Source: Noviherbaspirillum suwonense
GTDB taxonomy: Bacteria; Pseudomonadota; Gammaproteobacteria; Burkholderiales; Burkholderiaceae_D
Direction: 5' to 3'
NCBI RefSeq assembly: GCF_900182955.1
Contig: NZ_FXUL01000013.1
Coordinates: 1 to 64,000, forward strand
Length of the DNA: 64,000 nucleotides
Made by a program: the position numbers and the translations under genes. Shown here piece after piece: positions 1 to 64,000 of this stretch. The number at the start of each line of letters is the position of its first letter. The stretch's first letter is position 1. The notes under the pieces were generated by a model. That model searched no databases. It saw only the letters and a list, made by a program, of their open reading frames with translations, and had not been told where the DNA came from.

Positions 1-385
1 AAAAGGCGACCCCTACGATGGCGGTCCGCTGCGCGGACTGCACGCGCCGCCAGCACCTGAAACGGGAAGCGTCCGAAACTCGCTTCGCTCAGACAGCGGA
101 CGCTTCTTTATCCGTTTCAGGCACTGGCGACGCGTCGCCATCTAACGGGGATTCACTGCAACAGCAACGGCCACTTCAAAGGCAACTGCAACTGCAACCG
201 CAACTGCAACTGCAACCGCAACGGCAACTGCAACTGCAACCGCAACGGTCGCTGCGCGGGCAACTGCAACTGCAACTGTCGCTACGCGGAACATCAACGT
301 CAACAGTCGCTGCGCGGAGCTAACTGCAACAGCAACTGTCGCTACGCGGAACGTCAACAGCAACGGTCGCTGCGCGTAGCTAAAC
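1..385 (+). repeat. Structured intergenic repeat, copy 1 (5' end cut by window)
   Basis: The segment holds a short hairpin at 24-38 (GTCCGC, loop TGC, GCGGAC), a long hairpin at 48-129 built from two nested perfect stems (CCTGAAACGG/CCGTTTCAGG and GAAGCGTCCG/CGGACGCTTC), a palindrome at 126-139 (GGCGACGCGTCGCC), and then an array of GCAACN hexamers interrupted by GTCGCTGCGCGG-type units from about 158 to 385. Copies with the same parts lie at 14200-14600 (inverted) and 14774-15100. The array ends about 25 bp from the rsmA stop codon. It can be translated as a Gln/Leu or Val/Ala repeat peptide, but that is a by-product of the hexamers. The upstream part of this copy lies outside the window. 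Confidence 0.85.
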
Positions 386-410
386 GCAAAGACCGCGTGA
401 ACCGTCCTTG

Positions 411-1184
411 CTACTGCCGCACTGGCAAGTTGGCCAGCGCCACATATGCCTCCAGCCCCACCGTCTCCGCCCGCGCCTGCGGATCGATCCCCACGCTCTC
501 GAGGTCGGCCTCGGTAAACATCCCCGCCACGCAATTACGCAACACCTTCCGCCTCTGCGAAAACGCCTTCTGCACAACCGCCTCCAGCCGCGCGCCATGG
601 CAAGCCAGCGGCGCAGCCAGCGGAATCATCCGCACGATCGCCGAATCCACCTGCGGCGGCGGATCGAAGGCCGTCGGCGGCACCACGAACAGCAGGTCCA
701 TGTGATAGCGCCATTGCAGCATGACCGACAGCCGGCCATAGGTCTTGCTGCCCGGCGGCGCCACCATCCGCTCCACCACTTCCTTCTGCAGCATGAAATG
801 CTGATCCTGCACCAGCGGCGCCATCTCGGCCAGGTGGAACAGCAGCGGGCTGGAGATGTTGTAAGGCAGGTTGCCGACCACCCGGAGCTTGCCGCCCGCC
901 GGCGCCAGCGCGGCGAAGTCGTACTTCAGCGCGTCGCCGGAATGCACATGCAGCCGCTTCGGGTCGAAGGTCTTGTTGAGCCGTTCGACCAGGTCGCGGT
1001 CGAGTTCGACCACGTGCAGTTCGTCCAGGCGCTCCAATAGCAGCCGGGTCATCGCGGCCAGGCCGGGGCCGATCTCGACCATGACGTCGCCGGGCTTGGG
1101 GTCGATCGCCGTGATGATGTCATGCAGGACGGACTGGTCGGTCAGGAAATTCTGGCCGAAACGCTTGCGGGGTATGTGCTTCAT
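411..1184 (-). CDS. rsmA: 16S rRNA (adenine1518-N6/adenine1519-N6)-dimethyltransferase
   Basis: 257 aa, the usual length for RsmA/KsgA. It dimethylates two adjacent adenines in the 3'-terminal helix 45 of 16S rRNA, using SAM, late in small-subunit assembly. The N-terminus has KRFGQNFL, followed by the SAM-binding motif [11 protein letters not shown] at about residues 36-46 and the catalytic NLPYNISSP motif near residue 105, diagnostic of the family. The start overlaps the pdxA stop by 4 nt (ATGA), so the two are translationally coupled. It is the last gene of the lptD-surA-pdxA-rsmA run, an order also known from enterobacteria. The 3' flank is a structured repeat and no classical terminator is visible. 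Confidence 0.97.
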
Positions 1185-2221
1185 TGAACCTTGCTGATTG
1201 CAGCGGCCATCCGGGCCGCGGTGCGGATGGCTTCCACCATGCTGCCATGTTCGGCCCGGCCCAGCCCGGCCGCGGCCAGGTCGAGCGCGGTGCCGTGGTC
1301 GACCGAGGTGCGGACGATGGGCAGGCCCAGCGTGATGTTGACGCCGCGGCCGAAGCTGGCGTGCTTGAGCACGGGCAGGCCCTGGTCGTGGTACATCGCC
1401 AGCACGCAGTCCGCCTCCTCGAGGTACTTGGGCTGGAACAGCGTGTCTGCCGGGTAAGGCCCGCGGGCGTCGATGCCGCGCTCGCGGGCGGCTTGCAGCG
1501 CGGGGATGATGACGTCGATTTCCTCGCGGCCGAGGTAGCCGTTCTCGCCGGCATGCGGGTTGAGTCCGGTGACCAGGATGCGCGGCGACGCGATGCCGAA
1601 CTTGCGCCGCAGGTCGGCGTCGACGATGTTCAGCGTGCGCGCGAGGCTGTCGCCGGTGATCGCGGCCGGCACGTCCTTCAGCGCCAGGTGGGTGGTGGCC
1701 AGCGCCACCCGCAGCGGCGGCGTGCTGGCCAGCGACGCCAGCATCATCACCACATGCGGCGTGCCGGTTTTTTCGGCGAGATACTCGGTATGCCCGGAAA
1801 ACGCGACGCCGGCGTCGTTGATCGTGCTCTTCTGCAGCGGCGCGGTGACCATCGCCGACAGCCAGCCGCGCTGCGCGCCCTCGATGGCGACGTCCAGCGT
1901 CTCGAGCACATAGCGGCCATTGTTCGGGTCCAGCACGCCCGGACTGACATGCGCGCCCAGCGTGCAGTCGATGACGGCGATCCGGTCCGGCGGGAAGTCG
2001 GGCAGGCCGTCGTTCCGCACCGCCATCTGCGACAGCGCCACCAGGCGGATCGCCGGGTCGATGGCGGCCGCGGTCATGGCCAGGAAAGCCGAGTCGCCGA
2101 CCAGCACGGTGCGCACTTCATTGCGCAAGTCCCAGGCGGCGCGGATCGCGATCTCGGGGCCGATGCCGGCCGGCTCGCCGGTCGTGATCGCAACCGGCGC
2201 AATGGCGCCTGCGGGCATCAT
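1181..2221 (-). CDS. pdxA: 4-hydroxythreonine-4-phosphate dehydrogenase
   Basis: 346 aa from the chosen ATG at 2221, which overlaps the surA TGA (ATGA). An upstream in-frame extension to 2296 runs inside surA and is not favoured. PdxA oxidises 4-phosphohydroxy-L-threonine with NAD in the DXP-dependent pyridoxal phosphate pathway. Family features seen are the N-terminal [12 protein letters not shown] motif, SGHTEYLAE in the middle, [10 protein letters not shown] near residue 215, and the C-terminal [11 protein letters not shown] segment with a metal-binding His, followed by [22 protein letters not shown]. Cytosolic homodimer in known members. Confidence 0.96.
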
Positions 2222-3711
2222 TTCCTGCCCGCGGCAGCCCCGAGTTCCTCGGCGCGGTACTCGACATAGGTACGGTCGCGCAGCTGGCGCAGCCACTCCT
2301 CGGTCTCTTCCTCGATCTTGCGCTCGCGCAGCGCCTGGCGGGCCTGCGTGCGCTGGCGTTCCTGCGAGACATCGTTGGTCTTGCGCTCGATGACCTGGAT
2401 CAGGTGATAGCCGAACGGCGACTCGATCGGTTCGCTGACCTGGCCGGGCTGCAGCGCATCCATCGCGCGCTCGAATTCGGGCACGGTGTCGCCCGGATAG
2501 AGCCAGCCGAGGTCGCCGCCCTTGGCGGCCGAGCCGTCGTTGGAATACAGGCGCGCCAGTTCGGGGAAGGTCGCCGCCTTGTTGTCCAGCCGCTCCTTCA
2601 GTTCGGTCAGCTTGCGCCGCGCTTCATTGGCAGGCACCACCTGGTTGACCTTGATGAGGATGTGCCGCGCATGGGTCTGGGTCACTGCCGCCACCGGCGC
2701 GCCGGCCTTGGCGGGCGTGGACGTGCGCCGTCCGAGCACGCGCAGGATATGGAAGCCATTGGCGCTCTTGGCCACCACCAGCTCGTTCTCGCGCCGGTCG
2801 GCGATCGCGTCGACGAAGATCTGCGGCAGCCGGTCGAGCGTGCGCCAGCCTATCTCGCCGCCCTTGAGCGCATCCGCCGCGTCGGAGTAGGTTGCCGCCA
2901 CGCGGGCGAAGTCGGCGCCGCTGCGCAGCTGCTGCAGCGCTTCCTCGGCTCGCTGGCGGCGCTGGGAGATCTGCTCGGCGCTGGCGTTTTCGGGGATGCG
3001 CACCAGGATCTGGGCCAGGTTGACCTCCGGCTGCGCGCCCTGCGCAGCGCCGCCGGCGGCCATGAAATTGTCGATCTCGGATTCGGTGATCTGCACCTTG
3101 CTGTCGACCTCGCGCTCGCGCAGGCGCTGCAGCAGGATTTCATTGCGGATGTCTTCGCGGAAGCGGCTGAACGTGACGCCATCGGCCTCGATGCGCTTGC
3201 GGAAATCGGCCAGCGTCAGGCCATTCTGCTCGGCGATGCGGGCGACCGCCGCGTCGAGCAGCGGGTCCTCGACCCGCAGGCCGCTTTCCTTGGCCAGCTG
3301 CAGCTGCGCGCGGTCGACGATCATCCGTTCGAGCAGCTGCTGCTGGAACTGCGCACGCGGCGGCACGGTGACGCCCTGGCTCTTCAGCCGCGCCTCGACC
3401 GTCTGCATGCGCGCCTCGAGTTCCTGCCCGGTAATGACTTCATTGTTGACCACGGCGACGATGGCGTCGATCGGGCGCACGCGCTGGGCGCTGGTGGACG
3501 TAGCGGTTGACGACGGCGCGGGGGATGTCGCGGCCGGGGCCGGCGCGGTGGCGCCGAGCCGCGGGGCGCCGCTGCCGGGCGCGGCATTGGGCACTTTCAG
3601 CGATTGCGACCAGGATGGCGGCGCTGCCAGCAGCGCACACAGCAGCGCCGGCATCAGTCGCACACGGCGGACAGGGTTCGGTTTGGAGCGTGAGGTGCGT
3701 TGGATTTTCAT
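2218..3711 (-). CDS. surA: Periplasmic chaperone and peptidyl-prolyl isomerase SurA
   Basis: 497 aa, somewhat longer than the E. coli protein (about 430) because of an Ala/Pro-rich linker after the signal peptide (residues about 1-36). SurA escorts unfolded outer-membrane proteins through the periplasm to the BAM complex. The SurA N-terminal chaperone domain spans about residues 80-200, starting with a [13 protein letters not shown] motif, and is followed by two parvulin-type rotamase domains (about 225-330 and 345-450). The second contains [17 protein letters not shown] and [15 protein letters not shown]. It sits directly downstream of lptD, a known client, with about 30 nt between them. Confidence 0.96.
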
Positions 3712-3743
3712 GGGACCTTCATTCGTGGTGGTGAGGCAGGCGC

Positions 3744-5969
3744 TCAGCGCACCGGCTCGTTCACTCGTGTGTAGCCGGGCACGCTATTGCGCAGCGCCGT
3801 CAGGGGGTTGGAGCCAAGGCTGGACAGGCCGGTCAGCTCGAGCTGGAAGAACAGGGACGTCGTGGCGACGTTGGTGGCGGTAGGCGTACGCTGGGCAACC
3901 ACGCGGAACACCCAGCAGTCGTCCTTGTACTCCAGGCCAGCCAGTCCCTCGGACACCCGGTTTTCAAGTCTTGAGTAGTTTACACGCGCTACGCCATAAA
4001 GGCGGTTGGCGATTGGCCACTGGCCCGACAGGTCGACCAGGTCGACGCCGGTCGGCACGTCCTTGCGGAACTGCAGGTTCAGCACACGCTGCGGCCCGGG
4101 CAGCCAGCGCACGCCGAAGCTGGACGCATTGGTCTTCCCGATGCTCTGGCTGTACTGCACGCCGGCGTCCACCGCCAGCGCCTGGGTCAGCTGGCCCGAC
4201 ACGGCCGCCAGCAGGTCGGACTTGTTCTCGCTGGCGCTGCCGCCGGCGTTGACCGCGCCGGCGCTGGCGATCGCCTGCTCATTGGTCACCCGCTGCTGGT
4301 TGAAATAAAACCGCTGGCCCACGGCCATGCGCACCCGCTCCACGCCGTCTTCCTCGATGAAGCGGGACACCACGGCCGCGGTCAGCTGGTTGGCGTCGCT
4401 GATGCGGTCGTTGCCGACGTAGCGGTTTTCGCTGAAGATCTGCGAGAAATTGAATTCGGCCAGCGTGGTGTCGAACAGCGGAAACTTGCTCTGGTCCTTG
4501 TAGGGCGTGTAGACGTAGAACAGCCGCGGCTCCAGCGTCTGCGTCGCCTGGCGGCCGAGGAAGCTGGTTTCCCGCTCGAACACCAGCCCGCTGTCGATCG
4601 AGAACGTCGGCAGCGTGCGGCTCAGCGTGGTCGGGTTGCCGGTGGCGACATTGTTCAGGCTGTAGCTGCTGGAATGGACCGAGGCGCTGGGCGTGATGAA
4701 ATAGCCGGGCGCGATGATCGGGTAGGACACCCGCGGGTTGATCACGCTGCGGTCGCCGCGGACCAGGTCGGGGTGATAGAAACGGGTGAAGTCCGACACC
4801 ACCCCGAGGTCGAATCCGCCGACACCCTGGCGCGCCGCGGTTACGCCCAGCTGGGGCAGCCTGTCGTACGGGCGGCCGATGGGCACCAGCGGGTCCTGCA
4901 GCACCTGGTAGTTGGTGGTGCGGGCGATCGCGCTCCAGTAGGGCTGCGCATAGCTCAGGCTGAGGTCGCGCAGCAGCAGCCGCTCGCGGGTATTGGTGAT
5001 GCTGCCCGGAAAGTCATTTGGATACTCGTTGTCGGACGCGGCATTGACGTTGGCATTGAACGTCAGTCCCGGCGCCAGCGTCTGGGTGTGCAGCGCGCTC
5101 AGCGCGCCGCGGCTTTCGCCGGTCACCCTGTCGTTCATGATGCCCTCGATGCGCGTGCGTCCGGCATAGCCGTCGCCGAGGTAGCGCGCCTGCGCGCCCA
5201 GCTGCAGGCCGCGCCGGGCGATGAGGCGCGGATACAGCGTCAGGTCGCGGTTGGGCGCGATATTGAAGTAATACGGCGTCGACACTTCCAGGCCGCCGCG
5301 GCTGGTCGCGCCGATGGTGGGCGCGAGGAAGCCGGACTTGCGGGCATCCGACAGCGGGAAGGTCAGGTAGGGCGAGCCGAACAGCGGCACGCCCTTGAAG
5401 TAGACGACGGCGCGCGACGCGGTGCCGATGTCGCGGCCGGTGTCGAGGTTCATGGTGCCGGTCTGCAGGTACCAGTCGGGGTCCGGCCCCTCGCAGGTGC
5501 TGTAGGTGCCGTTCTGCACCACCGCGCGGTCGCGGGCCTCGAAGTCGATGCGGTCGGCCTTGCCCTGCGCATTGCGGATGCCCAGGTGGTAGGTCGGGTT
5601 TTCGACGTAGCCTTCGCCGGTATCGAGCTTCAGGTCCATCTCGTCGCCGGTATAGCGGTCGCCGAAACGTTTCAGCCGCACGTTGCCGGTGGCCTTGACC
5701 CGGTCCTCGACCACGTCGTAGGTGGCGCGGTCGGCATTGAGCGTGGTCTCGCCGCGGGTCACTTCGGCATCCTGTTCCAGGATGACTTCGCGGTCGGGAC
5801 GGCCGGTCATGCGTTCGGCGCCCAGGTTGGTCGGCGCGTTCGGGTCGTCGACCGGGCGCCTCGGCGCGGACTGGGCGTCGGCAAGGAGGGGAATGGAGGC
5901 CGCCGTCAGGGCAACCGTCAGTGCGCGAACCAGTCGTCCGGAAGGAGAAAAGCGGGGGCGGCGAGTCAT
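3744..5969 (-). CDS. lptD: LPS-assembly outer membrane protein LptD
   Basis: 741 aa from the ATG at 5969, which begins a signal peptide ending near ADAQ. The frame stays open to a TTG at 6074, so a longer form cannot be excluded, but that extension has no signal character. LptD with LptE inserts lipopolysaccharide into the outer leaflet. An N-terminal OstA/LptA-like beta-jellyroll (about residues 40-170) precedes the large C-terminal barrel. Cysteines in STCEGPDPDWYLQ and in YKDDCWVF near the C-terminus match the family's inter-domain disulphide positions. It is the first gene of the lptD-surA-pdxA-rsmA run. Confidence 0.95.
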   Translation of the reverse strand: MTRRPRFSPSGRLVRALTVALTAASIPLLADAQSAPRRPVDDPNAPTNLGAERMTGRPDREVILEQDAEVTRGETTLNADRATYDVVEDRVKATGNVRLKRFGDRYTGDEMDLKLDTGEGYVENPTYHLGIRNAQGKADRIDFEARDRAVVQNGTYSTCEGPDPDWYLQTGTMNLDTGRDIGTASRAVVYFKGVPLFGSPYLTFPLSDARKSGFLAPTIGATSRGGLEVSTPYYFNIAPNRDLTLYPRLIARRGLQLGAQARYLGDGYAGRTRIEGIMNDRVTGESRGALSALHTQTLAPGLTFNANVNAASDNEYPNDFPGSITNTRERLLLRDLSLSYAQPYWSAIARTTNYQVLQDPLVPIGRPYDRLPQLGVTAARQGVGGFDLGVVSDFTRFYHPDLVRGDRSVINPRVSYPIIAPGYFITPSASVHSSSYSLNNVATGNPTTLSRTLPTFSIDSGLVFERETSFLGRQATQTLEPRLFYVYTPYKDQSKFPLFDTTLAEFNFSQIFSENRYVGNDRISDANQLTAAVVSRFIEEDGVERVRMAVGQRFYFNQQRVTNEQAIASAGAVNAGGSASENKSDLLAAVSGQLTQALAVDAGVQYSQSIGKTNASSFGVRWLPGPQRVLNLQFRKDVPTGVDLVDLSGQWPIANRLYGVARVNYSRLENRVSEGLAGLEYKDDCWVFRVVAQRTPTATNVATTSLFFQLELTGLSSLGSNPLTALRNSVPGYTRVNEPVR

Positions 5970-6299
5970 GGGCAGAGGAGCGGCAACACCATAGAAGGAG
6001 CGGATTTTGTCGTTGGATACCAGTCCCGCGCCATGACCTGCCGAATGAAACCGGTGGATTTTTTCGTCTGGCAAGGCGCGGGGGGAGTGAATAGCTGGCT
6101 ATCCACGACGGGCGCAACGCAGCCAGCCGGAAAAAGACGCGATTTCATGGTGCGTTATGGTTTGGGGTTGGTAGGTAATCCCTTATTATATGAGAACTCC
6201 GCAGTCCGGCCCGCTTTAGCGGGCGGCTTCAGCAGTCGACCCTCGGCCCGCTCCCGGAACGCCCACGAATCATTTTCAGACGAACGCCAAGACCGCACC
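5970..6299. promoter_or_regulatory. Divergent intergenic region lptD/amgK
   Basis: 330 bp between two divergent operons. It contains a short AT-rich island (about 6181-6192, with TATTAT at 6184-6189) that could serve as a -10 element for amgK, and a hairpin GCCCGC-TTTA-GCGGGC at 6209-6224. Part of the region is an open-frame extension of lptD (to 6074). No confident -35 element or operator was seen. Confidence 0.35.
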
Positions 6300-7325
6300 A
6301 TGCCCCTGCAAGCCCCCAACGACCCGCGACTGACCCAGGCCGGCCAGTGGCTCGCCACGCTGGCCGAGCCCGCGCTGCGCATCGATACGCTGCGCCCGGC
6401 CTCCGCCGACGCCAGCTTCCGCCGCTACTTCCGCATCGACGCCGCCGACGGCGCCAGCTACATCCTGATGGACGCGCCGCCGCCGCAGGAAGACGTGCGT
6501 CCCTTCGTCCGTGTCGCCGAGCTGTTCGGGCAGACCGGGGTGTCGGTGCCGCAGGTGCTGGCGCAGGACGCGGAACACGGCTTCCTGCTGCTGACCGACC
6601 TGGGCTCGACCACCTACCTGCGCCAGCTCAACGCCGACACCGCGCACAAGCTCTATCTCGACGCGATCGACGCGCTGGTGCTGCTGCAGGCGCAGAGCCA
6701 GCCGGACATGCTGCCCGAATACGACCGCGCGCTGCTGCTGCGCGAGCTGCAGCTCTTCCCCGACTGGTACGTCGCCAAACACCGCGGCGTGACGCTGGAC
6801 GACAAGCAGCAGGCGTCGCTGCAGAAGGTGTTCGACGCGCTGCTGGCCAACAACCTGGCCCAGCCGCAGGTCTATGTGCACCGCGACTACCATTCGCGCA
6901 ACCTGATGGTGCTGGACGCCGGCAACCCCGGCATCCTCGACTTCCAGGACGCGGTCTACGGCCCCATCACCTACGACCTGGTCTCGCTGCTGCGCGACGC
7001 CTACATTCAGTGGGACGAGGAACTGGTGCTGGACTGGGCGATACGCTACTGGGAGAAGGCGCGCCGCGCCGGGCTGCCGGTAGCCAACGACATCGACAGC
7101 TTCTACCGCGACTTCGAGTTCATGGGCCTGCAGCGGCACCTGAAGGTGCTGGGCATCTTCGCCCGCCTCTATCACCGCGACGGCAAGGCCGCCTATCTCG
7201 ACGACATGCCGCTGGTGATGGAATACACCCGCAAGACCGCAGGCCGCTACCGCGAGCTGGCGCCGCTGATCCGCATCCTCGACGTGCTGGAAAACACCAG
7301 CTCGGGCGTCGGCTACACCTTCTGA
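6300..7325 (+). CDS. amgK: N-acetylmuramate/N-acetylglucosamine kinase (AmgK-type phosphotransferase)
   Basis: 341 aa from the ATG at 6300. The frame is open far upstream, but that part is the complement of lptD. It belongs to the aminoglycoside phosphotransferase-like kinase fold: the ATP/catalytic-loop motif VYVHRDYHSRNLM (Asp as catalytic base, Asn as metal ligand) lies near residues 195-207 and the metal-binding ILDFQDAVYGP near 215-225. In Pseudomonas and many beta/gammaproteobacteria AmgK phosphorylates recycled MurNAc and GlcNAc at C1, feeding MurU and bypassing de novo UDP-MurNAc synthesis. The next gene is the MurU partner 7 nt downstream, which strongly supports this function. Confidence 0.92.
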   Translation: MPLQAPNDPRLTQAGQWLATLAEPALRIDTLRPASADASFRRYFRIDAADGASYILMDAPPPQEDVRPFVRVAELFGQTGVSVPQVLAQDAEHGFLLLTDLGSTTYLRQLNADTAHKLYLDAIDALVLLQAQSQPDMLPEYDRALLLRELQLFPDWYVAKHRGVTLDDKQQASLQKVFDALLANNLAQPQVYVHRDYHSRNLMVLDAGNPGILDFQDAVYGPITYDLVSLLRDAYIQWDEELVLDWAIRYWEKARRAGLPVANDIDSFYRDFEFMGLQRHLKVLGIFARLYHRDGKAAYLDDMPLVMEYTRKTAGRYRELAPLIRILDVLENTSSGVGYTF

Positions 7326-7332
7326 GCCGGCG

Positions 7333-8061
7333 ATGAAAGCAATGATCCTTGCCGCCGGCCGCGGCGAACGGATGCGGCCCCTGACCGACGCCTGCCCGAA
7401 GCCGTTGCTGAAAGTGCGCGGCCGGCCGCTGATCCTGTGGCAGGTGCTGAACCTGGTGCGGGCCGGCATCACCGACATCGTCATCAACCATGCGCACCTC
7501 GGCCACATGATCGAGGCAGCGCTGGGCGACGGCAGCCGTTACGGCGCCCGCATCGCCTACTCGCCCGAAGGCACGGCGCTGGAAACCGCCGGCGGCATCG
7601 CCCGCGCGCGCGCGGACGGTTTGCTGGGCGACGCGCCCTTCGTCGCGCTGTCCGGCGACATCTATGCGCCGCATTTCGACTTCACCCAGGTGCTCGACGC
7701 CCTGCAGGACAACGACGTCTGGGGCAATCCGCATCCGGCAGACAAGCGCGACATCGCCTGGCTCTACCTGGTGAAGAATCCGCCGTTCCACCCGCAAGGC
7801 GATTTCGCGCTTTCCAACTACACGATACGCTCGGACGGCGCGCCCAAGCATACCTTCGCCAACATCGGCGTGTACCGGCCCGAGATGTTCGACGGCATCG
7901 TGCCGGGCGAACGCGCCAAGCTCGGGCCGCTGCTGCACGACTATGCGGCCAGGGGGCTGGTCGGCGGCGAGCTGTACAACGGCATGTGGGAAAACGTCGG
8001 CACGCCCGACCAGCTCGCCGCGCTCAATGCGCCGCTGGTCGTGCCGCCCAAGGGACAATAA
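7333..8061 (+). CDS. murU: N-acetylmuramate alpha-1-phosphate uridylyltransferase
   Basis: 242 aa. The nucleotidyltransferase signature LAAGRGERMRPLTD sits at residues about 6-19, with CPKPLLKVRGRPLI directly after it. MurU transfers UMP to MurNAc-1-phosphate, giving UDP-MurNAc in the cell-wall recycling bypass. In organisms that have it the bypass is associated with intrinsic tolerance to fosfomycin, because it skips MurA. It follows amgK by 7 nt and precedes pepP by 19 nt, so all three are probably one transcript. Confidence 0.93.
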   Translation: MKAMILAAGRGERMRPLTDACPKPLLKVRGRPLILWQVLNLVRAGITDIVINHAHLGHMIEAALGDGSRYGARIAYSPEGTALETAGGIARARADGLLGDAPFVALSGDIYAPHFDFTQVLDALQDNDVWGNPHPADKRDIAWLYLVKNPPFHPQGDFALSNYTIRSDGAPKHTFANIGVYRPEMFDGIVPGERAKLGPLLHDYAARGLVGGELYNGMWENVGTPDQLAALNAPLVVPPKGQ

Positions 8062-8080
8062 GCGACAACCAAGGACAGCC

Positions 8081-9418
<1,338 letters not shown>

Positions 9419-9420
9419 AC

Positions 9421-10563
9421 ATGGCTACGGCCGGCGACCATGACATCCTGATCGGCGGCGCCGGGCCGGTGGGCCTGGCGCTGGCCGCGATGCTGGTGCG
9501 GCAGGGCATGCCGCCGCAGCGCATCGCGCTGATCGACGCCAGGCCGCTCGAGCAGGCAGTGCATGACCCGCGTTCGCTGGCGCTGTCCTGGGGCAGCCGC
9601 CAGCTGCTCGAAGAGATACGGGCCTGGCCCGCGGGAGCCACGCCCATCCGCGAGATCCACGTGTCGCGGCGCGGCCATTTTGGCCGCACCCTGATGACGG
9701 CCGCGGAGTTTTCATTGCCCGAGCTCGGCTATGTCAGCCGCTACGGCGCGCTGGTGCGGGCCCTGTCGGCCGCCGCCACCGCGGCCGGCGTGCATGTGCT
9801 GCGGCCGATGCTTATTGCGTCCCGCGAGGAAACCGCCGACGGCGTCGCGCTGCTGCTGGCGGACGGCCGCAGCCTGCATGGCCGGATCATGGTCCAGGCC
9901 GAAGGCGGCCTGTTCGCCGACCAGCCCGGCAAGCCCATCAGCCGCGACTACAACCAGACCGCGGTCATATCGCATGTCACCGTCAGCGCGCCGATAGAGG
10001 CGCGCGCATTCGAGCGCTTCACCGACGAAGGTCCGCTGGCGCTGCTGCCGCAGGACGACGGCTATGCGCTGGTCTGGTGCCTGCGCCCCGCCCGCGCCGG
10101 CCAGGTCGCCGCGCTGCCGGACGACGCCTTCCTGGCGCAGCTGCAGCAGGCATTCGGCCACCGCCTCGGCCGCATCCTGAGCGCCACGCCGCGCATCAGC
10201 TACCCGCTGGGCCTGAACGCCGGCGCGCATCACACCGCGCGCATGGTCGCCATCGGCAACGCTGCCCAGACCCTGCACCCGGTCGCCGGCCAGGGCCTGA
10301 ACCTCGGCCTGCGCGACGCCGCGGTGCTGTCCCGCATGCTGGCGACCGACGCCACGCCATTGGCGCTGCAACGCTACGTTTCCCGGCGCAGCCCGGACCG
10401 CCGCGCCACCATCGCGCTGACCGACGCGATGGCCCGCGTCTTTTCCAGCGCCCCGGATGGCGCATTCAGCCAGGGACTGCTGGGCATATCACTGGGCCTG
10501 ATGGACATGGTGCGGCCCGTGAAAAGCCTGCTGGCCGAACAGATGATGTTCGGCCGGCGCTAG
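9421..10563 (+). CDS. UbiH/UbiF-family FAD-dependent hydroxylase
   Basis: 380 aa from the ATG at 9421, 2 nt after the pepP stop. It is a flavin monooxygenase with the Rossmann FAD motif GGAGPVGLALAAML at about residues 13-26 and the C-terminal FAD-binding segment AQTLHPVAGQGLNLGLRDA near residues 281-299, the signature of the UbiH/COQ6 family. Members hydroxylate the benzoquinone ring during ubiquinone synthesis. Context next to pepP fits UbiH, but which ring position it modifies cannot be told from sequence alone. Confidence 0.87.
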   Translation: MATAGDHDILIGGAGPVGLALAAMLVRQGMPPQRIALIDARPLEQAVHDPRSLALSWGSRQLLEEIRAWPAGATPIREIHVSRRGHFGRTLMTAAEFSLPELGYVSRYGALVRALSAAATAAGVHVLRPMLIASREETADGVALLLADGRSLHGRIMVQAEGGLFADQPGKPISRDYNQTAVISHVTVSAPIEARAFERFTDEGPLALLPQDDGYALVWCLRPARAGQVAALPDDAFLAQLQQAFGHRLGRILSATPRISYPLGLNAGAHHTARMVAIGNAAQTLHPVAGQGLNLGLRDAAVLSRMLATDATPLALQRYVSRRSPDRRATIALTDAMARVFSSAPDGAFSQGLLGISLGLMDMVRPVKSLLAEQMMFGRR

Positions 10564-10564
10564 C

Positions 10565-11842
10565 TCACTGCCTGGCCCGCGGGGGCAGGAACGACGAATC
10601 GCTGTTCCTGCGACGGATGAAAGCCATCAGGCCGATGCCCAGGCCAACGATGCCCAGCATTCCGGGCTCGGGCACTTCGGCCAGGCCCAGCTGCAAGGCG
10701 GCGACGTTTTGCAGGGCAAAGGCATCGGCGGCGGAAATCCCCAGGTCGCGCGCGGCAATTTCATCCCTGCCCAGCGAACGCGGATCGAAACCCGTGATCG
10801 CGCCGAACTGCACCAGCGCATCGAGGTAGGAGCCGTATTTGCTCGCATGCAGATAGTCGTCCCACCACAGGTTCATCAGGTCGCCCGGCTGGTTCGGCAC
10901 ATAGACGCCGGACGCATCGTAGAAACCGTCTGCCTTGGCCAGCCCCATGTCCAGCGCACGCTGGAAGGCGTCGCCCGCCGGCAGCACGCCGGCGTAATCG
11001 GGATTGTCCGCCGCCAGCCCGTAAAACGCCGCATGCAGGTCGGCGGTCATGTCGGCCAGCGCCGGATAGTAAAGCGTTGCATTGCCCGTGCCCGCGCTGA
11101 TGGGCCGCCCGTCCGCCGACGTCGTGTCGGCCTTGGTGACGAGATGCTCGAACACCATGTCGGGGCGAGCCCAGGTTTCGGTCAGATAGACCTTTGCATT
11201 CGGGTTGGCATTCGGATTGGCGGCGATCTTGCGCACCGTATTGCATTGCGTGGCCGTTTGGCCGGTGGCGACGCACGCGGCCAGGCCGCCGTACAGCGCG
11301 GTCTCGGTGTAGTTCTGCGCAGCGCCATCGTGGACGAAATCCTCGAACTTGTTGGCATAGGCGCGGAAAGCGGCCGGGTTGGCGTTCTTGCCGCTGCCTA
11401 CCGGCAGCGCCGCGTCGCTCTGCTCCTGGAGCACGACGATGTCCCATGGCCGGGATGCGACGTTGCCGCGCAGGTCCCAGGCGGCATTGGCCGTGTTCAA
11501 ATACTGGCCGCGCAGCGAGGCGGCATTGCGTGCAGAGATGGAGACATCGTAGTCCAGCCCTTTCTGCACCGCGAACTGCTTGAAGAGGCCGGCGATGCCG
11601 CCCCATGGATGCGGCTCCCAGGGATTGGAACCGGCCGAGCTGATGGTGTTGAAGCCGGCTGTCAGGTCGTGCACATTGGCGGCGTTGTAGCTCATCACCG
11701 GATCGACGCGGCCGAAGGTGTAGCTGTTGCCGACGAACAGGATCGAGGTCGGCGCGGCAAACGCCGCCTGGGCCAGCGCGCCCGCGCAGGCCGCCAGCAC
11801 AAGGCGCGGCAACAGCCGTCCCAGCTTGGATAAGTTGCTCAT
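10565..11842 (-). CDS. SGNH hydrolase-like exported protein with PEP-CTERM anchor
   Basis: 425 aa. A signal peptide (residues 1 to about 29, ending AQAAFAA) is followed by SILFVGNSYTFG, resembling block I of SGNH hydrolases, then DIVVLQEQSD. A late WWDDYLHASKYGSYL could supply the Asp/His pair. The C-terminus reads EVPEPGMLG, then a hydrophobic stretch and IRRRN, which is a PEP-CTERM sorting signal processed by exosortase/XrtA-type systems at the cell surface. Substrate unknown. It converges with the UbiH-family gene with almost no spacer. No exosortase gene lies in the window, so the sorting machinery must be encoded elsewhere. Confidence 0.85.
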   Translation of the reverse strand: MSNLSKLGRLLPRLVLAACAGALAQAAFAAPTSILFVGNSYTFGRVDPVMSYNAANVHDLTAGFNTISSAGSNPWEPHPWGGIAGLFKQFAVQKGLDYDVSISARNAASLRGQYLNTANAAWDLRGNVASRPWDIVVLQEQSDAALPVGSGKNANPAAFRAYANKFEDFVHDGAAQNYTETALYGGLAACVATGQTATQCNTVRKIAANPNANPNAKVYLTETWARPDMVFEHLVTKADTTSADGRPISAGTGNATLYYPALADMTADLHAAFYGLAADNPDYAGVLPAGDAFQRALDMGLAKADGFYDASGVYVPNQPGDLMNLWWDDYLHASKYGSYLDALVQFGAITGFDPRSLGRDEIAARDLGISAADAFALQNVAALQLGLAEVPEPGMLGIVGLGIGLMAFIRRRNSDSSFLPPRARQ

Positions 11843-11963
11843 GATGTCTCCTTGATATTTGGACTAGTTTTATCGCCCCGAGCGGAGGCGTGAAGACATG
11901 CTAACAAAGCAATATGAATACGTAAAATATCTGCATTGTCACTTTTCGATACTTTAAACGTAT

Positions 11964-13181
11964 TCAAATACTCGCTACCTGGCGCCGTCCGATACCGCTC
12001 TCGACAAGCGCACGGTAATCCAGCTGACCGCTCCATGCAGCAATCGCCAGGCAGGCGACAGCATTGCCCGTGAGATTGGCCAGCACCCGGCATTTCAGCA
12101 GCCGTTCCACCCCCAGCAGCAGCGCCAGGCCTGCTTCGCTTCCGGCTGGCAGCACGGCAGCGGATGCGGCGAGCACCATGAAAGCGGCGCCGGCAACGCC
12201 GCTTGCGCCTTTGGACATCAGCATCAGCATGGCCAGCATGTTGGCGCAGATGCCCCACGATAGCGGCGCATGCTGCAGCTGCGCGAGAAACACCAGTCCC
12301 ATGCCCAGGTAGATATTGCTGCCATTGAGATTGAATGAATACCCGGCCGGCACCACGGCCGCCACCAGCGTCCGGGGGCAGCCCGCTTTTTCGAGCTTCT
12401 GCATCAGTCCGGGCATCGCAGCGACCGACGAACTGGTGGTCGCCGCCAGCACCAGCTCTTCCCGCAGGGCCAGCAGCAGGCGCGGCAAACTGAAACCGCA
12501 CAGCCAGGCGATGGCGCCCATGGCCGTCACGATGAATAACGCGCTTGCCAGGTACAGTGCTGCCACCAGCGTGGCCAACGCGCCTATGGAGCCCGGACCA
12601 TGCCGGCCCGCCGCATAGGCAATGGCCCCAAAAGCCGCGAGCGGCGCGGCCTTCAGCACGAGGCGCACAAGCCGGAACAGGCCGTTCGCGGCACGCTGGC
12701 AGGCGCGCTGCACGCCAGCGGCGCGACGGCCGAATGCTGTCAGCAGCAGCGCGCATGCCAGCGCCGCCAGCAGCGCCTGCAATACCGGGCTTGCGCCCAG
12801 CATGTGCGCCCAGGCCACGCCCGCCGTCGGCGCCGCCGCGGCCGGTGCGCCGGCGCCGATGGCATCGAGCCGCTCGCCCGGCTGCACCAGCCAGCCGGCG
12901 CACAGCCCCGTCGCCAGGCTCAGCGCCGACATCGCCTCGAAATACAGCAGCGCGCAGAACCCGGTCCTGCCCATCCGGCGCAGGCTGCCCATGCCGGCAA
13001 GGCCGCTTGTCACCGTGACGAAGACGATAGGCACGACCAGCAGCCCGATGACGAAGATGAACCCGTCTGACAGCGGCTTGAACCGCACTGCCAGCGCCGG
13101 TTCGGCCCAGCCAAGCAGCAGGCCCAGCGCCAGCGCGCACAGCACCTGCAGCATCGGCCCGGGAACACGAACGCGCATCAT
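11964..13181 (-). CDS. Dicarboxylate/amino acid:cation symporter (DAACS family, DctA/GltT-like)
   Basis: 405 aa from the ATG at 13181 (a second ATG follows directly). It is an inner-membrane transporter with eight or more hydrophobic segments. The SSSVAAMPGLM hairpin (about residues 255-265) is the family's re-entrant loop signature, followed by VVPAGYSFNLNGSNIYLGMGLVF, in which the Asn/Gly-rich core binds substrate and sodium. The start lies only 4 nt after the stop of the LysR-type regulator, so both are likely co-transcribed. Substrate (C4-dicarboxylate or glutamate/aspartate) cannot be assigned. Confidence 0.88.
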   Translation of the reverse strand: MMRVRVPGPMLQVLCALALGLLLGWAEPALAVRFKPLSDGFIFVIGLLVVPIVFVTVTSGLAGMGSLRRMGRTGFCALLYFEAMSALSLATGLCAGWLVQPGERLDAIGAGAPAAAAPTAGVAWAHMLGASPVLQALLAALACALLLTAFGRRAAGVQRACQRAANGLFRLVRLVLKAAPLAAFGAIAYAAGRHGPGSIGALATLVAALYLASALFIVTAMGAIAWLCGFSLPRLLLALREELVLAATTSSSVAAMPGLMQKLEKAGCPRTLVAAVVPAGYSFNLNGSNIYLGMGLVFLAQLQHAPLSWGICANMLAMLMLMSKGASGVAGAAFMVLAASAAVLPAGSEAGLALLLGVERLLKCRVLANLTGNAVACLAIAAWSGQLDYRALVESGIGRRQVASI

Positions 13182-13185
13182 CCGG

Positions 13186-14112
13186 CTAGATCGCCGCACC
13201 CGGCCGTGCCGCCGTCCTGGCAAGCTCGACAAAATGGCTGGCGGCGGGCGACAGCCCGCTGTCGCGGCACACAAGGGTCAACGGCGCGCGCAATTCAGGG
13301 CCGCCGTCGCGAATCCGGCAATACACCACCTGATCCTGGTGGAAGCCCTGCATCGATGCCGGCACCGCCGACACGCCGGCGCCTGCGGCGACCAGACTGA
13401 TGTTGGTCAGCATGCGGTCCACTTCGATGGCAATGCGCGGCGTGTACCCGTTGCGTTCACATGCGGCGACGAGATTGGAATACATCCCCGGCGCGCCATG
13501 CCGGCGCACCAGGATGAACAAATCGTCCTTCAACGCTTTCAGGCTGATGCTCGGCATCGCACCGGCCCGGCTGCGCGCCAGCGCCGGATGGCCCACCGGC
13601 AGCACCAGCAGCATTTCCTCCTCCAGCAGCGACAGAAACGACAGCCCGGGCGGATGACTGACCGGCAGTCGCAGGATGCCGATATCCAGCGTGCCAGCCG
13701 TCAGCGCCTCGGTGAGTTCGGCCGCATTGCCTTCCCTGAACACGAGACTGACGCCAGGCCAGTTATCCCTGTAAGCGCGCAACGCTCGAGGTATCAAAGG
13801 ATGCGCCGCAGCAGAGCTCGTGAAGCCCACGGTCAGCGTTCCTTCCGCGCCATGTGCAGCTCGCGCAGCTCGTGCAGCAGCCTCCGCCACCCCCTTGAGC
13901 AACGCCCGCGCCTCCTTCAGGAACACGATGCCGCCGGCAGTGAGTTCTGCGCCTTTCGGATGTCGCCGGAACAGTTCGAAGCCCAGCTCGGATTCCAGCG
14001 CCATGATCTGCTGGCTCAGCGGTGGCTGCTTGATGCCGAGCCGTTGCGCGGCCCGCGTGAAATGGCCTTCTTCGGCGACGACGATGAAATAGCGGAGATG
14101 TCTCAGTTCCAT
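13186..14112 (-). CDS. LysR-family transcriptional regulator
   Basis: 308 aa, a typical LTTR length. The N-terminal winged HTH is clear: MELRHLRYFIVVAEEGHFTR followed by AAQRLGIKQPPLSQQIMALE. The C-terminal effector-binding domain spans about residues 90-300. It is unusual in being encoded in the same direction as, and just upstream of, its likely target symporter gene (4-nt gap), so it probably controls its own operon. An inverted repeat GTATC-N6-GATAC lies 21 nt upstream of the start codon. The inducer is unknown. Confidence 0.93.
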   Translation of the reverse strand: MELRHLRYFIVVAEEGHFTRAAQRLGIKQPPLSQQIMALESELGFELFRRHPKGAELTAGGIVFLKEARALLKGVAEAAARAARAAHGAEGTLTVGFTSSAAAHPLIPRALRAYRDNWPGVSLVFREGNAAELTEALTAGTLDIGILRLPVSHPPGLSFLSLLEEEMLLVLPVGHPALARSRAGAMPSISLKALKDDLFILVRRHGAPGMYSNLVAACERNGYTPRIAIEVDRMLTNISLVAAGAGVSAVPASMQGFHQDQVVYCRIRDGGPELRAPLTLVCRDSGLSPAASHFVELARTAARPGAAI

Positions 14113-14132
14113 GCGGGCCCTGGTGTCAATTT

Positions 14133-14148
14133 GTATCGGGTTCGATAC
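14133..14148. promoter_or_regulatory. Candidate LysR-type operator
   Basis: A perfect inverted repeat GTATC-GGGTTC-GATAC lies just upstream of the LysR gene start. LTTR proteins usually bind a T-N11-A dyad, and this interrupted palindrome has similar geometry. Assignment is by position and symmetry only. Confidence 0.4.
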
Positions 14149-14199
14149 TTTATAGGGGATTGAGCCTCGGGCAAGGCTTCATGGGCGTGGCTTCTGATG

Positions 14200-14600
14200 G
14201 ATTGCTATTGTTGGGGCAGGGTGACGGGAAGGAACGGTTTTGGCTGGCTCGGCGCAGCGCTTATTGCCGTTGACGTTCCGCGCAGCGACAGTTGCCGTTG
14301 CTGTTGACGTTCCGCGCAGCGACAGTTGCAGTTGCAGTTGCAGTTGCCGTGGCCGTTGCTTGTGAAGTGGCCGTTGCCGTTGCAGTGAATCCCCGTCGAT
14401 GGCGACACGTCGCCAGTGCCGAAATCGGATAAAGAAGCGTCCGCTGTCTGAGCGAAGCGAGTTTCGGACGCTTCCCGATTTCGGTGCTGGCGGCGTGTGC
14501 ACCCCGCGCAGCGGGGCGCCATCATCGGGGTCGCCTTCTCTTGCCTACTTCTCTTGGCGAAGCAAGAGAAGTAGGTCGGCTGCCGGGCCGAAACCCGGCT
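14200..14600 (-). repeat. Structured intergenic repeat, copy 2 (inverted)
   Basis: Read on the minus strand from 14600, the parts are: hairpin GCCGGG/CCCGGC (14582-14599), hairpin with 13-bp stem and loop CTTCGC (14544-14575), hairpin CCCCGC-TGC-GCGGGG (14502-14516), the long hairpin (14411-14492; outer stem CCGAAATCGG/CCGATTTCGG, inner stem identical to the other copies), a GGCGAC/GTCGCC dyad (about 14401-14414), and a GCAACN hexamer array (about 14258-14395). Several stems differ from copies 1 and 3 on both arms at once, so pairing is kept. It faces copy 3 head to head. Confidence 0.88.
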
Positions 14601-14773
14601 AGGTCGTCCGGCAGGCTAGACGGTATTGCTTCATCTGCCAGCAGGCGCACCGTCGCGAAGCCGCTTTTGCAGTTGACAACGGCTGCACGTCAGGAATACG
14701 CGCCACAGCGCAAGGCGCCGATGCTGCGTCTGCTGACGGGTGAAACGTTGAGGCTTCACTGCCGTGGGGAGTA
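14601..14773. other. Core between two inverted structured repeats
   Basis: About 170 bp of unique sequence flanked by the two inverted repeat copies. Short open frames cross it on both strands, but none has family similarity that I recognise, a ribosome binding site or coding character that stands out. Its arrangement resembles the inside of a non-autonomous inverted-repeat element. I see no gene in it. Confidence 0.5.
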
Positions 14774-15100
14774 GCCGGGTGTTCGGCCCGGCAGCCGACC
14801 CGCTTTTTTGCTTCGCCAAAAAAGTGGGGCAAAAAAGGCGACCCCTACGATGGCGGTCCGCTGCGCGGACTGCACGCGCCGCCAGCACCTGAAACGGGAA
14901 GCGTCCGAAACTCGCTTCGCTCAGACAGCGGACGCTTCTTTATCCGTTTCAGGCGCTGGCGACGCGTCGCCATCTAACGGGGATTCACTGCAACGGCAAC
15001 CGCAACGACAACTGCAACAGCCAATTCAAAGGCAACGGCAACTGTCGCTACGCGGGACGGCAACTGCAACTGTCGCTGCGCGGGGCTAACCGCAACTGTC
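14774..15100 (+). repeat. Structured intergenic repeat, copy 3
   Basis: Same order of parts as the other copies: hairpin GCCGGG/CCCGGC (14774-14792), hairpin with conserved CTTCGC loop (14799-14828; stem pairing includes one G-T), hairpin GTCCGC-TGC-GCGGAC (14856-14870), the long nested hairpin (14880-14961, nearly identical to copy 1), a GGCGACGCGTCGCC palindrome, and a shortened GCAACN array (about 14985-15095). It ends about 45 bp from the pntB stop codon, matching the position of copy 1 next to the rsmA stop. Confidence 0.88.
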
Positions 15101-15143
15101 GCTGCGCGGAGCCGGCCCATTTGCCGGCCCATTTACTAAACGC

Positions 15144-16604
15144 CTACTCCACCGCCTTGACCATATCCTCGATGACCTTCTTCGCATCGCCGAACACCAT
15201 CATGGTCTTGTCCATGTAGAACAGCTCGTTGTCCAGCCCCGCATAACCCGCCGCCATCGACCGCTTGTTGACGATGACAGTCTTGGCCTTGTAGGCCTCC
15301 AGGATAGGCATCCCCGCAATCGACGACTTCGGATCCTTGGCAGCCGGGTTGACCACGTCATTCGCCCCCAGCACCAGCACCACGTCCGCCTGGCCGAACT
15401 CGCTGTTGATGTCTTCCATCTCGAACACCTGGTCGTACGGCACCTCGGCTTCGGCCAGCAGCACGTTCATGTGCCCCGGCATCCGGCCGGCGACCGGGTG
15501 GATCGCGTACTTCACCGTGACGCCCTTGTGCGTCAGCTTTTCGGTCAATTCCTTCAGCGCATGCTGCGCCCGCGCCACCGCCAGGCCGTATCCGGGAACG
15601 ATGATCACGGTTTCCGCATTGCCCATCAGGAAAGCCGCGTCGTCGGCCGAACCGGACTTCACCGGCCGCGCCACCTGCGCGCCGCCGGTGGCAGCCGCGG
15701 TGTCGCCGCCGAAGCCGCCCAGGATCACGTTGAAGAACGAACGGTTCATCGCCTTGCACATGATGTAGGACAGGATCGCGCCGGAGGAGCCGACCAGCGA
15801 GCCGGCGATGATCAGCATCGAGTTGTTGAGCGAGAAGCCGATGCCGGCCGCGGCCCAGCCCGAATAGCTGTTGAGCATGGACACCACCACCGGCATGTCG
15901 GCGCCGCCGATCGGGATGATGATCAGCACGCCCAGCACGAAGGCGATGGCCGCCATCAGCAGGAACGGCGTCCAGGCAGGAGCGGTGCCGGGTGCGAAGC
16001 AGAACATCAGGCCCAGCGCGATCATGGCCACGCCGAGGATCAGGTTGACCATGTGCTGGCCCTTGAAGCTGACCGGCGCGCCCTGGAACAGGCGGAACTT
16101 GTACTTGCCCGACAGCTTGCCGAACGCAATGACCGAACCGGAGAAGGTCACTGCGCCGACGAAGGTGCCGATGAACAGCTCCAGCCGGTTGCCGAAGGGA
16201 ATCGGCGCTTCACGCGTGGTGATGTTGAAGACCCAGGGTTCGGCCACGACGGCGACCGCGATGCAGACCGCTGCCAGGCCGATGAGCGAGTGCATCGCCG
16301 CCACCAGCTCGGGCATCTTGGTCATCTCGACGCGCTTGGCCAGGAAGGCGCCGATCGCGCCGCCGACAATGACGCCCCCGAGCACCAGGCCGAAGCCGAG
16401 GTTGCCGGTCGCCGCCTGTGCCTGCAGCTTGATGATCAGCACGATCGTGGTCACCGTGGCGATTGCCATGCCGCTCATGCCGAATGCATTGCCGCGCCGC
16501 GCCGACGACGGATGCGACAGGCCTTTCAGGGCCTGGATGAAACAGACCGATGCGATCAGGTACAGCATCGTCACCAGGTTCATGCTTACGAAAGCCATGT
16601 CCAT
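15144..16604 (-). CDS. pntB: NAD(P) transhydrogenase subunit beta
   Basis: 486 aa. It combines nine or so transmembrane segments (about residues 5-275) with the C-terminal NADP(H)-binding domain III (VIIVPGYGLAVARAQHALKEL near residues 330-350, and the MNVLLAEAEVPYDQVFEMEDIN region). It couples hydride transfer between NADH and NADP+ to proton movement across the inner membrane. The start overlaps the pntAb stop by 1 nt (TAATG). The three-gene split arrangement (pntAa, pntAb, pntB) is the form common in alpha- and betaproteobacteria. The 3' flank is a structured repeat. Confidence 0.96.
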   Translation of the reverse strand: MDMAFVSMNLVTMLYLIASVCFIQALKGLSHPSSARRGNAFGMSGMAIATVTTIVLIIKLQAQAATGNLGFGLVLGGVIVGGAIGAFLAKRVEMTKMPELVAAMHSLIGLAAVCIAVAVVAEPWVFNITTREAPIPFGNRLELFIGTFVGAVTFSGSVIAFGKLSGKYKFRLFQGAPVSFKGQHMVNLILGVAMIALGLMFCFAPGTAPAWTPFLLMAAIAFVLGVLIIIPIGGADMPVVVSMLNSYSGWAAAGIGFSLNNSMLIIAGSLVGSSGAILSYIMCKAMNRSFFNVILGGFGGDTAAATGGAQVARPVKSGSADDAAFLMGNAETVIIVPGYGLAVARAQHALKELTEKLTHKGVTVKYAIHPVAGRMPGHMNVLLAEAEVPYDQVFEMEDINSEFGQADVVLVLGANDVVNPAAKDPKSSIAGMPILEAYKAKTVIVNKRSMAAGYAGLDNELFYMDKTMMVFGDAKKVIEDMVKAVE

Positions 16605-16942
16605 TATTTGGCTCCCTCGTGGGCCAGCGCCGCAGCCGGTTTCGCCACTGCCTTGGGTTCCTTCTTGCGGAACATTTCCAGCATGCGCTGCGTGACCAGG
16701 AAGCCGCCGAACACGTTGACTGCCGCCAGGATGACCGCGATGGTTCCCATGACCTGGCCGATCAGGCCCTCGGTCAGGCCGGCGGCCAGCATTGCGCCGA
16801 CGATGATGATGGCGGAAATGGCATTGGTGACCGCCATCAGCGGCGTATGCAGCGCCGGGGTGACGGTCCAGACCACGTGGTAGCCGACATAAATGGCCAG
16901 CACGAAGATGATGAGGTTGATGATGGTGTGGCTGACTTCCAT
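16604..16942 (-). CDS. pntAb: NAD(P) transhydrogenase subunit alpha part 2
   Basis: 112 aa, three to four predicted membrane helices. The sequence [25 protein letters not shown] is typical of the membrane part of the alpha subunit, separated here from the soluble part. The last residues are Lys/Ala-rich and cytosolic. It lies 13 nt after pntAa and overlaps pntB by 1 nt, so the three subunits are made from one message. Confidence 0.95.
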
Positions 16943-16955
16943 GATGTCTCCTGCC

Positions 16956-18074
16956 TTATTGTTTTCGAAGGATTTCGCCGCCGTGGCACAACAGCGTCGC
17001 CGCGACGATCTCGTCGTCGCGGTTGATGGCGAGCGCCGCGTCCTTGTCGACGATCAGTTTCAGGAAGTCGAGCACGTTGCGCGCATAGAGCGCCGACGCG
17101 TCGGCCGCCACCAGGGTTGCGAGGTTGGGTTCGCCGATGATGTGCACGCCATATTTCGTCACCGTCCTGCCGAGCTCGGACAACGGGCAGTTGCCGCCCT
17201 GCTCCACCGCCATGTCGACGATGACCGAGCCGGGCTTCATGGCTTTGACGGTGTCCTCGCCGATCAGCACCGGCGCCTTGCGGCCCGGGATCAGCGCGGT
17301 GGTGATGATGATGTCGGCCAGCTTGGCGCGCTCATGCACCAGTTCGGCCTGGCGCCGCATCCAGTCGGCCGGCATCGAACGGGCATAGCCGCCCGAACCC
17401 TGGGCGATTTCCCTTTCCTCGTCGGTGACGAAGGGCACGTCGATGAACTTCGCGCCCAGCGACTCTACCTGCTCCTTGACCGGCGGGCGCACGTCGGAGG
17501 CTTCGATCACCGCGCCCATGCGCTTGGCCGTGGCGATGGCCTGGAGGCCGGCCACGCCGACGCCCATGATCAGCACGCGCGCGGCCTTCACGGTGCCGGC
17601 GGCGGTCATCAGCATCGGCATGAAGCGCTGGTAGGTGTTGGCGGCCATCATCACGGCCTTGTAGCCGGCGATGTTGGCCTGGGAGGACAGCACGTCCATC
17701 GACTGCGCGCGGCTGATGCGGGGCGCGGCTTCGAGCGCGAACGCGGACAGGCCGTGCTGCGCCATGACGGCGGTGTTCTCGGTGTCGAAGTGGTTGAGCA
17801 TGCCGATCAGCACCGTGCCGGGCCGCATCGCCGCCAGTTCGTCGGGGCCGGGCGCGCGCACCTTCAGGACCATGTCGGCGCCGAAGGCATCGGCTGCGCT
17901 GCCGATCTCGGCGCCGGCTGCGGCATAGGCTTCGTCGGTGACGCTGGACGACACGCCGGCGTTGGACTGGACGATGACCTGGTGCCTGGCCGCGACCAGC
18001 TTCTTGACCGTCTCCGGGGTGGCGGCCACCCGTGTCTCGCCCGGCCGTGTTTCGGCCGGAATGCCTATCCTCAT
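16956..18074 (-). CDS. pntAa: NAD(P) transhydrogenase subunit alpha part 1
   Basis: 372 aa soluble NAD(H)-binding domain I, related to alanine dehydrogenase. N-terminal [21 protein letters not shown] and the Rossmann segment [22 protein letters not shown] (about residues 168-189) are visible, as is the [16 protein letters not shown] motif near 264-279. It is the first gene of the pntAa-pntAb-pntB operon. Divergent from the Nudix gene, with about 200 bp between them that must carry both promoters. Confidence 0.96.
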
Positions 18075-18273
18075 GCCTACCTCCTGGTTATTTTGTTGGT
18101 GTCGATCTTACACGTCTTTCCAAAAAAGGAACAACCGTTCTTTTTTTGGCTTTCCTGCTCGCTGTCAAGGACAATCCATGCCGTTCTTTGCGAGAAAATG
18201 CTGCTCTGCGTCATGCTCGCAGCAAATAGATGCGGGTCCACGGTAAAATGGCGTCCCTAATAGAGGACGTTTT

Positions 18274-18759
18274 ATGAGTGATATCTGGAAACCATCGGTT
18301 ACTGTCGCCGCCATCATCGAAGTCGACGGGCGGTTCCTGCTGGTCGAGGAAGAAACCAGCGAAGGCGTGCGCCTCAACCAGCCCGCCGGCCACCTGGACC
18401 CGAATGAAACCCTGGAACAGGCGGTCGCCAGGGAAACGATGGAGGAAGCCGCGCATGAATTCACGCCGACCGAGCTGGTCGGCGTCTACCTGTCGCGCTA
18501 CCTGTCCTCGCGCACCAACACCGAAGTCACCTACCTGCGCTTTGCATTTCGCGGCCAGCTCGGCGCCAGCGTGGACAGCCCGTTGGACGAAGGCATCCTG
18601 CGCACGCTCTGGATGACCTACGATGAACTGCTGGCGACCCGCCCGCGGCACCGCAGCGACCTCGTGATGCAGTGCGTCGACGATTACCTGGCCGGCAAGC
18701 GGGCGCCGCTGTCGCTGCTTTATCACCATTCCAGCATCCTGGGAGCGCCCCATGCGTAA
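18274..18759 (+). CDS. Nudix hydrolase (NudJ-like)
   Basis: 161 aa. The Nudix box is complete: [25 protein letters not shown] near residues 40-64 carries the G-x5-E-x7-RE-x2-EE pattern that binds Mg2+. Length and the C-terminal SLLYHHSSI region match the NudJ subgroup, which hydrolyses nucleoside di-/triphosphates and thiamine pyrophosphate precursors. The 3' end overlaps mnmA by 8 nt, a pairing (nudJ-mnmA) seen in many proteobacteria. A GAGG Shine-Dalgarno precedes the start. Confidence 0.9.
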
Positions 18760-19861
18760 AAAAGTGGTCATAGGCATGTCCGGCGGCGTCGATTCCTCGG
18801 TCGCGGCCTGGATGCTGAAGGAACAGGGCTACGACGTGGTCGGCCTGTTCATGAAGAACTGGGAAGACGACGACGATTCGGAATACTGCTCGACCCGCGA
18901 GGACTGGATCGATGCGGTCAGCGTGGCCGACGTCATCGGCGTCGACATCGAGGCGGTCAATTTCGCCACCGAATACAAGGACCGGGTGTTCGCCGAATTC
19001 CTGCGCGAGTACCAGGCCGGCCGCACGCCCAACCCGGACGTGCTGTGCAATGCCGAGATCAAGTTCAAGGCTTTTCTCGACCATGCGATGAAACTGGGGG
19101 CCGACCTGATCGCCACCGGCCACTACGCCCGGGTGCGGGAAGCCGGCGATGGCCGCTTCGAGCTGCTCAAGGCGCTGGACGCGAGCAAGGACCAGAGTTA
19201 TTTCCTGCACCGGCTGAACCAGGCGCAGCTTTCCCGGACCCTGTTCCCGCTGGGCGAGATCCCCAAGACCGAGGTGCGCCGCATCGCGGAACGGCTGGGG
19301 CTGCCGAATGCGAAGAAGAAGGACTCGACCGGCATCTGCTTCATCGGCGAACGGCCGTTCCGCGAGTTCCTGAACCGCTACCTGTCCTACCAGCCCGGCC
19401 CGATGAAGACGCCGGACGGCAAGACCGTGGGCGAGCATGTCGGCCTGAGCTTCTACACGCTGGGCCAGCGCAAGGGCATCGGCCTGGGCGGCAGCAAGGC
19501 CAACCGCAACGACGACGGCAGCCATGACGCCTGGTATGTCGCACGCAAGGATATCGCCAGCAACACGCTGTACGTGGTGCAGGGACACGACCACCCGTGG
19601 TTGCTGTCGGGCACGCTCGCCGCCGCGCAGACCAGCTGGGTCGCCGGCGTGCCGCCGGATGCCGGCATGCTGTCGGCCAAGACCCGCTATCGCCAGGCCG
19701 ATGTGGCCTGCCGCCAGCGCGCGGGCGAAGACGGCTTCCTGCTGGACTTCGACGAAGCGCAGTGGGCGGTGACGCCGGGGCAATCGGCGGTGCTGTACCA
19801 GGGCGATGTCTGCCTGGGCGGCGGCATCATACGCGATGCCGGGGCGCTGTCGGCGGCGTGA
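18752..19861 (+). CDS. mnmA: tRNA-specific 2-thiouridylase
   Basis: 369 aa. It makes the 2-thio group of U34 in Lys, Glu and Gln tRNAs. The PP-loop [15 protein letters not shown] sits at residues about 7-21, followed by [11 protein letters not shown]. The catalytic cysteines are in [13 protein letters not shown] and [12 protein letters not shown]. The C-terminal beta-barrel region covers about residues 210-369. It overlaps the Nudix gene by 8 nt and is followed by a strong hairpin terminator. Confidence 0.97.
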
Positions 19862-19867
19862 CGTCAG

Positions 19868-19900
19868 GGGCTGCGGCCGTCCGCAGCCCTTCCCTTTTCC
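19868..19900 (+). terminator. Rho-independent terminator after mnmA
   Basis: Perfect 9-bp stem GGGCTGCGG / CCGCAGCCC with a CCGT loop, followed by TTCCCTTTT. It lies 7 nt after the mnmA stop and before the convergent efflux operon. Confidence 0.8.
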
Positions 19901-19910
19901 TGCCTTCCCC

Positions 19911-21188
19911 TCAATCGACCGACCATAGCAGGTGCGCATCGAGCAGCAGCCGGGCATGGGCGGCCAGCGCGTCGACCTGCGCGGATTCGGCGAGCAGCGC
20001 CGCGTCCTGCGCCTGGCGGCGCGTCAGCAATGCTTCCGGCAGAGTGGCTTCGCCCAGCTGGTAGGCCTTCATCATGGTCGCGGCCTGGCGCTGGCTCTGC
20101 TCGGCGATGCGCTGCATGGTCAGCCAGATCTCGTGGCTGCGGCTGGTTTCCGTGACCAGGCGCCGCGCGGCGAGCGCGACCCTGACCTGCGCCTGCGCCA
20201 GCCGTTCCGACGCCATCGCGGCCCGCAGCGCGGCGCTGTCGGCGTCGGCCGTGCGCGCCGCGCCCGGCAGCGGGAAGGCGATGATCACGCCATAAATGTT
20301 TTCCCGCCCGCCGCGTTCGCGGCTGGCGCGCACGCCGACGGTCGGGTCGGGCATGCGGTCGCTGGCGCTGCGGCTGGCCTGCAGCTGGTACAGGTCCGCT
20401 TCAGCCCGCGCCAGCGTCAGCTCGTGGTTGTCGCCGGTGATTTTGTCGAACCAGAAGTCGGCCGTTTCACGCGGCGCGGGCGGCGCCGGCAGCGCGCCGG
20501 CCTGCGGCTGCGGCAGGCCGGGGTAAGTCGACGCCAGCAGCTGCAGGGCCTGGTCGGCGCGCAGCCGCGACTGCTGCACCAGCGCGGCGACGCGCTGGCT
20601 CTCGGTGTCGGCCTGCAGCAGTTCGAGTTCCGCGGCGTCGCCGGCGCGGACGCGTTTTTCGGCGATGCCCCGCAGGCGCTGCGTGATGTCCTGCTGCTCG
20701 GCCAGCCTGGCGGTCGCCGCGATCTCGCGCAGCGCATCGAACCATTCCTTCATCAGGCTGCGGCCCGCCTCGTGCCAGGCGTCCTCGTACGCCGCCTGCG
20801 CGATGACCGTACCCTTGTCGCCGATCGCGGCATCCTTGTCCGCCTTGCCGAACCAGCGCACCGGCCGCTCGATCACCAGTTCCTGTTCATTGAACCGCTT
20901 GCCGGTTTCGTCGGTGCGGCGGCCCAGCCCTGCACGGACCGACCATTCATGCGGACCGGCCTGCAGCCGGGTGCGGCTGGAGGCGGCCAGGTCGATGTTG
21001 AACGTGCTGGAGCGCAGCTGCGGCAGGCTGGCCAGCGCCTGCCGCGCGACCGGCTCGGGCGGCAGGACAGACAGCGGCTCGCTTGCCGCGGCATGCTCGC
21101 TGGCATACGCGGTAGCGGCAGCCGCATTGCCGGACAGCGCTGCGAGCAGCGCCAGCAGTATCAGCAGCAGGCGTGATGGGGATGTCAT
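19911..21188 (-). CDS. TolC-family outer membrane efflux protein (CusC/CzcC-type)
   Basis: 425 aa from the ATG at 21188, which overlaps the DUF3240 stop (ATGA) and begins a signal peptide ending near GNAAAATA. The two coiled-coil outer-membrane-efflux repeats cover about residues 60-220 and 235-420, with ELELLQADTESQRVAAL and TLPEALLTRRQAQDAALL marking equivalent helices. It should be the outer-membrane channel of the heavy-metal RND pump encoded just upstream. It is somewhat short for TolC but in the range of CzcC-like proteins. Confidence 0.88.
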   Translation of the reverse strand: MTSPSRLLLILLALLAALSGNAAAATAYASEHAAASEPLSVLPPEPVARQALASLPQLRSSTFNIDLAASSRTRLQAGPHEWSVRAGLGRRTDETGKRFNEQELVIERPVRWFGKADKDAAIGDKGTVIAQAAYEDAWHEAGRSLMKEWFDALREIAATARLAEQQDITQRLRGIAEKRVRAGDAAELELLQADTESQRVAALVQQSRLRADQALQLLASTYPGLPQPQAGALPAPPAPRETADFWFDKITGDNHELTLARAEADLYQLQASRSASDRMPDPTVGVRASRERGGRENIYGVIIAFPLPGAARTADADSAALRAAMASERLAQAQVRVALAARRLVTETSRSHEIWLTMQRIAEQSQRQAATMMKAYQLGEATLPEALLTRRQAQDAALLAESAQVDALAAHARLLLDAHLLWSVD

Positions 21189-21505
21189 TGCAGCCTTCCA
21201 AAAGCGATGAGGGGCGCGATCCACCAGGCAACGTCCCGGTTGCGCAGTTCGCGGCCCAGCGCGGCGACCAGCAGGCGCAGGCCGGCTTCGGCGCCGGCGA
21301 TCAGCACCAGCTTGCGCCGCGCGCGTCCCTGCACCTTTTCCATCGCCGACAGCAGCGACGCGCCCTGCCCCATGCCTTCCGCATCTACCACGGAAAAGCC
21401 GCCGGCCCATTCCGGGTGCCGCAGCAGGAAGTCCAGCACATCCTCTTCCAGCGCAACGGGGATGGCCAGCGTGAGCAGCGCATCGTGCAGGGATTCGTCT
21501 GTCAT
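21185..21505 (-). CDS. DUF3240 family protein of metal RND operon
   Basis: 106 aa. It is part of a longer open frame, but the ATG at 21505 overlaps the RND stop (ATGA) and its own stop overlaps the TolC-like start (ATGA). The sequence begins MTDESLHDALLTLAIP and contains an acidic stretch LEEDVLDFLLRHPEWAGGFSV, like the small DUF3240 proteins found beside cusA/czcA. The fold resembles PII-like regulators in known members, but the function is not established. Cytosolic. Confidence 0.8.
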   Translation of the reverse strand: MTDESLHDALLTLAIPVALEEDVLDFLLRHPEWAGGFSVVDAEGMGQGASLLSAMEKVQGRARRKLVLIAGAEAGLRLLVAALGRELRNRDVAWWIAPLIAFGRLQ

Positions 21506-24500
21506 GGCAGTCTTTCGTCCGGCGCCGGCACGCCATAGCGCTGGAACAGGATGGGCAGCAGGATCAGCGTGAGCATGGTGGCCGACACCAGGCCGCCGAT
21601 GACCACGATGGCGAGCGGGCGCTGGACCTCGGAGCCCGGCCCGGTGGCCAGCAGCAGCGGTATCAGCCCGAAGCCGGTGATGCTGGCGGTCATCATCACC
21701 GGCCTGAAGCGCCGGCGCGCGCCCTCGGAAACGACGTCGGCCAGCGCCGCGCCGCGCGCCACCATCTGGTTGAAGCAGGTGATCATCACCAGGCCGTTGA
21801 GGACGGCGATGCCCATCAGCGCGATGAAGCCGATCGACGCCGGCACCGACAGGTATTCGCCGGTCGCGGCCAGCGCGATCACGCCGCCCAGCAGCGCAAA
21901 CGGGATGTTGACGAACACCAGCAGCGACTGCCTGATGCTGCCCAGCGTCGTGAACAGCAGGAAGAAGATCAGCGCCAGCGCGATCGGCACGACCACCATC
22001 AGCCGCGCTGCGGCGCGTTGCTGGTTCTCGAATTGCCCGCCCCACGACAGCCGGTATCCGGCGGGCAGCCTGACCGCCTGCTCCACCCTGGCCCTGGCCT
22101 CGTCGACGAAGCCGACCAGGTCGCGCCCGTGCACGTTGGCGCGCACGACCACCATGCGCGACGCATTTTCATGCTCGACCTTGACCGGTCCGTCGACCAT
22201 GCGCAGCGTGGCCAGCGCGCTGAGCGGCACCGGACTGCCTTCGCTGACCGGCAGCCGCAGCTGCGCAAACAGCTCCCTGGACATCTGCAGCTGGTCGTTG
22301 CCGCGGATGATCAGGGGCAGGCGCCGGCCCTGCTCGATGACGACGCCGGCAATCCGGCCCTCCACCAGCATGCGCAGGTCGTCCTGCACCTGTTCGACGC
22401 TGAAGCCGAGCCGTCCCGCGGCTTCGCGGTCGATGTCCACCTGCAGGTATTGCACGCCCTCGTTCCTGACCATCAGCACGTCCTGGCTGCCGCCGATCTC
22501 CCTGACCTGCTTCAAAATTTGCTCGCCGATGCCGGCCAGGACCGCGTTGTCCGGGCCGTAGACCTTGATGGCGAGGTCGCCGCGCACGCCCGACAGCATT
22601 TCCGAGGTGCGCATCTCGATGGGCTGGGTGAAGCTGAAATTCATGCCGGGGAATTCCGCGGTGACCGCGCGCAGCGCATCGATCAGCGCGTCCCTGTCCG
22701 GGCTGCGCCATTCGTCGCGCGGCTTCAGCACCAGGAAGGCGTCGGACTCGTTCAGGCCCATCGGGTCCAGGCCGAGTTCGTCGGAACCGGCGCGGGCGAC
22801 GATGCTGCGCACTTCGGGCACCACCTCCAGGATGCGCCGCTGCACCGCCAGGTCCATCCGGGCGGAGTCCTGCAGGTTGACCGAGGGCATTTTCTCGATC
22901 TGCATGATGATGTCGCCTTCGTCCAGCGTCGGCATGAAGGACTTTCCCAGCAGCGGGAACAGGGCCGCCGTCAGCAGCAGCGCCGCCACCGACGCGCCGA
23001 TCACGAGCCGCCCGTTGCGCAGCGCCCGCGCCAGCAGCCCAAGGTAGCCCGCTTCCAGCCGCCGCACCAGCCAGGGCGCCGGCCCGTGGCTGGCCTTGAG
23101 CAGGTAGGACGCGATGACCGGTATGACGGTGAGCGACAGCAGAAGCGACGCGCCCAGCGCGAACGTGATCGTCATCGCGACCGGCGCGAACAGCTTGCCT
23201 TCCAGTCCCTGCAGCGACAGCAGCGGCAGGAACACGATCATGATGATGACGATGCCGGCCGTGACCGGCACCGCGACTTCGCAGACCGCGCGGTAGATGA
23301 CATTCAGCCGGGACAGCACGGGCCGCTCCGGGTCGCTGCCATGGGCCTCGATATTCTCGACCACGACCACGGCGGCGTCGACCAGCATGCCGATCGCGAT
23401 GGCCAGGCCGCCGAGCGACATCAGGTTGGCGCTCAGCCCGTAGGCCTGCATCAGGACGAAAGTGGCAAGCGCGGACAGCGGCAGGATGCAGGCCACCACC
23501 AGCGCCGAGCGCACGTTGCCGAGGAACAGGTACAGCAGCACGACGACCAGCACGGTGGCTTCCGCCAGCGCCTTGGTGACCGTCGAGACCGCGCGCTCGA
23601 CCAGGCTGCCGCGGTCGTAGAACACCTTGACGGTAGTGCCTTCGGGCAGTGTTTTTTCCATTTCCGCCAGCCGCTCGCGCACCTGGTCGACGAGCTTCTG
23701 CGCATTGGCCCCGCGCATGGCCAGCACCAGGCCCTCGACCGCTTCCTCCCTGCCGTCCCGGGTCACGGTGCCGTAGCGCGTCATCTGGCCGATGCGCACG
23801 GCGGCGATGTCGCCCAGCCTGACCGCGTAGCCGTCGCGGACCTGGACGGCGATGGCGCGCACGTCGTCGAGGCTGCGTATGCTGCCGTCGCTGCGGACCA
23901 GGAGCGATTCCTCGCCGGCGGAAAGGCGGCCGGCGCCGTCGTTGCGGTTGTTCGCCTCCAGCGCGGCCTGCAGCTGGGCCAGCGATATCTTGCGCGCGGC
24001 CATCGCCTCGACATCCGGCACGACCTCGAAACTCTTCACCAGCCCGCCCAGCGAATTGACATCGGCGACGCCGGGAATGCCGCGCAGCTGCGGCCGTATC
24101 GTCCATTCCAGCAGGCTGCGCTTTTCCATCGGGCCGAGCGGGCCTTCGATGGTGAACATGAAGACCTCGCCCAGCGGCGTGGTGATGGGCGCCAACCCGC
24201 CGCTGACCGAGGACGGAAGGTCCTTGAGCACGTTGCCCAGGCGCTCGCTGACCTGCTGCCGCGCCCAGAACACGTCGGTGCCTTCCTGGAAATCGAGGGT
24301 AATGTCCGCGATCGCATATTTCGACTGGGAGCGCAGCATGACCTGCCGCGAGATGCCGAGCAGCTCCTGCTCGATGGGCGTGACGATACGGGCCTCGACT
24401 TCTTCCGGCGTCATGCCGGGCGCCTTCATGATCAGCTTGACCTGGGTGCTGGAGACATCCGGGAACGCGTCGATCGGCAGGTTGCGGAACGCGTCGATCC

Positions 24501-24579
24501 CGACGCCCGTCATCAGCACGGCGAGCACCAGCACCAGCAGCCGCTGGGACAGCGAAAAGGCGACGAGGCGGTTCAGCAC
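21502..24579 (-). CDS. Heavy-metal efflux RND permease (CusA/CzcA family)
   Basis: 1025 aa, starting with GTG at 24579 that overlaps the adaptor's TAG by 1 nt. It is an inner-membrane proton-driven pump with twelve transmembrane segments. The TM4 stretch GGLAIAIGMLVDAAVVVVEN keeps the Asp and Glu of the proton relay. The porter region has FMPTLDEGDI, DPMGLNESDAF and RTSEMLSG. The first and third resemble CusA/CzcA generally. DPMG..SD is closer to divalent-metal CzcA-type pumps, while TM4 lacks the extra Asp of CzcA and is Cus-like. The metal substrate therefore remains open. Confidence 0.93.
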   Translation of the reverse strand: MLNRLVAFSLSQRLLVLVLAVLMTGVGIDAFRNLPIDAFPDVSSTQVKLIMKAPGMTPEEVEARIVTPIEQELLGISRQVMLRSQSKYAIADITLDFQEGTDVFWARQQVSERLGNVLKDLPSSVSGGLAPITTPLGEVFMFTIEGPLGPMEKRSLLEWTIRPQLRGIPGVADVNSLGGLVKSFEVVPDVEAMAARKISLAQLQAALEANNRNDGAGRLSAGEESLLVRSDGSIRSLDDVRAIAVQVRDGYAVRLGDIAAVRIGQMTRYGTVTRDGREEAVEGLVLAMRGANAQKLVDQVRERLAEMEKTLPEGTTVKVFYDRGSLVERAVSTVTKALAEATVLVVVLLYLFLGNVRSALVVACILPLSALATFVLMQAYGLSANLMSLGGLAIAIGMLVDAAVVVVENIEAHGSDPERPVLSRLNVIYRAVCEVAVPVTAGIVIIMIVFLPLLSLQGLEGKLFAPVAMTITFALGASLLLSLTVIPVIASYLLKASHGPAPWLVRRLEAGYLGLLARALRNGRLVIGASVAALLLTAALFPLLGKSFMPTLDEGDIIMQIEKMPSVNLQDSARMDLAVQRRILEVVPEVRSIVARAGSDELGLDPMGLNESDAFLVLKPRDEWRSPDRDALIDALRAVTAEFPGMNFSFTQPIEMRTSEMLSGVRGDLAIKVYGPDNAVLAGIGEQILKQVREIGGSQDVLMVRNEGVQYLQVDIDREAAGRLGFSVEQVQDDLRMLVEGRIAGVVIEQGRRLPLIIRGNDQLQMSRELFAQLRLPVSEGSPVPLSALATLRMVDGPVKVEHENASRMVVVRANVHGRDLVGFVDEARARVEQAVRLPAGYRLSWGGQFENQQRAAARLMVVVPIALALIFFLLFTTLGSIRQSLLVFVNIPFALLGGVIALAATGEYLSVPASIGFIALMGIAVLNGLVMITCFNQMVARGAALADVVSEGARRRFRPVMMTASITGFGLIPLLLATGPGSEVQRPLAIVVIGGLVSATMLTLILLPILFQRYGVPAPDERLP

Positions 24580-25856
24580 TATTGCGCTCCCGCGGGCCTG
24601 GCGGCGGGCTTGGCTGCCGGCCTGGCTTCGGGCGCAGGCGCAGGTTTTGGTTCGGGCATCGCTTCGGCGCCCAGTCCCAGCCAGCTGCCCTTCAGGGCAA
24701 CCACGCCCCTGACCGCGACGGCGGACCCCGCAGCCAGCTTGCCGGCCACGGGCCTGACCCAGGTCCTGCCCGCGCCGCCCTGCACCACGTCGACCTTCAC
24801 CGCCTCGAAGCCCTGTTCATTGCGCACGAACACGAACGACGCATCGCCATGGCGCACGATGGCCGCCGCCGGCACGCCGAGGCTGTCCGGCACGACGCTG
24901 GGACCGCCATAACGGGCTTCGACGAACTGGTTGGGCTTGAGACAGGCGGGGTCGCCCAGCAGGCGCGCGCGGATGACCGTGTTCTGGTTCGCCGCGTTGA
25001 CCTGCGGCGCGATCGCGACGACCCTGGCCGGTCCGCATTCGCCGACCTGGACCTGGTCGCCGACCCGGATCTGCGCTGCCTGCTGGCGCGACGCCTGCAG
25101 CTCGATCCAGGCCGCCGCGCCGGTGCTGATGGAAGCCACAGGCATGCCGGCGTCGATGCGCTGGCCGGCATGGATGTCGAGCGACACCAGCGTCCCGCGG
25201 GCGCCGGCGACGATGGTCAGCTGCGGCGCCAGGGTGTTGCTGCCGGCCAGCTTGCGGATCGCCGCTTCGCTCATGCCGCTGGCGCGCAGCGCCTGGCGCC
25301 GCTCGCTTGCGGCCAGTTCGGCCTGCATCGCCACGCCGCGCGTGTCCTGCAGCCGGGAGCGGGAGATGATGCCCTCGGCAAACAGGCTTTCGTCGCGCGC
25401 CAGCTTTTCGCGCGCCAGCCTGGCCTGGATCGCCAGCTGCAGGTAATCGCGCTGCGCTTCCATCAGCGGCTGGCTGAACAGCGTGGCGACCGGCGTGTCC
25501 CGCTCCACAGCCTGCAGCGTGTCCACCAGCACCTGCTGGACGATGCCGCCCACGGCGGGGCTGACGATGGCGAGCGCGCCCGGCGGCGTCACGACGGTGC
25601 CCGACAGCCGCTGGCCGCCGTCGCCCGCCGCGTCCTTGCTTGCTTCCTTGCCGGCGTCGGCCGGCGCCGCCGGCGCGGTCTGTATGCCCGAGCGCTCGAT
25701 CTGCGCCTTGCTCAACGGTATCTGCGCAGGCGGCAGGCCCTGCGCAAGCGTCTGTCCGGCGGTTGCCAGCAGCGCAGCCGCCAGCAGCGCGGCCACCGGC
25801 AGCCGCAGCCGTCGGTGCAGGCGGATCGGTCGGACGGCGCGGCTTTGCTGGATCAT
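24579..25856 (-). CDS. Efflux RND periplasmic adaptor (CusB/CzcB family)
   Basis: 425 aa from the ATG at 25856. Signal peptide ends near ATAGQTLAQ. The adaptor has lipoyl-like halves (VVTPPGALAIVSPAVGGIVQQV and GTLVSLDIHAGQRIDAGMPV) around a long alpha-hairpin (about residues 120-215), a beta-barrel, and a membrane-proximal domain. The last 35 residues are an Ala/Pro/Lys-rich tail. No His- or Met-rich metal-binding extension is present. It is the first gene of the adaptor-RND-DUF3240-TolC operon and is divergent from a two-component system. Confidence 0.9.
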   Translation of the reverse strand: MIQQSRAVRPIRLHRRLRLPVAALLAAALLATAGQTLAQGLPPAQIPLSKAQIERSGIQTAPAAPADAGKEASKDAAGDGGQRLSGTVVTPPGALAIVSPAVGGIVQQVLVDTLQAVERDTPVATLFSQPLMEAQRDYLQLAIQARLAREKLARDESLFAEGIISRSRLQDTRGVAMQAELAASERRQALRASGMSEAAIRKLAGSNTLAPQLTIVAGARGTLVSLDIHAGQRIDAGMPVASISTGAAAWIELQASRQQAAQIRVGDQVQVGECGPARVVAIAPQVNAANQNTVIRARLLGDPACLKPNQFVEARYGGPSVVPDSLGVPAAAIVRHGDASFVFVRNEQGFEAVKVDVVQGGAGRTWVRPVAGKLAAGSAVAVRGVVALKGSWLGLGAEAMPEPKPAPAPEARPAAKPAARPAGAQ

Positions 25857-25904
25857 GGTGCGGCTGCCTTGAAGGTGCGGGTAAGCCCTATACTGGCATC
25901 CAGT

Positions 25905-25923
25905 GCTTAAGGAGTTCTTAAGC
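25905..25923. promoter_or_regulatory. Candidate operator between efflux operon and two-component system
   Basis: Perfect inverted repeat GCTTAAG-N5-CTTAAGC centred in the 119-bp space between the divergent adaptor and response-regulator starts. Its symmetry and position fit the binding site of the adjacent OmpR-type regulator, controlling both transcripts. Confidence 0.5.
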
Positions 25924-25975
25924 ATCCCCAGATAACATGCCGTCTCTGCAGCCAGGTTGGTCCTTGTCAGTCCTT

Positions 25976-26653
25976 ATGCGCATATTGCTGGTAGAAGACG
26001 ATCCGCAACTCGGCCGCGCGACCCAGATCGGCCTGGAACAGCGCGGGCACGTGGTCGACTGGGTGCAGAATGCGCCGAGCGCGCTGACCACGCTGGCCAC
26101 CCATCACTACGAATGCCTGCTGCTGGACCTCGGGCTGCCCGGCGGCGACGGGCTGGCCGTGCTGCAGAAGTTGCGCGGCGACGGGTTTCGCGAAGCGATC
26201 CTGATCGTCACCGCGCGCGACCAGGTGGCCGACCGCGTCGGCGGCCTCGACAGCGGCGCGGACGACTTCGTCATCAAGCCGTTCGACCTCGACGAGCTGG
26301 CCGCGCGCATCCGTTCCGCGACGCGGCGGGCGCACGGGCGCACCCGCGAAATGATCCATCATGACGATCTCGCGGTCGACGTGGCCGCGCGCGTCGTGCG
26401 CCGCCACGAGGAAACGATACTGCTGAGCCCCAAGGAATTCGCCCTGCTGCTGCGCCTGCTCGAACAGGCCGGGCAGACCCTGACCCGGGCGCAGCTGGAG
26501 GAAACGCTGTACGGATGGGGCGAGGAAGTCGAAAGCAATGCGATCCAGGTGCATGTGCATCACCTGCGCAGGAAGCTGGGCAGGAAGCTGATCCGCACCG
26601 TCCATGCGATCGGCTACACGATAGACCGCCCGGCCAGCGTGCAGGCGCAATGA
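25976..26653 (+). CDS. OmpR-family response regulator
   Basis: 225 aa from the ATG at 25976 (MRILLVEDDPQLG); the short upstream extension is not favoured. Receiver domain residues 1 to about 115 have the acidic pair DD, the phosphoacceptor Asp in CLLLDLGLPGGDG, the Thr in VTAR and the Lys in DDFVIKPFD. The C-terminal winged helix (about 130-220) ends with the HVHHLRRKLGRKLIRTVHAIGY recognition-wing region. It is most like QseB/PmrA-type regulators. The stop overlaps the kinase start (ATGA). Confidence 0.93.
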   Translation: MRILLVEDDPQLGRATQIGLEQRGHVVDWVQNAPSALTTLATHHYECLLLDLGLPGGDGLAVLQKLRGDGFREAILIVTARDQVADRVGGLDSGADDFVIKPFDLDELAARIRSATRRAHGRTREMIHHDDLAVDVAARVVRRHEETILLSPKEFALLLRLLEQAGQTLTRAQLEETLYGWGEEVESNAIQVHVHHLRRKLGRKLIRTVHAIGYTIDRPASVQAQ

Positions 26654-28044
26654 CGAAAACGCCCGCGCCGTCGCATGCCCCCGCCAGCTGGTCCGTCCGG
26701 CGGGCCATGCTCGCCATGCTGCTGCTGCTGACCCTGGTGGTCTGGAGCATCAGCAGCGTCGTCCTGTATGTCGAGACCCGCCAGGAAAGCCAGAGGCTGT
26801 TCGACCAGTCGCTGGAGGAAACCGCGCACCTGCTGCTGGTGCTGGCGGACCATGAGATCGAGGAACTTGCCGTGACGCCGTCGCACCCGCCGATGGAAGG
26901 CCACGATGTCGCCGACGGCCGCTACCTGCTGTTCCAGGTCTGGGACGCGAACGGCGTGCTGCGCTACAAGAACAAGGGCGCGCCCGACCAGCCCTTCGCC
27001 GGCGCCGGCGCGGCCGGCTTCGGGAACGTGACGATCGCGGGCGACAACTGGCGGACCTATTCGGCCTGGAATGCGAGCCGCCGGCTGCAGATACAGGTCG
27101 GCGAGTCGGACGCCCACCGCCAGGACATCAGCGAGCGCTTCGCCTACAAGCTCTACCTGTTTGCGCTGCTGATGCTGCCGGTGATGGCCACCGGCATCTG
27201 GTGGATCGTCAGCCGGGTGCTGCGGCCCCTGATGGCGTCGGCGGAGGAGGTGTCGCGCCGCACGCCCAACGACCTGCGCAAGGTGAAGACGGACGGCGCG
27301 CCGGTGGAGCTGCAGCCCCTGCTGCAGGCGATCAACCACCTGTTCGAGCAGGTCAGCAGCACCTTCGAGCGGGAGACGCGCTTTACCGCCGACGCCGCGC
27401 ACGAGCTGCGCACGCCGCTGGCCGCGATCAAGACCAACCTGCAGGTGCTGCATGGCGCGCGCAGCGAGGAAGAGCGCCGGGAATTCATCGCCGCGCTGGA
27501 CGTCAGCGTGGACCGCTCGACCCGCCTGGTGGGCCAGCTGATGACGCTGGCGCGGCTCGACCCGCAGCAGCGGCCGGCGGCGCTCGGCGAGGCGGACCTG
27601 GCCGCAACCATCGGGCAGCAGATGCCCGAATTCAGGCGGCAGGCCGAGCAGCTGCAGCTGCACCTCGTCGCCGACCTCGCCCCCGTGCGCTGCCTGCTCG
27701 ATCCCGACAGCTTCCGGGTCCTGCTGCGCAACCTCGTCGACAACGCGATGCGCTACACGCCGCGGCACGGCACGGTCAGGCTTTCCTGCCGCGCCGACGG
27801 CCGGCACGCGCTCTTATGCGTCGCGGACTCCGGGCCGGGCATACCGGCCGGGATGCGGGAACGCGTGTTCGACCGCTTCGTCAGGCTTTCCAACACCGGG
27901 ACGCCGGGCAGCGGCCTCGGGTTGTCCATCGTCAAGAACATCGTGGCGGCCCACGGCGCAAGCATTGCGCTGAACGACGGCCCGGACGGATGCGGGCTGC
28001 TGGTCGAAATCCGGTTCGCGCCGGGGCCGGGCGCGGCCGGATGA
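26650..28044 (+). CDS. Sensor histidine kinase (QseC/PmrB-like)
   Basis: 464 aa from the ATG at 26650, overlapping the regulator's stop. Two transmembrane helices (about residues 20-42 and 165-187) enclose a periplasmic sensor of about 120 residues containing LADHEIEELAVTPSHPPMEGH, with acidic and His residues that could bind metal. A HAMP-like linker precedes the H-box FTADAAHELRTPLAAIKTN, and the ATPase has NLVDNAMRYTP (N box), GPGIPAGMRERVFDRF and GSGLGLSIVKN (G boxes). It probably controls the divergent metal-efflux operon. Confidence 0.92.
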   Translation: MTKTPAPSHAPASWSVRRAMLAMLLLLTLVVWSISSVVLYVETRQESQRLFDQSLEETAHLLLVLADHEIEELAVTPSHPPMEGHDVADGRYLLFQVWDANGVLRYKNKGAPDQPFAGAGAAGFGNVTIAGDNWRTYSAWNASRRLQIQVGESDAHRQDISERFAYKLYLFALLMLPVMATGIWWIVSRVLRPLMASAEEVSRRTPNDLRKVKTDGAPVELQPLLQAINHLFEQVSSTFERETRFTADAAHELRTPLAAIKTNLQVLHGARSEEERREFIAALDVSVDRSTRLVGQLMTLARLDPQQRPAALGEADLAATIGQQMPEFRRQAEQLQLHLVADLAPVRCLLDPDSFRVLLRNLVDNAMRYTPRHGTVRLSCRADGRHALLCVADSGPGIPAGMRERVFDRFVRLSNTGTPGSGLGLSIVKNIVAAHGASIALNDGPDGCGLLVEIRFAPGPGAAG

Positions 28045-28137
28045 AAACTTGATCCAGTTCCGTGGCTGCGGGCCGGCATACCGGTAGGGTAATGAACCGG
28101 CGCCTGATCCACAGGGCGCCAACTTCAGGAGATCGGC

Positions 28138-28686
28138 ATGAAATGGCGGAACGATGCAACGGCCTACGGCGGGATTTCGATCGCCTTTCACTGGGTCATG
28201 GCGGCGCTGCTCGTCGCGGTTTACGCCTTCATGGAGCTGCGCGGCATTTTTCCGAAGGGAAGCGCCGGCCGGGAACTGATGAAAAACGCGCATTTCATGC
28301 TGGGACTGTCGGTGCTGGCGCTGGCGGCCGCGCGCCTCGCGCTGAACCTGCTGGACCGCGCGCCGCCCATCGCGCCGGAACCGCCGAGGTGGCAGAGCCT
28401 GTCCGGCCATGCAATGCATTACGCGCTCTATGCGCTGATGCTGGGCCTGCCCCTGCTTGGCTGGCTGCTGCTCAGCGCCAGCGGCAAGCCGATCCCGTTC
28501 TTCGGCCTGACGCTGCCGGCGCTGATTGCCGAAAACAGCGATACTGCGGACCTGATCAAGGAAATCCATGAAGCCGGCGCGACTGCCGGTTATTTCCTGA
28601 TCGGCGGCCATGCGGCGGCGGCGCTGTTCCATCATTACGTGAAGAAGGACAACACGCTGCTGCGCATGCTGCCGCGCAGCCGCTGA
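28138..28686 (+). CDS. Cytochrome b561 family protein
   Basis: 182 aa, four transmembrane helices. Histidines expected to bind two b hemes are visible at H18 (IAFHW), H52 (KNAHFML), in LSGHAMHYALY and in the GGHAAAALFHHYV helix. It is preceded by a good AGGAG site. CybB-type proteins pass electrons between quinol and acceptors in the inner membrane. It sits alone between the two-component system and the VIT gene; the upstream gap has a small GGCGCC hairpin (28099-28120) that might end the kinase message. Confidence 0.88.
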   Translation: MKWRNDATAYGGISIAFHWVMAALLVAVYAFMELRGIFPKGSAGRELMKNAHFMLGLSVLALAAARLALNLLDRAPPIAPEPPRWQSLSGHAMHYALYALMLGLPLLGWLLLSASGKPIPFFGLTLPALIAENSDTADLIKEIHEAGATAGYFLIGGHAAAALFHHYVKKDNTLLRMLPRSR

Positions 28687-28730
28687 CGCACGACGCTATT
28701 CATTACGCAGAGATCACTGGAACCGGATAC

Positions 28731-29420
28731 ATGCGGCATACCGAACGACACAGGACACAACATATAGGCTGGCTGCGCGCCGCGGTGCTCGGCGCCAATG
28801 ACGGCATCGTCTCGACCGCCAGCCTCATCGTCGGGGTTGCCGCCGCCAGCGCCAGCCACCCTGGCATCCTGCTGACCGGGATCGCCGGACTGGTGGCCGG
28901 CGCGATGTCCATGGCCGCCGGCGAATACGTGTCGGTCCACTCGCAGGCGGACACGGAAAAAGCTGACCTGCTGCGCGAACGCCGCGAACTCGACGCCGAC
29001 CGCCCGTCGGAGCTGCGCGAACTGACCGCAATCTACGTGGCGCGGGGCGTCGAACGCCAGCTGGCGCAGCAGGTCGCCCATCAGTTGATGGAGCATGACG
29101 ACCTCGGCGCGCACGCCCGCGACGAACTGGGCATGTCAGACATCGTCAGCGCCCGTCCTCTGCAGGCCGCGCTGTCCTCCGCCTTCAGCTTCGCGGTGGG
29201 CGCCATGCTGCCCCTTGCCGTCACGGCGCTGGCGCCGCAGCAGGCGCTGATCACCTACGTCTCGGCCACGTCCCTTGCCTTTTTGGCGCTGCTCGGCGTC
29301 GCTGCCGCCAAGGTGGGCGGCGCTGGCGTCTGGGCCGGCGCCTGGCGCGTCACGTTCTGGGGCGCGCTCGCCATGGCGATCACCGCCGGCGTCGGAAAGC
29401 TTTTCGGCGCGGTGGTCTGA
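28731..29420 (+). CDS. VIT1/CCC1-family metal transporter
   Basis: 229 aa. N-terminal GWLRAAVLGANDGIVSTASLIVGVAAA and the following GLVAGAMSMAAGEYVSVHSQ carry the conserved Asp, Gly and Met of the VIT family. An intervening acidic cytosolic helix region (about residues 80-145) is followed by three more membrane helices. Plant and yeast relatives move Fe2+/Mn2+ out of the cytosol into the vacuole; the bacterial members probably export these metals. The iron operon starts about 380 bp downstream. Confidence 0.88.
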   Translation: MRHTERHRTQHIGWLRAAVLGANDGIVSTASLIVGVAAASASHPGILLTGIAGLVAGAMSMAAGEYVSVHSQADTEKADLLRERRELDADRPSELRELTAIYVARGVERQLAQQVAHQLMEHDDLGAHARDELGMSDIVSARPLQAALSSAFSFAVGAMLPLAVTALAPQQALITYVSATSLAFLALLGVAAAKVGGAGVWAGAWRVTFWGALAMAITAGVGKLFGAVV

Positions 29421-29801
29421 TCCTGGCACTGCGCTGCAAGGCGCGCTGAAGCCGCGTTTCGCCCTGGTCGTCGCCTGGTGACCCGCCAAATGACAGCGAC
29501 GGGTTGGCCGTCCAGGCGTGTTCCGCCCGTCAACCGGTCACCCTCCTCCATCGCCGGCGGCATGCCGGCTCCGCTGCCTGGCCATCGTTGCGCCGGGCGG
29601 AAACGGCGCGATTTCCTTCATTTTTCGTTGATTTAACCCCCGGCGGCGCAGCAAACCGCCGTCCCGACGCTGGTTTCCCGCAGCCGCTGTAGCGTCTACG
29701 GTTTTCGCCCTTCCGGCCCGATAGCGCCAATTAATCCTTGCCATCGCTTTTGACTTCGTGAATAATCTAAATACGAATTGTTCGCATTTACAAAGGCAAC
29801 C
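29421..29801. other. Intergenic region upstream of hemP
   Basis: 381 bp with no convincing gene. Open frames on both strands lack start signals and family resemblance. The last 60 bp turn AT-rich and hold the probable Fur-controlled promoter of the hemP operon. The rest shows nothing I can name. Confidence 0.5.
29769..29789. promoter_or_regulatory. Probable Fur box of the hemP operon
   Basis: Imperfect palindrome AAATACGAA, TTG, TTCGCATTT (one mismatch between arms) in an AT-rich patch 13 nt before the hemP start. The pattern resembles proteobacterial Fur sites with GCGAAT/ATTCGC half-sites, and the downstream genes are iron-uptake genes. Confidence 0.55.
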
Positions 29802-29996
29802 ATGAGTGACCAAGCTTCGCGAGACGCCAGGCCGGCTGCAGCACCGCCAGCCCAGGGCACGGGCGCGCCGGCGACTGCTCGGCGGTTCAAGAGCGAAGAT
29901 TTGTTCCAGCAACTGCGTGAAGTCGAAATCGACCACGAGGGACGGATCTACCGCTTGCGGCTGACCCAGTTGAACAAGCTGATCCTGACTGCCTGA
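29802..29996 (+). CDS. hemP: Hemin uptake protein HemP
   Basis: 64 aa from the ATG at 29802. The C-terminal half carries the HemP pattern: RRFKSEDLFQQ, then VEIDHEGRIYRLRLTQLNKLILT. HemP homologues are small cytosolic proteins in Fur-regulated heme/iron loci of betaproteobacteria, where they have been linked to expression of heme-uptake genes. The N-terminal 25 residues are Ala/Pro-rich and variable. It leads the hemP-bfd-tonB-exbB-exbD run behind a likely Fur box. Confidence 0.88.
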   Translation: MSDQASRDARPAAAPPAQGTGAPATARRFKSEDLFQQLREVEIDHEGRIYRLRLTQLNKLILTA

Positions 29997-30097
29997 GCCG
30001 CCTGCCGCAACCGACCGCGGCGAACGCTCGCCTGGTCAACCGAATGACCTGAATCACCCGACTATTTCCGGCCGTTGGCCATTGCAAGGAAAACCTG

Positions 30098-30358
30098 ATG
30101 ATCGTCTGCATCTGCAACAACGTCTCCGACCGCAAGATCCGACAGGCGGTCGACGCCGGCATGACCAGCATGGTCGAACTGCGTGACCATCTCGACATCG
30201 GCACCTGCTGCGGCAAGTGCCACCCCAGCGCCAAGCGCGTGCTGCGCGACTGCCTGGCCGAGAACGCGCCATCGCCGCTGCACGCCGCCCACCAGCCCCA
30301 CCCTGCACACGTCCAGGCCCAACCCATCCTGTTCTACCCGAACACACTCGCCGCCTGA
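30098..30358 (+). CDS. bfd: Bacterioferritin-associated ferredoxin
   Basis: 86 aa. MIVCICNNVSDRKIRQAV and GTCCGKCHPSAKRVL provide the four [2Fe-2S] cysteines in the C-x-C ... C-x2-C order of Bfd. Bfd passes electrons to bacterioferritin to release stored iron. The sequence is about 20 residues longer than usual, with a His/Pro-rich tail after residue 62. The bacterioferritin itself is encoded at 56412. Usually induced under iron limitation, in keeping with the operon. Confidence 0.92.
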   Translation: MIVCICNNVSDRKIRQAVDAGMTSMVELRDHLDIGTCCGKCHPSAKRVLRDCLAENAPSPLHAAHQPHPAHVQAQPILFYPNTLAA

Positions 30359-30366
30359 AAGTTGTA

Positions 30367-31116
30367 ATGTCCGCTCTGGCAATGTCCCAGCCCGCCTCGG
30401 GTCCGCGCCTTTTTCCCCTGGGCGCCATCATCCTGCTGCACGTGGCGGCGCTTTATGCGCTGCTGACCGGCATGCAGCGGCCCGAGATGCCGCCGACGGT
30501 GCCCAGGGAAATCATTGCCACGATGATCACGCCGCAAGCCGCGCCGACGCCGGTGCAGCAGCCGGCGCCGCCGCAACCGCAGCCTGTGCCCAGGCCTGCG
30601 CCCAAAGTAGTCGAGAAACCGGCGCCCAAGGCAGTCGAAAAGCCGGCCCCGGCAATCAGGAAGCCCAGCCCGCCCAAGCCCGCGCCGGTGCTCGAACCGA
30701 CAGAAAAATCCATCAGCACGCCGGAGCAGCCGCCCGCAGCCGCCCCCGCGCCGGCTGCGCCGGAACCGCAGGCCGCCGCTGCCCAGCCTGCTCCCGCCGC
30801 ACCGCCGGCGCCTCCCGCGCCCGCCGCGCCGGCGCAGCCCAAGACCATCTCCGGCGTCGAATACATCCAGCCGCCGCAGCCCGACTATCCGCCCATCGCC
30901 AAGCGCATGGGCGAAGAAGGCAAGGTCATGCTGCGGGTGCTGGTCAGCGACCGTGGCCGCCCGGAGAAGGTCGACGTGCAGAAGTCGTCCGGCTTCGCCA
31001 GGCTGGACGAAGCCGCCCGCCAGGCAGCGATGCGGGCGATGTTCAAGCCGCACCTGGAAGACGGCAAGCCGGTCGCCGTCTATGCACTGATCCCGATTAA
31101 TTTCTCCATCCAATAA
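30367..31116 (+). CDS. tonB: TonB-like energy transducer
   Basis: 249 aa from the ATG at 30367 (the frame is open further upstream inside bfd, not favoured; the gap to bfd is 8 nt). One N-terminal membrane anchor (LGAIILLHVAALYALL), a long Pro/Ala/Lys-rich periplasm-spanning region (about residues 55-165) and a C-terminal TonB domain with YIQPPQPDYPPIAKRMGEEG and VDVQKSSGFARLDEAA. It transmits inner-membrane energy to TonB-dependent receptors such as the one at 53392. Partners exbB and exbD follow. Confidence 0.92.
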   Translation: MSALAMSQPASGPRLFPLGAIILLHVAALYALLTGMQRPEMPPTVPREIIATMITPQAAPTPVQQPAPPQPQPVPRPAPKVVEKPAPKAVEKPAPAIRKPSPPKPAPVLEPTEKSISTPEQPPAAAPAPAAPEPQAAAAQPAPAAPPAPPAPAAPAQPKTISGVEYIQPPQPDYPPIAKRMGEEGKVMLRVLVSDRGRPEKVDVQKSSGFARLDEAARQAAMRAMFKPHLEDGKPVAVYALIPINFSIQ

Positions 31117-31156
31117 ACAAACGTACGTTCACCGTACCCATCGTCAAGGAAGCATC

Positions 31157-31879
31157 ATGCAAGGTAATCCCTACGGACTCGACAGCCTCTGGCTGCAGGG
31201 CGATATCGTTATCCGCGGCGTCGCGATTCTGCTGCTGGTTCTATCGGTTGCTTCCTGGTACGTCATCGTCACCAAGGCGCTGCAGATCCTGCGCTACCGA
31301 CGTGCGTCGATGGTCGCGGGCCGCCAGTTCTGGGACGCCAGCAATGTGCAGGAAGGCGTGGCGGCCCTGGGCAACAACAATCCATTCGCCGACCTTGCCA
31401 AGGCCGGCGTCGAAGCGATGCATCACCACAGCGCGCACCAGGGACACCTGCATGACCAGCTGTCGGTCAGCGACTGGGTGACGCTGTCGCTGCGCCAGGC
31501 CATCGACGAATCGTCGGCCAGGCTGCAGGCCGGCATGGCGATCCTGGCTTCGGTGGGTTCCACCGCGCCTTTCGTCGGCCTGTTCGGCACGGTCTGGGGC
31601 ATCTACCACGCGCTGGTGTCGATCGGCACCAGCGGCCAGGCCGGCATCGACAAGGTGGCCGGCCCGGTCGGCGAAGCGCTGATCATGACGGCGCTGGGCC
31701 TGGCCGTGGCGATCCCTGCGACCTTCGGCTACAACGCGCTGGTGCGCGGCAACAAGTCGACGCTGGCCCGCCTGAACAAGTTCGGTTTCGACCTGCATGC
31801 GCTGTTCGTCACCGGTTCCCGCACCAGCAACGGCGCCCAGCCTGAAGGCAAGCGCCTGACCGTCGCCAGGAGCGCATGA
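31157..31879 (+). CDS. exbB: Biopolymer transport protein ExbB
   Basis: 240 aa MotA/TolQ/ExbB-family proton channel. One N-terminal helix (VIRGVAILLLVLSVASWYVIV), a cytosolic loop, and two C-terminal helices with the conserved LASVGSTAPFVGLFGTVWGIYHAL and ALIMTALGLAVAIPATFGYN. AAGGA precedes the ATG by a suitable distance. Start of exbD overlaps its stop (ATGA). It powers TonB. Confidence 0.95.
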   Translation: MQGNPYGLDSLWLQGDIVIRGVAILLLVLSVASWYVIVTKALQILRYRRASMVAGRQFWDASNVQEGVAALGNNNPFADLAKAGVEAMHHHSAHQGHLHDQLSVSDWVTLSLRQAIDESSARLQAGMAILASVGSTAPFVGLFGTVWGIYHALVSIGTSGQAGIDKVAGPVGEALIMTALGLAVAIPATFGYNALVRGNKSTLARLNKFGFDLHALFVTGSRTSNGAQPEGKRLTVARSA

Positions 31880-32295
31880 TGGCGATGGGTTCCCTGTCCG
31901 ATTCGGACGACGACTTCAACCCGGAGATCAACACCACGCCGCTGGTCGACGTAATGCTGGTACTGCTGATCATTTTCATTATCACGATTCCGGTCATCAA
32001 CCAGAGCGTCAAGATCGACCTGCCGCGCGCGAGCAGCCAGCCGCAGGACCTGAAGCCGGAAAACATCAACCTCGACATCGACGCGCAGGGCCAGATCTAC
32101 TGGAATCGCGAAGCGATCGACCCCAGCCAGCTGCAGATCCGCATCGCCACCGCCGCGCAGAAGACGCCGCAGCCGGAACTGCACCTGCGCGCCGAACGGA
32201 CCACGCAATATGAAAAGGTCGCGCAGGTGATGGCGGCGGCGCAGACCGGCGGATTGAGCAAGATCGGCTTCATCACGGAGCCGGAAAAGAAGTAA
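31876..32295 (+). CDS. exbD: Biopolymer transport protein ExbD
   Basis: 139 aa. A single N-terminal helix with the essential Asp in NTTPLVDVMLVLLIIFIITIPV, then a periplasmic domain (about residues 45-139) ending near GLSKIGFITEP. Forms the proton channel with ExbB. Last gene of the iron operon; converges with the LuxR-type gene with 33 nt between the stops. Confidence 0.95.
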   Translation: MMAMGSLSDSDDDFNPEINTTPLVDVMLVLLIIFIITIPVINQSVKIDLPRASSQPQDLKPENINLDIDAQGQIYWNREAIDPSQLQIRIATAAQKTPQPELHLRAERTTQYEKVAQVMAAAQTGGLSKIGFITEPEKK

Positions 32296-32328
32296 TGATG
32301 TAAAAAGTAAAGGCTGCGGGCGCCGCGC

Positions 32329-33354
32329 TCAGATCAGCATGCCCAGCAGCGCAGCCCGTGCAACCGCCGCGGTCTTGTTGCAGCACTGCAGCTTGCACAG
32401 CAGGTTCTTCACGTGAAAGTTGACCGCGCTGACCGACAGCTCGAGGATGCGGGAGATTTCTTCGGATGTCTTGCCACAGGCGGTCCATTCCAGCACTTCC
32501 CGCTCGCGCAGGCTTAGCACCGGCTGGCAGCGCAGCGCCGGGCCGATACCGATATCGCGCACCGCTGCATGGCCAGGCTGGCCAAGCGCCCAGGCCAGCG
32601 CCTGCGCGACATCGGCCGCCGACAGCAGCCCATGCCGCATCCCGTTGGACCTTGGACGGATTCCGGCATCGAACGACGGACCTGGCTTGCGTTGCACCGG
32701 CCCGGCGGCAATGCGGGTGAAGCGGATTCCCAGTTCATCAAGTTCCATGCGCAGCGTATTGCATAGCGCATCCAGATAGGCATCGTCTGCAATGCCCTGC
32801 TGTTCGCTGAGCGTCACGGCGATGATGTGACCGCGCTTGCTCGCGACCAGCGCGTCTATCGTCGCCCGGGTGGTCTCGAGCAGGCCTGACACATCGGCCA
32901 GCGGACGCAGTTGGGCGATGGGCAGGTCGGCATCGAGCAGCGCAAGGCGGCGCCTGGGCACACGCATGATCGTCGCGACCGCATCGATCGACCGGAACGG
33001 CGCCGCCAGTTCCTTGACGGCTTTCTGCAGACCCGGCCCCTTCCCAGCGGCATCCGGCAAAATAATGACGCGCCCGGCTGCAATGTCTTGCTCCAGCACG
33101 CCCGGGGCGCTGCCGTCCGCCGTCAGCGCGACGACCCGGTGTCCGGCTCCCGCCAGCATGGCCGCGCACGCAGCGCCCACATCATTGGCGTCGGCGGACA
33201 CGCCGGTGACAAGCACGGTCCGCTGCCAGCCGGCTGCGCCGCCTTTGCCCGCGGCCTGCGGGTCATACCTGGGCTGCCTCGCACGACTGCCCACGGTGCG
33301 GTGATTCGATACGATGCCTTTTTGCGCAGGCCGCGTCGTTGTGTCCTTGTGCAT
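32329..33354 (-). CDS. LuxR-type regulator with SDR-like N-terminal domain
   Basis: 341 aa from the ATG at 33354, chosen because an AGGAG lies 9 nt upstream; the frame stays open to 33612. Residues about 40-270 look like a degenerate short-chain dehydrogenase/reductase fold: RTVLVTGVSADANDVGAACA at the position of the Gly-rich motif, ADGSAPGVLEQDI, a VATIMRVPRRRL strand, and a late YLDALCNTLRMELDELGIRF helix where the SDR helix after the Tyr-Lys motif would be. The C-terminal 65 residues are a classical LuxR HTH (LSLREREVLEWTACGKTSEEI, then VNFHVKNLLCKLQ). The usual autoinducer-binding domain is replaced by this fold. Target and ligand unknown. Confidence 0.8.
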   Translation of the reverse strand: MHKDTTTRPAQKGIVSNHRTVGSRARQPRYDPQAAGKGGAAGWQRTVLVTGVSADANDVGAACAAMLAGAGHRVVALTADGSAPGVLEQDIAAGRVIILPDAAGKGPGLQKAVKELAAPFRSIDAVATIMRVPRRRLALLDADLPIAQLRPLADVSGLLETTRATIDALVASKRGHIIAVTLSEQQGIADDAYLDALCNTLRMELDELGIRFTRIAAGPVQRKPGPSFDAGIRPRSNGMRHGLLSAADVAQALAWALGQPGHAAVRDIGIGPALRCQPVLSLREREVLEWTACGKTSEEISRILELSVSAVNFHVKNLLCKLQCCNKTAAVARAALLGMLI

Positions 33355-33641
33355 GCGGCTTTTCTCCTGACAATGCAGCGTTGGGATGTGATGGCAGTCA
33401 GACGGCCCTGATTGCGCCCGGACTGCGTCGTGCGGCGCCAGAAGTGCGCAAGAGGCGCGGCGCAGTGGCGGGAACAGCGGAACAGCGTTTAGCAGCCTGA
33501 TACGGTCATGCGATACGGCTGGCTGGGTTGGAACGTGAGACAGGCCGGAACGGATTAAAAGACCCCTTGGAGAATGCTTAATCGCCCGACAGTCTCGAAG
33601 ACTTATTTTCAATCCTTTTTATTTGTTAAGAGCGTGATCGG
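33355..33641. other. Upstream region of the SDR-LuxR gene
   Basis: 287 bp between the LuxR-type start and the DUF192 stop, both on the minus strand. It becomes AT-rich after 33590 (CTTTTTATTTG), where a promoter for the LuxR-type gene is possible. No gene or repeat is visible. Confidence 0.35.
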
Positions 33642-34037
33642 CTACCGATGCAAACGATCGCCCTGTGCGATCCGATAGCGATCAATGCTGCCCCTCGCAA
33701 GTTCAAGGACGTGCGCAGCATTCCAGGCAGCGCTCACGCGCCAAGCTTGCATCGCTGGCATGCAACGCACTACGTCGTCGTTGCGGCTCAGGTAGATAAC
33801 ATCGATGGCTTGCAGCATGAACGCGCTGTGGATGCTGCTGCATCTGGTGAGAAGCAGGCCTTCGTCGACAGCCAATGGCGGCGCCAGCATGAGGCCGCGC
33901 AGGCGGGAGGTGAAGCGGTTAGCGATGTGCAGGGCAAGCGGGTGTGCGCCGCTTGCGGTGTGGAGGACGGCTGGGTGGGGGAAGCGGAGATTGAAATGTA
34001 AATTGGCGATGGGCTTTAGCGGAATTTTTGCTTTCAT
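33642..34037 (-). CDS. DUF192 family protein
   Basis: 131 aa from the ATG at 34037; a TTG 15 nt upstream is the alternative start. The central IANRFTSRLRGLMLAPPLAVDEGLLL, HSAFMLQAIDVIYLSRNDDVV and the C-terminal AAHVLELARGSIDRYRIAQGD match the DUF192 pattern (RxxGLMxR, H-x2-F/M-x4-D). Many members are exported; here no clear signal peptide is seen. DUF192 genes often lie next to Tad pilus loci in Burkholderiales, consistent with the operon beginning further upstream, but no direct role is known. Confidence 0.75.
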   Translation of the reverse strand: MKAKIPLKPIANLHFNLRFPHPAVLHTASGAHPLALHIANRFTSRLRGLMLAPPLAVDEGLLLTRCSSIHSAFMLQAIDVIYLSRNDDVVRCMPAMQAWRVSAAWNAAHVLELARGSIDRYRIAQGDRLHR

Positions 34038-34181
34038 TTTCTGGGAAAGCAAAGATCGCCTTGCGCAAGCAAGAATGGTGAATCGCCATAGGACATTAAC
34101 CTGCCGGATATAAAAGTTCTATTTAATTTCATCTTCAATTATTTTTTCAAGAACATCAATAAGCAGTTTGTATTTAATTCT

Positions 34182-34436
34182 TCACTCGTCAGAAACTGCA
34201 CTGGCCAATACATTCTCCTCTCCAAGGCATTGTGAATTCACATATCCAAATCTGCAATCGTTACAGTCTCCGTCAGGAGACATAAATGGATCGACTTTTG
34301 CAAACTTGGGAAAATGAAAAAAGAGCATGTACCCCACTGCCAAAGTCCATCGCAATGATTCACAGTCAGGCCGTGGCCCGGTTGATCTGGATGAATAGCC
34401 AGCATTCCCGCAAGTAAAAAACCTCGTAACGATCAT
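34182..34436 (-). pseudogene. Hypothetical fragment, probably 3' part of a frameshifted gene
   Basis: 84-codon frame in AT-rich DNA. It overlaps the end of the next frame upstream (34366-34827) by about 70 bp in another reading frame. It ends with a Cys/Asp-containing stretch (SPDGDCNDCRFGYVNSQC). The overlap and lack of a ribosome binding site suggest that the two frames were once one gene broken by a frameshift. No family recognised. Confidence 0.4.
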
Positions 34437-34827
34437 TGGTTAGCGTATCAAGCAAAATGAGTGGAAACCATCCTCCAATCGATCCAAATCCTACTTTCCA
34501 CTTACCATATTGCGGCTTGCGAATTGGATAGCCAAAGATTTTAGTCGTGTAATATGATTTACCCAATTTTTCCACATCATATATTTCACGTTGCCTATCA
34601 CCATCTTCATCCAGCCAGTGCCGAACAAACATTTTATATTCACCATTTAAAGACTCATTAAGCGGCGATATCAATACTGGCAGTGGCAGCTCTGATGAAG
34701 GTCGTCTACATGGCATCACATTTATGCATTTTAATTCTTTTTCAAACGACTCCAGACTTTGTAGAGAAAAAGAGAGCGCTGGACCAGTTAAATTTTCCAG
34801 CAAAAGAAAAACACACGTTTTTACCAA
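34366..34827 (-). CDS. Hypothetical protein, possibly 5' part of a broken gene
   Basis: 153 codons beginning with TTG directly behind an in-frame stop. A better ATG at about 34846 (MTKIITKNW) is in a different frame and runs into a stop after nine codons, so an N-terminal frameshift is likely as well. The visible sequence has a hydrophobic start (VFLLL), then FVRHWLDEDGDRQREIY and YGKWKVGFGSIGGWFPLILL. It lies downstream of the RHS gene and its neighbour, in a position where further immunity genes or remnants are commonly kept. No family recognised. Confidence 0.45.
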   Translation of the reverse strand: MVKTCVFLLLENLTGPALSFSLQSLESFEKELKCINVMPCRRPSSELPLPVLISPLNESLNGEYKMFVRHWLDEDGDRQREIYDVEKLGKSYYTTKIFGYPIRKPQYGKWKVGFGSIGGWFPLILLDTLTNDRYEVFYLRECWLFIQINRATA

Positions 34828-35136
34828 TTTTTAGTAATAATTTTCGTCATAGCCTCATAGGCTCCATGATCAACCACTCTTTCTATATTTCCACTTTTGG
34901 CATAAACCATAAATGGCCATATACAACTAGCAATCTCAAATAATTTCGCTTGGCTCAACGATAAGTAGGGTTACAGTAGATGGACATCCTATTCTGCCAC
35001 AACCCATTTTTAGTTAGATGAAATATTTCAAACATCTTCGAACTGCAAAAGACGCATACCGATTTCAGCCCAATGATATACAAGCGAATTATAAATATAT
35101 GCGCTACTTCCAATTTTAGCAGCAGCTATTTTCATT
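34828..35136. other. AT-rich spacer downstream of the immunity candidate
   Basis: 309 bp, markedly AT-rich relative to the window average. No frame with start signal or family resemblance was seen. The composition matches the RHS tip and the neighbouring small genes and suggests transferred DNA. Confidence 0.4.
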
Positions 35137-35835
35137 CTAAGGAACTTTACATAGATCTCCGTGAGAAATCATAAAAGGAAAACCGTCCTCAGCGACTGGA
35201 GGCACTGGCTTGCAAAGCTTTTCTTTCAAAAATCTCACAATTATTAGGCGAACAGATTCGTCTACGTATCTTAATTTATCGAACTGGTCATCCCACTGAA
35301 AGACTTTGATGCTTTCTTGGTCTGGCCATGGTGCGGGTCCATCGGGACGAAAAACAGTTGCAATATAAGGTTTAGACTGGTTTTTTTCGTAAATGACAAT
35401 CGGCTGAAAAAATACTGTAGCGCTTGCACTTCCACCAAGGTATCCCCAGTCAACTCTTTCAACGTATCTTTTGAGTGATTTATTGTAAATCTTAGGCAAG
35501 CCAAAATGTCGCCAACTATGTTTAGTACCAAGATATATAAATTCATGCATTGGCGCGTCTTCTTGGTCTGTTCTGTATCCTTCATAACCACCGCGCACCC
35601 AGTCACACCAACCGTCCCCATTGATGTCCAATACTTTCCATCCGCCAATCGTGTAATAGGTTTGATACGTTTTATTCCGAATTGAATCAGGTATGGAATA
35701 AGTTGGTTTTTTGCATATATTGTTTGCCTCAAAAGAAATCTCAGACAATCTTCTGTCCTGCGCTTGCACAAATTTTGTTAAAAAAAATAGTGTTAAAATT
35801 AAAACTGCATTTCTATTTAAGGCGAAATTTTTCAT
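35137..35835 (-). CDS. Small exported protein, candidate immunity protein for the RHS toxin
   Basis: 232 aa. Residues 1 to about 25 form a typical signal peptide (NAVLILTLFFLTKFVQAQ). The mature part has VLDINGDGWCDWVRGGYEG, resembling a Ca-binding repeat loop, and five cysteines. No known family recognised. It begins 8 nt after the RHS stop on the same strand, the usual place for a cognate immunity gene, and shares the AT-rich composition of the RHS tip. A periplasmic location would fit protection from a cell-wall- or periplasm-acting toxin. The immunity role is inferred from position only. Confidence 0.6.
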   Translation of the reverse strand: MKNFALNRNAVLILTLFFLTKFVQAQDRRLSEISFEANNICKKPTYSIPDSIRNKTYQTYYTIGGWKVLDINGDGWCDWVRGGYEGYRTDQEDAPMHEFIYLGTKHSWRHFGLPKIYNKSLKRYVERVDWGYLGGSASATVFFQPIVIYEKNQSKPYIATVFRPDGPAPWPDQESIKVFQWDDQFDKLRYVDESVRLIIVRFLKEKLCKPVPPVAEDGFPFMISHGDLCKVP

Positions 35836-35843
35836 TTTCCAGT

Positions 35844-38800
35844 TTATAAAGAAAGCGGAACAATCTGCAAACCACGCAGTGGCTTAATTTCCGCACAACG
35901 AAGACTGCGCCAGTCCCCTCTACCCGCACGTGTGCCAACAAACGTGCGGACATAGTCGCCCTCATCACATGGTTTTCCATAACTACAACTTCGTGTGACA
36001 AGATCAATGTTTTGTGCAAATGGTTGGCCACCGCCATTATGCTTCCGCGCTGTTCGCATCGCTAACTCAGTTTCAATTTCGCGTTGACGTTTTTCGAACG
36101 CCGGATTGGCTTTATTAGGATTTTCTAAAGGCTTGACATCATTTAGAAAATTACCAGTTAAATCAACTCGCGCAATAATTTCACGGAGATTAACCTTGAT
36201 AAACGTTCTCGATATAAAATTGAATTTATCAAAACTTTTGTACAGGCTCATTAGCCATAACCCAAGTACAGAGTCAGAAAAAATTGATTCAGTCATAAAT
36301 GCGTTCTTTGCCTCGCCTAAAGTTTTTCCATTTCCCTGCGGAACGAAACAAGCAATGTCAATAAATGATTGGCGATCAAGCATAGTTTGACTCAAAAAAC
36401 TTTTTTTCAAACTTTCACTCAAAAACTCGTTGCTGTTAGTGGGCCCCCAAGATAAAACTGCGTCGGAGCAAGATAGCCGGCGAGCCAACAAAAAAATCCC
36501 AGTTTCTGGTATGTTTATTTTTACAGCGCGTTGTCTCGCTTTAGTGATTCTTTCTTGAATATCATCTGATATACCTATTGCTTGCTTATCTGTTCTTGAA
36601 AGTTTGTCCAGCGTCTCAATAAACGTCGACGCCACGAATTGCGAGCGTCCGTACGAAGCATGGTATTGCCGTGCTGGTTCGCCGTTTGCTCCCGGCTGAC
36701 CGAAAATCGTTACGCCAGGGCAGCCGTCCTTGCTGCAATCTGCGTTCAATGCAGAGTACTCATTCATCTCCGCCGCAGCCTCGATTCGTTCCACCCGTTC
36801 ACGTTCGGTGTCGTCGGCATAGGCGACTGGCAGAGATGTTTCCTTGTTGATGTTGCAATTCAGTAGTCGCTGCAGATTGGCTGGACTATTTGCGTCGACA
36901 CCGGTTGACCGAGTTACGACTAGTCTGTCCTCGCCTGCCCCAAAACGTATTTGCGGCAGAAGGGCCGGGACATCCTTGCACAGGTTTTCGCCATCCTTGT
37001 CCTTGATCAGGTTCGCGATGAGCAGCGCTGCATCCCGGTTGCTGTAGTCGGCGATGACGAACTGGCGCAAGGAGATCAGGTTTTTCCCATAATGCGCAGT
37101 AAAGTTGCCGACGGTTTCGTCAGTCGTGCCTGTCCATGAAGTCGAGGACTTCTTTCCCACGATGAAATTACCGTCCTTGTCGAACAGCAAACCGGTCTGA
37201 TTCTTCGCATATTTTTCCATCAGCTGGTTTATGGCGTCGCTGCCGCCATCTCCGCTGGCTTCGATGCCGTCCACGCTGAAGGCCCATCGCGCTTTGGTAA
37301 AGCCCTGCTTCGTTCCCAATTGCTTCCCATCCGCGCCGGTCGTGATCGCGTAATAAACCAGCCTGGCCGCGCCGTCCGGGTCGAAGTATCGGTTGGGCTG
37401 CCCTGCCGCATAAGCGGTCAGATCGAGCCGCAACGCTTCTGGCACATCGCCATCCAGCGTGTCGGCGATGCCGTCTGGGTCGGGACTGATGAAGCGGCCG
37501 GTAGCCGGATCGTAGTAGCGGGCGATGTGGTAGGACAGGCCGGTTTCCTCGTCGGCGTACTGGCTGACCAGGCGCAGCCTTGGGTCCTGCCGTGATGCGG
37601 CGGCACTGGCGGCGGGGCTGCTGCCCCAGGGGTCGGGGGCGGCGCGCCACAGGGTTTTCCGTGCGGATGCATCCGGCTCGCCGCTGGTCACTGCGTTGAC
37701 TGCGCCGCGATGGTCGGTCTGCAGCAGAAAGGCAATGCCGTCGCGTAGCCAGGCGACCGGACGATATCCCTGGTACAGGTACTGCTCCATGCGCGACGGA
37801 CCGCGTAGCGGATGGGCTTCGACGGCCACCAGCTGCGTGCCTTCATACAGGTAATACTCCGTGCCGGCCGCGCTGCGCTTGCTCGCGCGGCGTCCATGCG
37901 CGTCGTAGCTATAAGCGGCGACATCGGCAATGCCAGGGCTAGCGTCGGCGGTTGCGGTTGCGGTTGCGGTTGCGGTGCGCACGGACACAAGCTGCGATGC
38001 CGCATTCCATCGCAGGATGAAGCTGCCCCTGGCGGTCGTGATGTGTCGCGGCAGGCCGGCTGCGTCATGCTGCTCGCCGGGCGCTTCGCGACTAATGCCG
38101 GGTTCTGCCTGCGGCGCATGCTGCTGCCCGGTCGCCGAACCGGACAGCGCGCCCGCATCCGTTCCGGCTCCGGGCAAGTCTTCCTGTGGTGCGAATGCCA
38201 CGAGCCTGGTCTTGAGTCCGCTCCGGTCCAGCCACGCGTCGGGCGCCCTGCTTATCAGCGGGTCGAGCCAACGCGGCCAGTGGATTTGTTCGATCGCCGC
38301 ATGCTGCCCATGGTGAGGGTGCGTCGCGTAATAGCGGTAAGCCAGTCGTTCGCCGCCGGGCAGTGTCCTTGCGCTGAGGCGGCCAGCGGCGTCATACCAT
38401 GCCTTTACCGTCATGCTGACCGGCGTGCCGCGCGCAGTGGCCGCCGCGATCTCGACGCGCTTCTGGCTGACCTGGCCCCACGGCGTATGCATGTAGCGGC
38501 TGGTGTGCATGCGCCTGTGGTCGGTATCCACGGTTTCGACCGTCTTGTATGGCCCGTCCCAGCCGAATTCCAGGCGTTCCGGGGAGGCATCGCCAGGCAG
38601 TTCGCGGTTGATGTCCAGCAGCCGTCCCGCCGCATCGTGGCGGGCCCTGGTCACCATGCCGCGTGCGTCGCGCATTTCAGTGATGCGCCCGGCAGCGTCG
38701 TAGCGCGCGTACTGCCAGCCCTGCCCCGGATTGCGGATGCCGACGACTTGCCCGAAATCGTCGATCAGCCGCTCGGCGGACTTGCCATCAATGGTGTAGC

Positions 38801-41000
38801 GCAGTACGTCGGGCTGGTCGACGTCGGCAGGGCTGGCGTCGCCGGGCGGCACGGCCTCTGCCGGGCCGCGTGCCCACCGGCGCACCACCTCTTCCACCTG
38901 TCCGTCGGGCCAGGTGATGCTGCTGATCTCGTTACGGGCATTGCTCGCCAGCCCGGTGTCCCGTTCGGCCAGCACGGTCGTTTCATCGTCGGCATAGGCG
39001 GTCTCGCCATGATGCGTGATCTGCCCGTTGCTGCCATAGGTATAGCGGCTCATGCGGACGATATGGCCCCAGCGATAGCGGACGGTCTGGGTCCGGCCGG
39101 TATGCGGGTCGTGGGCAAGGTCCAGCGTGGCGCCCATGGGCAGCAAGACCCTGGTGACGTAGTTGCCGCGTTCGTCCCACTGGTAGCGGGTGATGTCGGA
39201 GTCAGCGGGCGTGCCGGCGGGGCCGTTGGGCAGCGGGCCGTCGACTTCCACCAGCAGGCTGCGGCCGCCGGTCTCCTGGTAGCGGTAAAGGGTGATGCGG
39301 GTGCTGGCGCTCAGGCTGACCGGGTCGTAGCCGGTCTCGGCGACCTTCAGCACCTGCCCTCGTTCGTTGTAGGCGATCCGGACTTCGTGCGTGCTGCCGG
39401 GAACGACGCTGTCTCTGGCAATGCGCATCGGGCCGAAATGCCAGGGCGCGCCGCCTGCGCCGGACTCGCTTCGAGGCAGGGCGGGATAGGGAAATTGCTG
39501 CCTCAGCACCAGCGCCACGGCTGGCGCCTGCTGGCCATGGCGGTAACTGAGCTGCTTCAGCGCATAGGGCCGGCCAAGGGCGTCGAGCTGCTGGCGGCGG
39601 CCGGCCAGCGGCAAGCCGTCCTTGTCCAGCGTGACGACCTCCTCCACGCGCCCGTGCCGGTCGTAGCGGTAGCGCAGGTTGACGGGGCCGCAGCTGGCGC
39701 AGCCGGCGCCGCGCGCCTCCAGCACGCGAAAAGCGCCCGCGACGATGGCGTGGCGATAGGTGGTGGTCCGGCCCTGCTCGTCGGTGACGCGGGTCCGCCC
39801 GGGCTCGCCGCGCTTGAAAGTCAGCTTCTCGCGGACACTGCCTGTTTCCGGCTTGCCGCCCTCGCCGGTATGTCCGGTGTCGTGCCGAATCGACAGTACC
39901 GCCAAGCCGTTGCCGTCATATGCCCAGGTGGCGATGCGTTCGCGCAGGGGCTTGCCGTCGCTGCCGGCGCCGTCCACGGTGATGCCGGTCAGCAGGGTCG
40001 GAAAGCGGCTGTCTTCATGATGGTAGATGCGCCTGACCGTACTGACGCTGCTGGTGGCGGGCGTGTCGCCAAGGCGAAAGGCAGGTCGCGGCTGGGCGGG
40101 GTCGTACCAGGTCGGCAGATGCACGGCGCTTAGCGTGGCATGGCCTTGCGGGCTGGGGCTGGGGCTGGGGCCATTGCCGGCGTTGCCATAGTCGTAGAGG
40201 AAACGGCCGACCGGCGTGTCGACGCTTTGCACGCCCCGGTACCTGCCGGGACGGTCATCCTTCCGGTGAAGGTAATGGAACGTCATGCTGCGGCCCTGCG
40301 GGTCGGTCACCCTGGAAATGCGGCCGTCTTCCATGCGCTCGATGACGACCTCCATGCCGTTGCCGTCGCTGATGCGGCCAAGGCGGCCCTTGTGGTCGAA
40401 AGTGAGCTCGCGGCCGTTCGGCCAGCGCCAGCGATATTCCGGCTGGCCGCCGCTGCGCACGATGCGCACCCGGCCCTGGGCCGGGTCGGACGTGGTGCAT
40501 ATGGTCCTGCTCCAGGCGCTGCGCGCAAACACGATGCGGGCGCCATCGGCCTGGAGGATCTGCAGCGTGTTGCCGAATGCATGCAGGCGGGTGTCATAGG
40601 AGAATCGCCAGCCGTGTCCGATGCCCTGGACGGGCATGCCGGGTGCGGCAAGGTGGCTGTTGTAGTGGCGCACGAGTTCCAGGCCCAGCAGGCCGGGCAA
40701 TGCCGGCATGTCGGCTTCCCGCTGGTACTTGTTGCCGGTGATGATGTTGATCGGGTTGCCGGCGGCCTGGCCGACGCCGCCGGTGCTGTCCAGGCCAGCG
40801 GTTTGCCCGGTCGCGCAGGGAGAGCCGGCAATGCCGGGGCCGCAGGACTGTGCATGGGCGAAGACCGGAATGGCAGCGATGGCGACGGCCAGCAGCAGCG
40901 CGATGCTTGCGACGATATCGATGGAGACCGCACGCAGCCTGGCGGCCGCCGTTGCGGGCCTGTGCGGACATCCGCGGCGACGCCGGTTTCGGTTCGTCAT
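35844..41000 (-). CDS. RHS/YD-repeat polymorphic toxin-like secreted protein
   Basis: 1718 aa. A long N-terminal signal sequence (basic residues 1-22, hydrophobic core about 27-50, AHAQ) is followed by a DUF6531-type entry (GNPINIITGNKYQREADMP, about residues 80-98). Then come YD repeats such as YRYDRHGRVEEV, YARYDAAGRITEM and YSYDAHGRRASK. The core closes with YHIARYYDPATGRFISPDPDG and YAAGQPNRYFDPDGA near residue 1205. The remaining about 510 residues are the variable tip, encoded by AT-richer DNA. Inside it E1411/E1414 and YHASYGRSQFVASTF (from residue 1446) vaguely resemble the Glu and GRYQF motifs of phage-type lysozymes. The start overlaps the TadE-OmpA stop (ATGA). Transport route unknown. 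Confidence 0.88.
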   Translation of the reverse strand: MTNRNRRRRGCPHRPATAAARLRAVSIDIVASIALLLAVAIAAIPVFAHAQSCGPGIAGSPCATGQTAGLDSTGGVGQAAGNPINIITGNKYQREADMPALPGLLGLELVRHYNSHLAAPGMPVQGIGHGWRFSYDTRLHAFGNTLQILQADGARIVFARSAWSRTICTTSDPAQGRVRIVRSGGQPEYRWRWPNGRELTFDHKGRLGRISDGNGMEVVIERMEDGRISRVTDPQGRSMTFHYLHRKDDRPGRYRGVQSVDTPVGRFLYDYGNAGNGPSPSPSPQGHATLSAVHLPTWYDPAQPRPAFRLGDTPATSSVSTVRRIYHHEDSRFPTLLTGITVDGAGSDGKPLRERIATWAYDGNGLAVLSIRHDTGHTGEGGKPETGSVREKLTFKRGEPGRTRVTDEQGRTTTYRHAIVAGAFRVLEARGAGCASCGPVNLRYRYDRHGRVEEVVTLDKDGLPLAGRRQQLDALGRPYALKQLSYRHGQQAPAVALVLRQQFPYPALPRSESGAGGAPWHFGPMRIARDSVVPGSTHEVRIAYNERGQVLKVAETGYDPVSLSASTRITLYRYQETGGRSLLVEVDGPLPNGPAGTPADSDITRYQWDERGNYVTRVLLPMGATLDLAHDPHTGRTQTVRYRWGHIVRMSRYTYGSNGQITHHGETAYADDETTVLAERDTGLASNARNEISSITWPDGQVEEVVRRWARGPAEAVPPGDASPADVDQPDVLRYTIDGKSAERLIDDFGQVVGIRNPGQGWQYARYDAAGRITEMRDARGMVTRARHDAAGRLLDINRELPGDASPERLEFGWDGPYKTVETVDTDHRRMHTSRYMHTPWGQVSQKRVEIAAATARGTPVSMTVKAWYDAAGRLSARTLPGGERLAYRYYATHPHHGQHAAIEQIHWPRWLDPLISRAPDAWLDRSGLKTRLVAFAPQEDLPGAGTDAGALSGSATGQQHAPQAEPGISREAPGEQHDAAGLPRHITTARGSFILRWNAASQLVSVRTATATATATADASPGIADVAAYSYDAHGRRASKRSAAGTEYYLYEGTQLVAVEAHPLRGPSRMEQYLYQGYRPVAWLRDGIAFLLQTDHRGAVNAVTSGEPDASARKTLWRAAPDPWGSSPAASAAASRQDPRLRLVSQYADEETGLSYHIARYYDPATGRFISPDPDGIADTLDGDVPEALRLDLTAYAAGQPNRYFDPDGAARLVYYAITTGADGKQLGTKQGFTKARWAFSVDGIEASGDGGSDAINQLMEKYAKNQTGLLFDKDGNFIVGKKSSTSWTGTTDETVGNFTAHYGKNLISLRQFVIADYSNRDAALLIANLIKDKDGENLCKDVPALLPQIRFGAGEDRLVVTRSTGVDANSPANLQRLLNCNINKETSLPVAYADDTERERVERIEAAAEMNEYSALNADCSKDGCPGVTIFGQPGANGEPARQYHASYGRSQFVASTFIETLDKLSRTDKQAIGISDDIQERITKARQRAVKINIPETGIFLLARRLSCSDAVLSWGPTNSNEFLSESLKKSFLSQTMLDRQSFIDIACFVPQGNGKTLGEAKNAFMTESIFSDSVLGLWLMSLYKSFDKFNFISRTFIKVNLREIIARVDLTGNFLNDVKPLENPNKANPAFEKRQREIETELAMRTARKHNGGGQPFAQNIDLVTRSCSYGKPCDEGDYVRTFVGTRAGRGDWRSLRCAEIKPLRGLQIVPLSL
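37948..37977. repeat. In-frame hexanucleotide repeat (GCGGTT)n in the RHS gene
   Basis: Five near-perfect GCGGTT units inside the RHS core. They translate on the minus strand as Thr-Ala pairs (ATATATAT) between two YD repeats. A second hexamer run (GGGGCT)n, encoding Ser-Pro pairs, lies in the same gene at about 40151-40171. Confidence 0.8.
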
Positions 41001-42325
41001 GGCTTGCCTCCGGCGCGCCTGATGTCGATGACGACACGCCGGTTCGGCGCGAGGCAGTCAACCTGTTCCTCGCGGCTGCCCGGACAATCGGCTTGCGCGA
41101 TGACCGGGTCGGCAGAACCCATGCCGCGCACCGCGATCGGCACATCCGGGAAGCCCTTGCTCTTCAGGTAATCGCGCACGGCGGCGGCCCGCGCCTCGGA
41201 CAGCCGCTGGTTGATCGCGACGCTGCCCAACTGGTCGGTATGACCGGATATGGTGACCGAGGCGATTGCCTGGCCGTTCTGCTGCGCTGCGCCGGCCTCC
41301 GCGATCAGGTCGTCGAGCGCTTCCAGCCCACCGGGCTTCAGGCTGGCTTCGTCGAAGCCGAACAGCACATCGGCGGACAGCGGAAACGATTCGGACGCCA
41401 GCAGTTCAACCGTGCAGACCGGGCAGGCGGCAGGGCCGCAACCCTTGTCATCGCCGCCGTCGGGGTAGTTGTCCTGATTACCCTGTCCGTCAGGGGCGGC
41501 GGGCGGCGTGGTCTTGCCGTCGCCTGTGCCATGGTTGCCGCCGCTGCCGCCCGTTTCGCCGCCCGTTCCATCCCCGTCCGTTCCTGGCGGCGGCCCGGAC
41601 TGGCTGGTCCCGGTCTGCGGCCCGCCGGGAATGCTTACCGGGTCGGCCCATTCGATTGCGTCGCTGTTCATGTGCAGCGCGATGTCGTTGACGACCGGCA
41701 CCCGGCCTTCGGCCAGCAGCGCGCTCCTGAAACGGTCCGTGCCGTCATCTGTGGCCGCCAGCGTAGCGACGAACACCCTGGCGGCCGCCAGCACCCTGGG
41801 CTGATAGCCATGGGTGATGCGCAGCTTGAGCAGGTTGGCGTCGAAGATATTCTGCTGCGATGCTGCCTTGACGACTGCCGGGTCTTTCATCGCCAGGCCG
41901 CTGTTCGGAATCACGCGGGCGTCGGTCCTGAGCAGGCGCTGCAGGGCCGGGTCGTTGAAATCGCTGAAGCTGGCCCGGTTCGGATTGATCAGTTCGATCC
42001 GGTAGCGGCCATTCATGTCGGCGGTCGCGCGCGCCACGGCTGCGGCGATCTCGGCCGGGTTGCTGCCCCCGCCATATAGCGGCGCCAGGCTGCGCAAGTA
42101 GGCGGCGCTGATCGATTCCACCGTCGCGTTGTGCATGCTGCCGGCGCGCGCAGCCATGAAGCTCGCATGGTTGACCTGGTTTTTGGCGACGTACAGCAGG
42201 CTGTACTGCAAGACCGCCAGGCCCATCAGCGCCAGCACCGGGCAGACCACGGCGAATTCCACCATGGCCGCGCCGCGACTGGCGCCAGCAGCATGCCGAC
42301 GGACGGGAGCCATGCCCCGCTTCAT
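40997..42325 (-). CDS. TadE-like pseudopilin fused to OmpA C-terminal domain
   Basis: 442 aa. The N-terminal segment SRGAAMVEFAVVCPVLALMG has the prepilin-type G/xxxxEF cleavage pattern and hydrophobic stretch of TadE. Residues about 60-230 are a TadE/TadG-like periplasmic region, followed by a Gly/Thr/Pro-rich linker (about 232-290). The C-terminal about 140 residues are an OmpA-like peptidoglycan-binding domain with FGFDEASLKPGGLEAL, TISGHTDQLGSVAINQRLSEARA and the final NRRVVIDI. A minor pilin that grips the wall is an attractive reading. Both ends overlap neighbours by ATGA (tadC before, RHS after). Confidence 0.88.
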   Translation of the reverse strand: MKRGMAPVRRHAAGASRGAAMVEFAVVCPVLALMGLAVLQYSLLYVAKNQVNHASFMAARAGSMHNATVESISAAYLRSLAPLYGGGSNPAEIAAAVARATADMNGRYRIELINPNRASFSDFNDPALQRLLRTDARVIPNSGLAMKDPAVVKAASQQNIFDANLLKLRITHGYQPRVLAAARVFVATLAATDDGTDRFRSALLAEGRVPVVNDIALHMNSDAIEWADPVSIPGGPQTGTSQSGPPPGTDGDGTGGETGGSGGNHGTGDGKTTPPAAPDGQGNQDNYPDGGDDKGCGPAACPVCTVELLASESFPLSADVLFGFDEASLKPGGLEALDDLIAEAGAAQQNGQAIASVTISGHTDQLGSVAINQRLSEARAAAVRDYLKSKGFPDVPIAVRGMGSADPVIAQADCPGSREEQVDCLAPNRRVVIDIRRAGGKP

Positions 42326-43275
42326 AGGCCGGAATGGATGAATTTCATGGCGATCGGAAAGAACAATACGACGAAGGTGCAGGGAAAGATGAATGCCAGC
42401 AGCGGGAACAGCAGCTTGACCGGCGCTTCCATCGCCAGCTTCTCGGCGCGCAGAAAGCGCTCGGTACGGCGCTGGTCGGCCTGGGCGCGCAGGATGGGGC
42501 CAAGGTTCATGCCCATGCTTTCGGCCTGGATGACCGCGGTGGTGAACGCGGTGACGCTCGACTCGTTTAACCTGGCCGCCAGGCTGCGCATGCTGGCCGC
42601 GCGCGACTTGCCGGCGCGGATGTCACGCAGCAGTCGCTGGAACTCGTCGCGCAGCACGCCTTTCGGTCCCTTGGCGACAGCCTGCGTCAGCGCACCCTGC
42701 ATGTTCAGCCCGGCTTCGACGCAGAGGGTGATGATGTCGAGGTAGAACGGCAGCGTCTTGAGCAGCTCGCGCCGCCGCGAATGGATGCGGTCGCGCAGCC
42801 AGATGGCCGGGTAGGACCAGCCGGCCAGCGCGCCGCTGGACAGCACGGCAAGGTAGCGGCTGGCGGGCATGCCGGCCGCGCCCGGCGCGGGCTGGTCGAA
42901 CGAAGCAAGCATCCACCAGCACAGCAGCGCCACGAGCGCGGCGCCGACGACACGGCTGGCGGTGAATTGCAGCGGGCTGATCGCGAAGTCGACGCCGGCC
43001 TGCCCGAGGCGCACCAGCAAGGCGGCCTGGCGCCGGGGCGAGGCTCGAACGCCGATGAAATGCGCGGTCCAGTTGATCGGCTGCCACAGGAGCCGGTAGC
43101 CCAGCGGCGGCGGGTCCTTGTAGGTCCGGTCGTCCGGCGGCACCCTGGCCAGCGCACGGCTGAGCAGCCATGCCAGCAGCGCGAACGCCAGGCCGGCCGC
43201 CATCGATATCAGCACGAGCACGAGGCCGGAATGATCTGCCTGCAGGACGTTGGGGACGGCATTGTCGCTGCTCAT
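42322..43275 (-). CDS. tadC: Tad pilus inner-membrane protein TadC
   Basis: 317 aa from the ATG at 43275, which overlaps the tadB stop (ATGA); the longer upstream frame lies inside tadB. T2SSF domain protein: four hydrophobic segments, LPFYLDIITLCVEAGLNMQGAL and the cytosolic RSLAARLNESSVTAFTTAVIQAESMGMNLGPILRAQAD are typical. With TadB it forms the inner-membrane platform on which the TadA ATPase acts. Confidence 0.92.
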   Translation of the reverse strand: MSSDNAVPNVLQADHSGLVLVLISMAAGLAFALLAWLLSRALARVPPDDRTYKDPPPLGYRLLWQPINWTAHFIGVRASPRRQAALLVRLGQAGVDFAISPLQFTASRVVGAALVALLCWWMLASFDQPAPGAAGMPASRYLAVLSSGALAGWSYPAIWLRDRIHSRRRELLKTLPFYLDIITLCVEAGLNMQGALTQAVAKGPKGVLRDEFQRLLRDIRAGKSRAASMRSLAARLNESSVTAFTTAVIQAESMGMNLGPILRAQADQRRTERFLRAEKLAMEAPVKLLFPLLAFIFPCTFVVLFFPIAMKFIHSGL

Positions 43276-44135
43276 ACGTCGATCGCAATGATGCGCCGTA
43301 TGACATAAATGCCCAGGGCCTCGAGCAAGCCGATGCCAGCCAGCGTGGCCCAGCCGAGCCGGGTATGCCACAGGTAATGCATGGCTTCCTTCTCCATCTG
43401 GTCGAGCACCAGCATCAGCAGCACCGGCAGCAGGGACACGACCCAGGCCTGCAGCTTGCCCTGCGCCGTCAGCGCGGCGATCTTGCCTTCCATCTGCAGG
43501 CGGCTGCGTATCGTGTGGGCGGTGCGCTCCAGGGTTTCGGCAAGGCCGCCGCCGGTGTCGCTGGCGATTCGCATGGCCGACACCACCAGCACCGTGGTCT
43601 GGGTCGGCATCCGGCGCGCGAGGTTGTTCAGGCTTTGCTCCAGGGTCACGCCGAGGCGCTGTTCGCGCAGCATCAGCAGGAATTCCTGTGCCAGCGGCGG
43701 ATGGGCCTCGCTGACCAGCTGCTGCATTGCCGCGTTCAACCCGACCCCGGCCCGCAGTCCGCCCGACAGCATCATCAGCGCGTCGGGCAGTTGCTGCTCG
43801 AACTTCTGCCTGCGCCGGCTGCGCATGCGGGCATACAGCAGCCGTGGAAACAGCGCCAGCGCGAAAAATACCGGGAGCGCAACAAGAAGCTTGCCGGTGA
43901 CGAGCCACGCAGCCGCCGCGCCCAGCAGCATGACCGCGATATTGCCGATGAACAGATGCCGGGCGTCGACGAACAGGAAGAATTCCTGGGCCTGGAAGCG
44001 CGTGCGTTCAGTGAACTCGGTCCGGTAGCGCGACAGCGCGCTGGAACCGGCATGGGCGGCAAGCCATGCCAGCAGCCCTGCCGCGGCAGCGATCGACAGC
44101 AGCACGGCCAGCCGCGCATCGAAGCTGTTCGACAT
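43272..44135 (-). CDS. tadB: Tad pilus inner-membrane protein TadB
   Basis: 287 aa T2SSF-type platform protein. LPDALMMLSGGLRAGVGLNAAMQQL and the repeat SAMRIASDTGGGLAETLERTAHTIR match the TadB pattern, with membrane helices at the N-terminus (two), about 80-100 and the C-terminus. It begins 1 nt after the tadA stop and overlaps tadC. Confidence 0.92.
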   Translation of the reverse strand: MSNSFDARLAVLLSIAAAAGLLAWLAAHAGSSALSRYRTEFTERTRFQAQEFFLFVDARHLFIGNIAVMLLGAAAAWLVTGKLLVALPVFFALALFPRLLYARMRSRRRQKFEQQLPDALMMLSGGLRAGVGLNAAMQQLVSEAHPPLAQEFLLMLREQRLGVTLEQSLNNLARRMPTQTTVLVVSAMRIASDTGGGLAETLERTAHTIRSRLQMEGKIAALTAQGKLQAWVVSLLPVLLMLVLDQMEKEAMHYLWHTRLGWATLAGIGLLEALGIYVIRRIIAIDV

Positions 44136-44136
44136 G

Positions 44137-46011
<1,875 letters not shown>

Positions 46012-46126
46012 CGTGCCCTCCCCTTTTCATCTGCATCGCCGTTCTTTCATCCCACGATGGGTGCGTCCAACCGTTCTTCTATGCCACCGTGTGCGCAAGT
46101 CACCGTTTGCGCAGGTCACCGTACTG
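46012..46126 (-). other. Spacer between secretin and tadA with short direct repeats
   Basis: The only sizeable gap inside the Tad operon (115 nt). It holds three spaced copies of TCACCGT/CCACCGT linked by GTGCGCAAG/TTGCGCAGG (about 46085-46126). An internal promoter or RNA processing site is possible; none can be named. Confidence 0.3.
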
Positions 46127-48376
46127 TCATGGCTGCTCGACCGGCAGCAGCCACTGGCTGGCAACCCAGCCGCGCTCCTCGCCTGCCTGCACCGCCGTCC
46201 AGAGCCCGCGCGGCGCTTGCGGCAGGGCTTCGACCACGGCGCCCGCGCGTAGCTGGCGCAGCATCGGGGCATTGATGTCCGGCGTCACACGCAGCGCAAG
46301 CCGCTCCGCGATCACGCGCAGCCTGCGCGGCGCAAGCCGGCTCTCTGCCGCCGCGGCTTGCGGCAGCGGCGTGCTGACCGGTCCGAGCAGCGGCCCGGCA
46401 TGCTCGGCCGCCGGTTCCGGCGGCGCGCGCAGCACGCCCGCGCCGACGCGGCTGACCGGCTCCACCGCGTCGGCTGCTATCCAGCCGCGCACTTCGCCCA
46501 CCATGACCTGGCGCCAGCGGCTTCTGTCGCCGTCCGTGGCCGGCTGCGTACCCATGCGCACCGCCGCGCCGCGGCCAAGGCTCAGCAGCACCGGCGAATC
46601 CGCCACCGGGCTGGCGCGCAGCACGGCTTGCGGACTGGTCACCATCAGCAGGCTGCCGCCGGCGCTCACCGGCCCGTCCGCAGGCATGGATGCGGCTGGC
46701 GTTGCCGGTGCGGGCGCTGGCGTAAAGCTGCCGGCATCGCGTCCCGGCTGCAGCGGCTGGCTCAGGTAGGGCGGCGCGTCCATGGTCCCGGACAGCTTTT
46801 CTCCCACCCGGCGCGCCCTCTCCGCCAGTTCGGGGGTATGGCTGTCGACCACGGTCGGCGTGACGAACACCACCAGTTCGGTTTCCTTGTTCTGGAAGCG
46901 CGTGGAACGGAACAGCGCGCCCAGCACCGGCAGGTCGCCAAGCAGCGGCACCTTGTCGATGTCGGTGCTGGTTTCGCGGGACAGCAGGCCGGAGAGCACG
47001 ATGGTCTCGCCGCTGGCCACGTTGAACTCGGTGCTGACCTTGCGCGTGCGCAGGCCGGGTCCGGCCTGCGTGGAGATCGACGCATCGATGGAACTGGCCT
47101 CGCTGTCGATGTGGGCGCGCACCGTGCCGCGGCTGTCGACCCTGGGCTGTATCTCGAGCTTGACGCCGTAGGACTTGAACATCACGGTTGGGCCGTTGAT
47201 GGTCGATACGGTGTACGGATACTCGCCGCCCGCAAGAAAGCTGGCCTTGGCGCCGTTGCGCGCCGACAGCTGCGGTTCGGCCAGGATGCTGGCGCGCCCG
47301 TTCTGCGCCAGCAGGTTGAGCTGCGCATTCAGGCCGAGGCTGAGGCCGGACAGGATATTGAGCGCGGCCGGCATCGCCACGCCGCCCGACACGGCGCCGT
47401 CCACGCCCGGCTTCATCGAGATCGGCGCGCTGTTCCCCTGGCCGCTGGTCTGGATGTTGACCTGGTAAGGCCCGTCATGCCCGCGCCGCAGCGGCGACCA
47501 GATGCCGGCGATCGCACCGCCGCCGGTGGGCGTCCACTTGATGCCCTGCTCGCGCAATTCATTGACCGGAAACTCGGCGATCTTGACGTCCAGCAGGATC
47601 ATTTTTTCCCAGCCGAGGCGATTGGTGAAGTTGACGATCTGCGGATAGCGCTTGGCCAGCTCGTCGATCTTCAGCAGCTCGAAGTCGGACAGGCCGTCCC
47701 CCTCGACGATCACCTTGTCGCCGATGACCGAGGCGCGGGCGCCGGGGATGGCGGCGAGAAAGGCGGCGATCTCGCGCGCATAGCGGCTGGTGTCGCCGGG
47801 CACGATATTGATCTTGAGCCGCTGGTAGCGGCCGTCCTCGCTCCAGACAAAGAGCGACGAGGTGCCGACCGCATTGGCGAAAAGGATGGTTTCCCGGCCA
47901 TCGAGCGCGGCGGCGGTCATGACCTGGCCGTTGCCCACCGCGATGCGGGCAACGCCGGGCGTGGGAAAGACCCGCGACTCGCCGACAAACATCTCGATCT
48001 CGGGAACGTCGGCCTGGTCGTCGCTCCTGCGTATCGGCGCATAAGGCTGGTTGACCAGCATGGGCGGCGTCTTCCTGCGCGGCTGCAGCTGGTCGGCATA
48101 GCCGTTGCGCGGTTGCTGCGCGGCTGCGGGAGCCGGCGGGGCGGATGTCGATGGGGCGGAAGCAGGTGGGGAGAATGCGGATATGGCCGGCTGCGGCGGT
48201 GTGGCTGCATGCGCGGAGACGGGTTGCAGCACATGCATCAGTCCCAGCGTCAGGACAGCTACAGCGACAAGGACCAGCCTGCGCGCTGTCGACGCCATGA
48301 CGGCCATGACGGACTGGCGCACCGACGCAATGAACGGCGGCCTTGCCGGCGGCGGGAAATTCTCAGGGTGCATCAT
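46127..48376 (-). CDS. rcpA: Tad secretin (RcpA/CpaC) with two C-terminal SH3-like domains
   Basis: 749 aa. The ATG at 48376 overlaps the cpaB stop (ATGATG context). A signal-type hydrophobic segment (about residues 33-57) is followed by the CpaC N-terminal domain (EIEMFVGESRVFPTPGVARIAVGNG, then VEGDGLSDFELLKIDELAKRYPQIVN) and the secretin core (about 280-525, with VNPRVDSRG-like EIQPRVDSRGTVRAHIDSE and VLSGLLSRETSTDIDKVPLLGDLPVLGALF). Unusually, residues about 595-660 and 690-749 form two SH3b-like modules (LRASPVADSPVLLSLGRGAAV ... GWIAADAV; LRVTPDINAPMLRQLRAGAVV ... GWVASQWL). Outer-membrane channel of the pilus. Confidence 0.9.
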   Translation of the reverse strand: MMHPENFPPPARPPFIASVRQSVMAVMASTARRLVLVAVAVLTLGLMHVLQPVSAHAATPPQPAISAFSPPASAPSTSAPPAPAAAQQPRNGYADQLQPRRKTPPMLVNQPYAPIRRSDDQADVPEIEMFVGESRVFPTPGVARIAVGNGQVMTAAALDGRETILFANAVGTSSLFVWSEDGRYQRLKINIVPGDTSRYAREIAAFLAAIPGARASVIGDKVIVEGDGLSDFELLKIDELAKRYPQIVNFTNRLGWEKMILLDVKIAEFPVNELREQGIKWTPTGGGAIAGIWSPLRRGHDGPYQVNIQTSGQGNSAPISMKPGVDGAVSGGVAMPAALNILSGLSLGLNAQLNLLAQNGRASILAEPQLSARNGAKASFLAGGEYPYTVSTINGPTVMFKSYGVKLEIQPRVDSRGTVRAHIDSEASSIDASISTQAGPGLRTRKVSTEFNVASGETIVLSGLLSRETSTDIDKVPLLGDLPVLGALFRSTRFQNKETELVVFVTPTVVDSHTPELAERARRVGEKLSGTMDAPPYLSQPLQPGRDAGSFTPAPAPATPAASMPADGPVSAGGSLLMVTSPQAVLRASPVADSPVLLSLGRGAAVRMGTQPATDGDRSRWRQVMVGEVRGWIAADAVEPVSRVGAGVLRAPPEPAAEHAGPLLGPVSTPLPQAAAAESRLAPRRLRVIAERLALRVTPDINAPMLRQLRAGAVVEALPQAPRGLWTAVQAGEERGWVASQWLLPVEQP

Positions 48377-49374
48377 CTTGGATTGCCGCCGCGGACCGCG
48401 GCGCCCGTCAGCACTGGCGTCGGCGCGCTCGCCGCGTCCCGCCGAGGTACATCCGCCGCCTCGCCGCCGGCTGTACGCCGTGCGGACGCTTCATTCATCA
48501 AACGCAAGGCTTGCGCTGTCGTGGGCAGAAACGCGCGTGCGGCGGGTTCCCTGTAGGCGCCAAGCCGCATGCCGTCGGACGGCAGCTTTCCACCGCTGCC
48601 GCCATACAGCACGGGCACCTCGGCCGTCGCGCTGCCGTCTCCGAGCAGCGCGGCAAGGTCTATCGTGTCGGCGGACGCGCCCTGGCTGTCCTGCGGATTG
48701 CGCAGCAGCGCCGTGAGCTTGCCGCCTTCCCGTCCGGCGATGAGCGCGCTGGCCTGGGATGGGGTCAGGTCCAGCGTCACGGTCGCATATTGGCGGCGCT
48801 CGCCGGTCAGCGGGTCGTCCGCCAGGCGCTGTCCGGTGGCGATCACCTGCACACCCAGCAGCAGCGGCAGCGCCACCTTTTTCCCGCGTCGGTCCAGGCT
48901 GACCAGAAGGTCGATCAGGTCCCCCGGGTCGAGCAGGCCGGAGAGGGAATTGATTTCGTCGACGGCGACCGTCATCGCACGGCGGCCATTATCGACCCGC
49001 GCCGAAAACGTCGGCGGCCTGGTCGGCTGCAACAGGCTGGCCAGCAGCATTTCGCCGGGCTGCACATCGTAAGCCAGCGTGCGCCCGGCCGCCCTCGCAA
49101 AATTCTCCTGGGTCAGCGCATTGGAATGCGCAAAGTCCTTCGGCACCGTGCGCAATGCGACGCTGTCGGCGGCGAGCGCCTGGCCCTTGTTCATCTGCCG
49201 GCGCGCCACCACGACTTCGACCGTCGCGCCGCGGTGACGCGCTTCCATCGCCTCGATGCGCCCGGTGAGAAAGCGGTTTGCGGCCAGCGCGGCCACGACC
49301 CCGGCGACCAGCGCAACGCCGAGCACGATGGCGGTCTTTCCAGGGCGGACAAGGAAGGGGATCGCCAATTTCAT
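48373..49374 (-). CDS. cpaB: Flp pilus assembly protein CpaB/RcpC
   Basis: 333 aa from the ATG at 49374 (MKLAIPFLVRPG); an upstream frame to 49464 covers the 56-aa prepilin gene and is rejected. One N-terminal membrane anchor (about residues 12-32) and then a SAF domain (ARRQMNKGQALAADSVALRTVP). The central RAMTVAVDEINSLSGLLDPGDLIDLLVSLD is typical for CpaB. Periplasmic accessory of the secretin. Its gene begins 4 nt after the small prepilin gene and overlaps the secretin gene. Confidence 0.9.
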   Translation of the reverse strand: MKLAIPFLVRPGKTAIVLGVALVAGVVAALAANRFLTGRIEAMEARHRGATVEVVVARRQMNKGQALAADSVALRTVPKDFAHSNALTQENFARAAGRTLAYDVQPGEMLLASLLQPTRPPTFSARVDNGRRAMTVAVDEINSLSGLLDPGDLIDLLVSLDRRGKKVALPLLLGVQVIATGQRLADDPLTGERRQYATVTLDLTPSQASALIAGREGGKLTALLRNPQDSQGASADTIDLAALLGDGSATAEVPVLYGGSGGKLPSDGMRLGAYREPAARAFLPTTAQALRLMNEASARRTAGGEAADVPRRDAASAPTPVLTGAAVRGGNPR

Positions 49375-49378
49375 TGCT

Positions 49379-49549
49379 TTACTCGCTGACCGATACGGCA
49401 TGGGTGAAATTGCGGTAGCCGGCGCGGAACGCATCGACCAGTTGCCGCAGCGTGCTGTCGCCATCGGCCATGCCTATGCCCAGCGTCAGCGCAATCGCTG
49501 CGCAGATGACGGCGTACTCGACCGACGACTGTCCATGCTGTCGGTTCAT
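49379..49549 (-). CDS. Small second Flp-like prepilin (56 aa)
   Basis: 56-codon gene whose ATG at 49549 overlaps the stop of the upstream gene (ATGA) and whose TAA lies 4 nt before cpaB. It begins MNRQHGQSSVEYAVICAAI: Gly6 is followed by QSSVEY, the G/xxxxEY prepilin peptidase pattern of Flp/TadE pilins with Glu at +5 and Tyr at +6. The hydrophobic stretch of about 17 residues is interrupted early by Asp, giving a weak membrane segment. The size equals that of Flp pilins in other species (about 50-60 aa). It may be a minor pilin beside the 89-aa Flp. Confidence 0.75.
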   Translation of the reverse strand: MNRQHGQSSVEYAVICAAIALTLGIGMADGDSTLRQLVDAFRAGYRNFTHAVSVSE

Positions 49550-50355
49550 TGCGCACCTTCGATCACCGCACTGGTGCTGAGCACGGCGCTGCTCGTGCCG
49601 TCGGGCTGATTGGTCACCACCGCCATCGCTTCGCGGCCGGGTCCCTGGAAATGCAGCACCAGCCCCGGCGGCGCGTTGCTCGATACGCTGCCGGCCGGCA
49701 GATAGCTGTCTTCCGCCAGCAGCCTGGCCAGGGCTGCGCCGCTGTCGGCAACTGGTTCACGGGACTGCAGCACCAGGTGCTGCGACCGGCGGCGGCCATC
49801 GCGCGCATCGACCTGGCTCAGGATGCGCATCCCGGCCGGCAGCCGGGACTGCCAGCGCGCACCGGCGGCAAGGGGTGCGTTGCGCCCGCCCATCACGGCT
49901 CGCACATCGGTTTGCGCGACCAGCCCGCGTGCGCCGCTGCCCGCGGCTTCCAGCTGCACCGTGAGGTAATAGCCATTCCGCGGCTGGCCGAGTATGGTCT
50001 TGCCGTCATGGCGGCTGGCGACCAGCGGACTGCCAAGGCGCGTCTGAAACCAGCTGACGAGTTGTGGCACCGGTTCGGGCGACAGGAAGGCGCGGACCTG
50101 CACCGGCAAGCCGTTGATCCGCATGGCCTGACCGACATCGACCGCCTGGGCGCCTGGTGGCATAGGCAGTTCCGGCCAGCCGGACGCCCGGGCGGCGTGC
50201 GGCAATAGGGATGACAGCAGGAACAGGAGCGGCGATAGGGATAGGGATAGGGATAGCGGCAGGGGCAGCGAAAGCCGCGCAACCAGCAGCTGCCCCAAGC
50301 GCCGCAACAACGACGCACAAGCAGCCGAACAAGCGCGGGATCGCAGCGCCTTCAT
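49546..50355 (-). CDS. Exported Tad-locus protein of unknown function
   Basis: 269 aa. A basic N-terminus is followed by a hydrophobic signal made partly of repeated Leu-Ser pairs (LPLPLSLSLSLSPLLFLL), encoded by four tandem 6-bp units (50234-50257). The mature part has VGQAMRINGLPVQVRAFLSPEPVPQLVSWFQTRLG near residues 75-108. It resembles helper proteins of Tad loci by position only. It overlaps both neighbours by ATGA (tadE-like gene before, small prepilin after), so it belongs to the machine. No domain recognised. Confidence 0.7.
   Translation of the reverse strand: MKALRSRACSAACASLLRRLGQLLVARLSLPLPLSLSLSLSPLLFLLSSLLPHAARASGWPELPMPPGAQAVDVGQAMRINGLPVQVRAFLSPEPVPQLVSWFQTRLGSPLVASRHDGKTILGQPRNGYYLTVQLEAAGSGARGLVAQTDVRAVMGGRNAPLAAGARWQSRLPAGMRILSQVDARDGRRRSQHLVLQSREPVADSGAALARLLAEDSYLPAGSVSSNAPPGLVLHFQGPGREAMAVVTNQPDGTSSAVLSTSAVIEGAQ
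50234..50257. repeat. In-frame hexanucleotide repeat (GATAGG)4 in a signal peptide
   Basis: Three GATAGG units and one GATAGC within the 269-aa Tad-locus gene. On the coding strand they encode Leu-Ser pairs in the hydrophobic core of the signal peptide. Confidence 0.8.
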
Positions 50356-51266
50356 CGTGTTTCCCCGCTGCGCAAGCGGTCACCGGGGACGACATCGCGC
50401 CACTGGCCGAGTTTGCCAAACGAAGGCGGCCGCACCGATGCCATGTCCACGACCTCGATCGCCGCCGAGATCAACCCATTGGGCATCGGCGTATTGAGCG
50501 GGGCCAGCCCACCGGTGCGCATTTCGGTCTGCTCGGGCGAAACGGCCGTCCATGGACCGGGCAGAACGCTGGCATGGCGTTCGATGCGCAGCTTCAGCCG
50601 GTCGAAGGGCTCGATGCTGCGCAGCCCGGCGGGCAGGCTGGCCAGGCTGACGCCGACATTGGCGCGATAGAGTCCGGTGCTGGCCAGGCCGGCGCGAGAC
50701 GCGAGCATGAACAAGTCGGTGTCGCCGGAGGGCGCATGGTCATAGCCGTCTGCATGCGTCTCGCCGCGCCTGGCGCCGAATGACAGCGCAATGGCGGCTG
50801 GCGATGCGATCAGCGGATGCTGGTAGGGATCATTCCAGCTGTTCCTGATCGGCGCGGCTTCCTGGGCATCGGTGACGACAGCCGCGCCGGGGATGCCGAA
50901 GAAACGCTGCCGCAGTTCCGCGGCGAGTGTCGCCGGCGGCTTCCAGCTGTTGTCGCTGCCATTGCGCAGCAGCGCGTCGAAGGCGGCATAGCGGCTGGCA
51001 AGTTGCGCCGCATGGCCGATGTCCTGGTACTTGCCTATCATCGGAATGAGAAGAAACAGCGGGATCAATGCCAGGCTGATCAGCAGGAATTCGGTAAGCG
51101 CCTGGCCGGCTTGGCCGAAGCCTGGCTGCAGCGGCAAAGGTCGTGGGAGGGACCCTGGCTGCCTTGGCTGCATCCGGTGCATCGGCTGCAATGACTGCAA
51201 TGGCTGCAATAGCTGCAGTGTGGGATGCGCTCCCGGACCCGGACCCGTTCGCGCCGGCTGCGTCAT
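50352..51266 (-). CDS. TadE-like minor pseudopilin
   Basis: 304 aa from the ATG at 51266, overlapping the stop of the tadG-like gene (ATGA); the open frame further upstream lies inside tadG. The leader is unusually long, about 50 residues with LQxLQP repeats, before the prepilin segment GQAGQALTEFLLISLALIPLFLLIP: Gly followed by QALTEF gives the G/xxxxEF processing motif. The remainder is a periplasmic domain with no named family. Predicted minor pilin of the Tad machine. Confidence 0.8.
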   Translation of the reverse strand: MTQPARTGPGPGAHPTLQLLQPLQSLQPMHRMQPRQPGSLPRPLPLQPGFGQAGQALTEFLLISLALIPLFLLIPMIGKYQDIGHAAQLASRYAAFDALLRNGSDNSWKPPATLAAELRQRFFGIPGAAVVTDAQEAAPIRNSWNDPYQHPLIASPAAIALSFGARRGETHADGYDHAPSGDTDLFMLASRAGLASTGLYRANVGVSLASLPAGLRSIEPFDRLKLRIERHASVLPGPWTAVSPEQTEMRTGGLAPLNTPMPNGLISAAIEVVDMASVRPPSFGKLGQWRDVVPGDRLRSGETR

Positions 51267-52732
51267 TTCGCCACCGCCGGCGTCATCGCGGGGTCGACCA
51301 GGCGCACCTGCCAGTAGGGATTGAACAGGCTGGGCAGTTCCACCGGCTTGCCTTGCGCGATGCCCCAGCCGTTTTCCGTGCTGCCCGGCGGGCGCGCGAA
51401 CCAGACTTCCACTGCGGCGCTTGCCCTCATTTCGCCATCCGACAGGTCGGACAGATATGCGGCCACATTGCGCCGCGCGGCGGCAGGGTCGTCCGCCTGC
51501 CTTATGGCCGAGCGGCCTTCCGGCGTGGCGAGCTGGTCGCGCGCGCGGGTCAGCTTTACGCGCAGGCTGAGCGTGGGACCGGGCGCGCCGGCTTCCAGCT
51601 GTGCGGCGCTGAGGTCGTAGAACGATGGCAAGCCGGTGTAATTGGACCACTGGTCCGAGGACGCATAGCCATGCGCGTCCGGATTGGTGGCAGGCGAGCC
51701 GCCCAGCGCGGCGCCCGACTCGTCCTGGTCCGCGTCGTCGGGATGCGCCTGCTGCTCGCCGTACGCTATCGGCTGCTCGTCCTTGCCGCAGCGAGGAAAA
51801 AACCGGCCGACGTTATGCACTTCCCAATAGGACTCGGTGTCCTCGGCCTTCCACTCGTCGTAGTTGACCAGCTCGGTGCCGCCGCGGCGCTTGACCGAAT
51901 TCTTGCGCCTGGCGACCGCGCAGGTCCATTCCCAGAATGGCGGCAATACGGCCGTTGCAGTCCAGCTGCGCTGCCGCACGAAAGCGTCGCTGTTTGCGGC
52001 CGCCCTGCTCACCCCGGCGATGCGGCCGCGCTCGTCGCCGCGATAGTGGTCGGTGAAGCCAGGCCAGCCATCGCCTTCCAGTTGTGCGCTGGCGGTGACG
52101 ACGCCGTCGCCGGCATAGTTGGCATCCGCAATTTCCTGCATCACCTTGCCGCGGGCAGCCTGGAATCTGCCGGGCGCATGCAAATGCGCCTGCGCCGCCA
52201 TGATCGCCGCCTTGTTTATTTCCACTGCAGCGACGACAGCCTCGGCGACCGGCGGCACCTGCTCGGCAATCTGGGCGATGTACTCGCCAGCGTATTGCAC
52301 GGTGGCATAGCACAGCAGCGCGTAGAGCGGCCCATAGCGGAATGCCGCGCCGAACAGCGCACCGTAGCCCTCGGGGTCGCCACACTCGGGAAATTGCCAT
52401 GACAGGTTTTCCGCATGGGTCTGCGCATATTGCGACCAGGAGGAAAGGCTGACCATCTGCGCCACCAGTACTTCGTTGGCGACCAGTGCACGGTTGCCAT
52501 AGGCGTCGAAGTTCAGCGCCCGCGCCTGCATCACGCCCGCCCCGTGGGCGACGGCGTCGGCGGTCGTGACCAGCCGGGTTTTTTCGGCAACGACCTGGCC
52601 GGTATTGAAGAGAAAGAACAGGCCGGCCATCCCCGCGAGGAGCAGGAAGATGCCGAACATAAGCGCCTGGCCGCGTTGCCGGCGCAAGCTGGCGACGGTG
52701 TGGGGCAGCGATGGCCGGCGCCAGGCTTGCAT
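51263..52732 (-). CDS. TadG-like pilus assembly protein
   Basis: 489 aa. The N-terminal RRQRGQALMFGIFLLLAGMAGLFFLF is the TadE/TadG-type start: Gly before QALMF, but without the Glu at +5, as is usual for TadG. A large periplasmic domain follows, rich in Ala and Tyr. It starts 6 nt after the flp stop and overlaps the tadE-like gene. In studied systems TadG is needed for adherence. Confidence 0.8.
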   Translation of the reverse strand: MQAWRRPSLPHTVASLRRQRGQALMFGIFLLLAGMAGLFFLFNTGQVVAEKTRLVTTADAVAHGAGVMQARALNFDAYGNRALVANEVLVAQMVSLSSWSQYAQTHAENLSWQFPECGDPEGYGALFGAAFRYGPLYALLCYATVQYAGEYIAQIAEQVPPVAEAVVAAVEINKAAIMAAQAHLHAPGRFQAARGKVMQEIADANYAGDGVVTASAQLEGDGWPGFTDHYRGDERGRIAGVSRAAANSDAFVRQRSWTATAVLPPFWEWTCAVARRKNSVKRRGGTELVNYDEWKAEDTESYWEVHNVGRFFPRCGKDEQPIAYGEQQAHPDDADQDESGAALGGSPATNPDAHGYASSDQWSNYTGLPSFYDLSAAQLEAGAPGPTLSLRVKLTRARDQLATPEGRSAIRQADDPAAARRNVAAYLSDLSDGEMRASAAVEVWFARPPGSTENGWGIAQGKPVELPSLFNPYWQVRLVDPAMTPAVAK

Positions 52733-52738
52733 GCTGCG

Positions 52739-53008
52739 CTACTTGGACTGGTCGGCGCCGTCGGCATACTTGGCCAGGCCCTTGGCCTTCTGCTCGTTGT
52801 CGGTCTTGCCGGCTGCGGCGCCGGCAGCGGCCATCGCGGCGCTGCCGGACTGCCCGGCTACTTCATTGGCGATGGCCGACATCTGGCTGCGTATGGTCTG
52901 CCCGAAGAACTGGTAGACCGCGATGGCGGCAACGGCGATCAGCGCCACGATGATGATGTACTCGGTCATACCCTGGCCGCGGCAGCGGGCCGCATGACGA
53001 ATCGACAT
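52739..53008 (-). CDS. flp: Flp/Fap type IVb pilin
   Basis: 89 aa, first gene of the operon, with AGGAG 10 nt before the ATG. CRGQGMTEYIIIVALIAVAA carries the G/xxxxEY cleavage motif: cut after Gly11, Glu16 at +5, Tyr17 at +6, then a 20-residue hydrophobic helix. The C-terminal half is Ala/Gly/Lys-rich. Its size is a little above that of most Flp pilins (about 50-75). It should be the main subunit. The processing peptidase (TadV/CpaA) is not encoded in the window. Confidence 0.9.
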   Translation of the reverse strand: MSIRHAARCRGQGMTEYIIIVALIAVAAIAVYQFFGQTIRSQMSAIANEVAGQSGSAAMAAAGAAAGKTDNEQKAKGLAKYADGADQSK

Positions 53009-53113
53009 GAATCACACTCCTGCGAGGAATCCGGCTAAAGGCGGCCGGACGAGGTAAATCGGGGATGGAATTGACGCTGGGAAGTATAGGAAACGAAAGT
53101 AATGTTGAAACCT

Positions 53114-53132
53114 GTCAACTCTTACAGTTGAC
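53114..53132. promoter_or_regulatory. Inverted repeat upstream of flp, candidate operator
   Basis: Perfect dyad GTCAACT-N5-AGTTGAC about 105 nt upstream of the flp start and just behind a possible -10 (TATACT). Position suggests an operator for the Tad-RHS operon, but the binding protein is unknown. Confidence 0.4.
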
Positions 53133-53247
53133 ATTCGCCAGATGCTGGCGCGGTTTTTATTGCCTGGATGCCATTCCGCAGCTGGGCAGTGCTGTGGCGC
53201 AATCGCTGCATCCGCTCTGCCAGCATCCCTTCCTTGTTGCGAATGCA

Positions 53248-53266
53248 AATGAGAATGGTTATCATT
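53248..53266 (+). promoter_or_regulatory. Fur box upstream of the siderophore receptor
   Basis: AATGAGAATGGTTATCATT closely follows the 19-bp Fur consensus (GATAATGATAATCATTATC type). It lies about 125 nt before the receptor start and implies iron repression of the receptor and piuC. Confidence 0.8.
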
Positions 53267-53391
53267 AAAGGCGTTGTCGCATCTTGACCGCATACCAACA
53301 ATCTCAGCCAGCAATTTCCCGCCGTGGATAGCCAGCCAGACCTTTACCGCCGGGGCGCCCAGCCGCCCAGGCTATCCAGGAGAACACCAGC

Positions 53392-55611
53392 ATGTCGCCA
53401 CGCCCTGCCCTGCAGCCCCTTGCCGTCGGAATCAGCCATCCCGAACTGAGCGCCTCCGCATCGAATCGCCGTCCCGCCCTGCTGCCGCTCGGCGCGATGA
53501 TGGCCGCCGTGGTCCTGTCGGGCGGCGCCCATGCGCAGCAGTCCGCCCAGCCATCCCAGACGGCGCCCGCGGCGCAGGCCGAGGCCGCAGCGCTGCCGGC
53601 CATCAACGTCAATGCCCAGCGCGAGGAAAACACCGGCTACCAGGGCGTCAGGACGTCGGTGGGCAAGTCGCCGCAACTGCTGCGCGACGTGCCGCAGGCC
53701 GTCACCGTGGTGACCGAGCAGCTGATCCAGGACCGCGGCGCGGACACGCTCAAGGAAGCGCTGCGCAACGTGGCCGGCCTGACCTTCAACGCCGGCGAAG
53801 GCGGCCGCATCGGCGACAACATCACGCTGCGCGGCTATTCGCTGGTAGGCGACCTTTACCTCGACGGCATACGCGACATCGCGCAGTACAACCGCGAGGT
53901 GTTCAATGTCGAGCAGGTCGATGTGCTGCGCGGCTCGGCGTCGATGCTGTTCGGCCGCGGCTCGACCGGCGGCGTCGTCAACCAGGTCAGCAAGAAGCCC
54001 TTCCTGTCCAACATCAACGAAGCCGCGGTCACGGTCGGCAGCGACTCGTACAAGCGCGGCACCGCCGACCTGAACCGGGTCGTCGGCGAGAACGCCGCCG
54101 TCCGCCTGAACGTGATGAAGACCGACACCGACAGCTTCCGCGACGGCGTGCACAGCGAGCGCTGGGGCGTGGCGCCGTCGTTCAGCTGGGGCATCGGCAC
54201 CAGGGACGAATTCAACCTGTCCTATTACAAGCTCAAGGGCGACAGCACGCCCGATTTCGGCGTGCCCTACTTCCAGGGCAAGCCTCTGAATGTGCCCATC
54301 AACACCTTCTATGGCCTGCCGGACGTCGACTACCAGCGCGAAGACACCGACATGGCGACGGCCAGCTGGATCCACCGCTTCAGCAACGACACCACGCTGC
54401 GCACGGTGCTGCGCAAGGCCGATTACGACCGCGACCTGTGGGCAATCGCGCCGCGCCTGGCCGCCAACACCAGGTTCGTCACCGACGCCACCGGCGTGAC
54501 CCGCCAGGCGCAGCGCCGCGGCGGCGTCGAGCACACGCTGACCAGCCAGACCGACTTCAACACCAAGCTGAACCTCGGCGGCATGCAGCACGAGATGCTG
54601 GCCGGCGTCGAGCTGGTGCGCGAGGAAGCGAACCGCTGGAACTACAACACCACGCCCGGCAACCCTGCCGCGACGGTGGGCAATGTCAATTCCTACCCGG
54701 TGCTGCCGGCAGGCTACGGCGACCGCACCCGCATCAATCCGGTCAGCTATACCGCCAACACCGTCGGCATCTATGCGCAGGACATGGTCAGCCTGACCAA
54801 GCAGTGGAAAGTGCTGGTCGGTGCGCGCCATGACAATTTCTCGGCCGACTACGACCGCACCGCGCCCGCCGGCCCGCTGTCGCGCGACGACAAGCAATGG
54901 AGCTACCGCACCGGCCTGATCTACCAGCCGACGGACACCGCGTCCTATTACGCGTCCTACGGCACGTCGTTCAACCCGTCGGGCGAGTTGTACGCGCTGG
55001 ACGACCGCTCGACCAACACGCCGCCGGAAAAGAACCGCAACATCGAGATCGGCGCGAAGTGGGACCTGCTGGATGGCAACGTGATGTTCCGCACCGCGCT
55101 GTTCCGCTCCGAAAAGACCAATGAGCGCAATACCGACCTGGCTGTCAGCATCGAGCAGAACCTGCTGACCGGCAAGCGCCATACCGATGGCGTCGAGTTC
55201 GAGGTTGCCGGCCGCGTCACGCCCAACTGGGAATTGTTCGGCGGTCTGGCGCTGATGAAGGCGACCATCGACGCCGCCACCGGCACCCAGCAGAACACGC
55301 TGGGCAAGCGCCCGATCAACACGCCGAATTACACGGCCAATATCTGGAGCACCTATCGGGTCTCCGAGCGCTTCAAGCTGGGCGGCGGCGTCGAGGCGGT
55401 CGGCAAGCGCTACGGCAATGCAGACAATTCGAACGAGGCGCCGGCCTATGTGCGCTGGGACGCGATGGCCGAGTACCAGCTCGACAAGTGGGCGCTCAAG
55501 CTCAACATCTTCAACCTGTTCAACCGCCGTTACTATGAAGGCGTGTATGCCGGCCACATCGTTCCCGGCACCGACCGCGTGGCGCAGCTGACGCTGTCCA
55601 CCAAGTTCTGA
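53392..55611 (+). CDS. TonB-dependent siderophore receptor (Fiu-like)
   Basis: 739 aa. Signal peptide with a long N-terminal part (about residues 1-49, ending GGAHAQ). Plug domain about 75-190 (SPQLLRDVPQAVTVVTEQLIQDRG, VEQVDVLRGSASMLFGRGSTGGVVN) and a 22-strand barrel ending in the typical C-terminal Phe (LTLSTKF). It is closest in character to catecholate siderophore receptors such as Fiu/CirA-like PiuA. It should be energised by the TonB-ExbBD at 30367-32295. The piuC-type gene follows after 15 nt and a Fur box precedes. Confidence 0.92.
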   Translation: MSPRPALQPLAVGISHPELSASASNRRPALLPLGAMMAAVVLSGGAHAQQSAQPSQTAPAAQAEAAALPAINVNAQREENTGYQGVRTSVGKSPQLLRDVPQAVTVVTEQLIQDRGADTLKEALRNVAGLTFNAGEGGRIGDNITLRGYSLVGDLYLDGIRDIAQYNREVFNVEQVDVLRGSASMLFGRGSTGGVVNQVSKKPFLSNINEAAVTVGSDSYKRGTADLNRVVGENAAVRLNVMKTDTDSFRDGVHSERWGVAPSFSWGIGTRDEFNLSYYKLKGDSTPDFGVPYFQGKPLNVPINTFYGLPDVDYQREDTDMATASWIHRFSNDTTLRTVLRKADYDRDLWAIAPRLAANTRFVTDATGVTRQAQRRGGVEHTLTSQTDFNTKLNLGGMQHEMLAGVELVREEANRWNYNTTPGNPAATVGNVNSYPVLPAGYGDRTRINPVSYTANTVGIYAQDMVSLTKQWKVLVGARHDNFSADYDRTAPAGPLSRDDKQWSYRTGLIYQPTDTASYYASYGTSFNPSGELYALDDRSTNTPPEKNRNIEIGAKWDLLDGNVMFRTALFRSEKTNERNTDLAVSIEQNLLTGKRHTDGVEFEVAGRVTPNWELFGGLALMKATIDAATGTQQNTLGKRPINTPNYTANIWSTYRVSERFKLGGGVEAVGKRYGNADNSNEAPAYVRWDAMAEYQLDKWALKLNIFNLFNRRYYEGVYAGHIVPGTDRVAQLTLSTKF

Positions 55612-55626
55612 ACGGAGATTGCCGCC

Positions 55627-56310
55627 ATGCTGCTGCGCGTGCCTGAAGTCCTCTCGCCTGCCGAACTGGCCCGCTGCCGCGCCATCGTGGAGGGCGCCGA
55701 CTGGGCGGACGGCAAGATCACCGCCGGCACCCAGTCGGAACAGGTCAAGAACAATCGCCAGCTGCCGGAAGACGCGCCGGCGTCGCATGCGGCGCGCGCC
55801 GTCGTGCTCGATGCGCTGGGCCGCAGCGCGCTGTTCATCACCGGCGCGCTGCCCAAGAAGACCTATCCGCCGCTGTTCAACCGCTACGACGGCGCGTCGA
55901 ACGCATTCGGCAACCATGTCGACAACTCGGTGCGCACGTCGCCGGTTACCGGCGCCTGGGTCCGCACCGACCTGTCGGCCACGCTCTTCCTGTCCGAACC
56001 GGCGGAATACGACGGCGGCGAGCTGGTAATCGAGGACACCTTCGGCAGCCAGTCGGTCAAGCTGGCCGCCGGCGACCTGATCCTGTACCCGGCCTCCAGC
56101 GTGCATCGCGTCGAGCCGGTCACGCGCGGCTGCCGGCTGGCGGCGTTCTTCTGGGTGGAGAGCATGGTGCGCGACGATGCGCAGCGCCGGCTGCTGTTCG
56201 ACCTCGACATGTCCATCCTGGCGCTGCGCGGCACGGACGGCGACACGCCGCCGGTGGTGAAGCTGACCGGCTGTTATCACAACCTGTTGCGGATGTGGGC
56301 TGATACCTGA
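55627..56310 (+). CDS. piuC: PKHD-type Fe(II)/2-oxoglutarate hydroxylase (PiuC/YbiX)
   Basis: 227 aa. The dioxygenase iron ligands are visible as H-x-D in [10 protein letters not shown] (about residue 97) and a later His in [12 protein letters not shown] (about 160). RxSxT-type region [21 protein letters not shown] matches the family. It often accompanies catecholate receptors (fiu-ybiX in E. coli, piuA-piuC in Pseudomonas); the substrate is not firmly known. Follows the receptor with a 15-nt gap. Confidence 0.93.
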
Positions 56311-56411
56311 CGGGGCTATCGGTTATCATGCAGGCACACTGGCCGGAACCGCTTGCCACACGTGCCACTCTGCCGGTTCGGCGTTTCATCCATACAACTT
56401 CCGAGGGTTCA

Positions 56412-56888
56412 ATGAAAGGCGACGCCAACATCATCCGGCTGCTCAATGCGCAGCTGACCAATGAATTAAGCGCGATCAACCAGTACTTCCTGCATGCGCG
56501 GATGTACAAGCACTGGGGTTTCGAGCGTATTGCCAAGAAGGAGTACGACGAGTCCATCGGCGAGATGAAGCATGCCGACAAGCTGATCAACCGCATCCTG
56601 ATGCTGGACGGCCTGCCCAACCTGCAGGCGCTGCACAAGCTGATGATCGGCGAGAACACCGAGGAAATGCTGGGCTGCGACCTGCAGCTGGAGCAGATCT
56701 CGCAAAAGACCGTGAAGGAAGGCATCGCCGCCGCCGAAGCGCTGGGCGATTACGTGTCGCGCGACATTCTGCTGGAGATCCTGGAAGACACCGAGGAACA
56801 TATCGACTGGCTGGAAACCCAGCTCGACCTGATCGCCAAGATCGGCATCCAGAACTACCTGCAGTCGCAGTTGGGCGAAGAGGAATGA
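56412..56888 (+). CDS. bfr: Bacterioferritin
   Basis: 158 aa from the ATG at 56412. The ferroxidase residues are seen: Glu18 ([12 protein letters not shown]), Glu51 and His54 in GEMKHAD with the heme-ligand Met52 between them, and Glu/His in [11 protein letters not shown]. The 24-mer stores iron and is drained through Bfd (30098). It is separated by about 100 bp from piuC and probably has its own promoter. A good bidirectional terminator follows. Confidence 0.95.
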
Positions 56889-56919
56889 CGCTTTAACAAT
56901 CGCGTTTGAAGGTCTCATG

Positions 56920-56945
56920 AAAAACGGCGCCGCGGCGCCGTTTTT
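56920..56945. terminator. Bidirectional rho-independent terminator bfr/gst
   Basis: Perfect palindrome AAAAACGGCGCC-GC-GGCGCCGTTTTT between convergent genes. The A-tract and T-tract flank the GC stem on both sides, so it can end both transcripts. Confidence 0.9.
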
Positions 56946-56966
56946 CAATGGTGATGCGTGTGCCCG

Positions 56967-57575
56967 TCAATGCGGCACGGTGTCCTTGAACGAAGGCCGT
57001 TCGGACACCTTGTCGAACAGCCGGGCCAGGTTGGGGTAATCGTCGCGCCAGGTGATCTCGGGGAAGCGGAAGGCCAGCCAGCCCAGCGCGCAGCCGGTGG
57101 CGACATCGGCCAGCGTGAACTGGTTGCCGGCGCAGTAAGGCGTCTCGGCCAGGTCGGCCGCCATGGTTTTCAGGCCGGCGTGAACCTTGTCCATTTGCCG
57201 GTCGATCCAGATCTGGCTTTGCTGCTCGGCCGGCCGCAGGGTCTTTTCCAGCCGCACCAGCACCGCGGCGTCGAGCAGGCCGTCGGCCAGCGCTTCCCAG
57301 CACTTGACGGCGGCGCGCTCGCGGCTCTGCGCCGGGATCAGCTTGCCGACCGGGGTCAGGGTATCGAGATATTCGACGATGACGCGCGAGTCGAACATCG
57401 CAGCGCCGTCTTCCATGATCAGGCAGGGAACCTTGCCAAGCGGATTGAACTGGGGCACCGTCGTTTCGGGCGCCCAGACATTGTCGAGCACCAGCGAGTA
57501 ATCGAGCTTTTTCTCCGCCATCACGATGCGCACCTTACGCACATAAGGGCTGGCAAGCGAACCGAGTAGTTTCAT
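56967..57575 (-). CDS. Glutathione S-transferase family protein
   Basis: 202 aa from the ATG at 57575 (a TTG two codons upstream is not favoured). N-terminal thioredoxin-like domain with SPYVRKVRIVMAEKKLDY, the cis-Pro in GKVPCLIM and the glutathione-contacting DSRVIVEYLD. C-terminal all-helical domain with a late QFTLADVATGCALGWLAFRFPE. Probably YfcF/GstB-like housekeeping GST; substrate unknown. Divergent from purB. Confidence 0.9.
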   Translation of the reverse strand: MKLLGSLASPYVRKVRIVMAEKKLDYSLVLDNVWAPETTVPQFNPLGKVPCLIMEDGAAMFDSRVIVEYLDTLTPVGKLIPAQSRERAAVKCWEALADGLLDAAVLVRLEKTLRPAEQQSQIWIDRQMDKVHAGLKTMAADLAETPYCAGNQFTLADVATGCALGWLAFRFPEITWRDDYPNLARLFDKVSERPSFKDTVPH

Positions 57576-57692
57576 AGACAATCTTTAGAATAGGTCAGGC
57601 CGATTATAGCACCCGAAAATTTCGAAAATACGGGCAAAAACCACGCGCCAGCGCGCAGGAACAAGGATTTTGCGCATTCCGGCGGATGATAG

Positions 57693-59141
<1,449 letters not shown>

Positions 59142-59201
59142 ACTGCGCGGACGCCGGGCGCCATGTCGTAGCCCGGCGCCGGCCGCACGGCCTGGCTGGC
59201 T

Positions 59202-61928
59202 TCAGCCGACCTGCAAGTCCTGCCTGTCGGCGAAACTGAGCGGGGACCGCTCTACTTCAAAGCCAAAATTTTCGGCCAGCCGATCATGATTGTTTCGCTC
59301 GGCCTCGGCACGCGCCGTGCTGGCCGCCTGCGCCAGCACGGCGCCGGTCCTGGAATCGGGCGCCACCTTCTTGTAAGGCGCGCGTTTGGCGCATTTGAGC
59401 AGCTGGACTTTCGCCTTGTCCTCGATCTGGCCGGCAGTCAATATTCCCTGCACGAACTCGAGCGCCGTGTCCTCCAGGCCGCAGGACATGGCGAGGTAAA
59501 AGGCGCCGATGCGGTCGGGCTTCCTCCTGGCCTCGAGCAGCAACAGCTTGGTCGCCGGCTTGAGTTCCGAGGCCAGAATCACCGACATGCAGGCAGTGAC
59601 GACGTCCGGCGTGCCGTTGATCATGGCGTTATGAAACAGGGATATTCCATTACTGGAAAGTTCAAGGAAGCCGGTAATTTCGTCCTCGTTCATCACGCCG
59701 GCGAAACCCGCGACCGTTTCCATATAGACGCGAACAATATCGGCTCTGCACAGCCTGGCCGCCACGTGCATCGCCGGAAGCCGGCTGTGCTGCGCGGCGA
59801 CCATCGCCATGTTCGCCTTCGCGCGGATATCATCGATTGCGTCCGGGTCCAGCTTTTTGGTCAGTGTCCTGTAAGCCTTCGCATGCTTTTTCAGGTCATC
59901 CTCGACCACCTCGTAGGCGAGGCTGTTGTCGAATGGGCTTCCGTTCAGAGATTTCCTGTAATGCTCCAGCGCGGCCTGGTATTGCGCCTTTTTGACATGG
60001 GCTTCGACGCTTGGCCCGACCGGGTCGATTTCGCATTTCAGCAGGGCCAGTTTCGCGGTGTAGGACAGGTTGGAATTGATCACGTTGAAAACCGCCCGTT
60101 TTACTTCCTTCGGGTCGGGCTTCCCCAGTATCAGCGCGCGCAGGCGAGCCGCGTTCCATGCGCATTTTGCCTGGCTGACAATGGTTTTTACCGAGTCGTC
60201 CTTCATCAGGTTCCTGGCGCGCACTGCATAGCTGGCAAGGTCGGCGTCGTCATCGTTGTCATTGACCAGTGCATAGCAGGCGCCGATGTCGATGGCGTCG
60301 GCCATGACCTGGTGCGCATAAATCCAGTAGTCGTTATGTTCATTCATGTCGCCTTCCACCAGCGCCGCAAGGAGGACGTCCGCATCGATCTCCGACACCG
60401 CATACATCAGATGGCAATGCTTGGATTCGGACATGCCGGACAGGGAGATGATCTCCAGGAGCAGGTCGCGGCCGGCCCGGGCCAGCGTCGGCGCCGGGCT
60501 GGCCGTCCGTCGCAGCATGCCGATTTTCCCGGCCAGATGGACATGCAGGGACGCCGGCAGCGCCGTCTTGCCCAGGGTAAGCAACAGCTTCTCCATGGCG
60601 ACGCGGTCTCCCGTCAACGTGCCCAGGTAGCGGGCCGACAGCGGGAGGCCAGTATTCTTTGCCAGTTTGCCGATTTCTTCCATGTAGGGGGAATGCATCA
60701 GCGCACCCAGCAGGTTTGTCCACGAGATGCCGGCATCGTCGAACAGCGCGATGACCTTGTCCTGTTCCCGCGGATCCAGGCTGTCGAGCTTGACGATGAC
60801 AGCCTCGATCACGCCGAGGTCGGCGGCCAGCGATGCGGTTTTTGCCAGCGGCTTTTTGAGCGCCTGCAGCGCCGTATCGTCGGGCCGTGACTGCATCAGC
60901 TTGTTGACGGCCAGCCTGCGCGACTCGATGCTGGCATGCTGCGCCTGAAACTGCGTTGCATCGGACGCCGGTTCCGCGCTTGAAGACGCATCCGATTCGC
61001 TGTCGCGATTGCTGACAAGATGCTCCAGCAGTCTTTGCAGGAATTTCTTCCGGAATTCCGTCGGCATGTCGCCAGCCAGTTCACGGAGTTCGGCCAGGCA
61101 GGCGCCCTTGGCGTCTTCCGGCAGACTGTACAGTGACTTCGGCAGGTCCGACAGCACGTCGCCGCGCGCGGCTGGCGCTATCGCCGCCGCCTGGGAAAGC
61201 ACTGACCTGAAATCGTCCAGGCGGGTCGTTCCGCCTTTTTTCGACAGAATTTTCCTGGCCATGGCCCGGGCTGCCAGGATATTGCGCTCGACGACATCTT
61301 CAGGCTCGGCGCGCGGCGTGTCTTCGGCAACGAATGTCACACGCGGCGTCCCCAGCGGCGGAACGGCGCCGGGGACGCCGCGCCGCGGACTGGCGGGCGG
61401 ACTGTTCGTCGGCGGGGACGGCACCCTGGACTTGTCGGCGGCAAAGCTTGGCTTGGTGGACGGGGGCGGCGTGCCGCGATCGCGTTCCGGTTTGGTCGGG
61501 ACCGGCGGCATCGAGTGCCGCCTCGGATTGGGAGAAGTCTGCCGGCTCCCAGGGCTGGCGGGCGGGAGGTCGGGAGCCGGCCTGGTGACGGCAGTCGAGG
61601 TTGCCGTGCTTGCAGTGGCAGTGGTGGCAGTGCTCGAGGCGGCCGTGGACAAGGCGGCGGTGGTCGACGTGGAAGCGCTGGCGAGCGGGCTGAGTTCAGC
61701 AGCGCTGTCCCTGCTGCGCATCTTTGGCGCAACCGGGCTGCGCGGAGAATGCGAACTTGGCACTCTCGGCTTCGAGCCGGATGCGCTGAATTCCGAGGTT
61801 TCCATCTCGGTGCCATCGATATTTTCCGCCCCCGGGCTGCGGCCGGAGGATTTTCCCTTCACCGCCGACTGGCCCTCTTTCGGGACTTTGCCCCGACGGG
61901 GCGATTGGCCCTGCACGCTGGTTGACAT
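59202..61928 (-). CDS. Large uncharacterised effector-like protein with disordered N-terminus
   Basis: 908 aa. An AAGGA lies 9 nt before the ATG at 61928. Residues 1 to about 205 are low-complexity and rich in Ser, Pro, Thr and Ala, with Lys/Arg patches, and without a signal peptide. Residues about 215-900 are predicted mostly helical with many Lys and Leu. The C-terminal part (about 730-850) contains ankyrin-like helical pairs: HVAARLCRADIVRVYMETV, ISLFHNAMINGTPDVVTACM and IGAFYLAMSCGLEDTALEFV. This architecture is familiar from type III effectors, but no family is recognised and no secretion genes are nearby. It stands alone between purB and secF. Confidence 0.7.
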   Translation of the reverse strand: MSTSVQGQSPRRGKVPKEGQSAVKGKSSGRSPGAENIDGTEMETSEFSASGSKPRVPSSHSPRSPVAPKMRSRDSAAELSPLASASTSTTAALSTAASSTATTATASTATSTAVTRPAPDLPPASPGSRQTSPNPRRHSMPPVPTKPERDRGTPPPSTKPSFAADKSRVPSPPTNSPPASPRRGVPGAVPPLGTPRVTFVAEDTPRAEPEDVVERNILAARAMARKILSKKGGTTRLDDFRSVLSQAAAIAPAARGDVLSDLPKSLYSLPEDAKGACLAELRELAGDMPTEFRKKFLQRLLEHLVSNRDSESDASSSAEPASDATQFQAQHASIESRRLAVNKLMQSRPDDTALQALKKPLAKTASLAADLGVIEAVIVKLDSLDPREQDKVIALFDDAGISWTNLLGALMHSPYMEEIGKLAKNTGLPLSARYLGTLTGDRVAMEKLLLTLGKTALPASLHVHLAGKIGMLRRTASPAPTLARAGRDLLLEIISLSGMSESKHCHLMYAVSEIDADVLLAALVEGDMNEHNDYWIYAHQVMADAIDIGACYALVNDNDDDADLASYAVRARNLMKDDSVKTIVSQAKCAWNAARLRALILGKPDPKEVKRAVFNVINSNLSYTAKLALLKCEIDPVGPSVEAHVKKAQYQAALEHYRKSLNGSPFDNSLAYEVVEDDLKKHAKAYRTLTKKLDPDAIDDIRAKANMAMVAAQHSRLPAMHVAARLCRADIVRVYMETVAGFAGVMNEDEITGFLELSSNGISLFHNAMINGTPDVVTACMSVILASELKPATKLLLLEARRKPDRIGAFYLAMSCGLEDTALEFVQGILTAGQIEDKAKVQLLKCAKRAPYKKVAPDSRTGAVLAQAASTARAEAERNNHDRLAENFGFEVERSPLSFADRQDLQVG

Positions 61929-62038
61929 ACAGATATATCCTTACCGTGATTGATCGAGTCGAGCCTGGCCACAGCCGGGCGCAGGCTGGCCTTGGTGACA
62001 CGATCACGGGAAAGATTCAAACAGCAGGCATACCGGGC

Positions 62039-62087
62039 GCCTGCCTTTTGCGGCAGGCCAAGGCCGCGGGCCGTTGCAGCCCGCGGC
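62039..62087. terminator. Tandem hairpins at the end of secF
   Basis: Two perfect hairpins: GCCTGCC-TTTTGC-GGCAGGC (62039-62058) and GCCGCGGGC-N7-GCCCGCGGC (62063-62087), directly after the secF stop. No strong T-tract follows on the minus strand, so they may be terminator-like or RNA-stabilising. Confidence 0.5.
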
Positions 62088-62094
62088 AAAAGGA

Positions 62095-63039
62095 TCAGAC
62101 CACCGCGCCGCCGGTAGTGTCTTTTTCCTTGGTCGGCTTCAGCAGGTCCTCGCGCTTGACGCCCAGCCACATGGCGACCGCGGCGGCGACGAATACCGAC
62201 GAATAAATGCCGAACAGGATGCCGATGGTCAGCGCCACCGCGAAATAATGCAGCGTCGGGCCGCCGAACAGCAGCATGGACAGCACCATCACCTCGGTCG
62301 AGCCGTGGGTGATGACGGTGCGGGAGATCGTGCTGGTAATGGCGTGGTTCATCACGTCGGCAGTGCTCAGCTTGCCGTAGCGGCGGTCGCGGAAGGTCTC
62401 GCGCACCCGGTCGAACACCACGACCGACTCGTTGACCGAGTAGCCCAGCACCGCCAGCACCGCCGCCAGCACGGTGAGCGAAAACTCCCACTGGAAGAAG
62501 GCGAAGAAGCCCAGGATGATCACGATGTCATGCAAGTTGGCGATGATGGCCGCCACCGCGAACTTCCATTCGAAGCGGAAGGCCAGGTAGATCATGATGC
62601 CCAGCACCACCATGCCGAGCGCCATCAGGCCGTCGTGCGTCAGTTCCTCGCCGACCTGCGGGCCGACGAATTCGACCCGGCGCAGTTCCACCGTCGGGTC
62701 CTGCGCCTTCAGGCCGCCCAGCACCTTCTCGCTGACCTGCGTCGAGTTCAGGCCCTTCTGCGTCGGCAGGCGGATCAGCACGTCATGCGCGGTGCCGAAG
62801 CTCTGCACCTGGCTGTCGGTGAAGCCCATCCCGACCACCGAGGTGCGGATATTCTCGATGTTGGCGGTCTGCGGATAGGCGACCTCCATCACGGTGCCGC
62901 CGGTGAATTCGATCGACAGGTGCAATCCCTTGTGAAACAGGAAAAACACCGCGGCCACGAAGGTCAGCGCCGAGATCACGTTGAAGATCAACGCGTGGCG
63001 CATGAACGGTATATCTTTTTTAATGCGGAACAGTTCCAT
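62095..63039 (-). CDS. secF: Protein translocase subunit SecF
   Basis: 314 aa from the ATG at 63039 (MELFRIKKDIPFM); the frame is open upstream to 63153 but overlaps secD. Inner-membrane protein with six helices: N-terminal TM1, the periplasmic domain starting at SIEFTGGTVMEV, and the conserved TM4/TM5 part GYSVNESVVVFDRVRETFR. With SecD it uses the proton gradient to pull exported proteins through SecYEG. Gap to secD is 37 nt. Confidence 0.96.
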   Translation of the reverse strand: MELFRIKKDIPFMRHALIFNVISALTFVAAVFFLFHKGLHLSIEFTGGTVMEVAYPQTANIENIRTSVVGMGFTDSQVQSFGTAHDVLIRLPTQKGLNSTQVSEKVLGGLKAQDPTVELRRVEFVGPQVGEELTHDGLMALGMVVLGIMIYLAFRFEWKFAVAAIIANLHDIVIILGFFAFFQWEFSLTVLAAVLAVLGYSVNESVVVFDRVRETFRDRRYGKLSTADVMNHAITSTISRTVITHGSTEVMVLSMLLFGGPTLHYFAVALTIGILFGIYSSVFVAAAVAMWLGVKREDLLKPTKEKDTTGGAVV

Positions 63040-63076
63040 TGCTATCCTCTGATGTCGATGTGGATGCCAGCCGGGC

Positions 63077-64000
63077 TCAGGTGCCGGGCTTCCAGATCTG
63101 GCCGATCGAAATGCTGGTGAGCTTCTTGCGCCGTCCATACCAGAGGTTGGCAACGCCGCGCGAAATGAACACCGACGAGAAGATCGAGGTCGCGATACCC
63201 AGGCAGTGCACCACCGCGAAGCCGCGGATCGGGCCCGAGCCGAAGATCAGCAGCGCCAGGCCGGCGATCAGCGTGGTGACGTTGGAGTCGAGAATCGTGG
63301 CCCAGGCGCGGTCGAAGCCGGTGGCGATCGCCGCCTGCGGCGAACTGCCGTTGCGCAGCTCCTCGCGGATGCGCTCGTTGATCAGCACGTTGGCGTCGAT
63401 CGCCATGCCCAGCGTGAACGCGATAGCGGCAATGCCGGGCAGCGTCAGCGTGGCCTGCATCAGCGACAGCAGCGAGATCAGCAGCAGCAGGTTGACCGCC
63501 AGCGCAAAGACGCTGAAGAAACCGAACAGCATGTAATAGATCACCATGAAGACGGCGATCGCCGCAAAGCCGTACAGCGTCGAATTGAAACCCTTGGCGA
63601 TGTTTTCAGCGCCGAGCTGCGGGCCGATCGTGCGTTCCTCGATGATTTCCATCGGCGCGGCCAGCGAGCCGGCGCGCAGCAGCAGCGCGAGTTCGGTCGA
63701 TGCTTCGGCCGAGCCCATGCCGGTGATCTGGAAGCGCGCGCCGAGTTCGTCGCGGATCGTGGCGACCGTCAGCACCTCGCCCTTGTTCTTCTCGAACAGC
63801 ACGATGGCCATCAGCTTGCCGATCTTGTTGCGGGTGCCTTCGCGCATCCGGCGCCCGCCGTCGCCGTTCAGGTCGACGCCGACCGCGGCCTGCTGGTTCT
63901 GGTCGAAGCTGGCGGTGGCGTTGGAGATGTAGTCGCCGGTGATGATCGGCTCCTTGTACAGCACCACCGGCGCGCCGCGGCCGACCTTGAACAGTTCCGA
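63077..64000 (-). CDS. secD: Protein translocase subunit SecD, C-terminal half (cut by window)
   Basis: 307 codons to the window end, open at the 5' side; a full SecD is about 620 aa. Visible are the end of the periplasmic P1 domain (GDYISNATASFDQ and PVVLYKEP), then TM helices with LTLPGIAAIAFTLGMAIDANVLINERIREE, the TM4 motif with conserved Asp shared by SecD and SecF. Partner of SecF directly downstream. Confidence 0.96.
   Translation of the reverse strand, partial: SELFKVGRGAPVVLYKEPIITGDYISNATASFDQNQQAAVGVDLNGDGGRRMREGTRNKIGKLMAIVLFEKNKGEVLTVATIRDELGARFQITGMGSAEASTELALLLRAGSLAAPMEIIEERTIGPQLGAENIAKGFNSTLYGFAAIAVFMVIYYMLFGFFSVFALAVNLLLLISLLSLMQATLTLPGIAAIAFTLGMAIDANVLINERIREELRNGSSPQAAIATGFDRAWATILDSNVTTLIAGLALLIFGSGPIRGFAVVHCLGIATSIFSSVFISRGVANLWYGRRKKLTSISIGQIWKPGT

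Follow-up and report, generated by a model that had tools for sequence, protein, structure and literature searches.

A Tad/Flp pilus operon of Noviherbaspirillum suwonense runs on into a gene for an RHS protein, and across many genera RHS proteins of this type are tied genetically to a TadE-type minor pilin, to which they are fused in several lineages. The C-terminal tips of these RHS proteins are exchangeable, and in relatives they include known toxin families. On this evidence, the RHS protein is probably a polymorphic toxin that is carried on the Tad pilus via the TadE-type minor pilin and serves in contact antagonism.

The window, the stretch of 64,000 nucleotides analysed here, holds an 11-gene Tad/Flp operon on the minus strand (53008-40997) that continues into the RHS gene and, behind it, a gene for a 232-aa protein that looks exported. 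The original prediction had described an unbroken same-strand run from flp (53008) to the exported protein (35137), and its reading frames are confirmed, all of the named genes being minus-strand open reading frames at the positions that it gave. They are listed below in the order of transcription, with the tip of the RHS protein and one further gene remnant; signal peptides, here and throughout, were judged by eye.

52739..53008, minus strand: flp, major prepilin of 89 aa; Flp_Fap at 24.2 bits, under the Pfam cut-off of 32.2; prepilin-like start by eye
51263..52732, minus strand: TadG-like minor pilin; Pfam Tad (PF13400) at 27.8 bits against a cut-off of 22.3
50352..51266, minus strand: first TadE-like minor pilin; no Pfam match (a longer frame was scanned); prepilin-like start by eye; homologs in L091 (40%) and L164 (28%)
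49546..50355, minus strand: conserved gene with no function assigned; no Pfam match; homologs in L073, L091 and L164
49379..49549, minus strand: small prepilin of 56 aa, from its translation; prepilin-like start by eye
about 48373..49374 (start by eye), minus strand: CpaB/RcpC; TIGR03177 at 147 bits against 71
46127..48376, minus strand: outer-membrane secretin; secretin models, the top one at 141.6 bits, under equivalog cut-offs
44137..46011, minus strand: TadA ATPase with an N-terminal FHA domain; T2SSE and FHA over the Pfam cut-off, TIGR03819 at 330 bits, under the NCBIfam cut-off of 373
43272..44135, minus strand: TadB; T2SSF at 65.2 bits
42322..43275, minus strand: TadC, judged by position and homology; homologs 81% (L034) and 79% (L035) identical
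40997..42325, minus strand: TadE-OmpA minor pilin, neighbour of the RHS gene; TadE at 45.3 bits and OmpA at 57.5 bits, both over cut-off
35844..41000, minus strand: RHS protein of 1718 aa, with DUF6531 and a start resembling a signal peptide; the RHS core runs to about residue 1210, and the remaining 508 aa form the C-terminal tip
35847..37370, minus strand: the C-terminal tip of the RHS protein, a predicted toxin; low GC; homologs in L067, L074, L075 and L076
35137..35835, minus strand: 232-aa protein, likely immunity gene; signal-peptide-like start; in L067 (26%) and L076 (40%), a homolog directly follows a related tip
34131..34761, minus strand: broken, two-piece relative (tblastn) of another immunity-like gene of the window's tip family

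Flp prepilin, TadA, TadB/TadC, CpaB, a secretin and TadE/G minor pilins, the components that mark a Tad/Flp (type IVc) system, are thus present in one locus, with the Flp, secretin and NCBIfam TadA matches below curated cut-offs. Successive genes share 4-nt overlaps at 51263/51266, 50352/50355, 49546/49549, 48373/48376, 43272/43275, 42322/42325 and 40997/41000, the last of these joining the RHS gene to TadE-OmpA, the final pilus gene before it. The remaining intergenic gaps are of 1, 4, 6 and 8 nt, with one gap of 115 nt (46012-46126), so that the start/stop overlaps, the gaps of 1-8 nt and the single 115-nt space of the original prediction follow from the coordinates. From TadE-OmpA to the end of the 232-aa gene, one terminator-like site lies on the minus strand, inside the RHS gene (40223-40206), and the whole region has 7 such sites on both strands, versus 15.3 in shuffles.

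The RHS protein matches RHS_repeat (68.9 bits) and Rhs_assc_core (56.6 bits) over cut-off, as well as DUF6531 (Pfam, NCBIfam), and the end of its core aligns with the solved Rhs proteins 7q97, 7pq5, 8cp6 and 8uy4. The GC content is 0.483 in the tip versus 0.684 in the core, and the tip matches no Pfam family and no solved structure in the PDB. By eye, the tip had first been taken to resemble a lytic transglycosylase or lysozyme; neither Pfam nor solved structures supported this guess, which was dropped. AlphaFold2 models of the tip (3-sequence alignment, mean pLDDT 36.5) and of the 232-aa protein (2-sequence alignment, mean pLDDT 47.9) were too poor for a fold search. The tip and a homolog of the 232-aa protein were found together again in two relatives, G001 and G059; L074 and L075 have the window's tip family, but the genes behind it differ from the 232-aa gene. 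The remnant at 34131-34761 is 34-39% identical to the gene behind the RHS gene in L074 and L096 (tblastn, E 7e-34 and 1e-33). Neither this broken immunity-like gene nor the exchanged low-GC tip figured in the original prediction.

Much of this architecture is shared with type VI Rhs effectors (Tre23, Tse5, Tse15 and others that have been solved), which can be aligned with the window's RHS protein at the core end and likewise have an exchangeable C-terminal tip of other composition and a likely immunity gene downstream. Type VI systems are known to use Rhs effectors that bear TreTu tips. The same holds, by family descriptions, for effectors with Tle1-like tips, both being tip types found in the relatives discussed below. 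Nevertheless, it is hardly credible that the RHS protein is an ordinary type VI effector. Unlike those effectors, it has a signal-peptide-like start and a Tad minor pilin as partner, and Pfam and NCBIfam scans found no PAAR or other spike-binding N-terminus in it. Furthermore, the lack of vgrG originally remarked on for the window extends to the whole genome (G000), which has no match to VgrG (TIGR03361, E 0.001), and TIGR03361 is over cut-off in 8 of 23 RHS genomes.

The order tadC, TadE-OmpA, RHS, proposed as a check in the original prediction, is kept in three of the four genomes of the genus, and is also seen in other genera. A close relative with the same operon but no RHS gene beside it, which had been held to speak against a tie between the two, was found once in the genus: the Tad genes and TadE-OmpA are present in G001 with no RHS gene behind the latter, but an RHS gene lies elsewhere in this genome, and both its tip and the gene downstream of it are related to those of the window. 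In a 195-genome sample of the family, RHS proteins of the window's N-terminal type (model A1) are present in 19 of 19 genomes with a close TadA (714 bits or more, the next score being 606) and in 4 of the 176 others (Fisher 8e-23, kinship ignored). In G021 and G107, which have the RHS, the sole TadA is a distant one, and G181 has a fragment. For the five genera that vary internally, the product of the exact chances for co-occurrence is 2.5e-6.

Within the same sample, TadE lies directly upstream of RHS at 17 of 37 RHS loci and nearby at 2 more, whereas 14 have no TadE nearby among the 30 best TadE matches, on which this count is based, and 4 are at a contig edge. Twelve of the 14 solitary loci are in genomes that carry a close TadA. 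Some TadE-RHS pairs stand apart from the Tad operon, including three in the single-contig genome G035, and TadE remains beside RHS both in such pairs and in reversed order. The OmpA half is absent from many RHS-linked TadE proteins; OmpA as the RHS adaptor was therefore rejected, RHS being found also behind TadE without OmpA. A loose TadE-OmpA model (1e-25) matched 161 of 195 genomes, and most of the matches listed past the first 30 cover the OmpA part only. Where antisense frames had been called (L034, L069 and L072), loci were judged by tblastn or models, or left uncounted.

It had been suggested that the RHS gene is translationally coupled to the pilus genes. The ATGA overlap is present in the window, but a strict ATGA is not general: of 29 named-genome loci, 24 have the closest candidate RHS start at -4 to +29 nt relative to the stop codon of TadE. 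In the named-genome scan, 18 of the 40 TadE loci with room (17 others, which offer under 2.5 kb, and 2 more in which TadE is weak are not counted) have no RHS gene within 2 kb downstream, one having it at 3.1 kb and one upstream, indicating that the pilin serves without RHS too.

Stronger evidence than the start/stop overlaps for a tie between RHS and the pilus comes from TadE-RHS fusions. Window-type RHS is rare beyond the family: with an RHS-only model, a class sample of 369 genomes (the window's own included) yielded 6 matching genomes outside the family, and in a phylum sample of 398 genomes the RHS model had 3 matches, all within the family, and none elsewhere. Five of the six out-of-family genomes encode TadE and RHS in a single reading frame; the sixth has them side by side. 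All three long fusions that were scanned have TadE, DUF6531, RHS_repeat and RHS over the Pfam cut-off, and two of the three have a Tle1-like catalytic domain (Pfam). The presence of TadA in all six fusion-type genomes says little, since some TadA is found in 121 of the 195 family genomes. Taken together, the co-occurrence and the fusions indicate a linkage of RHS and pilus beyond chance, and support the original, hedged view that the RHS protein is produced together with the pilus and may be exported, displayed or delivered along with it.

Two other accounts of this linkage have to be weighed. One treats the RHS gene as a passenger: being a mobile gene for a toxin, it would have come to lie behind the Tad operon by chance and gain only transcription from it. 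The low-GC tip and the nearby broken immunity-like gene do point to exchange, and solitary RHS genes occur, but the foreign composition is confined to the tip and does not extend to the core. With the co-occurrence, the pairs that stand off the operon and the fusions in several lineages also against it, this account is improbable. The other is that the Tad machine acts as a type II-like secretion system, releasing RHS to the medium or to the cell's own surface rather than bearing it on the pilus tip. In its split form, RHS begins with a signal-peptide-like stretch of its own, which would be expected of a type II substrate, no TadE match is nearby at the 14 solitary loci, and many RHS toxins carry the label 'T2SS' in Zhang et al. 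2012 (PMC3482391). Secretion of this kind is a possibility that we regard as unlikely, because the fusions hold RHS and pilin in a single polypeptide and because TadE is the recurrent neighbour, even away from the operon or with the order reversed.

That the RHS protein is a toxin is suggested by the tips in relatives. The tip could be cut from 14 of 23 RHS genes, giving 7 groups at E 1e-3; the cutting pattern failed for the 9 other genes, which are left out of the grouping, and RHS genes cut by contig ends are outside the 23. Known families were found in 4 of 10 tips scanned, namely Tle1-like phospholipase, DUF6883, TreTu and DUF6765, and the GC content of the tip is lower than that of the core in 14 of 14 RHS genes measured. 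The genes behind most RHS tips are likely immunity genes. By script, 5 of 23 RHS genes lack a gene immediately behind them, though for 2 of these 5 a different gene call gives one. The variable tips could instead be binding domains, with RHS as a pilus-tip adhesin or scaffold; the window's tip matches no known toxin family, and the tips of Myxococcus Kil have been proposed to recognise prey (PMC12075869). However, the Tle1-like and TreTu tips make such a role very improbable, as do the genes behind several tips, whose products, by eye, seem to be exported, lipid-anchored or cytosolic in keeping with what the respective tip would require.

Carriage of a toxin on a Tad pilus has partial parallels. 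Myxococcus Kil is, by description, similar in its Tad pilus, its TadE/F/G-type minor pilins with large C-terminal parts, its several tip sets per genome and its role in contact killing, and TadEFG tips are proposed for other bacteria as well (PMC12075869). It differs in that the available text of that paper mentions neither RHS nor OmpA, that its tip genes are reported to be restricted to Myxococcota by sequence, and that it works with a needleless T3SS. In this studied case of Tad-pilus contact killing, the toxin was not identified, as far as the available texts go (PMC12075869, PMC10433427). In the toxin-coregulated pilus, the secreted protein TcpF docks on the terminal minor pilin TcpB (PMC12075869). 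Unlike TcpF, the RHS cargo forms one protein with the pilin in some lineages. To our knowledge, TcpF is not an RHS protein. The RHS toxins of Zhang et al. share RHS, variable toxin and immunity gene with the system described here, but Tad, pilus, pilin and Flp have no whole-word match in the first 300,000 characters of PMC3482391. ARC toxin domains are associated with Flp pilins in PMC12605009, a toxin domain thus being listed with a pilin as here, but this is one list item, and Tad and TadE have no match in the available text. Tad pili and RHS are both named, but apart from each other, in the available texts of PMC3735071, PMC10011098 and PMC6963963, and no paper linking Tad or pilin with RHS was among the matches listed, in a literature that excludes preprints and most subscription papers.

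Export, display on the pilus and killing by RHS would, we infer, proceed as follows. The RHS protein would be exported via Sec into the periplasm, fold as a shell around its own C-terminal tip and dock on the TadE-OmpA minor pilin, which would itself be part of the pilus tip; in the fused forms, the covalent link would stand in for docking. As TadA drives the growth of the pilus, the cargo would pass the secretin and reach the cell surface. At contact, the tip would be cleaved off where the RHS core ends, to act on the neighbouring cell. Because the protein that probably confers immunity looks exported, the site of action is probably the neighbour's periplasm. The producer and its kin would be shielded by the 232-aa protein. 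An RHS shell may be too large to pass the secretin, which would count against carriage on the pilus.

In a broader sense, and with odds only a little better than even, the Tad pili of many Betaproteobacteria and their relatives may be weapons, in which the TadE-type pilin acts as a loading adaptor for exchangeable RHS toxins, both at the operon end and in pairs elsewhere, a role comparable to that of VgrG or PAAR in type VI systems. One machine would thereby serve several toxin tips, and the fused forms would be toxins built into the pilus. A candidate toxin can now be named in soil bacteria, some of them isolates, along with its putative carrier pilin and its likely antidote. Tad pili are known for adhesion. 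If the proposed carriage is true, it would represent a second use for these pili, and a new delivery route for polymorphic toxins.

The Tad/Flp pilus operon was originally predicted to run on one strand from flp (53008) to an exported protein (35137), with start and stop codons overlapping as ATGA at many junctions, and the minus-strand genes confirm this run together with its overlaps and gaps. It closes with a TadE-OmpA minor pilin (40997-42325), an RHS protein of 1718 residues (35844-41000) and a likely immunity gene of 232 codons (35137-35835). Pfam and NCBIfam support the assignment of TadA with an FHA domain, TadB, CpaB, secretin, a TadG-like protein and the TadE-OmpA protein; Flp, the secretin and the NCBIfam match to TadA fall below curated cut-offs. 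The window's genome has one close TadA and no match to VgrG. The secretin gene (46127-48376, minus strand) encodes a long C-terminal extension, in which two SH3-type repeats are suspected by eye.

DUF6531, RHS repeats and the Rhs-associated core domain are all present in the RHS protein (Pfam, NCBIfam), which starts with a signal-peptide-like stretch, judged by eye, and in which the same scans find no PAAR domain. The core end of solved Rhs proteins aligns with residues about 1023-1181 of this protein, whose core is closed by a DPDG motif, close to the self-cutting site of known Rhs proteins. The GC content is 0.684 in the core, 0.483 in the 508-residue C-terminal tip (the predicted toxin), 0.413 in the last 200 residues of the tip and 0.391 in the next gene, and tip GC is lower than core GC in all 14 RHS genes measured. 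When tip and following gene are poorer in GC than the core, this is a recognised sign that tip and antidote have been exchanged. The window's genome also contains a second, giant RHS gene (G000:C19:39230-49303, minus strand) with an open frame of 4395 aa, which has no match to the RHS N-terminal model at 1e-30. Behind the module lie the following features:

34131-34761, minus strand: broken, two-piece relative of an immunity-like gene that trails a same-family tip at loci L074 and L096 of other species
33642-34052, minus strand: DUF192 gene; in relatives, DUF192 fronts the TadE reading frame
32329-33612, minus strand: LuxR-type HTH after a short-chain-dehydrogenase-like domain; loci L034 and L035 have a gene of 41-42% identity behind the module

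We read the remnant at 34131-34761 as a trace of an earlier cassette.

TadE-OmpA is present in all four genomes of the genus. The expected order, with RHS behind TadE-OmpA at the end of the Tad operon, holds for the window's own genome, G002 and G003, but not for G001, where no RHS follows TadE-OmpA. The G001 RHS gene is placed elsewhere; it shares 51% identity with the window's in the tip and 45% in the N-terminal part, and the gene behind it is a copy of the 232-aa gene at 40% identity. In the case of G059, RHS closes the Tad operon; its tip shares 35% identity with that of the window, and behind it comes a copy of the 232-aa gene at 26% identity. The operon RHS proteins of G002 and G003 carry a tip unlike the window's (Tle1-like in G002 and 83% identical to that of G003), with the LuxR-type gene behind the module common to all three genomes, which argues that the place has been kept and the tip swapped. 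Both genomes have a second, reversed copy consisting of RHS, two exported-looking genes and TadE-OmpA; its tips belong to the window's tip family, and the genes behind its RHS show no kinship to the 232-aa gene. Near an RHS gene at L035 lies a stand-alone end of a Tle1-like tip (8942-9340, minus strand) that by eye resembles displaced rhs-locus tips.

One sample of 195 family genomes served all four model searches. The RHS N-terminal model (1e-30) matched 37 places in 23 genomes, and the best TadA match splits the sample in two: 19 close-TadA genomes reach at least 714 bits, and none of the others exceeds 606 bits. RHS is found in 19 of 19 close-TadA genomes versus 4 of 176 others (G020, G021, G107 and G181), and in G020 it also ends a Tad operon. 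Fisher's test gives 8e-23, for genomes that are related and a 714-bit line drawn after the gap was seen; shuffling inside genus, for the five genera in which the trait varies, gives a product of 2.5e-6 for genomes among the matches listed. Relative to the 37 RHS loci, and counting the best 30 TadE-OmpA model matches, TadE lies within 400 nt upstream in 17, elsewhere near in 2 and nowhere nearby in 14, with 4 at a contig edge. Twelve of the 14 sit in close-TadA genomes, and one (G067, contig C28) is directly behind tadC. In G035, a single-contig genome, the TadE of the Tad operon is not followed by RHS, three pairs of TadE-OmpA and RHS lie elsewhere, and one RHS is solitary; in one of these pairs the TadE-OmpA gene (L064:14902-16116, minus strand), ahead of an open RHS gene, has an internal stop.

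A search with the TadE-OmpA model through 84,980 species, one genome per species, gave 59 loci, partly overlapping the family sample. RHS follows TadE in loci of Massilia, Duganella, Aquabacterium, Azoarcus, Verminephrobacter, Rubrivivax, Hydrogenophaga and Solimonas, among others. Forty loci combine a clear TadE with 2.5 kb or more of room: in 22 of them RHS lies no farther than 2 kb behind it, and in 18 it does not; of the 12 whose TadE has its OmpA half, 10 are among the 22. Of the 29 loci that contain both genes, 24 have a possible RHS start between -4 and +29 nt of the TadE stop; the candidate start closest to that stop was taken, a choice that favours small gaps.

Beyond the family, this RHS type is rare: an RHS model containing no TadE columns matched 7 of 369 class-level genomes, the window's own included, and none outside the family in a phylum sample of 398. 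TadE occurs in all six other class-level genomes, in the same open reading frame as RHS in five (two of these frames ended by a contig edge) and adjacent in one. Since G278 and G402 share a genus, the five fusions stand for four families. The three long fusions have TadE, DUF6531, RHS_repeat and RHS above the Pfam cut-off, two with a Tle1-like catalytic domain; that of G230 lies behind tadA, tadB and tadC, and a betaproteobacterial bin (L141) supplies an additional fusion. TadA is present in all six genomes, which says little alone, as it is present in 121 of 195 family genomes too. That TadE and RHS are neighbours in some genomes and fused in others is strong evidence of joint function.

Among ten tips scanned, Tle1-like, DUF6883, TreTu and DUF6765 domains scored above cut-off in one each and VanY just under it in one, and no toxin family was found in five, the window's among them. 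By eye, the genes behind four Tle1-like tips are lipoprotein-like, those behind tips of the window's family exported-looking, and the ones that follow two further tips, TreTu among them, cytosolic-looking; these apparent locations fit antidotes placed at the tip's site of action. No antidote-like gene was found behind 3 of 23 RHS genes (L082, L083 and L164).

RHS is thus genetically linked to TadE, in places fused to it, and bears exchangeable tips. For the steps from export to protection, we infer the following as the most likely working. The RHS protein would be exported by Sec, dock on TadE-OmpA and pass the secretin together with the pilus; upon contact with a neighbour the tip would be cut off and act in that cell, with the 232-aa protein giving protection.

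The Myxococcus Kil system, for which no toxin is named, shows that contact killing can involve Tad pili tipped with minor pilins, and the docking of TcpF by TcpB sets a precedent for a terminal minor pilin that bears cargo (PMC12075869). Flp pilins are listed among the partners of a toxin domain in PMC12605009, so the literature hints at a joining of toxin and pilin. Zhang et al. 2012 (PMC3482391) placed many RHS toxins under T2SS, and the searched portion of its text contains none of the terms Tad, pilus, pilin and Flp. As no paper connecting Tad pili with RHS was apparent in the partial literature covered on RHS or polymorphic toxins and Tad pili, the toxins appear to be of a known kind and the carrier new: polymorphic RHS toxins with the Tad pilus as their putative carrier.
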